In this document: positions 1 through 64,000 of the stretch, piece by piece | Layout: the number at the start of each line of letters is the position of its first letter | Numbering within the stretch: the stretch's first letter is position 1 | Assembly (NCBI RefSeq): GCF_900496995.4 | Contig: NC_044030.1 | Location: forward strand, 1,116,001-1,180,000 | Direction: 5' to 3' | Source of the DNA: Aquila chrysaetos chrysaetos | Lineage: Eukaryota > Chordata > Aves > Accipitriformes > Accipitridae | DNA: 64,000 nt | Made by a program: the position numbers and the translations under genes | Notes under the pieces: model-generated | Databases searched by the model: none | What the model saw: the letters and a program-made list of their open reading frames with translations, nothing else | Told to the model about the DNA's origin: nothing

Positions 1-1341
1 AAGACTTTGATAGTTTATTCCAGCTTCTCTTACTGTCTCTAAGAGCTACATAATTCATGAGTATAATCACAGCTTTCGCATAAAGATATACTTTCTATCT
101 TAATATAAAGTTTATGAGAGTAAAGGAAGTCCAGCTTTCTAAGCAAAGCTTATGTAAAAGCTAGAGGAAAAAAAACAGATTCACATTTCTCCCCACTTCT
201 ACTCATTTCTTCCCTCTCCACACACTTACATTGTGAGTGCTTTGCTGGTCTCTTGTCCTGTGCAGGACTCTTGCTGCAGGATGTAACTGTGCATAAGCCA
301 GTACTCCACACTATTGCTACACGGGTACCTCCCAAAATGTTGAAGTCATCTTTAGTTTTCCTTTAAAAACTGTTTAATACTCCAATCAGGTGCATCTGGC
401 CTGGGATACATCACCAGCAAAAGTTACCTGTGTTGGTACAGACTTTCAACTTGTTAAATTTTTACTGCTCATTAAAATTAATCTAAGGGTGGTTTGAAGG
501 ATTTGTCCCCATGTGGAGGTGCCATATCGTCCAAACAGAAGCAGGTCTTTAGGCTATGAGGATGAGAAGTATTGGTGTGATGGCAGTGGGAAATTATATC
601 TATTACTTGCATTGACGCTTCATCTCAGATTTGTATAATGAGCTTGTTAAATCCGTTCATGTTGATTTGAGGGAGAGAGGAATGAAGAAAGTTTCAATTG
701 CATCAGTGGCTTTAAGCATTTATGGGTTGCTCTCCTTAGGAAGTGATGTGATGGGCTTTTCTTTAGTTTCAGACTTCTCCACAATTTGTTTCTGCTGCTG
801 TATTGCATATGCCTTAGTTGAATGGACAACAATGGAACTGGTCTTCACTAAAATAATCAAATTTTATCATTAACTATGCTTTGCTGTTAGGCACAAATGT
901 AGCCAAAAACCTAAGCTGTATCCAACTCCGTAAATGCAGTCCCTTCCAAACATGTAAGGAAAATGAATTTTCAAAAGTAAATATGGCTTAATTAACCTGT
1001 CCCTTCATAGAAAGAGATTATAATCTAGCAGTTTCTCTTCTTTCACTGAGGCTGATACATTTATTGGTCGTTCTATATTTGAATGATTGCTAATGTTTTC
1101 TAAGTATGCTACAATTTTTTTTGCTTCTGAATAAAAACTCTAAACAGTAAAATATTAGCAAATAACTGTCACAAAAATATGCTAGATTTCTATAATTACC
1201 TAAATACATTCTCTTAGAGCACATGTACTTACGTGTAGAGGCAAAGTCAGTCACATAGTTAACTGATTGGGTGTCTATGCTTGATATTGACTACAAAATG
1301 TCCTTGGTGTAAAATTGCATGTATGCATATTTTTCCATTAG
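1..1341 (+). other. ELL2: ELL2 intron (partial)
   Basis: This AT-rich stretch precedes the first recognisable ELL2 exon and ends in a pyrimidine-rich acceptor (TTTTCCATTAG at 1,331-1,341). I see no exon in it. The short open frames here (for example 631-873) show no family resemblance and lack splice-site support, so I read the whole stretch as the 3' part of an ELL2 intron that begins outside the window. Confidence 0.75.
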
Positions 1342-2792
1342 AAAATACGTAACTGTAGTCTCACATGAGCAACGCCAGAGTTACAAGAATGACTTCAATG
1401 CAGAGTATGATGAATACCGGAGTTTGCATGCTCGGATAGAGAGTATCAACCAGAGATTCATGCAGTTTGATGCACAACGGAAGCTTCTTTCTCCAGGGTC
1501 CAAAGAATATCAGGTAAAGAAGGATAAAACTGTGAAGATTGCATTTCATCTCCCTCTCATACCTTCCAAAAGTCCACATTTTCAGCACAGGCAGACTCTT
1601 CAGTATATTTGTCTGTTAAATCATACTGACATGGTTTTGAAAGACTTGCCAGGCTCAGTGTCTGAGACTGAGTAATAGCTGGAATTACCAGACTGGGTCA
1701 GGCTTTGCTGACTGCCTCAGCATCCTGGCCAGGTGAGGGGGTGCAGTTACACAGAGGCGGGAGAAGATTGGAAGTGCGTGGAAACCAGCAGCTGTAATCC
1801 CAAAGCTTTCCCGACCCTCTATTTCCCATGATTTTATACGCTTAACTAAACCTACAGCCACAATTTACTCATCTTCCAGGTGGCTGATCCTACCTATGAT
1901 TTTAGCAGAGAAGGGTGTTAAAAACCTGATATTCTGGCTTTCCAGCCTGGACTTCTCTTATTTGGACATACAAATTCTACATGTTCAATATCAGAATTCT
2001 TTAATTCTGTGTGCACACTGAGGATTTTTGGTTGGCTGTTATTTAGCTTTTGGCCAGATTGCAAATGTATTTGTGAGCAGAAGGAGTGTTTTAAAATCCC
2101 TGGTATTGCTCAATCGGACAAAGGGAAACTTTGCAGAATTTACATACATGCTCAAACTCTGTGTGGGCTAGCTCTGATTTTTGAAGCATGGCAAAACACT
2201 GCAAAAAGTTGTTCAGCCCTCAAACTCCACCTGTTTGAGCTGTCTGTGAATGCACAGCAGCATGAGCGACTTCTCAAAGGGAATCTTTGAACACGTGCTC
2301 CTTTTGTTGCCTATTTACAGGTTTAATTGCAGATCTTGGGTGATGTAGGGAGGTGGGGGTTTATTTTTGCAATGCAGAAGAGTGGTGGCTCATGGATAAG
2401 AAAACATCTTGAGTAAAACAATGTATTTTTAGAGTTTTACATAAATTTGAGTTTTCTGGTAGTAGTGAAATGTTCTTCATATCGTCTTTGTGGTTTTTTT
2501 TCTTGAAGGTCCTTCATGAGGAAATCTTAGAAGAATATCAAAAGGTAAATCAGATTTGTTGGAGGTGGTAATCACTGAGACTAGCTCAAAGCTATCTGTA
2601 AGCAAAGGACACAAAATATTAAACTCCGCAGAAATGTTTTCATGCCCTAATTTTCTTTTTATCTTATCTTTACAGTGTAGCCCCACCTACTATCAAGACA
2701 AGAGTAGGTGTGAGTACCTCCACAGGAAGCTGTCTCATATTAAGAGACTAATAGGGGAATTTGACCAACAGCAAGCAGGGTCATGGCACTGA
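1342..2792 (+). CDS. ELL2: ELL2, last three coding exons (partial gene, 5' end outside window)
   Basis: ELL2 is an RNA polymerase II elongation factor and a subunit of the super elongation complex in the nucleus. The exons are 1,342-1,513, 2,509-2,544 and 2,676-2,792 (TGA at 2,790-2,792). Together they encode the conserved C-terminal occludin/ELL domain: a VSHEQRQSYKNDFNAEY block, then LDAQRK-like and LSPGSKEYQ segments, then a RCEYLH..KLSHIKRLIGEF block and the terminal QQQAGSWH. The first exon starts with one base completing a split codon; the other two junctions are phase 0. All acceptors are AG and all donors GT. Compared with the mammalian protein as I remember it, three residues are missing at the second junction because the donor used here (GT at 2,545) lies 9 bases upstream of the expected one. 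ELL2 versus ELL/ELL3 is decided by residue match and by neighbouring GLRX and RHOBTB3. The gene looks functional. Confidence 0.93.
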
Positions 2793-5700
2793 TCTGCTTT
2801 GACCACGACATGTGAATGAAAAGAAGTGTATTTATTTAAAATTTAAGTTTAGTTGCTGTAAGATTCTGAAAATTAGTATCAAACTTTTATGTTACGAAGT
2901 TTCAGTATTAGCAGACTTAAGTTAACTACTTTTGTTGTTGATGTTGCTTATATGCATATTTGAAGCTGCTTTTTCTGGTCCTTTTTTTTCTTCAAGACTT
3001 ATGTTGTCCATTGAAATAATTTTATCAGTAGGTGCTGGGGACCCAGTACCTCTACTATGAACTTGTGCACATTTTAAGAAAATATTGTAGCAAATCAAAA
3101 TGTTACTGGATAGATATAAGGCTGTTTTCTGACCTTCTTTGTTAATGAAAACTCTTTGCCTTAAGTGGTAGAAGGCTTAGAAATTTGCACAAAATATAAA
3201 AAAAAAATCACATTGTTTTGGAGGGTTAAAGAGGCATGTATGTGTGCTGTATACAGCCCATTTTGTTACAACAGAAATTCACCCCTGCAACTTAAACCCC
3301 CCATTGCAGTGGTTGCCTTAAGGTGTTTGCTTGTGTATATTTAGTGTAGTTAAATTGTTAGCTACACTGCTTCCCACTTTGCTGTAGAACCTGGGAAGCA
3401 CTACGTGGCCTACCAGTGTCTGGAAGTGTGTGCTTGTACTGTGTGTGTGCAAGAATGTGTGCATGTGAGCATGTGTGATGGGGAGAAAAAAAAAAAAAGC
3501 TGCTACTCTAAGTAGGCCAAATGCTCAGGTTAAAACAACTGACGAGCGTTGCTGTGGGTTTTTCCTAGAAAATCGCTACTTCTATTATGGAAGATGACAG
3601 CATTTCCATTTCAATAGTTTGTCAGCTTTAATAATATTGGGGAAATTGATACTTTACAAAAATGAAACAGATATATAGTTTTGGGGCAAGATTATAAAAT
3701 TAAACATGTAGGTTACCTATTTATATACTACTATAAAGTATTTTTTGAAGAGAGATATGCAAAGAAGCTATTGCCTACATGAAATATATATTTAAAGATT
3801 TTTGTCCTGGGTGCCAGGAATATAACAAAGAACAGATATATTTAACTAGAAAATACTGTGATCATGAAACAGCACAAACTTTCATTTCATGCAGTTTTTT
3901 GGTTTGTTTTGATATAAACCATTGCTTATTTATCATGTGAAAACACAGGTCATTTAGTCAAAATTGAGCAAAGTCTTTGTGTGTCTTACTGTGTTTGTCT
4001 TTTCAAAATGATGCCAAATTGAAAAGGGAAGCATTGTGTTTTTAAATCTGATGTTGGAATTTTTGCCAAAATTTTAGTAGCATCATTAATATACTTTATC
4101 TCCAGCATCAAAAAAACCTGTTGTGCATCACTCTAAACCAGAAAATGTTTGATTGCCAGAAAACATGTGTTCAGGTAAATGGGACCAATTGAATTTTTGC
4201 CTTAAATTTGTGGGTTCAAAGATGTTATGTTCATGAAGATGGAATAGCAAGCGAGATGCGTCCCTTGCTGTTGCATGGCAGTGATATTTGTGTTACCTAC
4301 TTGAGACCAGGTTGACTTTGGGACCCTTGGATTAGTGCAGTTTTCAATGCCACATTTCGAATGGCAGAATGAAGAGAAAACTTCTTGCTTCCCAGTAAGA
4401 GCTGCATTCATCTAGGTTTAACAACTGAATTTTGTGAAAATCACTGCAGTTCTGCTGCAGGTGCACTGGGTGGTTAGCTTTCAACCTAGAAACAAAGTAG
4501 CTATTCAGATTAAAATAATGTGAAGTTCCTAATGTTGGGACCAATTTCAACAGTTCTGTGTTCTTCATCTAAACTGTGTGCCTGGATCTGACATTAACTG
4601 CCATTATGGGACACACAAGGCTGCTACAACTGTCTTGATGTGTTGCAATCGTTCATAGTGCTATCACTGTATAACCAAGACCCAGTGCAATTAATTGATT
4701 TTTATTTTTTTTCCCCACCTTTTACCATTGACCTGTATTCGCATGCATCTTCTGGTTTACAGGCTGCGTATGTGTTGCAGCTGGAGGTTAGTGCTGCTTC
4801 AGAGGTTCCGCGCTGCCTGTCATCATCAGATCTGACAAGCTACTGTAAAGGCCTTAACTGAAGGTTTTGCCCATTTGCATTGAGCATTTCTGAAGCCAGC
4901 CTGTCCATTGCAAAATAGTGCTGTAAATCCACATATCTCTTGTTGCCCTGGAGTTGACATTCCAGTTCAGCAAATGTTGAGAGCCGGTTGAAGTCAGGCC
5001 TCTGACTGTATTGTTGCCTTTCCTGTAAAACTGGCCTGCTCACTCAGAGAAACAAACATTGCCCGTGGTGGCATCTTGGCTGGGGTTACACTACTACAAA
5101 CCTGAAGCACATGATTGATGTAGAGAAGGGGCAACTCTGTGTGTCTCCTTAGCGGAAACTGTGAATCTCACTACAGTTTGTAAAAAAAAAAAAAAACAAA
5201 AAAACAAAAAAAAAAAACCCAAACAGATGGTTAAAAGGCAGGCAATAGCCCATTCCAGTTGGCTGAACAAAACATAGGTTAGGAGGATTGGTTTCCAGTC
5301 TTGCTAGAGTTTGAGGGAGAAAAACTGTGCCCAAAGTAATATTTTTTAAAATTGTAGATGTGCTCTAAACTGTCACTTGAATCAGCTCACTTGAGTGCTT
5401 TTAACTCTTCAGTTCACCTTGCCAGTTATCAAAAAAAAAAAAAGTTATTCAGATCTTTTAAAAGAGTTTTGTAAAACATGTAGACAAGTGTTGGAATTGG
5501 AGGCAAGGTACTACTTCAGTTTTTAAACAGAAATTGGGTTAAAAGTGTTGATATTGTAACTTTGCTTATTTGCTAACTTTTTGAAAATAGTGATGTTACA
5601 ACCAGTCTTTCTAGATACGTAAGTGTTGATTCATGGCTACTTTGAAGTATAGTTCCTTTCATAAGTTTACTATCATTTGTTTCTGTACCTGATGGGGGAA

Positions 5701-5980
5701 GGATGTAGCCAGCAATTCCATAACCTTCTTCTGGGGAAGGATATGAAATTGATCAAGGGATGACAGTATTTGGGAGCATGAAGGCTTAAAAGAGGGCTGT
5801 GAATCCCCCTTTCTGACTTGAGAGTATTTTACAACTTCTTCAATTGTTTCCATACAAACTGTATTAAGAGTCTATATGTGAAACATCCTGGGGCGTTTTC
5901 TTAATGAACACTTGAGCCATTGTTGCCCCTCTGTTCTACATCAATTTAAATTCAATAAAGTGTTAACTTTGCAATCCTGA
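2793..5980 (+). other. ELL2: ELL2 3' untranslated region
   Basis: About 3.2 kb follow the ELL2 stop codon without a credible exon and end with a canonical AATAAA at 5,954-5,959, which fits a long 3' UTR. It contains a GT-rich run at about 3,420-3,480, an A12 tract near 3,487, and an A-rich tract interrupted by C at 5,180-5,220. The exact cleavage point is inferred to lie 15-30 bases after the signal. Short open frames here match nothing I recognise. Confidence 0.7.
5954..5959 (+). terminator. ELL2: ELL2 polyadenylation signal
   Basis: An exact AATAAA is followed within about 40 bases by a T-rich stretch (GGTCTTTCCTTGTCT near 5,985-6,000) that can act as the downstream element. It is the best-placed signal before the sequence changes to CpG-rich DNA. 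Confidence 0.65.
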
Positions 5981-6039
5981 GACGTTGGTCTTTCCTTGTC
6001 TGGGGGCGAAGGGGTCCATCCTAGATCTCTGCAATGAAG

Positions 6040-6160
6040 CAGTGCGGTGAACGCGGCCGTGGGGACGGCTGCTTTACCGTGGGAGCGCAGGGTGAATTCT
6101 GCTGACGTGCAAGGGGCTCGTTGGTGGTACGTCACGTGGCCGTAACGCACGCTTCGTAAA
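6040..6160. promoter_or_regulatory. Short CpG-rich patch with CRE- and E-box-like sites
   Basis: Immediately downstream of ELL2 the DNA becomes locally CpG-rich inside an AT-rich surrounding. It contains TGACGTGC at 6,103-6,110 and ACGTCACGTG at 6,129-6,138, which overlaps a half CRE (CGTCA) and an E-box (CACGTG). Such a composition is typical of small promoters or enhancers. No transcript can be assigned to it from sequence alone. Confidence 0.3.
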
Positions 6161-9100
6161 TTAGCAGGAGGACAAGAGCACTGCTGTCAAGTGTAGATAG
6201 CGAAATGAGAAAGATGTGCATTAAATGTCTGCCAGTGAACCGGAGGTGATTTGTTCTGGCCTGCTTGAGCAAGCGTGCTGCTTCAGTTAGAGCTGAAAGC
6301 AAACGTATGTAGGTATTTTCCCTGCAGGTTGTCCTCTCTTTCTAACTCCTCTCCCTCTTTTTGCCTCAAGTTCAATATCCTGCCTCCTTCACTTCCCGTT
6401 CCTCTGCTGGCAGATGACCCATGTTCCTTGTCGTCTGGTGCTGGGACCAATTTCTAACCTAAAAGAGCAAAACATTCACACGCTAAGTTGCATTTCTTGT
6501 TTTTCTCACTCTGCCCAGTTTTGGACTCCTGTCTGTGCTGCTTTATTACAAAACACAGGGCATAGTCCTGGCAAAAGACTCCTATATCCAGCAAATTTAA
6601 GCGTATGGGAAACTGTCACAGTATGCGGGGTTTTTCCCCTGCCGATACAGGCACCACCACGCAGGGAAGGAAGCAAGCAGTGCTGTCTCGGGTCTGGCTG
6701 TTAGCTGCATCGCCAGGGCTTTCTCTTCAAAAGAAATTGCTTACCTGTTGCTCACTAACTGTTGGTACAAGGTGGTTGCATCACTCTCAATTGTTGGTTA
6801 TAAATATGAAACGGATGGATGGATGAAGGTTTTACAAGCAGATATCCTTATTCTGGTTCACATTTCACTGTGCCCATAAACTGGCTCTAGAATGTGTGAT
6901 TTACACATACTTAATAGGCCTGTGCATTTCTGGCTGTCATTTCGATCCAGACCCCTAAAAAACAAACCAGAAACAAAACAACAGCCTCCCCCCCCCCCCC
7001 CCAAACAGGAAAAAAAATCACTTTTCTTTAAAACCCTAAACCAGAAAACACTTCTGAAGTTTTCAGTGAGCATGAAAGGTGGAAAGCTGCTCTACGTCCC
7101 TGTTAAAAATATTTTTATAAGCTCAGTAGGCTCTGGAGAGCTTCAATCTAACTCCTCCAGCTCCTGAACTCCAAGTGCTCCTCTAGCATGTATATTTCTA
7201 TACAGTTTTCTATTTCAGCCCTAGTCCTGGAGCAAGTCTACATTTTCCTGAAAGCTACATGTATAGTTTGATGTTGAACAGGTATAGAAATATTCCTGTT
7301 TTCATTTTGACAAAGCCTTATGCAGGAGGATTAGGGGTGCAGCAGAAAGCGGAGGGCTGGGAGCAGTACGAGGGTTCTGGCTCAGCTGTGCCCGACTGTC
7401 CAGCTCAGTGCTGGTCACACATCCCAGAGCAGAGGTCCCTGCTCCTGGTTCTTCGCTGACTTGATGGCCACCTGGGCATTTCCACTGAGATGTACGGGTG
7501 GGTTTCCACTGTCTCCTAAGGTGCCAAAGTCATGTCCAAGAGTACTTCCTCTAAAGCCTGGTTGAAAACGCAATGTTAAGAAAATGTGAGATTACTCAGT
7601 GGGAGTCACGCTGCAAGATACAACCGTGATCAAGAGCTTAGTGGGGTTTTTAACGATTAAACTTTTCAAACTTTCAAGCTCTGCTGATGCGCTGGGGGGG
7701 GGGGGGAAGAAGCAGGAACATCCCTGAGGGCCAGGAGGCTGCTCGAGATCCCTGGGACCGGGGCAGGGCACAGCGTCCTGAGGAGACGGAGGCGATGTGG
7801 GGTTGGCAGCCCTTGCTGGCATCGCCAGGAGCCTGTCACCGCTCCTCTGTCCCCCAACCACCCCACAGCTGGGATAACCTGTGGTGCGAAACAGGACTGA
7901 GCATCACAGCTTGCGGTGCTGGCGGTGATGCTGTTCCTGTGAACGGGGTGGTCCCTACCTGCTGCTGCGGGCGACCAGCAGCTTTAATAACTCTGTTCCC
8001 CTTGCCAGAGAGGTGGGACTGAGTACGGTCGTTGCAAAGGCCGGCAAGGAGAAGCACTCTGGAATTCCTCAGGTAGCACGCTGGCGTGTTTTTTGTTCCA
8101 GGCTGGTTTTGGGGCCACAGGCAGGTTGCAAAACTCTCATCGGCTTTACCCCGGGGTTGCTGTGTGTGTTGCACATCAGAGCTGGCAGTAGGACAGTGGA
8201 TTTTCTGACAGTGGATAAACGCAGCCTGTGCCAGCTCTGGTTCTGCTCTGACTGCCTCAGCTCACTGATCAAAAAATAATTGCCATGTCACAGAAACAGC
8301 TAGATGGTAAGACACCAATAAGATTTTTGGTATAGGAAAAAGCAGATAGCAGCACGTGTGTAAATAAAAAGATACCCTGGTTTTTAGAAATTTCTCCTGT
8401 ATGAACTGGAGCTTCTCTGCCCTTCACAGAGGGTGGGGCTGTCATAGTCCAGGTTCATCCAGTTATTTTTTCATGTTAACAGAGCATGGCTGGATGTCTA
8501 AAAGAATTTGTGTCGTTGTTGGTTGTGCACTTACTGCCCGTAGCCAGCCCCCAAGTCTTCATCCTGAGCAACGAATAGCGAGAACTTCATGTGTTCATCC
8601 TCACATTGGAGGTCCCAGGTAAATTTCCAGATCACATGGAAAAGCTTTTAGGTTAAGAAACACCTAGTCTTCTCCCTGCCAGCCACAAAAGTCAAAACCA
8701 GGGCTGGCTTTCCTCCAGCCAAGTCTACCTCTCTGACCCACAAGGAACTTGGCCAGCAGCCTGCACAAGATGAAGAAGAGTAATTCCCCTCTGTAGGAAG
8801 CCGCACACCACACTCGATCCAAGCCCTTGCTGATGCCCTGGGTGCACCCAGCTCAGCAACCTTCCAGGTGCTCAGCAGGGATGGGGTGAGATAAACCGAC
8901 CCTCCCCGCTCTCCTTGGGCAGCTGTGCTTGAACGAGCAGCTGGGAGCAGCGCAGAAACTGGGGAAAAGGAAGGGTCTCAGTACTGGAGGACTTTTTTTC
9001 CCTCCATCATTAAGCCTGAATGTTCTCTTCCTTTCTGAATATGACAGCCGTGTACACAGACTGAGAACGGCTTCAAGGCTTAATGAAATACATGCTTTTA

Positions 9101-12000
9101 AAATAGCCATTTTACTAGTAATAACATCGAATACTAAACCCGCACAGTAAAAAACTCTACAAGGACATTTCACTGGAAAGCCAGAAATACTGACCTGGAG
9201 AGGAATAATAACCACAAGCCTTTGAAAAATAAAGCTTTCACCAGAACTCAGCCTTCCACCCCAAACAACCCACTATACCTAGGTGAAGGTTTGCTGCCTT
9301 AGGGGTTTGTGTTCTCGGTCTTGCAGTCTGAGGCTTCTGAAGCAGACCAGGACTGGCTGATATGTCTGCCTTCGTGCTGACAACATTTTCTGCAGCATTT
9401 TCTAAGAGAGATCATGGTCGTCTTCTATATGAGACTGCTAGAGGCAGCAACTACTGTGTTACTTGCTCTCCACCAGCAGAGCTTCCCCTGCTACCACTGC
9501 TGGGAAATGGGCACAAACCATCCCCAGGTAACCCTTGATGGCTGAATACCATGTCACAACCCCAGAAACAAGATGCCAGTTGTTATCACTGTGATCTGCA
9601 GCAAACTGAATGCCAATCCACTGCATGATTTCTAAACAACCATCCATCCGTCCATCTCCTCCCACAGTAAATTGCTTGCAGTTGCACATTTTTGTCACGA
9701 TGTGGCCAAAGTTTCCCCAGACAAGCTTTTAGGAAAAAGAAGAGGAGCAGAGTCTCACAGCTTTACAGTGGTGGCAGAGAAGATAAGATAAAACAGTCTT
9801 AACAGTGTCCTTGGCTGAAATGCCTCTTGCTTCCAGAACCACTGAAAAAGGCTGACACACAAGGAAAAATGCAGAGAGGCTGATGTTCATAAAGCTCCTC
9901 CATCCCCAGGACAGTGCCAGGAGAACGAGCACAGGATGAGGAGGGCAGAACAGGGAAATGGAAACTAGTGATGATTTTGCAGATCAGGAGAGAAAGGACA
10001 AAGCAAGTGCTTCAAGAGGAGCAACAGGAAGGTGGCCCCTAGGATGTCTTGCAGTGCTGTGAGGAGCAAATGCAGATAATGCAGACAATTGTGGAGAACA
10101 AAGGACACAAAGTTGTCCTTCCTAGCATCTTTCAAGGCCCATTGACAGCCAAAGCAATGGTGTGATGTGTGGGAACAATGGTTCTGTTTCAGAGCAGGCT
10201 TGCTGTGTGCTTTCCCAGTCTTCCTAGCTATCTGGCAGAAAAGGAGCACAACTGCATCTGGAAGTGTCTCTCCTGAGTCAGAAGTTTTGCTGGCATCCCA
10301 GATCAGCATCGTGGTATGGCCGGGGTGTTCTGTTGCTCATGTCTCACGCTTACAAATGCCATCCACTGCATACAGCTAAGGAGCAGGTTATGGCAGGCAC
10401 TTGCTTTCACTGTACATGACCTGTTCATTTGCTCTAACCAGTAACTTAGCTGTGGCCATAGCCATACTCAATGTTGGAGTTACGAAGTTCTTTAAAGTTT
10501 GCAAAAACTTCAAAAAAAAGGATGACACCAAGTATCATGCAGTCACAGATCACCCAACAGGACATTCAGCAACCATGCCAGAGACCAGAGCTGAAGGACT
10601 GTGGGAATTTTAATGGTATGAAAATAAGGGAAACACTTAAACTATTGAAAGGGAAACAGCAAATTGTAGAAGTTGACCTCCAAAGCACCAAGGTCCTTGG
10701 GTAAGGCAACACTCCACAAAGCATTTCGGAAACATCCCTAACTCGTTGCATCAGGAAGTCACGCACAGGACAGACCATGTGGTGGCTCCAGCCAAAATTG
10801 TCCTGAGTAGAAGAGGGCACAAACACGAGACGGTTGGGCTTGGATGTCTGAGAAGGTGGTTACAGGATGCCACTGACAACAGTCTCTTGGGCACTGCTTG
10901 TCTTCACCTAAAAAACCTGCCCTAGAGGGGAAGGAGGATGAGGTCATCCCATCCTCCCTTTCTTGTAAATTGTGCACAGCGCATCCAACACACTGACAAT
11001 TACAGGGCACAAGGGTGAAAACTACCCAGGTAAAGGCAAAGCAGAGCAGCTACCCGCGTGTTAGGCAGCAGGGAAGGAGATGGCTCAGAGGGACCCAGTG
11101 CTGCCTCAGCAAAGCTCTTCACGCAGCGAATCTCAGTGATGGGGCCAGAAACCAAACAGATGTGGAGAACAGACATCTTTTCATCTTTTACTGAAGTCTT
11201 TCTACAAGGGTAGGGGTTGTATTGGTAAGCACTGTGAGAAAGCAGACTGCTTACTAAATAGGAGATTTCTATCTTCAAAGACTATCAGTCAGCATCTTGC
11301 ATAAACAGATGCTTCAGACTGACTGTCCAAAAAGATTCATAATCCTTCCAATGCACTGCAGTTACCTACGAGCAGGATATCAGAAGTGCCTTCCAGAAAT
11401 ATGGCATTTTATCTCCAGTTTCTGCCAACTGCTGTTCATAAAAAGGAGTTTTCACTCACTGCTCACTCTGTCAGTTCACATTTTAAATAACCAACTTTTC
11501 CTATCAATAACAGAATCTGCACTGCACCTCTATTCTCCTGAGTCTCTGCTCAACCGCCTCTTACATCAGCAACCTGTCACCCAAAGCACACAAAGTAGGT
11601 ATTTTTGTTTTGAAGCTTTCTGCTAGTTAGAGGTTTCCCCTGCTTTTTTCCTTCTAACCTAGTACCACTGCAAATCCACAAATGATGCTAGCAACATTAA
11701 AAAAAAACAACCAAACAAAAAAGGAAACGTGTTCTTGCCTTTTGCAAGTGTTTTATTCCAGGTGTTGCTAAGAGAAATGTTAAAATAGGATGAAAATGAT
11801 TCCCACAACCAACACTAAAGTTTCATATGTTTCGAAGAGGGCTTATTTTGATTGTCCTTTGCTGCTGCCAGCTAGAACTGTGCCTGCTTGTTGATCTTTT
11901 TGTGACCACACTAATTAAGAGAAGTAGCTGACGGCTTGAGTTAGAAGCTACAGTTATGATGAAGCGCATAGAGCCATGTTCTTACTAGGCGTGTTTCCTT
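6161..12000. other. Intergenic DNA, no gene recognised
   Basis: No open frame here resembles a known protein family and none shows a coherent set of exons. Visible simple sequence includes a C15 run near 6,986-7,000 and a G13 run near 7,692-7,704. A purine-rich block runs from about 9,730 to 10,060. I found no CR1 3' end, LTR pair or tRNA-like fold by eye, though old, diverged repeats would escape me. Confidence 0.5.
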
Positions 12001-15000
12001 TGACTGACAAGACAAAGTACCTCAGTTCCTGAGTGTTTCAGCTATTATGGCATTTAGAGATAAAGCACTCGGCAAGGAAAAGCTGGCTGAAAACCACCAG
12101 CCCTTTTTGATCAGAGCTCTGAAACTCCTCAAGGCTCTTTTCCCTGTGGAAACCCATATGGTTAGAATTAAGGTATAGCTGGAACAATGATGTCTAAACA
12201 TAAAAATGCATATTAACTAAATTAGCCAATAAAAGCTAAAAGCCTGTCATCACATGGGGCCTGTCATGCAGGATGCTGAGAGCTGACCCCACTTGGGTCT
12301 GCTGAAAATACCAGCTGGGTGACTGCACTGTGGTGGTCCCCTTCTCCAGACACTGATCTTTGTGCTTTTAGGCTGAAGAGGGTTTCTTTGGGTTTTCTGT
12401 TGTTATTATTGTTATTGTTATTCTCTCAGAGGGGCTTCAGGTTGTACCTGACACCCAGCATCCTTCTTGGTGGTAAGGATGTTTTCCTAAGCAAATGCAG
12501 CCCTAAGTTGTTTCTGTCCTCGTCACGAACTTGGCAGTTTAGGCAAGGACTTGAACAGGTCGTATTCACACTGCTTCCAACAGTGACCATTGCTGTGATT
12601 CCCTCCCAGTCTTATATGGGGCACCACTATGAGAAATAACCTCATGAACAAGTGTGAACTGCAAGAGTCACAAGTGTATATATATACCATGGAAAGCAAA
12701 AGGGGTGGCATTTGACAGTAAGTGGCAGACCTCAGTAGACAAGTGATTATACTGAAATTTAATTCTCCTTCAGACCCAGCTAATTGTGGAAAACCTGAAA
12801 TTGTTTTTTCCTTCCTTAGCATTTCACTGAAAATGAGGTGGCTTTGGTTCCTAGGAAGAACTTCTCCATATCCTTCAGTTTTGGTTTTTTTATAGGACTT
12901 TTTGATGAATTCATTAACTCCCCACCATAGTGCTGAGAGCAAAGAGTTTTAAATGAAATTTTAGCCATATTAATGCAGGGATCTTGTGTGCGTGCGTGGC
13001 CAAGGGAAGGTAGGGATCTCTCTGAAATGGCAGAAAGTGGAAGCCTTTGATAAGCAAATATTGACCACCGTGGAGGTGACCAACACTCACGCAAAGCAAA
13101 CACTGAGCACAGCAGGAGCCAATGCCTCGGCTGAAAGCAGGGTAGTAATCTCACTCACCTCTCCCTGGCATCTTTGCCCCTGCAGGGTGATGTGTGAGCT
13201 GATGTGCGGCAAAAACGCTTTCCAAAGGCCAGCCCTGCTTCCCCTGCAGGCTGTCCTGGAACGGCTCTAACTGACCCTGCTCCACCTGGATCCAACAGGA
13301 TCGCTTTCATACAAACTGATGCCCACCCCCCCTGAACATGTGCCTGCAGCACCTTCTGCATCCCCTCCACAGAGCTGGTCCTGCACCATAACTGTGCCTT
13401 TTGAAGCACTTGAGTGTTTTTAATGCCTTTATTTTCTTAAAATGTTAACATATTTATAGCGGTATCTCCCCTTTCTTCTGCTATTTTTTGCGGGGGTGGA
13501 GAAGGAGCCATAATCCACAGACATTCCAAGCACCTTTATGCATGACGCCTCTTCCAGATCTCTTTTCTTCCCCTTGTTTCCAAGCTGATGTTTTCTCTAC
13601 AAGAGCAATTGATTATACGGGGACACCCTCCCTTGTTGAAGGCAACTGTTTCAGAAAAGATTTTCTTCCTACAGATCACTGAGGACATTCACAGAACTGC
13701 TGTTGTTTGTGCATTGACTTCAGCAGGACGCATTCATGCCCCACTACATTTCAGAGGGAAAACTTGGGGACGAAAAACCCATATAATTTCCTTTAGCCAC
13801 AGGAAAAATTTTAATTGGAGCTTTCGCCCTCCTTAAATTCTCTGATGACAACCAGCCACAAGAGACAAATCAGTAGGAAGTCAGATTTCATTAATTCTAG
13901 TACCCACAAACCTGACTTTTTTCAACTCAGATTACCTCGTATGGAAGAAGTGGCTAATAACACTTTTCCTTCCCTCCCCTCTTGCCCTAGCTGTGGAAGA
14001 CAAATAATAACAATACAAAAAAAAAGTTATGAGCAGGTACTTCTGGTGGCACACCAATGAGCATCCAGGCATCCACGTACAGCATGCAGAAGGGTGCAGA
14101 GGAGAAAACCTCTATCAAGGGGCTCGTGCCAGTGCAAGGGTTCCTTCTCCCCTGCAACACAATCCCCCCCCGGCTCACTGTAGTACCACAGAGTATTCAA
14201 CTAGATGTCCAGTTCACCTCTTTGCTGGATGAAGCACTTTGAGAACCACATAGCAAGAGACAAAAATACCAGAGGAAAAAGGAAATAAGAGCAATGAAAT
14301 GAAGATAGTCACAAGAAAAGTTCAGGAAAGATGCATGGCAATAATCCCCCCACTCCCATGAGTGACACTAGGGTAGCTTGCCTTCCTGAACCACACTGCC
14401 AAGAACTGGCATGCCCCTGCTAGAATCCAGCCTTTTTGTGTGGTTTTCAGGGCAGCCATGCACAGGCTCGCATGTTTTTCCAAGGTAGGGTGGCAGACTG
14501 CTGTAACAGTATTGATCATTTTTCTTCATCAGGAATTAGTTGAGCACTGCCTATCAAAAGGTTCAGTTTTCCCCAGGTATCCTGAAGTTCGCCTTGTTCC
14601 TACCCAAACACCAGCTGGGCCGATCTGTCTTGTGGAAAGACCTTGCCAGAGGTTCAGGCTGCAGCTGAGCCAGGAGTGTTACAAAACCAGCTTTGATCTC
14701 CGCCGGATCCTCAAAGCACCAAGGTGTGCAAGAACAACTGCAACACAAAATTCACCATGTTTTCCAAGTCTTAAAAAACAGCTCACCACGTTGGATAGAC
14801 GAGTCAGTGCCCTCACCCTTACTCCTGCCGTGCCTGGCATAGTAGCAGCACACACACGAGCTGGGAGGGATGCTCAGCAGCCTGCCCCTTTTTTCTGGAT
14901 GATCCCCTGTTCCTCCTGAGGGAGCAGGTACTTTTGTACCCACCCTGATCATTTTGGGCAGAGAGAGCAGGAATCTGCAGCTATTTGGTGAGGTTGGTCT

Positions 15001-18000
15001 GCCTTTTTCCCCATAGTCAGGGTAAAATTTCTCCAGTTCAAAACACGGTGTTGGATCCAGAGCACTGGGATCTCAAATTTCTGTAAAAACTGCCTAACTT
15101 CTTACCCATAGAAAGTTTCCTCTAAGATGGATGATGTTTTGAGTCAGTGACCCAGCACTTGCAAAAAAAGGCCTGCCAGAGCTTTTCAAAAAGGTATAAT
15201 GTATAAAGAAAATAGGTCAGACTCTCTTGGAGAAGGACAGCATGGTTTGTTGAGCAGAGGTCAAGCTGCATCTTGCTGTATCACCCCGAACTCTGTGTGC
15301 TCAGATTTCAAAGCTGAATGGCTGCTTGCACCCATAACACACAGGTGTCCAGTAGCCCGTTGACATCCAGCCTAACGGCGGCTGGGCTACATGAAAGCAC
15401 TTTACATCAAAGGTCCCGCTGTAAGTCAGTGCTGGAACTGGCAGGGCAATAGGGTGTATAGAGAATTCAACTGCTGTCTCCTCAGGAACAGCAAGCGCAA
15501 CTTTCTTGCATGCAAACTTTGGGCCTTAGAAAATCTTGAGCAAGAAAAAACCCAAATGAGCTACAAATTGTGGTGCGCAGCGTGGAAGGAGATCAGCCTA
15601 CCATGTGGAGGTAGCTGGAGAGGAGGGAGCAGCAAAAGGACCGTCCCTGGGCCATTCGGCAAGGGTGGTTTTCCATTATTACTAAAAATGGCTTATCCTT
15701 GTCAACAGTTCCTACACATAAAATTCACACTGATAAATACTTGCACGCCTTGCCCTGCCTCAGCTACGTCATGACCTACAGCACTTTGTGACGTGATGCA
15801 GCTCTGCCATGGACAAAAGGGAAGAACTGAATCACCTAATTTATAAATTGCTCTTGGTTCTTCTGGTCAAAAAAACTCTTCCTGTTTATGCAGAGACACA
15901 TCAGACAGCTATGCCATCAGTAACATGAGCACTTCAGATTGCTGCAGCGTCATGTGCCAGCCTCACAAGGGGTGCTTCGGCCCTAATGATGCGGTGTTAA
16001 TAGGATTCACACAACCACCTTTGCCCTGACATTGTGGTCCTCATATACTTAGAGCTGGCACACTGCTTGAGAAAATATATCAAACGACCCAAGTACGCTG
16101 TGAAGTCCCATGGAAAACACCTTTGTCTTGTTTCTTTATAGATAAGGGGCCTCACAGAACTATGGTACCATTAAAAACAAAACAATTTTTTCTTCCCAGC
16201 AACCTGGCTTGGCTTGAAATAGGAAGCAAATTTTGACAAAGAGTACGTCGCCTCTCATGGCATGCAAGCTGCAAACTTCAACAGAGCCACGGCATTATGT
16301 AGTGTAAGAGCAGAACTTCAGAGGCACGCAGTTCTCCTTCCTGAGCTGCCTGCTATACTGTACCTTAAATTAATGCTGCAGTTTGGTCTTCTCTACCTTC
16401 ACTCCACTATGAGTTTGCCTTTACAAAATACGTAGCACCCCCCCTTAGTTTCTCCCTGCCTCACAGCTCAGCCCCAATCTTGTGTGTCCAGAAGAAATCA
16501 GATTCTCATTTGTTCTATGTAGCAGAGTATAAATTTGTAGGAAAAGTAATTTTAATGATTCCTGCAGAATTTCCATGGCAACTTTAGGCAGAAGTTTATT
16601 CTGAAAGTCAGAAATAAACCAAGACTAGAATTTACTGCTTTTACCTCTTGCAAAGAGCAAAGCAGGGTCTCTGAGCTATGCCTCATTTTTCCAGCTCCCT
16701 AACACTCCGGAACTAAATCATAGTTTGGGGACTGACTCAGAGGGAACTGTGTCGCCCACTGAGTCACCGCTCCTGCCACGTCCACAGGCACCGATGCTGA
16801 CCGTGCTGGGTGGCTGCGGGCACCGAAGGCTTCGGGCAGCAATGCCACGCTGCTGCCAGCTGCACCGAGGTTGTGCCGAGCAGGTCGCGTGCTGCGCGGA
16901 GGAGGGGGGACGACCCTGCGGCCGCGAGGCGTGGAAGTGCAGGGACTGGGAAAAAGCAAGGATGCTGGTGGGATGTCTGCGTTGGAGCTCCAGCAGGAGC
17001 AATGGCTCCCCTTCCCAGCCAAAAGGAGATCTGAAATTATTGAAATTGTTTTACCACTTCTTGCACTGCAGCATTGTTTCTTCATGTTTGAGGAACCCCA
17101 GAGGGAAGTAAACATCAACACAAGCTGTGGCAATTGTCAGCAGTGCCCAGCCCCGAGACACCTGCAAGCCAGGGAACTTCCCGGGAGACAGCAGGAAGGT
17201 TTGGAAAGCCCATCGGCAATTAACCGCCGGGTTACTGCATACGGTATCTCTGGTGCAACAGTGGGTACCCTATTGTTGGAGGAAAATTACGGGTTAAATT
17301 TGACTCCTAGAGCACAGTGACTATTTACATAAACATCTGCTGTTAAAACAAAGTTGAGGCCAGCCTGGTGGGCTCCACACAGGTTGCTGGAGGGGTATTC
17401 TCTATGGTGAGAGGTCATGGAGACATGTCACAATGGAGGAGCAATGAGAAATGTGATTAAACCCCTCCAACCTTCACCACATACTGTGCCAAATGTACTT
17501 TTTCCTGCTGATTCCAGCTAAAAGTGAAAGGTAGACACAGCCACTGATTGTACCCCCTAATTAACTCCATGTTAAAGGCGTTTGTCATTGTGATGCTAAA
17601 AGTGACACACCATTTCTCTGTACAGTTCCAGCCTTTAAGCAACAACACAATCTGGATTGCTTCTAATTTCTGTACATACAAAGTGCTTATCACCTTGGTG
17701 AGGTGCAACTTTCTTTTTCATTGGAAAATACTTAAAAATAAGTAATTTTCTCTGTAACACTGAAATCCATGTAATAAGAAAAAAAATCTCTACAATACTA
17801 AAAAAGAAAAAAAAAAGCTGAATTAAATCCTCAGTGTGAACATCTCTCTCTAACAGGTACAGCATGTCTTCTTCTTCCTTTTTGATAATGCTTTATCATT
17901 TTAAAATAGCCTCCCAGGACACCCTGTGCCATAGCTCTGTGAAGGATTATTGCTCCTGAAATCAGAGAGCAAACCCTCACCACTAGCCTTCGTGTTGCCC

Positions 18001-21000
18001 AAATGTCAGAAAGCAGAATCGCATCTGACCTCGGCAGAAAACATTTCCTAGGAGTGACCTTGGGTGGACACAGCTGCTTCTCTGCAGGCTCTGCAACCCT
18101 CTGCAGGCGTTTTGGGAGATTGCACACCCACCGTGAGCTGAGGCAAAGAAACCCAGAGCCGAATGCATTCGAGGTGATGCTGGAGTCCCTTGCACTAGCA
18201 TCACACCGTCTTCACAACCTGCAGTCTTCCGTCTGGCTTTCTTTTAGGAAACTCCACCTCTGAAGCCAGTTTGGGGAATTTTTGTTTTTATTTCCAAGGG
18301 ATCAAACAAGCCGATGGAAGGCTGGGCTGTGACTAACGAGGGCTGCGCAGCAGGAGCGGGTGGAACTCCTCGTTGCACAACAGCAGGTTGTTGCTCCATG
18401 GACAGCTTCCCCAAAAACCTGGTTTGCTTCCTTCTCCTCCCTGCTGATAGTGTCGCAGGCACAGATCATTCCTGAAACTGAGATTAAATTTAAAATAAAT
18501 TAAAAAAAAAAAAAAAGAAGTCATACTCTATGCAGCCTGTTGTGAGCCACACAGCCAGGATGCAGTGGGATTTCTCTGACCCATCAGGCAGATTTTGCTG
18601 GTCCCAGCCGTGTTCCTGATGCCCCACTGAGCATTGCGCTTCCTTCAAGGTACGCAGCAGTGGAAAAGACGGTGGGGGGGGGAGACTAATGATCAAAAGC
18701 GGGGAGCCAAACACAGATTCAGTGCAGCTGGGAGCGGAGTCTGTGCTGATGTGGCTCCTCAGGGGTGCTGCACCGCGAGATGCCGGGCTCTCCTCCCCTG
18801 CCTGCGTGGTGGGAGCAAGGGGAGAAACCATCCCTGGCCACCCATCATGACGGTCCGGGGACAGCTACAGGTTTCTGACCATAGGCAGGAGAACACATTA
18901 AAATTCTGCAAAAGCTCAGTTTTGGTAAAGTTCAGACTATCTGAGGACATACTCAAGTAAATTGGCATCTACATCCACTGAGTTTTCAAGGAGGATATCT
19001 GGCCTCCTCATTCCCTTTCAGAAAGAGGGAATAGTCACTTCACAGGTAAATCTGTTTTACTTCCCAGTGAGGCACCAGATACAGCTGGATATGTCCCTTT
19101 GCATCACCACCTTCTGCTTGGATGCTTTAACATCCAGCGGATGGACCCCCTTAAATCAGTCTGCAGGTGCTTCAGTATCTAAAGACCAGCAAAAAAAAAA
19201 ACCCAACAAATGCAGTGAGGGAAATGGCATTTCATATCCAGTTATTTGGTGCTGGGTTGTTTTTTTTTTCCCCACTGATTTTTTCAGAAGTTCAGTCAGA
19301 CTGGCAACAAAACCACGGTGGCATTCTGCTGTCAACAGAGCTTGAGGCTGCAAGTTTTCCTAGCACACCCTCAGCATTGACTGGGGTTTGTGGATGTACC
19401 TGGGAAGAGTGGAGCCTGCCTACGATTGCAATGTGGGGGAGAAAAGAATCCCAACTGCTTTCATGTTTCAACAGCTTCTAAAGCATTTTGCAAATTCCTT
19501 GCATATTCCGTAAGCACCTACTCATTGCTGTCCCTGCCCCAGCATCAGTGACAGCAGCATTACCTGGACACCTCTCTGGGACATACACATCCCGCATTTA
19601 CTGTGCAGAACAAAAATCCAGCTCCATCATCTCATGGGAGACACTTACCAGCAGCTCCTGGGCTGCTGCTCCTTACCTGTTGCAGACAGGGCTGCTTCTG
19701 CACCCTCTTGCCTGGAGCAGGCACCGTACAGCACCACCTCGGGTCTGGATTTGGCCAGTCCCAGCACCGCAGAAGGGGCATGACTGCAGAAAGGAAATCC
19801 TTCAGAAATGTCTGGGTGAGCCAGCACTCGCCGAGATGTGTGCAGCTGGAGGTCTGGTGCCTAGCGTTAGCCAGAAAGCAAGCCCTCGGAGAAACTGGGT
19901 CTGGTTTTAACAGGCTAGCACCAACAGGATGGAATTTGGCAGCAAGGGTTATTCAAAGCCCAGACAGGCAGAACTGACACATGCAAGCCTTATTCCTACT
20001 CATTTGTATCCACTTTTTTTTCAGTTAGAAAGATAAGCACAGATTTGGGAGTATATTGATAGGATGCCCCAACATCAGGCCAATTTACAAACACTAAAGG
20101 TGATCTTGCAAACAGTTCATATCCACTTTGTGAGGATTTTCCAATCTTCTCTACTTGGGTAACATAAGCGAGAATACATTTGAAAGTAAGGACTATTTTT
20201 AGCTTTGATCTCCCAGCTCCAACTATAAACTAATTTGCAAATAACTTTTCTATGCTGCAAAGCAAAGGGGGAGGGGACCATGTCTCCTTGTTTCTCCTTG
20301 CTTCTCCTTGAAATGATGCCTATGTTAACAACAGGGCAACACAGCTTCCCATAACAAAAAAAAAAAAAAAAAGTAGTCCAACTTGATTGTTTTACAAGAA
20401 TTCTCAGAAATGTACACTGCACGATAGCATTATGTACAATTACGCTGCCCTCAAAAATACACACAAATATAAAGATTTATTGGCAAAGAAGGCAAAAGAA
20501 ATACTAGTTTGATATATGTGTTGTTTATTTTTCTCACAACATTTTCCTTCCCCTCACTCTGCTCAGTTCAATTTACCTATTACAAACCCTATGGCCCCAA
20601 TTCTTCTTTTACACTCAAACAGCCTAGCTGACTTCATGGCTGATGTGTATCACAGAAGTGAAAGGAAAAACTGTGGATGCAAAAAGCCTGCAAGATAGTG
20701 CAGTGACAGAGGCTCGCACACACTCCCAACACACTACTGAGCAGTAGCATCGTCACTAGGAAATTGCTTTGACATTTCTATAGAATTACAAAAGCAAGAG
20801 GAAATACACTGAATTCCAGCCCCCCAGCAGTCCGGTGTGATAAATAACTCCAAGCACTTCTCAGCTGCAATATTATTCAATTAAACAAATAGTGCATCAC
20901 CCAGGGAACATTATTACACTTAGAGAAACACAAAGACAGGAAATCTACTCCACAAGACAAACATGGACCAGAAACAGAGGACGAGAAATCACTAACCGAA

Positions 21001-22695
21001 GCCAGGCCAAGGGGGAGATGCCTGACCAAAATGATTCCCAGTGCCCCTGCACTGAAATCCATGTAGAGACACAACAGGTCAATTTGGGGTCCTGTCTTGA
21101 GCAGTGTGGCCAAATAAAAACACTAGCATTTGCCCAATAACCAAACATGAACAAGAAAAGCGGTTGGTTTTTTTTTAACATACGTAAAACAAACATGAGG
21201 ATTATTTATTCTGTTAAACAAACACGGAGCAGTCTTCACCACAATTTTGAAGCTAATCTGCACAAAAAAGCAAAGGTTTAAGTTCAGTGGAAGGAAGGCT
21301 TGAGAGCTGGTGTTAACACAGTGTCAAGAGGGTAGAGTCTGGGGCTCTCCAGCTGATTTCTTGTGTCATCTGCAGCAAATTCCCTTGGCCTTGCTGCATC
21401 TAGGTTTGAGGTTTTCTAAAAGAGAAGTAACCAAACTGCTGCAAGTGCTATAAAATAAATATACAGAAATGTAGCACCTAAAGGAGACCAATGCCCCAAG
21501 ATTTCATTATCATAACTAATAGACTTAAGATTGGTGAATATATATACTATTATTACTAGAAAGACTTTATTTCTTTACAAAGACAAATCAAAGTTTTAAC
21601 CACCCTATACAAGGGTTTGTTGAATTCCTTCACATAACAATTCTTCAAAAAAACAGGATGAAACCAGTACATCTTTTGCCTCACATACCAGCCACATTAC
21701 TCAGCACTTAATAGCTGCTGCACAGGAGAACAAGAACAGGTTGGGCTTCTGTCCTTTTTGCTTACTTTTTTTTCAGTCTCGTTTGTTTTCACCTGGTCCT
21801 TCAATTCCTATTTCAATTCTTACTCGACATATCCTGCAGGAAACTCAGAAAAGTAATGAAATGTTTTTAATTACCTCAAAGTTAATTAAAAAAGTGTTCA
21901 AGACAGTTCCAGAGCATTAATGATGTCCTCCAACAAACCAGACTTTGCTTGTGTGGCATCTGCAATGACCAGCTGAGAAAACCCCTTTTTCCAGGTGGTG
22001 TGTCCTGTGCCTGTGTGAAACCTGTTCAAGTCATCCCATGAAGTCACTTGACTCAAGGTGTGCTGGACAGGGAAAATTAAAGCAGGAAAGAGTTTCCAAG
22101 GAACTTTTTTTTTCTTTTTTTCTTTAGAAAAGTACAATGCAGAGTGCAAGTTCCTCTCAAGGCCACACACAGTGAATTATTGCTGCAACATATTGATTAG
22201 AAAACAGCTGACTTGCAGCCAACTTGGCCAGGTGAATTTGCTGCAAACTGTAAGATGTGGGTAAAGCCTCAACCCCTGCCTGTGCCTGCTGCCTGCTGCC
22301 ATGAACCAGACTCTTTTCCCTCAAGTCTGCCTCCACAAAGACTCCATTTTTTGCACTGGTTTTTTTTTTACCAGCCTTCTTTGCCTTAGGACTTTCTCTA
22401 AAACTGTAGTTTTCAAAACCTGAGCTTTCTGCTCTCAGGGAGGCTGATGAGAAAAGCAAACACATATTATCTGCATATTGAAGGACACAGGACGGATGCT
22501 GGTGGTGTCATCCTCCCCATCCCACGCATCAGCACTGGGTTGTGCCCCCAACACCAGTGACGGGCGTTTCAGGAAATGCCAGACTTTGTCCCCTGCACCC
22601 ATCCCCGATGAATTGTCCCTTTAGCACCCAGAAACAGGGACCATGTGTGGTACTGGCTACTGAAAACATTCACCCCGTGGCAGCAGCAGGGGTGC
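12001..22695. other. Intergenic DNA, no gene recognised
   Basis: This continues the gene-free interval between ELL2 and the palindrome. It has a TTATTG-type simple repeat near 12,400-12,422, A-rich tracts near 17,800, 18,500, 19,190 and 20,350, and a G-rich run near 18,675. The longest open frames (for example 14,440-14,919 and 19,488-19,910) have no recognisable domain and no splice context supporting them. A lncRNA or regulatory element could lie here unseen. Confidence 0.5.
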
Positions 22696-23006
22696 GGGGC
22701 GATGCTCGGGGTGATGTGTGGGGCAATACTCGGGGCGATGCTCGGGGCGATGCTCGGGGCGATGTGTGGGGCAATACTCGGGGCGATTCTCGGGGCGATG
22801 CTTGGGGTGATGTGTGGGGCAGTACTCGGGGCGATGCTCGGGGCGATGCTCGGGGCGATGTGTGGGGCAGTACTCGGGGCGATGCTCGGGGCGATGCTCG
22901 GGGCGATGTGTGGGGCAGTACTCGGGGCGATGCTCGGGGCGATGCTCGGGGCGATGTGTGGGGCAATACTCGGGGCGATGCTCGGGGCGATGCTCGGGAT
23001 GATGCT
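22696..23006. repeat. GC-rich 12-bp minisatellite with 48-bp higher-order unit
   Basis: About 26 head-to-tail copies of a 12-mer of the form GGGGCGATGCTC, with variants GGGGCGATGTGT, GGGGCAATACTC and GGGGCAGTACTC. In the middle the variants recur every 48 bp (GATGTGTGG at about 22,809, 22,857 and 22,905), so four 12-mers form a higher-order unit. Because 12 is a multiple of 3, several frames on both strands stay open and yield low-complexity peptides (GDARGD-, LGAML- and PSIAPS-like), which I regard as non-coding. It lies just outside the left edge of the palindrome and is absent at the right edge. Confidence 0.9.
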
Positions 23007-23072
23007 GCCGCCCGGCGGAGGTTTCGCTCCGCGCAGCAGCCCGGCCGTGGTCGCGGTAAGCCCCCCCCTCTC

Positions 23073-26000
23073 CCCCCGTCCAGCCGTTTTGGGGAAGAAG
23101 GCGGGGGGTGACGTTCTGCCGCAGGTCCAGGGGGCACAGGCAGAGCACGGGGGCTGCGGGACCGAGGTCATCTTGTGAATGGCAGTTACAGAGAACTAAG
23201 ATAACGAGATAGGTGTATATTAAAAAGACAAAACCCCAAAGAGTTCACGCTTTGCTTTTGATTTGACTTTTCCGTGGAAGCTGGGGGCAGGAGGGGGCAC
23301 TGCAATATGCGGACCGAGCGGTTTCCTTTGCCTGCTTCTCGTGCAAAGAGGCGGAGGCTGACGGTGCCCGAGCAGGGCCCTGCCCCGGGGAAGAGGCGGC
23401 TGCAGGCTCCCCGGGAGCGCAGGTTCTTCCAGGCAACAGGGCTCTGCCGCCCACCCTCCGCTGCAGCCGCATCCCACAGCATCCCGTTCTCCAGCGCTCG
23501 CACCAGCCCGTAGCCACCTTCCCCTCTGCCGAGAGGACTCAGAGCAGCCGTCCTGACCGGGTAACCGCTAATACCCGCTACCGACACGTATGAAGAGCGA
23601 CGCGAGAGGCAAGATGGGCAACGAGAGCTGTGAGAGCCCCGCGGCATCCCCGAGGTCCCCGCGTGCTTTTCCCTTGGTCAGCCCTGCCAGGCTGGCCCGA
23701 CAGCGCCCCGACCGCACGAGGGGGTGGCAGAAGGCCTGCCAAACCCTGCTGGAGACACAGGAACGTCCCGGTTATTTCCCGAGTCTGGACAATCGTCACC
23801 CTAGGTTTCTGGGAAAATAATTTTTCAAAAGTCTGGTTGGAATTATAGGAAGAGAGCGAGCCTGGGAACACGGCTGTGTCCACGCCGCCTGCATGTAAAC
23901 TGGCAGCAATACTACAATCCCAGCTAAAAGGAATGTTCTCCCTGAGACACACAAGTGTTGACTCCTGCCGTACCACTGGGATGTCCAAATAGCGTTAAGT
24001 TTTCCTGCCAACTGCTTATCAGAGGAACCGGGGGGGGGGCAAAGCGCAGAGCCTGGCTGGCTTTCTAAATGCTTCACTTCACTGGGCAAGAGTTCTCAGG
24101 CGCTTGATCCCCATCTACTGCCAATCACAGCCAGCCAGGTCACACTGCAAATCCTGGGAAGCACAACCTTTTCTTCCAAAGATGAAATGACTCAGCATAG
24201 CAAGAGGAGTGGCATCTTCTCCTAAGCTCGTGAACCAGTGCTGATCACTGTGCACCACCCGTAAATAATTCCTACGGATACGCAGCCTGTCCGTCCCGGT
24301 AAGCCCCGTTTCCAACCGGCATCCCGAGCATCGTCTCCCCTGCGGTGCAAAGGGAACATGAAGGGAAACGAGCGCGCAACTGTGGCAGCGTGGCTGGGTT
24401 TTCGACGGGTTATTCACTGAACCCTCGTCAACTGCCACAAATAGCTTTCAGCTCTGCACGTGGCTGTGTCACTGGAAGTTGATGAGTTTGGTGGCATTTC
24501 CAAGAAAACATTTCCTCCGGGGTCCTTCTCCACCATTTTTGCCCAGCTCCGGACTATGACTCTCCTTTTGCTGGGGAGAAAAGAGGAGAAAACAGTTCTT
24601 TACTTTTATCAGCAGTCCTGTGCCTTCCCTCGGGCAGAAAGGGCTTAGGAAGGTGAACTCTCCGCTCAGATTTTCCAAGGTATTAGGGCCTTGCTTTGCT
24701 CAGCGGTGCGAGATGGAGCCACTCGGGCCCATTTTGGGGAGTGACGCGACATCTGGACCGGAGTCACGCCAGGTCGGCACCGCAGGACCTGCCTTGACGA
24801 GGCACCTCGCGGGCCCTGCAACCTGCCGTTACGTTGTCACTGGCACAGTCACCAAACCTCCCTTTTCTGTTCCTCTTCCGTGGCTGTCTGCGTGGAAATA
24901 AGCGTGACTGTCCCTCTGCTTGTTTTGGGGGACTAGCACGGCTTGCGATGGGCTTCAGGAACGAATGGGCAGTGCGCCCGTATGCACGCTTTCCAAGTCA
25001 GCATTGCTCAAAGTTCAACACTTGACGTAGAGAGAGCATTACCAGCGAGACGCAGCCTCATCTCTAAGGAAGTCCCATGCAGAGCAAACAACCTCCCTGA
25101 AATATTCAACCCTTCTTTCAAGAAATACCTTTTTTTTTTTTTTTTTCCTGAGTAAGGGTAAATCAAGTGTGCAATCCAGGTTCTGATTACTTGCCCTCAT
25201 TGTTATTGACAGCCTGTAAGGCCCTGTTTATTTTTACTCACCGTTTTCTCTGCATGGGGTAAGACTCTGGCGGCTAACCCTCCCATTTGGCTTGCAAACT
25301 TCCAAAATATCACCCATCTCATTGAAACCAGCATCCAAGGAAGTTAAAGATTAAGCACGCGTGTGAGCACACACGTGTGGGGAGGTTCTTACGCAACCCG
25401 ATAGAAATATTTAGACATCAGGTTTCCAGCGTTAGCTTCATGTCTCTAAATTTAGCATGCAAATACACCATTACGATGTTCCATAGCTGCAGAAAACTTG
25501 CACAGACTTTGTCTACAAATGATTGGCAAAAAGGCTTCCCTCGCTCAGGAGGAGACGTTCATTCAAGCTGCATCTCTAGCTACTTCACTCTGTTTCTGGC
25601 GATTGTGATCATTCCTCCTACCAGTCTCTGCGCTTCAGCTGACGCACAGCCCCCCTGAAAGGCAGTCCTTCAGACGGCAGAAGTACAGGAGTCGCGACTT
25701 TACTATCCTTTGGGGAAAAACAGTATCAAATGAATGGTCTGATGAAATTGCTGGGGCTGAAATCAGCCATGGAAAAGAAGGAATTTGAAAAGCCGCTTGC
25801 AGAGTTGTTTTGCGCAGTGAGATGTTGGGGCTACCAAGGATGCTTTTTGAAACAGTCCTGCAGGGATGACCATGTTCACCAGGACAGGGGGATGCAGATT
25901 CAGTCCTCTCCCTGAAATCCGCGTCCTCCTGGCTCTTAGGAGAGTGTTTTGACCTTGTCTTAGAGGGAGCGTTTTGGCTGCCGGGGTGGTTCTTCCCTAA

Positions 26001-26300
26001 GGAATCCGATAACGTTATGCACACTTTTAAGCTTGGGTAGGATCGAGACCCGCACGCCTCTATGCCGAATACTATCAATGTTTTTACACACATTTTTGCA
26101 CAGTTAGCACTACACCTCTGCTTCCCTTTTTCCCCGCGCTGATGATGCTTTTAACCCGTTCTCATAGCAGTGGTTTCCCCCAGAGGAAGAATACCTTCCC
26201 ATTTTGGCAAGAGGTGTAGCGGACCCGGTGAACCCCTAAAAGTAACGTCGGTCGCCCTGGTAGGATCTCCCGCAAGGCTGGTTCCTTCACGGCGGTAACA
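23073..26300. other. Outer part of left arm, no gene recognised
   Basis: The stretch has mixed composition with a G10 run near 24,030 and a T-rich tract at about 25,131-25,147. A near-palindromic CACGCGTGTG/CACACGTGTG element lies at about 25,357-25,380. The same elements recur in mirror position in the right arm. Open frames conserved between the arms are short and carry no recognisable domain; conservation here only reflects arm identity. Confidence 0.5.
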
Positions 26301-26329
26301 CCCACAAGAAGTAACTACCGTAGAACTGG

Positions 26330-26960
26330 GGTATGGCTGGAGAGCTGAGGGATGAGCCTCGCACCGCCCCGTCGATTACAGACCCTGGAAATACACCCCG
26401 ACCGACTCAATGCTCGTGACGGAACGAGAGCGCCGGGACAGCAGTCACCAAACGCCAGCTCGGGAGGACTGCTTACCCCCACGGCGTGGCCGGGAGCATT
26501 TGGCACCAAGAGCCACAACTTCTTCTCGGTCACGGCGCGCGCGGGGAAGCCCACCCTCGCGGACCCGCGCCACGCACTCGGCGTCCCCGCCACCGCCTCG
26601 CGCGGGGGGAACCCTCCTGCACCCGGGGTTTCTCCGCTGCGCCTGCGGGCTCTGGATGTGACTACCCGGGGAGCAGCGTCCCGAGCCTCTTCCCCTCGTC
26701 CGCTAGTAGCCCCGCACCGCTCTCCTCCTCCACCCACCCCTCGCCGCCGCTGCCCCGCACTCATCGCAGCGGGCAGGTGTCTGCAGACTCTTTGTCCAGG
26801 GCTGGCTTTAACCCTGGCGACGCCTGTCCTGGCACCGACCGCTCTTGTACGGCCAGCTACGAGTAAAGCCTTCCCGCGGCTCTCAGCCGAGAGCGAGCTG
26901 CCGGCCTGGCATCTGGAAGCACAGCCTGCAATTTGAAAGCGCGTGGGCACCACGGGCCGG
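26330..26960. promoter_or_regulatory. CpG island in outer left arm
   Basis: Dense CpG with runs such as CGGCGCGCGCGGGG near 26,534-26,547 and many GC-box-like motifs, about 3 kb upstream of the GLRX promoter. A 378-codon minus-strand frame (26,315-27,451) crosses it. In the right arm an 18-bp in-frame insertion lengthens that frame, and its composition (R, G, A, P-rich) is what GC-rich DNA gives by chance. I read it as an unassigned promoter or island rather than a gene. Confidence 0.45.
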
Positions 26961-29900
26961 GAAGAGCGAGCTTCTCGCCGCTGGATCGTAATTCTGTTTC
27001 TTGTCTCAGGGCAGGCACAGCAGCATTTATAGGTGGATGCGAGCAGAGGCTTAGAGCTCCACTGAACTCCGCGCCGAGAGCCGACGCTACAGACCACGAC
27101 GTTTTGCTTATCGAGATTTAGCAGCATCCCTCTCGTTGTTCGTTTCGTTTTCAGCAGATACCGTTGAGCGTCCAGCCAGGATCCACGTGCCTTTATTACG
27201 TCTGACAGTGAAGCGAACAACGCAACAGGAAGAAATTCAGTGTTGGACCCAGGCAAGAACGAACCAGCCAATATAAGTAAGTGAGTGGTGCGTCCATCAT
27301 CTCCCGCTCCCACCCTGCTGCCTCGCCTTCTCCACCCCACGGCCCCCCCGGCACAAAAGGGCTTTTGGGCGGCAGCCGCCAATCCGCCTCCACCGGGGAC
27401 GCAGAAGGCGGGCTGTGCCCCCAAAGGCACGGGGAGCGATGGGCATCGCAAACCCTCTGCGTAGCCCAGCTGGGCTTTTAGCTTTTGCTGGCTTTCCTTT
27501 TAGGATATTTTAAAGCGTGAAAACACCAGCAGCTGGCTTTTCTTCTTCGGGAAGAGAAACGCTTGTACCCCAAATGGGACAACGTGCGGGAAATACTGCC
27601 TCAGTGTTCTTATCGCTGCGGGCAGGATGCCTCGGTTAGCTTCAGGCACTGCGCTTGCCCCGGGCCAGTCACCCTTCAAGCCCGTGAAGTCGATGCGTGC
27701 AGACGTCAAGGGCACGCGTAGGTAGTGCCTGACCTTTGCTGCAGTTTCAAGGTGGGCAGCGGGGTACTTCAGCCAGGTGACACCTATTCCCAGGGCTAAC
27801 GCGCACCGCCTAAAACGGGCTAGCAGAGAAGATACTCCGGGAAAAGCATCTGGTCTCCAGACTCTTCTGCTTTCCTGGAAAGAAGAGAATGAAAAGTAAT
27901 ACCGAAAGTGGAAAGTGGGAGAAGCTACGCTGCCAGGGACTTTCTGTGGTGTAGCAAGCAGCTGGCCGGTGCCTGGCGAGCGGCTGTGGTATGGAGGTGC
28001 CCCAAGAGCTGCCGAAACCCCGCTGCCTACACTCTCCTTTCTGAGGGCGGCAAAGCAGCGGGGCGAGCTCAAAATGCCTATTTTTCTGTGCGCAGCGGAG
28101 CAGGTTTCCTTCTCCCGTGCTGACGCTGCAGAAAACTGCATTAGGGAAGCCCTGTTTGGGGTAGGGGCAGAGGTCTTGCACGCGCCTGTCACGCGCAACG
28201 CCGATGGACTGGAGAAAAGCTGGCGTGGGCCCTGGCGCTGGTTTTCCCCTTCCAGACCCACGAAAATAAGAAGCTGAACTTCTTTATTCTCCTCCTTCTG
28301 GATTAAGCCTCGTTACTGTAAATAGGCAGGGTGCGAGCGGGCTGCTTACATTTGGCGAGCGGCCCAAGATCCTCGCGGGATTGCTCGCCTGCGTAGACCG
28401 GTCCTGGGCTCCCCAGTACGAGGGAGACGTGGACAGACTGGGGCGAGGCCAGCAAGGGGCCGTGCAGATGGTGAAGGGATGGGAGCATCTGTCTACGCGG
28501 GGAGGCTGAGAGAGCCGGGGCTGCCCGGCCTGGGGAAGAGGATGCTCGGGGGGGTCTTGCCCATGGGCATAAATACCTGATGGAGGAATGGAGGCGACGG
28601 GGCCGGGCTCTTCCCAGTGGTGCCCAGTGCCAGCACCAGCAGCAGCGGGCACAAACGGCAGCGCAGGAGGCTCCGTCTAAACATAAGGAAAACATTCTCT
28701 CTGTTTCGGTTGCGGAGGCCCCATCCTTGGAGACCTTCGAGCCCTGAGGGGACCCGGCCCTGAGCAGGGGCTTGGGCCGGGTGATGTCCGGAGGTCTCTG
28801 TCGTCCCGTGCAAGTTAAACGGGTGGAAAACGCTGGGGACTCCCGGGCAATAAAGCACCTTAGATCAAAAGCAAGCGGAGCAGGGCTGAGCGCTTTGACA
28901 AAAGCTGAACTAAGTATTAGACTGAGTCTGCCCAGCAGCGGTCTGATACCTTGCGTGCCGTCGTTTGCCACCCCTGTAAGAAAGCAGCTTTCCGTTGGCA
29001 AGTGGCTGGCATGAGGCGGGCTCTGCCCGGAGTGGGGATGCTGGAGACGGCCACCGTCCCGCCGAGCCTCTCGCTTGCGGTTGCAGCGTCGCTGCCACGG
29101 CTCGACATCTGAAGTTCGGGCACGATTCGTCCCTCCCGGGCTGGCTACCCAACTGCGTCTTGTACGACTTTAGACCTCTGAGGGATTGCAGCCTTAAGGT
29201 TTTTCCCTCCGCCAAGCGCACAAAAGCGTGCTGAATTGTGTCATACCGTGCGTGCGTTGAATCCTTTTGATTCCACTGATAAGTCCCCTAAATAGATTCT
29301 CAGCGTAGGTGCCCTCAAGTGACAGTTTTGGACTTTCTTTCAGTGCTGGGCCGGGTTCTCTGAACGCTTTCGGTCCTGAGGGCCTGTCGGGGCTAAAACA
29401 CAGACCTTCTGGGAACCGAGGCAAGGCTGAGAAGCCGTTCAGGCACGTTGGGAAACGGTCGGCAGGGAGTGCCACCCCCTGTGGAAGGCTTGCAGGTTGA
29501 AGGACGTGCAGCCCAAACGGGCCGGGCTTGGGGATCTTCTTGTCACTTCTGGGGTGGGAAGCCAGCGTGGCGAAAGGACGGACGTCAGTTAGCTTCCCTG
29601 CGGGCTTCGGGATGCCCGCACCGTGCCCCCAGGGCGGTGTCAGCATCCCGAACGGCGAGGTGAGGGGCAGGACGGGCATAACCCGACGTGCCTCAGGGGA
29701 GAGAGGCGGCAGCGGGAGCTCAGCCTCGGCCGGCGCACCGGTTCGCGAGCAGCTCCCGCGAACCTTGTACCACAGCGCGGGCACCGAAGCGACGCCCGAC
29801 AGCTACCCGTCTTCCCGCTTTCATCCCGCAGAGTAGTACAAACAAACTAGTTTGGCAACTTGGATTTCCTGTAAAAGCAGGCAGAAAGTAAAAGTATCGC

Positions 29901-29970
29901 TGCCTTAAAACCCACGGTCCGGAGAAGAGCTTACGTCCTCCTGGGGAGGAGTTTCCAGGGAGGAAGGCAC
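26961..29970. other. Left arm between CpG island and GLRX promoter
   Basis: No gene recognised. A TATA-like CATAAATACCT at about 28,569-28,579 matches 11 bases around the GLRX TATA-like box, and an AATAAA occurs near 28,850. Neither is tied to a credible exon. Long frames on both strands are present in both arms but show no domain. Confidence 0.4.
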
Positions 29971-29980
29971 CGGCCAGCTC

Positions 29981-29988
29981 ATAAATAC
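29981..29988 (+). promoter_or_regulatory. GLRX: GLRX copy 1 TATA-like box
   Basis: ATAAATAC lies 92 bases upstream of the GLRX start codon in GC-rich surroundings. A start site about 30 bases downstream (near 30,010) would give a 5' UTR of about 70 bases containing the repeated TCCTGCTCTCC motif. It is identical in the other arm, so both copies should share regulation. The exact start site is inferred. Confidence 0.55.
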
Positions 29989-30079
29989 CTCGGGCTGAGA
30001 TTGCTGCTGTCCCGCCTGCCTGTGAACTCGCTGGTGAAGGGCAGCGCTCCTGCTCTCCTGCTCTCCTTGAAACAGCAGC

Positions 30080-33000
30080 ATGGCCGATAAGTTTCTGGAG
30101 AGCAAAATCAAGGACGGCAAGGTAACCCTGTTCGTAAAGGCAGGCTGCCCTTACAGCAGGAATGCCCTGGAGATGCTCAAGCAATACAACTTTGCGCCCG
30201 GACGCCTGCAAGTGTTTGACATCAACGAATCCCGGGACGCCCGGGATTACTTCCAAGCAACAGCGCAGAGCCCGGTAAGTTCTCGCAGAGGTATTTCGGC
30301 GGCCGCGGGCCCTTGCTTTGTGCCAGAATCCGGCCAGCTGCCGCAGGGGCTGAAGCGAGGTCTCCTTCCCCGCGACTCTCTGTGCCGGCTCACAGGGAGA
30401 AGCCGCACCCCTTTCCCACTTTGCAAAAGCTCCGTCTGTCGGTCCCTCTGCTCCTCCTGTCGCTGCGGCCACCGCGGGGATCCGTGCCGCCCGCTCCCCG
30501 CCGCGGGGACCGGCTGGGCGCAGATGTTCCCGCGCTGCCGGCCGCTGCCGGGAGCCGCGGCACCTCCCGGGACAGTCGCGCCTCCTCCGGCCCCCGCCGC
30601 TGCTGCCGGAGCACGCGGGAGCGTGGAAAACGCCTGGCGTTAAGGCTCGGCGCGTGACCCTGCTGGCTAGCGAAGGGCTGGCGGAGGGGGGTACCGTCAC
30701 GCTTCCAGGCGCCCGGCGGGAAGAGCTCCTTCAGAGCTCTCCCCACGGCGCTGCCCGAGGCAGCGCAGGCTTGCGGAGGCGCGAGGACGCGGAGCCGCCG
30801 GGGTGCCTGAGTCGGGACGCTTGCCCTCCCCTCTGACGGTTAGCAGAAAGCGCGTCGCGAGTTGCGCCCGTGCAGCCGGCCGCGAAGCAGAGGCCGCGCC
30901 CGCAGAAAATTTGGCGGCGGCCTCTTTCGAAGCTCGCTTCAACGGTCCGGTCCGCCTCGGGGAGCGGCGTTTCGTGCTCGACTTGCAGGAACGGACTTCC
31001 CCAGAAGCGCCGCGGCTCAGGGCCCCCAGCTCGTGCCTCCGCCGCCGAGCGGGCGCCGGGACCCTTTTTCCCCTCCCCGACCCACCGAAACGCTACCGAC
31101 GTCCGACGGCCTCCACGAAGCAAAGCGGAGGGCGGACGCCGGGGACGCGCCGTCCCCGCCGCCGGGCTCTCGGGGGCATCTTCCCGCGCCGGCCGCGCGT
31201 CCGGACCCCCGGCCGGCCTCGGCCCGGGGAAAACCCAGACCCGCGCTCGTGGTCTTGGGACGGCGGGGCTGCCCGCCGGCCCCGGCGGAACGCGCCCCCG
31301 CCTCGGTCCCGCGCGGGTGACGGCGAGGCGCCGGAGCCCCGCCGCGCAGCCCGGCCGAGGCGGGCGGTGTGCGGGGGGGACGCGGGCGAGAGCACGGCGG
31401 CCTTTGCTCCCCCGGGGCAGAGCTCGGCTGCTCGGCCGCGGCAGAGCGGTTTTGGGTCGCAGGGACCTCGAGGGGCCGCCGCGGCCGAGCCCCCCGCGAC
31501 GGGCAGGGACGCCTTCCCCCAGGCCGGCCTGCTCGGAGCCCCGTCCGGCCCGGCCCCGCCGGCCGCCCCTCGCGTCGCGCGTGGCGCGGGCCCGCGCCGG
31601 GCGTCTTGCTCGGCGTCTCGGCGGGAGCGTCCGACGCCCGGGCGTCCCGGCGCTCGGCCCCCGGGCTGCCGGAGCACCCGCGACCCTCCTCCCGCGCCGG
31701 CCGCCGCCCGACGCGCCTCTCGTGTCTCCCCGCGGCCCCAGCCCTCCGTCGCGCCGGAGCCCTTCGGAAAGCCTCGTCAGGCCGGCGCCGTCGGCCAGAG
31801 GCCCCCGCCCGCCGTGCCGCCTCCGAGCTCTGCCGTATGGCGCCCTGTGCCGGCGGGCGTCCCTGCGCACCCCGGGAAGCCTCCCAGCCCCGCGGCCCAG
31901 CGTCCCCGGAGCCTCGGCGGCAGCGTCGGGCAGGGCCGGGAACCGCCGGAGGCGTCCCGAAAGCGGAAGCGTTGTCCCGGCGGCGGGGGAATTTGGGCGG
32001 GAGCGAGAGGGCGGCCGGCTTGGCCAGCGAGGCGCCGAAGCGAGGCGCCGACAGCAGAAACCGCTTTCCCAGCGCGACGGGGATCGATGGGACCGGCCGC
32101 AAGCGACAGCGGGAGCGGAGCTCCGGGCTGCCGACGGACGGCGTGAGGTCTTCCAGCGGGAGAAGCCAGCCGCTGGGAGCAGAAGGCCATCTCCCGCCCG
32201 CAGGGGCTGGGCGAGGGGGATGGCTGGCGTCGGGGGGACACGGGGGCGGCGAGTGCCGCCGGGGACGGGCTGCCCGAAGGCGGCTTGCCCGAGCTGCCGC
32301 TGGGGCCTGGGGGGCTGACGGTGGCGGCGGAGCTTCGTTCGGCCAGCTGGCCGCGCGGGAGGAAGAACAGAGCTCCCTGCGCTCTCTCCAGAGCTCTCCC
32401 CGTGCCCGGTCCCGCCGGGAACACCCGACCGCCCTCGCCCGGCCCAGCCCCGGCTGGGAGCGACCGGCGCAGGGCTGGAGCGACCGGAGCAGGGCTGGGA
32501 GCGACCGGAGCAGGGGGGGCTCGCGTGGCGCCGCGTCCGCCTGGACGGGGACGCGAGGGGCCGGGAGCAGGGCTGGCGGAGCGCGAGGACGCCGGGGCGA
32601 AGAGGGGAAGGGAAAGGGGTGCGGAGGATAAACCGAAAGGCTGCCGGTGGCCAGCGCGTCGCCCGCGCCGCCGTCGCCAGCCCGCCCGCGGGGCAGGGCG
32701 CACGTCGCGCCGGCGAAGGGAGATCCTGAGGGGCACGGCTCCCCGGGGAGGGCAGCGGGGAGCTCGGGGCGGGTGGGCGTCCCTCCGCAGGGTCGGGGTG
32801 TCCTCCTCCTCCCAAAGCTGGACCTGCCCGTGGCGGCACGGAGCAGCGGACGGGGCTTTCCGAGCTGCCGCCTTCCCACGACCCGCTCTCGCCCTTCGTG
32901 TTTTACGCCTCGTCCCGCCCGTGTCCTTCGCCTTGAGTCCTTGGCCCGCTACCAGCTCAGTAATTTCACTTCTGCCCGTGTTTTCGTTTCTTTTGGTCCT

Positions 33001-33870
33001 CCCCGGCTTCAGCTGGGTCGCTTTTTCCCAGCGCGACGCCGATTTCACTTCCCTCTGCGGAGAGCGGCACACGCGTGCCTTGAGGAAGTCTCCGCTGCTG
33101 AGGTTCGGTACCCGTTCCTGGTTTTCGGGAGAGCGTTGCTTTTCTCTCCTTTTTTCTCTTCCCTTTTGCAAATCTGGCCCCGCACCGCCCGCCGCTCGCC
33201 TCGCAGCCGGGCGGCCGTCGTGAGGTGGGCCGGACAAGGGGCCAGCGCGGGCAGGGCGACAGCAGGCGGTCGGGGCTGCGCAGCAGCCCGAGGGTACGCC
33301 GAGAAGAAGGGCTTGTGCCAGAAGCGCGAGCTTGCCGTGCCAAGTGACTTTGACGGTACGGGCGGCCGGCCGGCCGCACATCCCACCCGGCAGCTCCACG
33401 GGCCTGGCCAGCCCTCGGAGGGACGGCGGGACTCCTCGGCGCCTGGAGAACCCGCCGCGGGCACGCGCGCGCTCCGTAGGCGCCGCCGGGCTCGGAGCTG
33501 CTCGCTCGCTGCCCTGGGACCGCGTGCCTGGAGCGCGGTTCGGTCCTCCCGCAGCCTCTGTGAAACGCGGAGGATTCCCCCGCCCCTTCTCTTCTGGCAG
33601 CAGACCCTCAGGCAGGCGGGCCGCTGGGGGCGAGAAGAGGGGGGTTTTGTAAACGACGGCCGCCTCGGTGCGCAGCCCGCTTCCCGGGCCGATCCTCTGC
33701 CCGCTCTGTGCCTTCGGCAGCCCGGCTCCCCTGGTTAACGCGGGGTGTTGTTTTGTGCCCAGGTGCCTCGCGTGTTCATCGGGAGACACTGCCTCGGAGG
33801 GTTACCCGAGCTGGAGAACGTGCGCTGCAGGCTCCCCACAATGCTGCAGCGGATCGGTGCCCTGCGGTAG
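30080..33870 (+). CDS. GLRX: Glutaredoxin-1 (GLRX), palindrome copy 1, two coding exons
   Basis: Coding exons are 30,080-30,274 (65 codons, phase 0, donor GTAAGT) and 33,763-33,870 (35 codons plus TAG), giving 100 residues, the normal length of a cytosolic class I glutaredoxin that reduces protein-glutathione mixed disulfides with GSH. The start MADKFLESKI is preceded by GCAGC in a short 5' UTR. The fold signature is clear: KVTLFVKAGCPYSRNA around the active site (Cys23), then VPRVFIG with the cis-proline, a GGLPEL loop and the C-terminal LQRIGALR. Three functional positions are unusual: the second active-site cysteine is Ser (CPYS), the Thr of the TVP glutathione-binding motif is Pro, and the GG..D loop has Glu. 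The nucleophilic cysteine remains, so monothiol deglutathionylation is possible. Both exons are open with good splice sites, so this is an intact gene. Its mirror copy encodes the same protein. Position between ELL2 and RHOBTB3 matches the known gene order. Confidence 0.93.
30275..33762 (+). promoter_or_regulatory. GLRX: GLRX copy 1 intron 1: very large CpG island
   Basis: The 3.5-kb intron is extremely GC- and CpG-rich from about 30,400 to 33,500, with few stop codons in any frame. Frames of up to 702 codons on the minus strand and 482 on the plus strand result. They are not credible genes: single-base indels between the arms (for example near 31,450 and 31,095) break and re-join them differently in the two copies, and their products are R/P/A/G-rich without a domain. 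The island probably extends the GLRX promoter into the gene. Confidence 0.7.
32453..32514. repeat. 21-bp VNTR, short allele (3 units)
   Basis: Three units of GGCTGGGAGCGACCGGAGCAG (one a base short) lie in GLRX intron 1. The same array in the right arm has eight units, the largest single difference I see between the arms. Confidence 0.85.
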
Positions 33871-34910
33871 CCGAAGGGTAAGTCCTGGGCAGGCTCTCTG
33901 GCCGGCGGCAATGCTTTTCCGCCGGGGCAGGCAAATCTGAGCCTTTCCAATACCGAAACGTGACCCGACGGAGCGGTGGTGCGTGCCACTACGCAAGAGC
34001 GAAGCGTGACTTCGCTTCTGGGGTCCCCAGCTGCGGCACAGGCCTTGTGGCTCTCTCCCTGCGGGTTTGAACGAGACGTCACCAAAATCTCCGCCAACGC
34101 AGGGTTCAGCTGCTAGCCTTTGCCCGGGATCTAGCCCAAACGGTTCAGCTCGTCGGGCTGGCTGCTTTTGCTTTCTTTCCGCACGTAGACGATGGAGCCT
34201 GTGGCTCTCGGACAAAGTCTCGGGCGTTTCAGCCTGGCTGCGTACAGAGGACGGGCTCTTCCGATTTTATAATTGGCTTTCAAAACCGTCCGGGCACGGG
34301 GTGGAGGGGGGGGCCCGACGTACTTTTCCGCTCGGGGGGAGCGTGGTGAGCCTCAGCAGGACCCTCTGAGCTGCTTGCACGCAGGCGTGGAGAAAAGCTG
34401 CAGCCGGGAACCAGCCAGGCAGAATACGAGGTGACGATGAGGTTTGCGCAGGTGCCCCGCGGGCCTGCAGCACCTTTCACGCAGGGCAACGGCCTGCGCG
34501 AGGTGAGCAGAGCAGGGAAGAGGGGTGCAACGCGAGTATGTCCGCGCGTGTGAAAGTGTAAAAGCACTGCCTAAAAAGTCGCCACGGCCTGTTCTGTCAC
34601 GGTATTGTCTCAATCAGGTAGCTCCCAACAGCAGTGATCTCTCTGCCCTTTACGTCTGCTGTTTCTGCTTTCAGGAGAAAGACGACCAGGAGCTGCGACC
34701 TCCTCACGCCGACGCACGCGCTTCCAGGAGCAAATTGCGGGCGACTGCCTTCGGCGCGGTCAAATGCACCTCTTTGGCAAACGCAGCTTCTCTCCCTTCC
34801 GTCGATCGGTGCTTCGACATGTGAACGCCTCCGCATCCTTTCTGGAGCTCTGGAGAGAGCTCCGGAGCGTGATCTGATCCGGCTCAATAAAATACGCTCG
34901 CTCCAAGCGG
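33871..34910 (+). other. GLRX: GLRX copy 1 3' UTR with internal intron
   Basis: Seven bases after the stop codon a strong donor (GTAAGT at 33,878) opens an intron inside the 3' UTR. A pyrimidine tract and acceptor (TTTCTGCTTTCAG ending 34,674) precede a final non-coding exon of about 235 bases, which ends after an AATAAA at 34,886-34,891. The three-exon arrangement with a non-coding last exon agrees with what I recall of the mammalian gene. The cleavage site is inferred. Confidence 0.7.
34886..34891 (+). terminator. GLRX: GLRX copy 1 polyadenylation signal
   Basis: An exact AATAAA is followed about 30 bases later by a GT/T-rich stretch (GTTGTGGTTCTTTTTCG at 34,922-34,938) suited as downstream element. 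It is mirrored exactly in copy 2. Confidence 0.75.
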
Positions 34911-34929
34911 CTGCGTTCACCGTTGTGGT

Positions 34930-36517
34930 TCTTTTTCGTACAGACCCATTCATGCGCTCACCCTGAGCGCCCCTATTCTCTCCACCGTCTTCTTGCTCCC
35001 TGTCTCTCCCGAGCGTCCTCCTGGAGTCTCTCGATGTTGCCCACGTCCTCTAAAAAATGGCCTTGCGGCGCTCTGAGCTGCAGGCGCGCGCAGGCTGCTA
35101 TAACGGGCGTGCGCTGCAGCGCAGTCTTGAAAATAGCCACCGCAGCCTGTGCACGCGTCCCCGGCCCTGATGGCCCGTCATCGTCTTTTGGCCGATGTCT
35201 TGCAGCGGGGTCACGACGACTTGTCTGAGCGGGGCTTTTTTGGTAAGGGTTTTGTCGCAGCGCAGCACGGCCGCGGGCAGGAAGCGAAACAGGTTTTTCA
35301 TTTCTCACGGCCACCGTTCCGAACCAAGAGCTGCTCGGGGCAGAAAACACCCAGGGCCGCGCAGCCTCCTGAGGGGGTTTGCTAACTGCAGAACGCCCCA
35401 CTGAGGCAGCACGGGCCAGATTCAGAGCTAAAGTAAACAGCGCTGTGTCGGGAAAGGGGTTTACGGGAAACGCACAGCACGGCCGCTGCCAAGCCAACTG
35501 GTGAAGAGTCGCTTTCCGTTCTCGGCATTCGAATGACGCTCTCTCCCCCAAAAAGGTGAAGGGCTGTTGCCACTTCACGATGGGGCAAAAACCTCGAAGT
35601 ACAAAACCCTTCTGAATTCTTCCTACTTTTCTTTCTCTCACCCTTTCCCTCCACCCCTCCCCCCCCTTTTTTTTAAACAAAGGAATTAAAAGCTCGTCTG
35701 TCCTCTCTCTTTGTCTGAAAGTTCGATTAAAACCCGTGGAATTACCGCTGTTGTCTCTTTAAAGCCTGCAGCCAATTTGCTTTTTGATAAACCGACTAAC
35801 CTTTAGGCTTTGCTGAGCCGACAAAGCCCAAGGGGCAGAACCCAGCCCAGCATTGGGGCTACCGCGTCGGCACGGCCCCTCGGCAACTCAGCCCCGACAA
35901 ATCCCCCCCTTGAGCACGGTCCCCCTCTCCCAGGGCGAAGCTGGGGCCCGGCAGCACGCGTCTGCCCCCACCGCCGCCAGCTCGGCAGGAAGCCCCGCGA
36001 CCTCTTCCCGCTGTAAAATTCCCCGGTGACGCCAGCGGGGCTTGCCCGGCCTCCTTGCCCTCAGCAGGAGCAGACGAGAAGAAATCGCAGGCTTTCCCGC
36101 AGGCTTGGAGAGGAATGGGAAGGGCAAAAGCTTCATTCCCGGCAAGTTTAAAGTCCTTCGCCTCTTGGCAGAGTAGCAATCACATATTGCAGCGAGTCCC
36201 AGGAAACTTCAGCTGACTTGTGCAAATTTCTGCCGATTCATGTTTTTTCAGCGTATCTTAACCCTCTCCCAGGGAAAGGGCAGTCCTTAAATACGAGAAG
36301 TTCAGTGCAGGCATTTCCTAGAGTGCATGGCACACTTTTCTGAAGCTGTTCTGAAGCAGAACTCGCTGCTTCCAGCCCTTTTATGCAACTAGAATTGCCA
36401 CTGGGTGAAAAGTTTAAAATCTAACAGCACAGCTTGAAGGTGTTACCCTCCAGAAGCAATGTCAGGTGAGGCTGCTGTAGGAATTTTCTCATGCACGGGC
36501 ACATCACACATGCCTGG
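34930..36517. other. Inner part of left arm, no gene recognised
   Basis: Composition falls from GC-rich to balanced towards the spacer. It contains a C/T run near 35,655-35,676 and the motif CCCTCTCCCAGGGAAAGGG at 36,262-36,280, related to the spacer's inverted repeats. Minus-strand frames near 34,973-35,680 are shared with the right arm only because the arms are copies. Confidence 0.45.
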
Positions 36518-37093
36518 GCCCTTTCCCAAGGAAAGGGAAGAGCATTAAATTGTAATTGTCAAAACATTGGTAGCTTTTCCTGGATGTTTGATGTGTTTCT
36601 AAATCATTTGCTACAGATGAGGCAACCACGTTATTAATCAGAATTCCTAATAGCCAGGGGGGAACAAACGATGGTGAACACAGTGGGTGACCTTTTTTCC
36701 GTGATACACACACCAGTGGGTGTATGCTGTCACAGTGCAGCTTGCAAAACAGTTGCATGGATAAGCTCTTCCCTTTCCTTGGGAAAGGGTCATGTAGCAG
36801 GTGCTGTTGGAGGCCAAATGCTCCAGCTCTTCATCAAGATCCTCCAATGCCAGAGTACTCAATTTACGGCACGGAATTTGTCTTTGGCAACAGGACTCCG
36901 GGAGAACTCTCCTCCAAAATGTTAAGTAAGAAGGGAAGCAGCACGACTTGTTCAAGCACTAAAGGTAGAAATTTGTGGCTGCAGTTTTAACTATTATAGA
37001 GTAGTTTCTCTCATCACCATCAGCAGGAACAGTTACTGCCAATCGTCCGAGATCCTGTGAAACACACCCTGCAGCAGCGGTTCTAACGTACCT
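36518..37093. other. Palindrome spacer (576 bp, unique)
   Basis: The sequence between the two arms has no mirror partner, so it fixes the centre of symmetry near 36,805. It is AT-richer than the arms. The left 271 bp are bounded by a perfect 25-bp inverted repeat. The remaining 300 bp include an open stretch on the plus strand (about 36,845-36,985) without recognisable domain or splice support. Confidence 0.85.
36519..36789. repeat. Small element with perfect 25-bp inverted termini in spacer
   Basis: CCCTTTCCCAAGGAAAGGG followed by AAGAGC at 36,519-36,543 is the exact reverse complement of 36,765-36,789. The first 19 bases of each terminus are themselves almost palindromic. The interior has no coding potential. 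I see no clear target-site duplication, so a MITE-like element is possible but not shown. The other reading is a secondary inverted duplication made when the palindrome formed. Confidence 0.75.
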
Positions 37094-38680
37094 CCAGGCA
37101 TGTGTGATGTGCCCGTGCATGAGAAAATTCCTACAGCAGCCTCACCTGACATTGCTTCTGGAGGGTAACACCTTCAAGCTGTGCTGTTAGATTTTAAACT
37201 TTTCACCCAGTGGCAATTCTAGTTGCATAAAAGGGCTGGAAGCAGCGAGTTCTGCTTCAGAACAGCTTCAGAAAAGTGTGCCATGCACTCTAGGAAATGC
37301 CTGCACTGAACTTCTCGTATTTAAGGACTGCCCTTTCCCTGGGAGAGGGTTAAGATACGCTGAAAAAACATGAATCGGCAGAAATTTGCACAAGTCAGCT
37401 GAAGTTTCCTGGGACTCGCTGCAATATGTGATTGCTACTCTGCCAAGAGGCGAAGGACTTTAAACTTGCCGGGAATGAAGCTTTTGCCCTTCCCATTCCT
37501 CTCCAAGCCTGCGGGAAAGCCTGCGATTTCTTCTCGTCTGCTCCTGCTGAGGGCAAGGAGGCCGGGCAAGCCCCGCTGGCGTCACCGGGGAATTTTACAG
37601 CGGGAAGAGGTCGCGGGGCTTCCTGCCGAGCTGGCGGCGGTGGGGGCAGACGCGTGCTGCCGGGCCCCAGCTTCGCCCTGGGAGAGGGGGACCGTGCTCA
37701 AGGGGGGGATTTGTCGGGGCTGAGTTGCCGAGGGGCCGTGCCGACGCGGTAGCCCCAATGCTGGGCTGGGTTCTGCCCCTTGGGCTTTGTCGGCTCAGCA
37801 AAGCCTAAAGGTTAGTCGGTTTATCAAAAAGCAAATTGGCTGCAGGCTTTAAAGAGACAACAGCGGTAATTCCACGGGTTTTAATCGAACTTTCAGACAA
37901 AGAGAGAGGACAGACGAGCTTTTAATTCCTTTGTTTAAAAAAAAGGGGGGGGGAGGGGTGGAGGGAAAGGGTGAGAGAAAGAAAAGTAGGAAGAATTCAG
38001 AAGGGTTTTGTACTTCGAGGTTTTTGCCCCATCGTGAAGTGGCAACAGCCCTTCACCTTTTTGGGGGAGAGAGCGTCATTCGAATGCCGAGAACGGAAAG
38101 CGACTCTTCACCAGTTGGCTTGGCAGCGGCCGTGCTGTGCGTTTCCCGTAAACCCCTTTCCCGACACAGCGCTGTTTACTTTAGCTCTGAATCTGGCCCG
38201 TGCTGCCTCAGTGGGGCGTTCTGCAGTTAGCAAACCCCCTCAGGAGGCTGCGCGGCCCCGGGTGTTTTCTGCCCCGAGCAGCTCTTGGTTCGGAACGGTG
38301 GCCGTGAGAAATGAAAAACCTGTTTCGCTTCCTGCCCACGGCCGTGCTGCGCTGCGACAAAACCCTTACCAAAAAAGCCCCGCTCAGACAAGTCGTCGTG
38401 ACCCCGCTGCAAGACATCGGCCAAAAGACGATGACGGGCCATCAGGGCCGGGGACGCGTGCACAGGCTGCGGTGGCTATTTTCAAGACTGCGCTGCAGCG
38501 CACGCCCGTTATAGCAGCCTGCGCGCGCCTGCAGCTCAGAGCGCCGCAAGGCCATTTTTTAGAGGACGTGGGCAACATCGAGAGACTCCAGGAGGACGCT
38601 CGGGAGAGACAGGGAGCAAGAAGACGGTGGAGAGAATAGGGGCGCTCAGGGTGAGCGCATGAATGGGTCTGTACGAAAAA
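37094..38680. other. Inner part of right arm, no gene recognised
   Basis: Mirror of 34,930-36,517. It includes CCCTTTCCCTGGGAGAGGG at 37,331-37,349 and a G-rich run near 37,943-37,966. Plus-strand frames (for example 37,971-38,639) lie downstream of and antisense to the GLRX copy 2 transcription unit and show no domain. Confidence 0.45.
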
Positions 38681-38701
38681 GAACCACAACGGTGAACGCA
38701 G

Positions 38702-39741
38702 CCGCTTGGAGCGAGCGTATTTTATTGAGCCGGATCAGATCACGCTCCGGAGCTCTCTCCAGAGCTCCAGAAAGGATGCGGAGGCGTTCACATGTCGAAG
38801 CACCGATCGACGGAAGGGAGAGAAGCTGCGTTTGCCAAAGAGGTGCATTTGACCGCGCCGAAGGCAGTCGCCCGCAATTTGCTCCTGGAAGCGCGTGCGT
38901 CGGCGTGAGGAGGTCGCAGCTCCTGGTCGTCTTTCTCCTGAAAGCAGAAACAGCAGACGTAAAGGGCAGAGAGATCACTGCTGTTGGGAGCTACCTGATT
39001 GAGACAATACCGTGACAGAACAGGCCGTGGCGACTTTTTAGGCGGTGCTTTTACACTTTCACACGCGCGGACATACTCGCGTTGCACCCCTCTTCCCTGC
39101 TCTGCCCACCTCGCGCAGGCCGTTGCCCTGCGTGAAAGGTGCTGCAGGCCCGCGGGGCACCTGCGCAAACCTCATCGTCACCTCGTATTCTGCCTGGCTG
39201 GTTCCCAGCTGCAGCTTTTCTCCACGCCTGCGTGCAAGCAGCTCAGAGGGTCCTGCTGAGGCTCACCACGCTCCCCCCCGAGCGGAAAAGTACGTCGGGC
39301 CCCCCCTCCACCCCGTGCCCGGACGGTTTTGAAAGCCAATTATAAAATTGGAAGAGCCCGTCCTCTGTACGCAGCCAGGCTGAAACGCCCGAGACTTTGT
39401 CCGAGAGCCACAGGCTCCATCGTCTACGTGCGGAAAGAAAGCAAAAGCAGCCAGCCCGACGAGCTGAACCGTTTGGGCTAGATCCCGGGCAAAGGCTAGC
39501 AGCTGAACCCCGCGTTGGCGGAGATTTTGGTGACGTCTCGTTCAAACCCGCTGGGAGAGAGCCACAAGGTCTGTGCCGCAGCTGGGGACCCCAGAAGCGA
39601 AGTCACGCTTCGCTCTTGCGTAGTGGCACGCACCACCGCTCCGTCGGGTCACCTTTCGGTATTGGAAAGGCTCAGATTTGCCTGCCCCGGCGGAAAAGCA
39701 TTGCCGCCGGCCAGAGAGCCTGCCCAGGACTTACCCTTCGG
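38702..39741 (-). other. GLRX: GLRX copy 2 3' UTR with internal intron
   Basis: Mirror of the copy 1 arrangement: coding exon 2 continues to 39,735, the donor (CTTAC on the plus strand at 39,730-39,734) follows, and the final non-coding exon starts at 38,937 after its acceptor. Splice signals are unchanged from copy 1. Confidence 0.7.
38721..38726 (-). terminator. GLRX: GLRX copy 2 polyadenylation signal
   Basis: TTTATT on the plus strand reads AATAAA on the minus strand and is the exact mirror of the copy 1 signal. The complement of the GT-rich downstream element also follows. Confidence 0.75.
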
Positions 39742-42700
39742 CTACCGCAGGGCACCGATCCGCTGCAGCATTGTGGGGAGCCTGCAGCGCACGTTCTCCA
39801 GCTCGGGTAACCCTCCGAGGCAGTGTCTCCCGATGAACACGCGAGGCACCTGGGCACAAAACAACACCCCGCGTTAACCAGGGGAGCCGGGCTGCCGAAG
39901 GCACAGAGCGGGCAGAGGATCGGCCCGGGAAGCGGGCTGCGCACCGAGGCGGCCGTCGTTTACAAAACCCCCTCTTCTCGCCCCCAGCGGCCCGCCTGCC
40001 TGAGGGTCTGCTGCCAGAAGAGAAGGGGCGGGGGAATCCTCCGCGTTTCACAGAGGCTGCGGGAGGACCGAACCGCGCTCCAGGCACGCGGTCCCAGGGC
40101 AGCGAGCGAGCAGCTCCGAGCCCGGCGGCGCCTACGGAGCGCGCGCGTGCCCGCGGCGGGTTCTCCAGGCGCCGAGGAGTCCCGCCGTCCCTCCGAGGGC
40201 TGGCCAGGCCCGTGGAGCTGCCGGGTGGGATGTGCGGCCGGCCGCCCGCCGCCCGCCGCCCGCCCGTACCGTCAAAGTCACTTGGCACGGCAAGCTCGCG
40301 CTTCTGGCACAAGCCCTTCTTCTCGGCGTACCCTCGGGCTGCTGCGCAGCCCCGACCGCCTGCTGTCGCCCTGCCCGCGCTGGCCCCTTGTCCGGCCCAC
40401 CTCACGACGGCCGCCCGGCTGCGAGGCGAGCGGCGGGCGGTGCGGGGCCAGATTTGCAAAAGGGAAGAGAAAAAAGGAGAGAAAAGCAACGCTCTCCCGA
40501 AAACCAGGAACGGGTACCGAACCTCAGCAGCGGAGACTTCCTCAAGGCACGCGTGTGCCGCTCTCCGCAGAGGGAAGTGAAATCGGCGTCGCGCTGGGAA
40601 AAAGCGACCCAGCTGAAGCCGGGGAGGACCAAAAGAAACGAAAACACGGGCAGAAGTGAAATTACTGAGCTGGTAGCGGGCCAAGGACTCAAGGCGAAGG
40701 ACACGGGCGGGACGAGGCGTAAAACACGAAGGGCGAGAGCGGGTCGTGGGAAGGCGGCAGCTCGGAAAGCCCCGTCCGCTGCTCCGTGCCGCCACGGGCA
40801 GGTCCAGCTTTGGGAGGAGGAGGACACCCCGACCCTGCGGAGGGACGCCCACCCGCCCCGAGCTCCCCGCTGCCCTCCCCGGGGAGCCGTGCCCCTCAGG
40901 ATCTCCCTTCGCCGGCGCGACGTGCGCCCTGCCCCGCGGGCGGGCTGGCGACGGCGGCGCGGGCGACGCGCTGGCCACCGGCAGCCTTTCGGTTTATCCT
41001 CCGCACCCCTTTCCCTTCCCCTCTTCGCCCCGGCGTCCTCGCGCTCCGCCAGCCCTGCTCCCGGCCCCTCGCGTCCCCGTCCGGGCGGACGCGGCGCCAC
41101 GCGAGCCACCCCTGCTCCGGTCGCTCCCAGCACTGCTCCGGTCGCTCCCAGCCCTGCTCCGGTCGCTCCCAGCCCTGCGCCGTTCACTCCCAGCCCTGCT
41201 CCGGTCGCTCCCAGCCCTGCGCCGTTCACTCCCAGCCCTGCTCCGGTCGCTCCCAGCCCTGCGCCAGTCGCTCCCAGCCGGGGCTGGGCCGGGCGAGGGC
41301 GGTCGGGTGTTCCCGGTGGGACCGGGCACGGGGAGAGCTCTGGAGAGAGCGCAGGGAGCTCTGTTCTTCCTCCCGCGCGGCCAGCTGGCCGAACGAAGCT
41401 CCGCCGCCACCGTCAGCCCCCCAGGCCCCAGCGGCAGCTCGGGCAAGCCGCCTTCGGGCAGCCCGTCCCCGGCGGCACTCGCCGCCCCCGTGTCCCCCCG
41501 ACGCCAGCCATCCCCCTCGCCCAGCCCCTGCGGGCGGGAGATGGCCTTCTGCTCCCAGCGGCTGGCTTCTCCCGCTGGAAGACCTCACGCCGTCCGTCGG
41601 CAGCCCGGAGCTCCGCTCCCGCTGTCGCTTGCGGCCGGTCCCATCGATCCCCGTCGCGCTGGGAAAGCGGTTTCTGCTGTCGGCGCCTCGCTTCGGCGCC
41701 TCGCTGGCCAAGCCGGCCGCCCTCTCGCTCCCGCCCAAATTCCCCCGCCGCCGGGACAACGCTTCCGCTTTCGGGACGCCTCCGGCGGTTCCCGGCCCTG
41801 CCCGACGCTGCCGCCGAGGCTCCGGGGACGCTGGGCCGCGGGGCTGGGAGGCTTCCCGGGGTGCGCAGGGACGCCCGCCGGCACAGGGCGCCATACGGCA
41901 GAGCTCGGAGGCGGCACGGCGGGCGGGGGCCTCTGGCCGACGGCGCCGGCCTGACGAGGCTTTCCGAAGGGCTCCGGCGCGACGGAGGGCTGGGGCCGCG
42001 GGGAGACACGAGAGGCGCGTCGGGCGGCGGCCGGCGCGGGAGGAGGGTCGCGGGTGCTCCGGCAGCCCGGGGGCCGAGCGCCGGGACGCCCGGGGCGTCG
42101 GACGCTCCCGCCGAGACGCCGAGCAAGACGCCCGGCGCGGGCCCGCGCCACGCGCGACGCGAGGGGCGGCCGGCGGGGCCGGGCCGGACGGGGCTCCGAG
42201 CAGGCCGGCCTGGGGGAAGGCGTCCCTGCCCGTCGCGGGGGGCTCGGCCGCGGCGGCCCCTCGAGGTCCCTGCGACCCAAACCGCTCTGCCGCGGCCGAG
42301 CAGCCGAGCTCTGCCCCGGGGGAGCAAAGGCCGCCGTGCTCTCGCCCGCGTCCCCCCCGCACACCGCCCGCCTCGGCCGGGCTGCGCGGCGGGGCTCCGG
42401 CGCCTCGCCGTCACCCGCGCGGGACCGAGGCGGGGGCGCGTTCCGCCGGGGCCGGCGGGCAGCCCCGCCGTCCCAAGACCACGAGCGCGGGTCTGGGTTT
42501 TCCCCGGGCCGAGGCCGGCCGGGGGTCCGGACGCGCGGCCGGCGCGGGAAGATGCCCCCGAGAGCCCGGCGGCGGGGACGGCGCGTCCCCGGCGTCCGCC
42601 CTCCGCTTTGCTTCGTGGAGGCCGTCGGACGTCGGGTAGCGTTTCGGTGGGTCGGGGAGGGGAAAAAGGGTCCCGGCGCCCGCTCGGCGGCGGAGGCACG

Positions 42701-43662
42701 AGCTGGGGGCCCTGAGCCGCGGCGCTTCTGGGGAAGTCCGTTCCTGCAAGTCGAGCACGAAACGCCGCTCCCCGAGGCGGACCGGACCGTTGAAGCGAGC
42801 TTCGAAAGAGGCCGCCGCCAAATTTTCTGCGGGCGCGGCCTCTGCTTCGCGGCCGGCTGCACGGGCGCAACTCGCGACGCGCTTTCTGCTAACCGTCAGA
42901 GGGGAGGGCAAGCGTCCCGACTCAGGCACCCCGGCGGCTCCGCGTCCTCGCGCCTCCGCAAGCCTGCGCTGCCTCGGGCAGCGCCGTGGGGAGAGCTCTG
43001 AAGGAGCTCTTCCCGCCGGGCGCCTGGAAGCGTGACGGTACCCCCCTCCGCCAGCCCTTCGCTAGCCAGCAGGGTCACGCGCCGAGCCTTAACGCCAGGC
43101 GTTTTCCACGCTCCCGCGTGCTCCGGCAGCAGCGGCGGGGGGCCGGAGGAGGCGCGACTGTCCCGGGAGGTGCCGCGGCTCCCGGCAGCGGCCGGCAGCG
43201 CGGGAACATCTGCGCCCAGCCGGTCCCCGCGGCGGGGAGCGGGCGGCACGGATCCCCGCGGTGGCCGCAGCGACAGGAGGAGCAGAGGGACCGACAGACG
43301 GAGCTTTTGCAAAGTGGGAAAGGGGTGCGGCTTCTCCCTGTGAGCCGGCACAGAGAGTCGCGGGGAAGGAGACCTCGCTTCAGCCCCTGCGGCAGCTGGC
43401 CGGATTCTGGGGCGGCTGGCACAAAGCAAGGGCCCGCGGCCGCCGAAATACCTCTGCGAGAACTTACCGGGCTCTGCGCTGTTGCTTGGAAGTAATCCCG
43501 GGCGTCCCGGGATTCGTTGATGTCAAACACTTGCAGGCGTCCGGGCGCAAAGTTGTATTGCTTGAGCATCTCCAGGGCATTCCTGCTGTAAGGGCAGCCT
43601 GCCTTTACGAACAGGGTTACCTTGCCGTCCTTGATTTTGCTCTCCAGAAACTTATCGGCCAT
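39742..43662 (-). CDS. GLRX: Glutaredoxin-1 (GLRX), palindrome copy 2, two coding exons
   Basis: On the minus strand the coding exons are 43,662-43,468 (65 codons) and 39,849-39,742 (35 codons plus TAG). I see no coding difference from copy 1: the same 100 residues with CPYS, PVP and GGLPE, the same splice sites and the same promoter box. The first intron is longer (3,618 bp) because of the expanded VNTR and small indels. The gene is transcribed toward the palindrome centre and therefore converges on copy 1, with about 3.8 kb between the two polyadenylation signals. Identical coding sequence, while the introns differ at several places, fits either recent duplication or gene conversion plus purifying selection. 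Function as in copy 1: a cytosolic thiol-disulfide oxidoreductase, probably restricted to monothiol chemistry. Confidence 0.93.
39850..43467 (-). promoter_or_regulatory. GLRX: GLRX copy 2 intron 1: very large CpG island
   Basis: Mirror of the copy 1 intron and equally CpG-rich. It contains the longest open frame of the window (40,232-42,715 plus strand, 827 codons). That frame is not reproduced intact in the other arm, where small indels split it, and its product is R/P/A/S-rich without a domain. I therefore annotate the region as a CpG island and not as a gene. Confidence 0.7.
41112..41279. repeat. 21-bp VNTR, long allele (8 units)
   Basis: Eight 21-bp units of the form CTGCTCCGGTCGCTCCCAGCC are present. 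Units 4 and 6 share the variant CTGCGCCGTTCACTCCCAGCC, alternating with the standard unit, which suggests expansion by duplicating a two-unit block. The left arm has only three units. Confidence 0.9.
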
Positions 43663-43753
43663 GCTGCTGTTTCAAGGAGAGCAGGAGAGCAGGAGCGCTG
43701 CCCTTCACCAGCGAGTTCACAGGCAGGCGGGACAGCAGCAATCTCAGCCCGAG

Positions 43754-43761
43754 GTATTTAT
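43754..43761 (-). promoter_or_regulatory. GLRX: GLRX copy 2 TATA-like box
   Basis: GTATTTAT on the plus strand reads ATAAATAC on the minus strand, 92 bases upstream of the copy 2 start codon, exactly as in copy 1. Confidence 0.55.
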
Positions 43762-43769
43762 GAGCTGGC

Positions 43770-46700
43770 CGGTGCCTTCCTCCCTGGAAACTCCTCCCCA
43801 GGAGGACGTAAGCTCTTCTCCGGACCGTGGGTTTTAAGGCAGCGATACTTTTACTTTCTGCCTGCTTTTACAGGAAATCCAAGTTGCCAAACTAGTTTGT
43901 TTGTACTACTCTGCGGGATGAAAGCGGGAAGACGGGTAGCTGTCGGGCGTCGCTTCGGTGCCCGCGCTGTGGTACAAGGTTCGCGGGAGCTGCTCGCGAA
44001 CCGGTGCGCCGGCCGAGGCTGAGCTCCCGCTGCCGCCTCTCTCCCCTGAGGCACGTCGGGTTATGCCCGTCCTGCCCCTCACCTCGCCGTTCGGGATGCT
44101 GAAACCGCCCTGGGGGCACGGTGCGGGCATCCCGAAGCCCGCAGGGAAGCTAACTGACGTCCGTGCTTTCGCCACGCTGGCTTCCCACCCCAGAAGTGAC
44201 AAGAAGATCCCCAAGCCCGGCCCGTTTGGGCTGCACGTCCTTCAACCTGCAAGCCTTCCACAGGGGGTGGCACTCCCTGCCGACCGTTTCCCAACGTGCC
44301 TGAACGGCTTCTCAGCCTTGCCTCGGTTCCCAGAAGGTCTGTGTTTTAGCCCCGACAGGCCCTCAGGACCGAAAGCGTTCAGAGAACCCGGCCCAGCACT
44401 GAAAGAAAGTCCAAAACTGTCACTTGAGGGCACCTACGCTGAGAATCTATTTAGGGGACTTATCAGTGGAATCAAAAGGATTCAACGCACGCACGGTATG
44501 ACACAATTCAGCACGCTTTTGTGCGCTTGGCGGAGGGAAAAACCTTAAGGCTGCAATCCCTCAGAGGTCTAAAGTCGTACAAGACGCAGTTGGGTAGCCA
44601 GCCCGGGAGGGACGAATCGTGCCCGAACTTCAGATGTCGAGCCGTGGCAGCGACGCTGCAACCGCAAGCGAGAGGCTCGGCGGGACGGTGGCCGTCTCCA
44701 GCATCCCCACTCCGGGCAGAGCCCGCCTCATGCCAGCCACTCGCCAACGGAAAGCTGCTTTCTTACAGGGGTGGCAAACGACGGCACGCAAGGTATCAGA
44801 CCGCTGCTGGGCAGACTCAGTCTAATACTTAGTTCAGCTTTTGTCAAAGCGCTCAGCCCTGCTCCGCTTGCTTTTGATCTAAGGTGCTTTATTGCCCGGG
44901 AGTCCCCAGCGTTTTCCACCCGTTTAACTTGCACGGGACGACAGAGACCTCCGGACATCACCCGGCCCAAGCCCCTGCTCAGGGCCGGGTCCCCTCAGGG
45001 CTCGAAGGTCTCCAAGGATGGGGCCTCCGCAACCGAAACAGAGAGAATGTTTTCCTTATGTTTAGACGGAGCCTCCTGCGCTGCCGTTTGTGCCCGCTGC
45101 TGCTGGTGCTGGCACTGGGCACCACTGGGAAGAGCCCGGCCCCGTCGTCTCCATTCCTCCATCAGGTATTTATGCCCATGGGCAAGACCCCCCCGAGCAT
45201 CCTCTTCCCCAGGCCGGGCAGCCCCGGCTCTCTCAGCCTCCCCGCGTAGACAGATGCTCCCATCCCTTCACCATCTGCACGGCCCCTTGCTGGCCTCGCC
45301 CCAGTCTGTCCACGTCTCCCTCGTACTGGGGAGCCCAGGACCGGTCTACGCAGGCGAGCAATCCCGCGAGGATCTTGGGCCGCTCGCCAAATGTAAGCAG
45401 CCCGCTCGCATCCTGCCTATTTACAGTAACGAGGCTTAATCCAGAAGGAGGAGAATAAAGAAGTTCAGCTTCTTATTTTCGTGGGTCTGGAAGGGGAAAA
45501 CCAGCGCCAGGGCCCACGCTATCTTTTCTGCAGTCCATCGGCGTTGCGCGTGACAGGCGCGTGCAAGACCTCTGCCCCTACCCCAAACAGGGCTTCCCTA
45601 ATGCAGTTTTCTGCAGCGTCAGCACGGGAGAAGGAAACCTGCTCCGCTGCGCACAGAAAAATAGGCATTTTGAGCTCGCCCCGCTGCTTTGCCGCCCTCA
45701 GAAAGGAGAGTGTAGGCAGCGGGGTTTCGGCAGCTCTTGGGGCACCTCCATACCACAGCCGCTCGCCAGGCACCGGCCAGCTGCTTGCTACACCACAGAA
45801 AGTCCCTGGCAGCGTAGCTTCTCCCACTTTCCACTTTCGGTATTACTTTTCATTCTCTTCTTTCCAGGAAAGCAGAAGAGTCTGGAGACCAGATGCTTTT
45901 CCCGGAGTATCTTCTCTGCTAGCCCGTTTTAGGCGGTGCGCGTTAGCCCTGGGAATAGGTGTCACCTGGCTGAAGTACCCCGTTGCCCACCTTGAAACTG
46001 CAGCAAAGGTCAGGCACTACCTACGCGTGCCCTTGACGTCTGCACGCATCGACTTCACGGGCTTGAAGGGTGACTGGCCCGGGGCAAGCGCAGTGCCTGA
46101 AGCTAACCGAGGCATCCTGCCCGCAGCGATAAGAACACTGAGGCAGTATTTCCCGCACGTTGTCCCATTTGGGGTACAAGCGTTTCTCTTCCCGAAGAAG
46201 AAAAGCCAGCTGCTGGTGTTTTCACGCTTTAAAATATCCTAAAAGGAAAGCCAGCAAAAGCTAAAAGCCCAGCTGGGCTACGCAGAGGGTTTGCGATGCC
46301 CATCGCTCCCCGTGCCTTTGGGGGCACAGCCCGCCTTCTGCGTCCCCGGTGGAGGCGGATTGGCGGCTGCCGCCCAAAAGCCCTTTTGTGCCGGGGGGGC
46401 CGTGGGGTGGAGAAGGCGAGGCAGCAGGGTGGGAGCGGGAGATGATGGACGCACCACTCACTTACTTATATTGGCTGGTTCGTTCTTGCCTGGGTCCAAC
46501 ACTGAATTTCTTCCTGTTGCGTTGTTCGCTTCACTGTCAGACGTAATAAAGGCACGTGGATCCTGGCTGGACGCTCAACGGTATCTGCTGAAAACGAAAC
46601 GAACAACGAGAGGGATGCTGCTAAATCTCGATAAGCAAAACGTCGTGGTCTGTAGCGTCGGCTCTCGGCGCGGAGTTCAGTGGAGCTCTAAGCCTCTGCT

Positions 46701-46800
46701 CGCATCCACCTATAAATGCTGCCGTGCCTGCCCTGAGACAAGAAACAGAATTACGATCCAGCGGCGAGAAGCTCGCTCTTCGCGGCCCGTGGTGCCCACG
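43770..46800. other. Right arm upstream of GLRX copy 2, no gene recognised
   Basis: Mirror of 26,961-29,970. Nothing beyond what is described there. A cluster of differences from the left arm lies near 45,519-45,535, where a G is replaced by C and TAT stands for AGC within about 15 bases. Confidence 0.4.
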
Positions 46801-47430
46801 CGCTTTCAAATTGCAGGCTGTGCTTCCAGATGCCAGGCCGGCAGCTCGCTCTCGGCTGAGAGCCGCGGGAAGGCTTTACTCGTAGCTGGCCGTACAAGAG
46901 CGGTCGGTGCCAGGACAGGCGTCGCCAGGGTTAAAGCCAGCCCTGGACAAAGAGTCTGCAGACACCTGCCCGCTGCGATGAGTGCGGGGCAGCGGCGGCG
47001 AGGGGTGGGCGGAGGAGGAGAGCGGTGCGGGGCTACTAGCGGACGAGGGGAAGAGGCTCGGGACGCTGCTCCCCGGGTAGTCACATCCAGAGCCCGCAGG
47101 CGCAGCGGAGAAACCCCGGGTGCAGGAGGGTTCCCCCCGCGCGAGGCGGTGGCGGGGACGCCGAGTGCGTGGCGCGGGTCCGCGAGGGTGGGCTTCCCCG
47201 CGCGCGCCGTGGGACGGCCGCGCGCGGTGACCGAGAAGAAGTTGTGGCTCTTGGTGCCAAACGCTCCCGGCCACGCCGTGGGGGTAAGCAGTCCTCCCGA
47301 GCTGGCGTTTGGTGACTGCTGTCCCGGCGCTCTCGTTCCGTCACGAGCATTGAGTCGGTCGGGGTGTATTTCCAGGGTCTGTAATCGACGGGGCGGTGCG
47401 AGGCTCATCCCTCAGCTCTCCAGCCATACC
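46800..47430. promoter_or_regulatory. CpG island in outer right arm
   Basis: Mirror of the island at 26,330-26,960. It carries an 18-bp insertion near 47,212-47,229 (GGACGGCCGCGCGCGGTG) that is itself part of a CG-rich inverted-repeat-like run. Confidence 0.45.
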
Positions 47431-50400
47431 CCAGTTCTACGGTAGTTACTTCTTGTGGGTGTTACCGCCGTGAAGGAACCAGCCTTGCGGGAGATCCTAC
47501 CAGGGCGACCGACGTTACTTTTAGGGGTTCACCGGGTCCGCTACACCTCTTGCCAAAATGGGAAGGTATTCTTCCTCTGGGGGAAACCACTGCTATGAGA
47601 ACGGGTTAAAAGCATCATCAGCGCGGGGAAAAAGGGAAGCAGAGGTGTAGTGCTAACTGTGCAAAAATGTGTGTAAAAACATTGTTAGTATTCGGCATAG
47701 AGGCGTGCGGGTCTCGATCCTACCCAAGCTTAAAAGTGTGCATAACGTTATCGGATTCCTTAGGGAAGAACCACCCCGGCAGCCAAAACGCTCCCTCTAA
47801 GACAAGGTCAAAACACTCTCCTAAAAGCCAGGAGGACGCGGATTTCAGGGAGAGGACTGAATCTGCATCCCCCTGTCCTGGTGAACACGGTCATCCCTGC
47901 AGGACTGTTTCAAAAAGCATCCTTGGTAGCCCCAACATCTCACTGCGCAAAACAACTCTGCAAGCGGCTTTTCAAATTCCTTCTTTTCCATGGCTGATTT
48001 CAGCCCCAGCAATTTCATCAGACCATTCATTTGATACTGTTTTTCCCCAAAGGATAGTAAAGTCGCGACTCCTGTACTTCTGCCGTCTGAAGGACTGCCT
48101 TTCAGGGGGCTGTGCGTCAGCTGAAGCGCAGAGACTGGTAGGAGGAATGATCACAATCGCCAGAAACAGAGTGAAGTAGCTAGAGATGCAGCTTGAATGA
48201 ACGTCTCCTCCTGAGCGAGGGAAGCCTTTTTGCCAATCATTTGTAGACAAAGTCTGTGCAAGTTTTCTGCAGCTATGGAACATCGTAATGGTGTATTTGC
48301 ATGCTAAATTTAGAGACATGAAGCTAACGCTGGAAACCTGATGTCTAAATATTTCTATCGGGTTGCGTAAGAACCTCCCCACACGTGTGTGCTCACACGC
48401 GTGCTTAATCTTTAACTTCCTTGGATGCTGGTTTCAATGAGACGGGTGATATTTTGGAAGTTTGCAAGCCAAATGGGAGGGTTAGCCGCCAGAGTCTTAC
48501 CCCATGCAGAGAAAACGGTGAGTAAAAATAAACAGGGCCTTACAGGCTGTCAATAACAATGAGGGCAAGTAGTCAGAACCTGGATTGCACACTTGATTTA
48601 CCCTTACTCAGGAAAAAAAAAAAAAAAGGTATTTCTTGAAAGAAGGGTTGAATATTTCAGGGAGGTTGTTTGCTCTGCATGGGACTTCCTTAGAGATGAG
48701 GCTGCGTCTCGCTGGTAATGCTCTCTCTACGTCAAGTGTTGAACTTTGAGCAATGCTGACTTGGAAAGCGTGCATACGGGCGCACTGCCCATTCGTTCCT
48801 AAAGCCCATCGCAAGCCGTGCTAGTCCCCCAAAACAAGCAGAGGGACAGTCACGCTTATTTCCACGCAGACAGCCACGGAAGAGGAACAGAAAAGGGAGG
48901 TTTGGTGACTGTGCCAGTGACAACGTAATGGCAGGTTGCAGGGCCCGCGAGGTGCCTCGTCAAGGCAGGTCCTGCGGTGCCGACCTGGCGTGACTCCGGT
49001 CCAGATGTCGCGTCACTCCCCAAAATGGGCCCGAGCGGCTCCATCTCGCACCGCTGAGCAAAGCAAGGCCCTAATACCTTGGAAAATCTGAGCGGAGAGT
49101 TCACCTTCCTAAGCCCTTTCTGCCCGAGGGAAGGCACAGGACTGCTGATAAAAGTAAAGAACTGTTTTCTCCTCTTTTCTCCCCAGCAAAAGGAGAGTCA
49201 TAGTCCGGAGCTGGGCAAAAATGGTGGAGAAGGACCCCGGAGGAAATGTTTTCTTGGAAATGCCACCAAACTCATCAACTTCCAGTGACACAGCCACGTG
49301 CAGAGCTGAAAGCTATTTGTGGCAGTTGACGAGGGTTCAGTGAATAACCCGTCGAAAACCCAGCCACGCTGCCACAGTTGCGCACTCGTTTCCCTTCATG
49401 TTCCCTTTGCACCGCAGGGGAGACGATGCTCGGGATGCCGGTTGGAAACGGGGCTTGCCGGGACGGACAGGCTGCGTATCCGTAGGAATTATTTACGGGT
49501 GGTGCACAGTGATCAGCACTGGTTCACGAGCTTAGGAGAAGATGCCACTCCTCTTGCTATGCTGAGTCATTTCATCTTTGGAAGAAAAGGTTGTGCTTCC
49601 CAGGATTTGCAGTGTGACCTGGCTGGCTGTGATTGGCAGTAGATGGGGATCAAGCGCCTGAGAACTCTTGCCCAGTGAAGTGAAGCATTTAGAAAGCCAG
49701 CCAGGCTCTGCGCTTTGCCCCCCCCCCCCCGGTTCCTCTGATAAGCAGTTGGCAGGAAAACTTAACGCTATTTGGACATCCCAGTGGTACGGCAGGAGTC
49801 AACACTTGTGTGTCTCAGGGAGAACATTCCTTTTAGCTGGGATTGTAGTATTGCTGCCAGTTTACATGCAGGCGGCGTGGACACAGCCGTGTTCCCAGGC
49901 TCGCTCTCTTCCTATAATTCCAACCAGACTTTTGAAAAATTATTTTCCCAGAAACCTAGGGTGACGATTGTCCAGACTCGGGAAATAACCGGGACGTTCC
50001 TGTGTCTCCAGCAGGGTTTGGCAGGCCTTCTGCCACCCCCTCGTGCGGTCGGGGCGCTGTCGGGCCAGCCTGGCAGGGCTGACCAAGGGAAAAGCACGCG
50101 GGGACCTCGGGGATGCCGCGGGGCTCTCACAGCATTCGTTGCCCATCTTGCCTCTCGCGTCGCTCTTCATACGTGTCGGTAGCGGGTGTTAGCGGTTACC
50201 CGGTCAGGACGGCTGCTCTGAGTCCTCTCGGCAGAGGGGAAGGTGGCTACGGGCTGGTGCGAGCGCTGGAGAACGGGATGCTGTGGGATGCGGCTGCAGC
50301 GGAGGGTGGGCGGCAGAGCCCTGTTGCCTGGAAGAACCTGCGCTCCCGGGGAGCCTGCAGCCGCCTCTTCCCCGGGGCAGGGCCCTGCTCGGGCACCGTC

Positions 50401-50687
50401 AGCCTCCGCCTCTTTGCACGAGAAGCAGGCAAAGGAAACCGCTCGGTCCGCATATTGCAGTGCCCCCTCCTGCCCCCAGCTTCCACGGAAAAGTCAAATC
50501 AAAACCAAAGCGTGAACTCTTTGGGGTTTTGTCTTTTTAATATACACCTATCTCGTTATCTTAGTTCTCTGTAACTGCCATTCACAAGATGACCTCGGTC
50601 CCGCAGCCCCCGTGCTCTGCCTGTGCCCCCTGGACCTGCGGCAGAACGTCACCCCCCGCCTTCTTCCCCAAAACGGCTGGACGGGGG
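47431..50687. other. Outer part of right arm, no gene recognised
   Basis: Mirror of 23,073-26,300, with the A-rich tract at 48,611-48,627 and a C12 run near 49,719. Homopolymer lengths differ from the left arm, as expected for two real copies. Confidence 0.5.
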
Positions 50688-52028
50688 AAACGAAGCGGGG
50701 GGTGCCGCATCTAGCTTTCTAGCTTACAAAGTACTTGGGAGCCATTGCAAATGGGAGCCATTGGGTCTGTGTAAAGACTCATAACGTGACCGAATCTCCT
50801 AAGGAGTAGTAGCTAAATATCCAATTGCACGCACGTACAAAACTGCATGCATATCTTACATCAGGTCTGCATCGTGTATTGCTCATGTTATGTGTGTAAA
50901 TTTATAATACAATTCAGACGCGTTCTCTCTATGTAGAAACATACACATTTTTTATGCAGCTTAGGCAATCTGGAAGCAGAAGCACAGGTGAACAGAAATA
51001 GAACAGGAACGATAAAGTGCCAAATGTCTCCCAGGAATTAGGTAGGTGGCAGGGTTGTGGTTAAGGAGGAAATTAAGACAGTAACTTCTACAGTAGCATT
51101 TACAGTCTATTTATCTTGCATGTCAGTTGGTCTGTTTACTGTAATTCAGATTAAATCATTTACAGCCGGCTGTAAGCTCTCATCCTGTCTTTGGTTGCTC
51201 TCCTGCCTGGCACTTGTTTGGCACTTTCTTGCACGCAGGACTGTGGAGTTCGGCGGGGCTCTGCAGAAGTCCCAGTGCCAGGGCTGGCAGCTCAGGCTGT
51301 CAACGTTTTCCTTAAGAGCCTGTAAGACCTCTACCACCCTGGGCCGGTAACCTTACCAGGTCTTCCAAATGCTGTAGTGAAGCAAATGATTCACTTGCAA
51401 ATACTACAGAATAGAAAAATTTCTGGAAAAATTTATCAGCGGTCTTTTCATGAGACAACCATCAGGAAATTCACCTAGGCAAAATACTTGATCTGGTTAA
51501 CATCGCGCTTACTTAAAGGGTTTAAGGGAATGTCATCTGGGATAATTTGCCTTTCTTTGCTTTGTGTGGTTATGTGCAAGTTTGACTTCCAGAACCCCCG
51601 TTCATTACCAATGGGATTACTGGTGAACACAGATTACTGATCTGCATAATAATTCAAGCACTGCCTATTTATGCAATGGGCCAGAGGTTCAGTTAGTGTC
51701 AACTGGCGTAGCTACAGCACTGTCAGATTTCTGGCTAGTGGAAAGCCTGTTTCTGACTGATACAAGTTTGCCCTATTTGGAGCACCCGGTGCTGGGAGCA
51801 GGTTGTCGTAACAAATTTGGTATTTCTTTTTGTTTGCCGGTGGCTGCGAGGCAGATGTAAACATCTTGACCGGTATAAAGAGAGTGTGCTATTAATTATC
51901 TACTGTTACTTTTAAACACTTCAGTCGTGTTCAGTGAAGTAGAGGCCTTCTAAGAAAATATGAGCTTTACAATCAAGATCTCTCTGGGTATGTAAAATCG
52001 TCATTGATTTTTATCTCGTGTCCTGCAG
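50688..52028 (+). other. Flank between palindrome and RHOBTB3 fragment
   Basis: Composition drops sharply to AT-rich at the palindrome edge. The last bases form an intron end (TCCTGCAG, ending 52,028). No upstream RHOBTB3 exon is visible, although the protein needs several exons before the one at 52,029. The frame 51,057-51,350 has no recognisable domain. Confidence 0.55.
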
Positions 52029-54538
52029 GTGCAACTGTACCAGCCCACAGAGCAGTTCTGGTAGCTCGCTGTGAGGTAATGGCAGCTATGTTTAATGGTA
52101 ATTATCTAGAAGCAAATAGTGTTCTGGTTCCAGTGTATGGGGTTTCCAAAGACACTTTCCTCTCCTTTCTAGAGTACCTTTACACCGACTCCTGCTGCCC
52201 AGGTAAGAAAATTTTAAAATACACGTATATCTGTTACTCATTTTTCTGCAGTGGGGCATTGATAGAGAGTGAAGTAGCAGCATTTATTTCATTGAAACAT
52301 GCCAGTCTTGTACTGTAGAACGTCTCAAGAAAGAGAACTTGTTCATATTGTGCAATAAAGAAAGAAATCACTCTTATTCAAGTAAAATCAACTGCAGGCA
52401 GAACAAATATCACTAATAAAGCTGTATTTGTTTTGTGCTGACACAGCAAGTCTCAAAAGACTGTGGCATTGCATTTCTGGTCCATTACAATGTTTGGAAT
52501 TTTTGCTCTACATCACAGTAATACTGCTTTCTAATCTTAATTCTGGGTTTTATTTCAAAATTGTCATTTTGTTGAGCATATATTTTGCTAAGTTTAAGAT
52601 AAACAAGGTTAAATTGCAGGAATATCTTATTTATACACATGCATACCTTATTTGTATGTAAAACCAGAATAAAAGTGTGTCAACTGGCATATTTGGCAAG
52701 ACAAATTGAGCTAGAGTATTCATTGTGTCTTAACCTTCGTCTTTTTTAATGGGAAGAAAATCTACACGTTAAATAAGAAATAGGATTTAAATACGGATAA
52801 CTTTCCTTTGATATACTGAAAGAATGATGTTGTGATATGTATTTTTGCTTCTCTTTTCTTTTCAAATAATTCTACCTTATTCTTAGGTTTTCCGTATGTT
52901 TCTCTTTTCAGTCCGCCTAACTTTTCCTTGCCCATCAGTTTATATATGCAAACACCATACCATATTTCTTTCAAAAATAGAGTTGCTCCATCTTCTTTTT
53001 GGCCTTTTTGCTGTGTTTTCTTGTACATGTATCGCAGATGTTCTTTTCTGAAAGGAAAGCTAAATCCTCTTATTAGTCATCACTTACTTTAAATAGACCA
53101 GCAGCACTTGACTCAGCGTCTTCAAGATGCAGGATTTTGATAACAATTTATTACACTTACCTCCTAAAAAGTACTAACTTCTCTTTTCCTGTTAATTAAG
53201 TAGTTTATCGGCAAAAAGAGGGCAATATAGCAAACTTATAATGATAATAATGCAAAGGCAATAAGGTGATCAGCAGCGGTTTGATTTTGTGTTCACTGTT
53301 TAAAAGGTGACTGGGTGAAAAGTGGCTTTGATCATCTTGTCAAAAAGGCAAAACACATGTAACTTATGTTTTCTTGTTTTTCAGCCAGTATTCTCCAGGC
53401 TATGTCTCTCTTGATCTGTGCGGAGATGTACCAAGTAATGAGACTGCAGCATATTTGTGAGCTTTACATTATCACGCAGCTTCAGAGCATGCCGAGCCGG
53501 GAGCTGGCATCCACAAGTCTCAGTATTGTTAGCTTGCTCAAAAAAGCTAAGGTACGTGTTGTGTACAGGAACTAAGAATATCCATGTCGACTCGGCTTAG
53601 TGGGGCTTGTTTAACTGATAAGATTTTTACTGTCTTAATGATCTCCCTTCCCAAGGACAAACACCGATACACAATCTGTTGATGAGGGCTATCTAGTGGC
53701 ACAAGGCTGGCTAATACACGGCCTTCAGCCTTTTATTGCAGAATGCGCTGCCGTACGATGATCTGTGCGATTTCCTTCATGACGGACACGTTGCGGCAGT
53801 TCAGCTTAATTGCAGCTTCTGGCAGCAAAGATGTGTTTCAGGCAAGTGAAGAAGCACTACTTGCCCTTTCAGTCAAAAAGAAACTTGTATGATACGCAAG
53901 TGGCAAAGGAGATCTAACCTGATAGAATATTGAGTGAAATACGTAAGAAGCAGGAAAAGAAAAGACTAGCAGCTGACAAGAGAGAGAAAGAGAGACAGTA
54001 AAGCGAGGTTTGGAAAACAGAAGAGGAAAATAAAACCTGAATTGTTTGTGAGTTTCAGGCAGGATATTGTCTTGAACAGACAGGATTTTGTGGAGAGAGA
54101 GGAGACAACAAAACCAGCGTGCCATGCTCCTTACCTTCCTTTTTCTCCAATTCTGCTTCTGTGCAGAAGACACAAATTTCCGAGATTCATGACCAAAGGA
54201 GGCCCAGGGGTTAGGTCACACCCCCGGGGGAGGGAGTTTTATCGTTCGTTCTCCGCTCTCCGTCTGTTTACATATTTCCATCAATGACTTTTCCTTCGTT
54301 ACCTCCTACAGTCAAAACTTTGTGTAGTAGACTGCTAAGTATGTTGAGAGGGGAAATCTGAAATATTTTGACAAGCAAGGCGCAGCTGTCTTTTAGACAC
54401 GGTAGCATTAAGTGTTGTTTGTGTTTCCTTTCTTCTCGCAGTTTCACAATTCTGATTGCCTTTCGACTTGGCTGCTTCATTTTATTGCCACTAACTACCT
54501 CATCTTCAGCCAAAAGCCTGAATTTCAAGATCTTTCAG
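52029..54538 (+). pseudogene. RHOBTB3: RHOBTB3 internal exons, partial inverted copy
   Basis: Exons 52,029-52,202, 53,385-53,551 and 54,442-54,538 are joined by AG/GT sites in consistent phases (1, 0, 1). They encode the second BTB domain and the following region of RHOBTB3, an atypical Rho-family ATPase and BTB protein linked to Golgi trafficking and CUL3 ubiquitin ligase function. Key blocks are VPAHRAVLVARCEVMAAMFN, SFLEYLYTDSCCP, ICAEMYQV, LQSMPSRELAS and LSTWLLHFIATNYLIFSQKP. All are open and very close to the mammalian protein as I recall it, so the piece is either young or under selection. It cannot make a full protein here: no upstream exons precede it within the 1.3 kb to the palindrome, and the terminal exon lies further right on the opposite strand. 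If the last donor is not used, translation would run on 34 codons to a stop at 54,637-54,639. A displaced part of the functional gene or an assembly mis-join remain alternatives. Confidence 0.85.
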
Positions 54539-56301
54539 GTAACCTATCAGTTACTTCTGCAACAAGAAATGTTTCTCAGCTCTGCTTAAATCGGAGGCGA
54601 GGTACTGGGCAGTACTACTTCTGCATGAGAAGACGATGAGGACTTCTTTAGGCCACACACTCTAGTCCGGTCCAGAGTCTGTTTGAGCTGGGTGCTGCAC
54701 CACCCTGCCGTGGGACCAGCATGTGACGCATGACGAGCAGCATAGTCTGCAACTGCATCCCCTTGTCTTTTGGTTCCTGTACTGGTGGCCGGGTTCCCAC
54801 CCATAACTCAAGCAACTGGGACAGTTTGGTCATCTTACGTCAGCCCCTCCACCTTATGTATATAATTTTTGTTTAGCTTGTACCTTTGAATTGAGGTAGT
54901 GAGTCACGACCAATACCTGCTCTTTAAGGGCTGGGGTTTTCTTTGAAGAAAATAGGAACCTTGCAGTTCTCTCCAGCAGATCTCAAGCAATCGAATAACT
55001 AATGCCCATTCCAGTAAATAAACCCAGGCTCTTCCAGGGAACTGATATTTATTTTCCCAAACAGTACATCTGTTTCCCGACATGTAGCTGTAGACAGTTT
55101 TCCTCATTGCCTACGGGAGTTTTCACCGCCCTGATGAAGGTGATCCTGATGGGTGCATCTCTTTGACCCGTAGTTCATATTCAGACCGTCGGTATGGGGC
55201 CAGGGTATTCCAGAAGGGGATGTGTCATATCAGCGAGCCAAAGCTCTGCTCGGTCCAAAGTGCGTTAAAGGTCTTCTTTGGCATTTGCGAGGCTCGTACG
55301 TGTATTTGTGATGACGGACAACTTTGTAATCATTATGAGCAAAGGAAGGAGAGCTCGGTCCTCCCTGCTTTCTTTGTGCCTGGAATTTGTCTTCCAGTGG
55401 CCCATCTGCGACTCTTCTGAAATGTCCATTTGGTATAGCCAGGTCTGGACTAAACGTGGGAGAGCAGGGCACCCGTGCTGGCAGGTGTCACCCACCCGTG
55501 GGTTCGGTCCACAGCGGACTTGCGTTGCTTCCCTTCCTGCTGGTTCAGGTGACAGGGTGTGTTTGAAAGCACTTTGTGGCATCTTCTCGCTACAGGGCTT
55601 CGGTCTCAACCACCCCGAGGTTCTCCTGAAGCTGCAGGAACCAGGTTGTCCCTTCTGTTTGGTGAAGGTGGGAGCTGCCTCCGGCTGCCCCTTGGTGAGG
55701 CAGGAGAGCAGAGAGACCCTTCTGACTTAGGGTCCCCGCAGGGCTCAGTCTAGGCACATCTACTTACCCGTTTTCCAGCTCCCCAGTGGGTTATCGGTTT
55801 GGCAATCTAGCTGATTAAACGTTTCTTTTTCTGCTGTGGAAAGCAACAGTGATAGCGCTTCTGTCTCCACGTTGCAGTTATCCTGATGGATAGCAGGCTG
55901 CCTGTGAGCCTGTCGTGAAACTTAGGCGGTGATGCTGCTGATAAGCATCACTTATCAGCACCTGTCAGCGTGTGCTCTGACAGCACCCGAGTAACTTGGG
56001 GATGAGCTGTACGGTATCACCACGCCAAATGTTTGCTCTGCCATCACCTGGAGTTTCCTCAGTGCTTTCACCATTCGTGGAGCGCCCAGGGCTGCCGCAG
56101 AGCAGTACTCAGGCTGTTGGCTGTCAGATGAGATTTCTGAAGTCTCCGGTGGGTGACTGATGCCAGGGTGGCCGTTTTGGAGCCAAGCACCTGGGGGCTG
56201 GCTTGAAGGAAAAGGGTACCACGCCAGCGGACTGGTATCCTTTGAGATTTGGTGTCCACACGCCCGGCAGCCTGTCCTTTGCTTTTCTCCTTCCTCTGTG
56301 T
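54539..56301. other. Intron-like sequence after the RHOBTB3 fragment
   Basis: It begins with an intact splice donor (GTAACC) and holds no further RHOBTB3 exon on the plus strand. Frames such as 55,278-55,730 match no family I know. It contains a small perfect hairpin at 55,936-55,960 and ends at an antisense CR1 fragment. Confidence 0.55.
55936..55960. repeat. Perfect 10-bp inverted repeat with GATA half sites
   Basis: TGCTGATAAG and CTTATCAGCA flank a 5-base loop. Each arm includes a GATA-type core (TGATAAG). Directly after it, CTGTCAG and CTGACAG form a second, shorter inverted pair. It may be a binding site for a dimeric or paired factor or merely a chance hairpin. Confidence 0.5.
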
Positions 56302-56401
56302 CATAGAAAGATAGAGTGGTTTGAGTTGGAAGGGACCTTAAAGATCATCTTGTTCCAATCCCCCTGCCATGGGCAGGGACACCTTCCACTAGACTAGGTT
56401 C
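56302..56401 (-). mobile_element. CR1 LINE 3' end fragment, antisense
   Basis: About 100 bases beginning GTCATAGAAAGATAGAGTGG and continuing with GTTGGAAGGGACCTTAAAGA and CCATGGGCAGGGACACCTTC are the reverse complement of the avian CR1 3' end. It abuts the sense CR1. Either it is an independent truncated insertion or the inverted 5' piece of one insertion event. Confidence 0.85.
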
Positions 56402-56429
56402 CTCAGGGGTGGAAGGGTATTTTCAAGAA

Positions 56430-59041
56430 ATGGATAGAGTATGAAGAGTTGTCTCTGAAGAATAGCCATGAGCAGGTTGAAGAATTAGAGACCGAGGCAA
56501 CCTTTATGTTTGTGTCCATTACAGGCCGCCCGATCAAAGGGAGCGTATTGATGAAGCCTTCTTACTTCAGCTACAGGAGGCATCGCTCTCGCAGGCTCTT
56601 GTCCCGCTAGGGGACTTTAACCACGTCAACATCTGCTGGAAAAGTAGCATGGTGAGCTGTAGGCAATCAAGGAGACTCCTGGAGAACATTGTCAATAACT
56701 TCTTAAGCCAGGTAACAGGCAGCCCTACCAGAGGGGATGGGATACTAGACCTGATGGTCACCGATGCAAGTCAGCTAATTGGTGACATCAAGATTGGAGG
56801 CAGCCTGGAGGGATCCCCTGCAGGGATCACGCACTCATGGAGTTTGCAGTCCTGAGGGTTATGGGTCAGGCAAAGAGTCAAGTCAAGACCCTGAATTTTA
56901 GAAAAACAAACTTCAGCTGTTCAGGGGGTTAGTCAATAGGGTCCCCTGGGAAACTGCCCTCAGGGTCAAGGGAGCAGAACAGAGCTGACAGATTTTTAAG
57001 GACACTTCCCATAGAGCGTAAGAACTCTCAATCCCCAGGTGTAAGAAATCAATAAAAGAAGGCAAGAGACCAGCATGGAGGAGTCAAGATCTGCTGGTCT
57101 AACTAAAGGGCAAGAAGGAAATGCACAGGAAGTGGCAACAGGGACAAGTATCTTGGGAAGAGTATAGGGATGCTGCCCAATTGTGTAGGGATGGGTTCAG
57201 GAAGGCCAAGGCGCAGCTGGAGCTGGACTTGGTGAGGGTTGCAAAGAATAGTAAGAAGGGCTTCTACAGGAATGTCAGCCAGAAAAGGAAGGTCAAAGAA
57301 AGTGTACCTGCCTTTATGAACGTGATTGGCAAACTGGTAACAATGGACAAGAAGGCTGAGGTACTCAACAAATTTTTTGCCTCAGTCTTCACTGGCAACC
57401 TTGCTTCCTGCACCTCTTGAGTGGATGGCCTGCAAGACAGAGACAGGGGAAGCAAAGTGCCTCCCACTGTAAGAGAAGATCAGGTTCGTGACCACCTGAG
57501 GAACCTGAACATACCTAAGTCTATGGGACCTGATGAGATGCATCCCAGAGTCCTGAGGGAACTGGCTGATGTAGCTGTCAAGCCACTCTCCATGATATTT
57601 GAAAACTCGTGGCAGTCAGGTGAAGTCCCCAGTGACTGGAAAAAGGGAAACATTGCACCCATTTTTACAAAGGGTAGAAAGGAGGACACTGGGAACTACC
57701 GACCAGACAGCCTCACCTCTGTGCCTGGGAAGAACATGGAACGGATCCTCCTAGAAGCTCTACTAAGGCACATGGACGACAGGGAGGTGATTCAATACAG
57801 CCAGTCTGGCTTCACCAAGGACAAGTCTTGCCTGACCAACCTAGTGGCCTTCTACAATGGAGTGACTGCACCAGTGGAAAAGGGAAGAGCCATGGATATC
57901 ATCTATCTGGACTTCTGTAAGACTTTTGACACAGTCTCCCTCAACATTCTTCTTTCTAAATTGGAGGGAAATGGATTTGCTGGATGGACTGTTTGGTGGA
58001 TGAGGAATTGGTCGGATAATTGCATCCAGAGGGTAGTGGTCAATGGCTCAATGTCCAGATGGAGAGTGATGAGTGGTGTCCCTCAGGGGTCCATACTGGG
58101 ACCAGTATTGTTTAATGTCTTCACCAATAACACAGACAGTGGGATCGAGTGTACCCTCAGCAAGTTTGCAGATGACACCAAGCTGAGTGGTGAGGTTGGC
58201 ACACCTGAGGGACAGGACACCATCCAGAGGGATCTGGATAAGCTGGAGAAGTGGGCCCACGTGAACCTCCTGAGGTTGAACAAGGCCAAGTGCAAGGTCC
58301 TGCTCCTGGGTTGGGACAACCCCCTGTATCAATACTGGCTGGGGATGAAGGGATTGAGAGCAGCCTTGCAGGGAAGAAGGACTTGGGGGTACTGGGGGAT
58401 GAAAGGTTGGATGTGAGCTGGCAATGTGCGCTCGCAGCCCAGAAAGCCGACTGTATCCTGGGCTGCATCCAAAGCAGGGTGGCCAGCAGGTGGAGGGAGG
58501 GGATTCTGCCCCTCTGCTCCGCTCTGGTGAGACCCACCCGCAGTACTGCCTCCATCCCTGGGGTCCCCCGCACGGGAGAGACAGGGACCTGCTGGAGCGG
58601 GTCCAGAGGAGGGACATGAAATGGTCAGAGGGATGGAACACCTCTCCTGTGAGAGAGTTGTGGTTGTTCAGCCTGGAGAAAAGAAGGGTCTGGGGAGACC
58701 TTGTTGCAGCCTTTCAGTACTTAAAGGGGGCTTATAAGAAAGATGGGGACAAACTTTTTAGTAGGGCCTGTAACGATATGACAAGGGGTTATGGTTTTAA
58801 ACTAAAAGAGGGTAGGTTCAGACTAGATATAAGGAAAAAAATTGTTACAATGAGGGTGGTGAGACACTGGCACAGGTTGCCCAGAGAGGTTGTGGATGCC
58901 CCATCCCTGGAAACATTCAAGGTCAGGCTGGACGGGGCTCTGAGCAACCTGATCTAGTTGAAGATGTCCCTGCTCATTGCAGGGGGGTTGGATTAGGTGA
59001 CCTGTAAAGGTCCCTTCCAACCCAAACTATTCTATGATTCT
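56430..59041 (+). mobile_element. CR1 LINE, 5'-truncated and mutated, sense strand
   Basis: The element starts within the endonuclease domain: YRPP near 56,520, then GDFNHVNICW near 56,610 and an ILDLMVTD-like block. It continues through a reverse transcriptase at about 57,430-58,420 with [11 protein letters not shown] and the catalytic FADDTK (58,165-58,182). It ends in the CR1 3' UTR with CTATTCTATGATTCTA at about 59,025-59,041, without a poly-A tail as is usual for CR1. The frame is broken by a TGA at 57,418-57,420, by a shift near 58,420, and by further damage in the endonuclease part, so it is not autonomous. The catalytic Asp pair is retained and many blocks are readable, so it is not very old. 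The exact 5' boundary is uncertain by about 30 bases. Confidence 0.93.
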
Positions 59042-62000
59042 AATAAGCTACAAAAAAATATTTCCAGCGTAATGCTCAAATCTTCTAATGCACATGGGTA
59101 AACAATCGCAAGAGACTGACTAGAGAAAAATTTTTATTTTCTAACAAAGTTTTACATATTCAGCCTAAAAACATATATATTTAGTCAGGGTATATTAAAA
59201 GAAAAACATACAGGATTTTTAGCACATGCCTAATAAAGTAGCTTTTCTTCCTTCTAACAGTTTTTTCCAAATCAAATACACCAAGACCTAAAGGACGATA
59301 GCAGAGGTTTTTTAACTATCATGTGGAGAACATCATTTGTGCAGAAAGCTTTCTTTGTTAGTCTCTATAAAGCTTAGCGCTAGCTTAGGACAAGCATACA
59401 TATGTATCGGTACAGCAGTAAGTATACAGTGAGTAAGTATCCATTATTCAAAAAATTGTCTTCTAAAAGTGGATTTTGAGGGTTAGCTCTAATGAAGGAC
59501 TTGGGAGTTGAAACTCCACTTGAACCTAAGTCTGAAGCTGTAATCCCAAACCCTCTAAGACCTGCCTAAGGGCACCTAAATTCGCCACCAGCCTCCTTTT
59601 TTGACGGCAATGCTGCTGATGCCCTGGGAGGGTGGGAGATGCCAGGACCAGCGGAAGCCTTTCTCCTCAGACATTTTACTTTTTTCAAAACCACCTGCTT
59701 AAATAATGTTTTTTTCAGATCGTTCCTGATTTTTACTTTATACCATAGTTTAAAGGGGGGTTTTTTATGCCATAGCTATTTTTACTTTATACCATACAAA
59801 GTTGTTCATAAATACCAAATTCAGTACTGCCCTTATTCCTGACTGTCCGTGATGGATATGGTCCTAAAGCCTCCACTAAAAAAAACTGCCGACAGCAATT
59901 CACCAAGCATCACAGTCTACTTCCAGTTACATATCCGAATGTTAAAGTATGAGTTTTAAAAATAGCTTTAAGATGAATACCTTTCTACAGAAAATCATCA
60001 TACAGAATAAAAGTAAGAATTTATAGGAAGAATTCTTCCAAGAATTTAAATTTATCAGAGGGGCTATGTCTGCAAGGACAGCACATTGTACCTGATACAG
60101 GCAGCATTATGGGATACTCAGTAAAATGGAATGCTGTTTTAATGTCTGAATAGTAGTATGCATTAATCTGTGAATAAATAATAAATATTTTTACACTGCC
60201 TGGTGTCTCTGTATAAAACCTGTGGTTTCCACTGACTAAAATACATAATAGCAAAATATTTCTCTTGGTTGGCTATAAAGTGTTTGTATTCTGTTAACCC
60301 TATTTTTAAATGCCTATAAAACATTTACAGAAAGTTAAAAATAGTATTTCGTTATTTGTTAACTACACTTAAATTATTGGCAAGAGACTAACTTCTAGCA
60401 AAAAACCTGGGAAAGCTTTCAAAGTATTAAAAATGTAGGACTACATGCAAGGCAGACAAACACTCACACAACTTTTGTATCAGTTCCGTACAAAAAGTCT
60501 GCATGAGGCCTATAATCCATACTTTTGATAATTGAGCTGGCTGCTGGTTGAAGCACATGCTGTGACTGAAGATGCTATCAGGTGTTCAGGCAAGCTGTAG
60601 TTCAACTGTATGTTCATTTTTGTTCATTACTTTATGCTTCAAAAAACTGTAAGTTTTATTTGTATCTATCCAGTTAACTGATGCTTAAAATTTTTAATTT
60701 CTACTATAATGCTAGGAAATGACCTTTTATTCACATTTAAGTTCAATACATACTACTTTCCAATTCATTTTTTTCCTTTAACATTTTCAGTTTTCTTTAG
60801 TGATCTCGAAAAAGCAATGTAATGCTCTATATTTCAGACTCCTTATATGTGAGATGTAGCTAAGTATATCTCATCTTCTAAAGAACTTCAGAATCTCCAG
60901 ATGAAAAGTGGGGAAAAAAGAAAAAAAGAATTCTCATTCCTACATAAAACTAACATTGGAATTTTGAGCCTGCAGCAGTCAGCTGAGTCACAAGCTGTTT
61001 TTTTCTTTGGGGTTTTTTTTTGTGTTCAAAAATAGGAAAGGAAATACCCTCTCAACCTCCGCAAAATACCAAACATCAACAGAAAGAAAACCAAAAAAAT
61101 CCCTATGACTCTAGCATGGAATTTTAAAAGAACAATTTACTTAGAAAACTGTATTGAAATACAAGAACAATTCTTAGAAGCAAAAAAAAAAGATTCAGCT
61201 CCAGCAATTTACTGTTCCACCTTTGTCTCACAGCTGCAGTTTCCAGGTACATTTGAGATGGCCTACTATGAACATTGGGAAACATTAAATAATTTTTTTT
61301 GGTGTCTTTTCTTTGTCTTTCTAGGCTCAGATTATGTACCAAAATTCAAGGCAGCTGGCAAAGCAGAACCGAAAGTACAAGAAATAATAATGAAGCGTTT
61401 AGTCCCTTGACAAGATTTCATTTACAGGAAAGTACCTATGCTCAGATAGATAGCCTTATGTAAAGGCTGGGTTCATCTTGTCATTAATATTACTACATAC
61501 GTATCAGTTAGTGGCATGACAAATGAACAATTTAGGTCAAGAAAACTCTCAACAGTGTCTGCAAGGGTCATCCTGGTAGTGATATTCAGGATTTATCTGT
61601 TATATCTGAAAAAGAATCCACGCAGCCACAAAAGATAATCGGGTTTGTCTCACATGGTGTAGCTTATGAGCATATGATGATAACTCAGATTAAACCGAGT
61701 CCCCACTGGGGAGGGTCGAGCTCAAAGTCCCGTTACAAAAGGCGACATTCCTCATAGGACTGCCATACCCATGAGGGTCACCTCCCTCCACGACCAGCAC
61801 CTCCAACATTTATGCTGTCAGCTGCCAGGGGAGACATAGGATTACAAGACCCACTTTCCCCAAAAAAGTCACTCGTGCCAGTGAGTTTTCCCCACAAAAT
61901 CTACAAATGGCTGTCAAGCTCCTTCCCTGTCCTCCCTGTCCCCAGCAGTACCGTACGGATATGCTCTGAGCGGACTTAGCTCTCCCTGCCTGTTTTCCTC

Positions 62001-62764
62001 AGGGGGAAAAACACAGTATGACCACACTAACAAAGGTGTTCTACGGAGTATTAAAACAGACTTTCTTCTCCTGTTTACTGGGAGGAAAAGTAATTTCAAT
62101 TTTTAGATGTTTGCGAGGCACTAGGGAAGATAGTGGTGCATAGGCATTCCTCTGGAATTTAAATATCCACTCAAACGACTGTAAGAGTCTCAGTAAAAGG
62201 AATTACAGAGTTAACTTGCAGTAGAAAATGAATAGTAACTAAAATGCTTCTTAAGACTACTATTTACTTTGCAAACCAGCAGATGCTGCAGTAAATTTTT
62301 GCATCCTGAAATATTTAAAGAACTTAGGAGTTGGCTTCTCAGCTTCCCTGCACTGCTGCTGTGCTCCTATTCTACACAGATTTACAAAAAAATCCGTTTT
62401 CCACAGGTGGTGGTTTAGCAGCCAAAAATAATCACGAAAACCAACAAAACAAACAGCAAAGGAGTTAGAAGGGAGAACAGATGACAGTCATGACACGGTC
62501 CCATACTGTGTTTAATCCCCATGGGTGTGAAATCCTTGTGCTTGAAAGAAATCTTCATGATACATTTCCCAATGCTTCAAGCGAAAAAAAGTGGAGTGGT
62601 TTATTATCGAAGCAAGGAATGTTAGTAAGTGCACTACAGCATGGCATACAGCGCTCCAGGGGAGATCAGTATCTGGTTTTGCTCTTTACATGATTTTTAT
62701 ACTCCGTCTAATTCCCAGTCTGAGATTTTCCAGTCGAGATGAGCTCTGCGCATGTTCAGTCTTC
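59042..62764 (-). other. RHOBTB3: Probable RHOBTB3 3' UTR and downstream DNA
   Basis: This AT-rich stretch lies directly downstream (on the minus strand) of the terminal RHOBTB3 codons. Possible minus-strand AATAAA signals (TTTATT on the plus strand) occur near 60,656, 60,727 and 59,133, so the end of the transcript cannot be fixed. A plus-strand frame with an acceptor-like site at 61,310-61,324 ends KRLVP at about 61,410; I do not recognise it and consider it chance. Confidence 0.45.
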
Positions 62765-62880
62765 TTACATTACTGTGCAATGGCACTTCTGAGAGTGGAC
62801 ATAGTTCCTGTAATCAGCGAGCTGCTTCAGGTACAAATTGGAAGGCCATCTGTGCATCTCTACAAAATTGCGCTCCTCCA
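62765..62880 (-). CDS. RHOBTB3: RHOBTB3 terminal coding exon (opposite strand)
   Basis: On the minus strand an acceptor (TTGCTTTGTTTAG, ending at 62,881) opens an exon reading VEERNFVEMHRWPSNLYLKQ and ending QKCHCTVM with TAA at 62,767-62,765. It matches the extreme C-terminus of RHOBTB3, including a CaaX-like prenylation end (CTVM). Its phase (first codon completed by one base from the previous exon) fits exactly the donor of the penultimate exon found at 54,538, but that exon is on the other strand. The exon is fully open. Its orientation is the one expected from the ancestral order ELL2(+) GLRX(+) RHOBTB3(-), so it is probably the 3' end of the genuine gene, whose remaining exons should lie beyond 64,000. 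Confidence 0.9.
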
Positions 62881-64000
62881 CTAAACAAAGCAATAAAGGA
62901 ATTAAATGTAATACCCAAACATACAGCACAAATGCACAGGTTGCAAAAAGTCTTTTAAAATAGGTTAAAAACCATGAAGGATACAAATACAACTAGAAGA
63001 ATACAGATAAGTGTTGTCCATTTTGCCTAGATTTTACTATAGTGCAGACTTAAGAGCTACCACATGATGTTCCCTTGCTATTAAGTTAGCAATAAATAAG
63101 TTACTTAACAAAATAAATGCCATAGTTATTAAAGAGAACATAGACATTATCCTAAAGGTGAATATTCTTCATCCTTAGAAGATAACCAGATATGGTAATC
63201 AACAGCGAGGATTTCTCTATGCTGCAACACTATAAAGGAGGGTATTTCAATCCCTATGCCAATAGTTTGTCTCAAGATCATTACAAAAAACAAGGTAAGG
63301 AGAGCAATTAAGAACTGAGCAAGACTTTTGTCTCTCATTGCACGTGTTCTCCGTCACTGATGAAATCATGTAACGGAGTTTTTAGCCGTATTATTTAGAT
63401 GAATCCCATCTGCCTTTGCAGAAATACGCATTTTCATTCCCCTACCCTGGATTTTCCTGAGTCAGCCTGCAGCAGTGGTTGCCCAGTCCTCTTAGAGGCT
63501 CCAACCAAGGTGGACAGAGACCAATGCACAGCAGAGAGACCTGCTGCTTGGGGAGGGCTGAGGTCAGGGAAATTGCATTAATAACAGGCAGCACCTTCCC
63601 ACTTGCTTCATGCAAAATGCAGGGCTGCTTCTGAAGATGTCTAGCTGTCAGGAAGTCACTAGAGAGCTGCTGCCTCCTGCTGCATTGCTCTGCTGAACCT
63701 TGAGGTGATGCTGTCTCATGGTGTCCGGAGTAAGAAAGGCCAACTACCCATAACTGTTGCTGTCTGGGAAGCGTGGTCCCATCTGGATGTGACTGAGAGT
63801 GCTTCTGCCCTGGCGAGCAAGGGCAGAACGGTTTCATCCCATCCACCGCTATTTCCCTGTGTGCTCCTGTTTCTATCCTCCAGCTGCCCCAGTCCAAGTT
63901 CGATGCAGCAGAGCGTACGCCCTCCCTGCTCAGTGAGTCATGCGGAAGGGACTGCTCCAGGCCACCCGACCAGGAAGACTGAGCAGATGAGGCCCTCTAC
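62881..64000 (-). other. RHOBTB3: RHOBTB3 intron (partial)
   Basis: No penultimate RHOBTB3 exon is found on the minus strand up to the window end, so this is read as part of the last intron. The 151-codon minus-strand frame 63,442-63,897 has no recognisable domain and no matching splice sites. Confidence 0.5.

Follow-up and report, generated by a model that had tools for sequence, protein, structure and literature searches.

A probable, fairly recent compound inverted duplication forms a GLRX-bearing palindrome on a contig read as the eagle Z chromosome

Gene conversion in palindromes of an avian W chromosome, not the Z, is reportedly claimed in the title of one paper, in which we know of no link to the glutaredoxin gene GLRX. 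In the duck W account consulted there are 38 palindromes of 15.2-345.5 kb, with nested repeats and without robustly expressed genes (PMC7787181), while in the portions seen of a songbird W paper palindromes are merely mentioned (PMC7692361). For primate X palindromes the values given for human are a median arm GC content of 46.3% versus 41.2% in the flanks (PMC8981503). Human inverted copy-number variants, for which a replication-based origin has been proposed, include the variant DUP/INV-NML-DUP, listed in a table with the copy pattern 1-2-1-2-1 (PMC10766186). The titles and abstracts searched, mostly of open-access literature, hold no description of a Z palindrome with GLRX, and to that extent the novelty of the locus described here is unproven.

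The window, meaning the whole 64,000-nucleotide stretch analyzed, is C37:1116001-1180000 of the eagle assembly, and genome searches covered 1.23 Gb in 144 contigs, a size usual for a bird. Contig C37 has 88,216,475 bases, and the window lies 1.1 Mb from one of its ends. At least five DM-domain matches are present genome-wide, three of them clustered at C37:58.28-58.38 Mb, which we take to be the Z-linked DMRT1/3/2 cluster of birds. HIT-family matches number at least 11, three on C37 and eight on contig C29, where they form an array of copies with the same score at C29:3381854-3502138 (3.38-3.50 Mb), two on the opposite strand. This array is presumably HINTW, and two adjacent HIT-domain exons on C37 are, we assume, those of HINT1. 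Because of the DM-domain cluster on the one contig and the HINTW-like array on the other, C37 is taken as the Z, C29 as the W and the bird as female, and the palindrome then has a sex-chromosome location. W linkage was considered and set aside, given the DMRT-type cluster and HINT1-like exons on C37, the HIT array on C29 and the lack of a close second copy of ELL2, whose probe finds this locus, one weak 150-base match on C12 and nothing on C29. Z linkage, given for chicken in the initial annotation, agrees with this reading of an 88.2-Mb contig and with the Z location of ELL2 and GLRX in chicken given in the source consulted (PMC1876622). A term search of the main text of a flycatcher PAR paper finds none of the searched genes (PMC4272252).

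Comparison of the window with itself by BLAST, together with arm alignment, recovers exactly the 27.6-kb palindrome described in the initial annotation, here called P1. Its outer mirror pairs 23073-32515 with 50687-41215 (9,477 columns, 99.26%, E=0) and its inner mirror pairs 32452-36517 with 41174-37094 (4,083 columns, 99.19%, E=0), so chance is excluded. Arm 1 (block B, plus strand) spans 23073-36517 and has 13,445 bp; arm 2 (block B inverted, B', minus strand) spans 37094-50687 and has 13,594 bp; between these near-identical arms is the spacer s, 576 bp at 36518-37093, as first described. With arms more than 99% alike and a short spacer, this large inverted repeat agrees with sex-chromosome palindromes of the mammalian type. 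The arm differences are dispersed, as had also been seen, and consist of 43 substitutions in 13,439 ungapped columns (0.32%; 30 transitions and 13 transversions) plus 15 internal indels. Nine of the indels are of a single base, seven of these being in same-base runs of four or more (contexts read by eye), and the largest is a 106-bp change within a 21-bp tandem repeat whose copy number by TRF is 3.1 in arm 1 and 8.3 in arm 2. The palindrome is contiguous in the assembly, with zero N bases in the window. Within the spacer is a perfect 25-nt inverted repeat (36519-36543/36765-36789) that begins beside the inner edge of arm 1 and may be related to the fold-back considered below. Immediately beyond the outer end of arm 1, TRF and self-BLAST reveal a GC-rich 48-bp tandem repeat of 6.3 copies (22695-23006) with a 12-bp substructure. 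At gathering thresholds an Rfam search gives zero matches, and a tRNA search finds none. Long ORFs in the arms were considered as mobile-element genes and rejected, since neither five ORFs at 26.3-30.7 kb nor three long ones from the GC peak have a Pfam match; they would reflect 60-80% GC with few stops.

The gene block ELL2-GLRX-RHOBTB3 was named correctly, as tblastn shows. C-terminal coding exons of ELL2 are in the left flank at 1343-2786 on the plus strand, the two longer ones being 72% and 76% identical to human ELL2, and the gene has further exons to the left of the window. GLRX is in both arms of P1 as a protein-coding gene with a complete reading frame and with coding sequence identical between them, the copies being oriented tail to tail toward the spacer. 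In arm 1, coding exon 1 (30080-30274, plus strand) ends at a GT donor and coding exon 2 (33763-33870, plus strand) follows an AG acceptor and carries the stop. In arm 2 the minus-strand counterparts are at 43468-43662 (tblastn 43662-43486, the 3' end being set from the mirror position in arm 1) and 39742-39849 (tblastn 39849-39745, the end likewise placed by symmetry). The spliced frame of 100 amino acids matches Pfam Glutaredoxin (4.9e-11) and also solved mammalian glutaredoxins. Its active site, in exon 1, is CPYS instead of CPYC, with the first cysteine retained. GLRX exon 1 has no more than 42% identity to human where the RHOBTB3 exons within the window have 76-91%, but upstream RHOBTB3 exons, outside the window, have 44-76%, so the contrast between the two genes is moderate. 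A genome probe with GLRX has 16 matches, three of which make up its two full places, the two arms (one arm being split into two pieces); the other 13, on several contigs, are weak (56-113 bases, 73-84%) and fall in a GC-rich part of intron 1, at 31442-31558.

P1 does not stand alone but belongs to a compound rearrangement in which RHOBTB3 is also involved. Addition of the flanks C37:1096001-1116000 and 1180001-1240000, giving a stretch of 144 kb, reveals a second inverted repeat, P2, that begins 26 bp after the end of P1 and has 5.7-kb arms with a 9.9-kb spacer. Its left arm (block E inverted, E', minus strand) is 50714-56405, and its right arm, E, is C37:1182340-1188036, past the window end (66340-72036 in window numbering). 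The 26 bp that join B' to E' at junction 2 (50688-50713) are filler which, the two arm ends apart, matches nothing over more than 11 bp within 184 kb of sequence. The spacer of P2, block D, occupies 56406-64000 of the window and continues to C37:1182339. The layout is accordingly ELL2, B with GLRX, s, B', the filler, E', D with the last exon of RHOBTB3, E, and the rest of RHOBTB3. Genome-wide, s has one match and an E probe (window 51950-54600) two, and D has no second copy within the 144-kb stretch, interspersed repeats aside; with D checked on that scale, the copy pattern is 1-2-1-2-1 with inverted copies, that of DUP/INV-NML-DUP.

RHOBTB3 exons are ordered on the minus strand from 94.6 down to 62.8 kb in window numbering, the last coding exon being at 62768-62881, and since this is the expected order E' is the extra copy. 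Three duplicated exons (human amino acids 427-573; 52025-54537, plus strand) are in E', separated from the remainder of RHOBTB3, and have one synonymous difference from the other copy. The window by itself gives the impression of a RHOBTB3 broken by inversion, which was discarded since the neighboring sequence has the exons in order plus the duplicated fragment. The effect of the rearrangement is two complete GLRX frames in place of one, plus a stranded fragment of RHOBTB3 exons.

The inner ~100 bp of P2 (56301-56405) resembles other nearby repeat copies, which we take to be CR1, a name for which a reverse-transcriptase ORF at 57421-58413 and an octamer-like match with two mismatches at 59029 are support. 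This inner part holds four of the 27 differences between the P2 arms, and three fall within the final 18 bp over which E' and E match, which has a chance of 6e-5 at the background rate for a stretch that was picked after inspection. As the end of the match lies in sequence common to the nearby repeats, junction 3, of E' to D, probably used repeat homology. Farther to the right there is a 0.7-kb element, probably a young mobile element, in three copies that are 98-99% alike and in both orientations (73627-74328, 82474-83176 and 114148-114845 in window numbering).

All of this is likely to represent one compound inverted duplication on the Z, similar to DUP/INV-NML-DUP and of fairly recent date. 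The ancestral order would have been ELL2, B with GLRX, s, D with the last exon of RHOBTB3, E with the exons for 427-573, and the rest of RHOBTB3, and in a single rearrangement a copy of E joined to B would have been placed, in inverted orientation, between s and D, with B-s-B'-filler-E'-D-E as the result. By the most likely route, a replication fold-back at the end of s would have led to copying of B in reverse as far as its left edge, followed by a jump across to the right-hand end of E with the 26-bp filler in between, copying of E in reverse, and rejoining at D via repeat homology. In favor of a single event, P1 and P2 adjoin via the filler and their divergences are compatible. Against it, three junctions require several template switches, and a stepwise history is possible; junction 2 has its filler and junction 3 the apparent repeat homology with three mismatches, while the form of junction 1 depends on the ancestral site. 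That one event followed these steps in this order, in an ancestor where s adjoined D, is what we infer, its single origin and its age being drawn from the sequence of one assembly.

The P2 arms have 27 differences in 5,690 columns (0.47%), plus three indels. The P1 rate, though nominally below it, is indistinguishable from this (Fisher p=0.116); when P2 is trimmed of its repeat-derived inner end it has 23 differences in 5,587 columns (0.41%; p=0.34 versus P1), and when in addition a tract of P1 free of SNVs is left out p=1.0, though both the trimming and the setting aside of the tract were chosen after inspection of the data. The SNVs are enriched at CpG (20 of 43 in P1 and seven of 27 in P2) and are mostly transitions, as with real mutation. 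Since P1 and P2 are about equally diverged, a recent common origin explains the likeness of the arms of each. At the flycatcher substitution rate of 2.3e-9 per site per year and without conversion, their age would be 0.70-0.89 million years, and a common origin of P1 and P2 some 0.7-0.9 million years ago would suffice.

The rivals to this explanation overlap, and their probabilities do not sum to one. An old Z palindrome, with its arms kept alike by arm-to-arm conversion in the manner of mammalian X and Y palindromes and made GC-rich by GC-biased conversion, is rather unlikely, even though the P1 arms have 61.8-61.9% GC versus 43.5-44.0% in the flanks and 45.1% in the spacer. Such GC-richness of arms relative to flanks (62% versus 44%) is a palindrome feature that is also reported for primate X palindromes in the material seen (PMC8981503), and at the right outer edge, at 50687, there is a sharp GC step from 62% to 41%, but a step there is predicted by a new junction as well. 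The P2 arms are about as alike, yet have 44% GC and an observed/expected CpG ratio of 0.47-0.48, when that ratio is 0.87-0.88 in the P1 arms and 0.27-0.35 in their flanks. Nor do the edges of the GC domain coincide with those of the arms on the left and in the center; the 500 bp outside arm 1 (22573-23072) has 66% GC, and in each arm the innermost 500 bp has 51%. Relative to its number of CpG sites, P1 has fewer CpG transitions (18/1,120) than P2 has (7/128; p=0.01), which suggests that the GLRX domain of P1 is unmethylated and island-like. As its similarly diverged neighbor is without it, the GC excess of P1 looks inherited, and a GC-rich, lightly methylated state of the GLRX domain most likely predates the copying. 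The mismatch of edges and the composition of P2 together lean against conversion as the cause of the excess, keeping in mind that P2 may undergo less conversion, given its shorter arms and longer spacer, and is not a perfect control. Twelve 10-kb blocks flanking the window (1.076-1.260 Mb) have GC of 0.37-0.50, and 14 blocks sampled along C37 have a mean of 0.42 and the same range, so there is no clear regional rise. The SNV-free tract of P1 (29639-32414, 2.8 kb) is longer than expected by chance (p=0.0022, 5,000 permutations) and would fit an old palindrome, but it holds five indels, which would not. It hints at some arm-to-arm conversion, with over-polishing of GC-rich repeats another possible source. 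Of the proposal in the initial annotation that conversion keeps the arms alike, what survives is this hint; a recent origin is enough, P2 with its 9.9-kb spacer being similarly diverged, and conversion, though not needed for the likeness of the P1 arms, may have begun.

It is unlikely that two inverted duplications arose independently at a fragile site, the later one at the edge of the earlier. Each inverted repeat could have arisen alone, and divergence that is equal within error is no proof of one date; however, the 26-bp junction couples the outer edges of B' and E', and a single insertion takes fewer steps. The chance of an assembly artefact, either a fold-back chimera or two haplotypes placed side by side in inverted orientation, is slighter still. 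N runs (66 and 453 bases) that may be assembly gaps occur in two of 20 C37 blocks, but there are none in the window or the blocks that flank it, and two haplotypes would be available in a female if the locus were pseudoautosomal, but otherwise the W-like array implies that the Z is hemizygous. A single compound inverted duplication is the preferred explanation.

Birds lack chromosome-wide dosage compensation of the Z, as given in the source consulted (PMC3463555), and it is on such a chromosome that a complete GLRX frame has been doubled. A more far-reaching possibility, and a doubtful one, is that P1 is a young gene-bearing Z palindrome at the very start of its life, having arisen by compound template switching, providing two GLRX doses in ZW females and now beginning to undergo conversion in its GLRX core. 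If true, the birth of sex-chromosome palindromes and the gene-by-gene repair of Z dosage would become directly testable. With a Z palindrome adjacent to a control repeat of similar divergence and normal GC, age, conversion and inherited GC should be separable via relatives.

Comparison with the described systems, as far as they are set out in the sources consulted, places the locus close to human DUP/INV-NML-DUP (PMC10766186), with which it shares the 1-2-1-2-1 pattern, inverted duplicated material and a single-copy segment between. The human examples are patient variants, of which one is at Xq28 and four are accompanied by telomere deletion, whereas the eagle locus is kilobase-scale, is on the reference Z of a bird and is ~0.3-0.5% diverged; moreover, the name of the human class denotes inversion of one duplicated block, and in the eagle both are inverted in one insert. 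With primate X palindromes (PMC8981503) P1 has in common a large near-identical inverted repeat, location on the sex chromosome shared by the two sexes, a protein-coding gene in the arms and GC-rich arms, but for the primate palindromes cross-species conservation and gene conversion are reported, while the GC excess of P1 is better explained as inherited. Like the duck W palindromes (PMC7787181) P1 is an avian sex-chromosome palindrome, but unlike them as described it is on the Z and contains an intact-looking gene.
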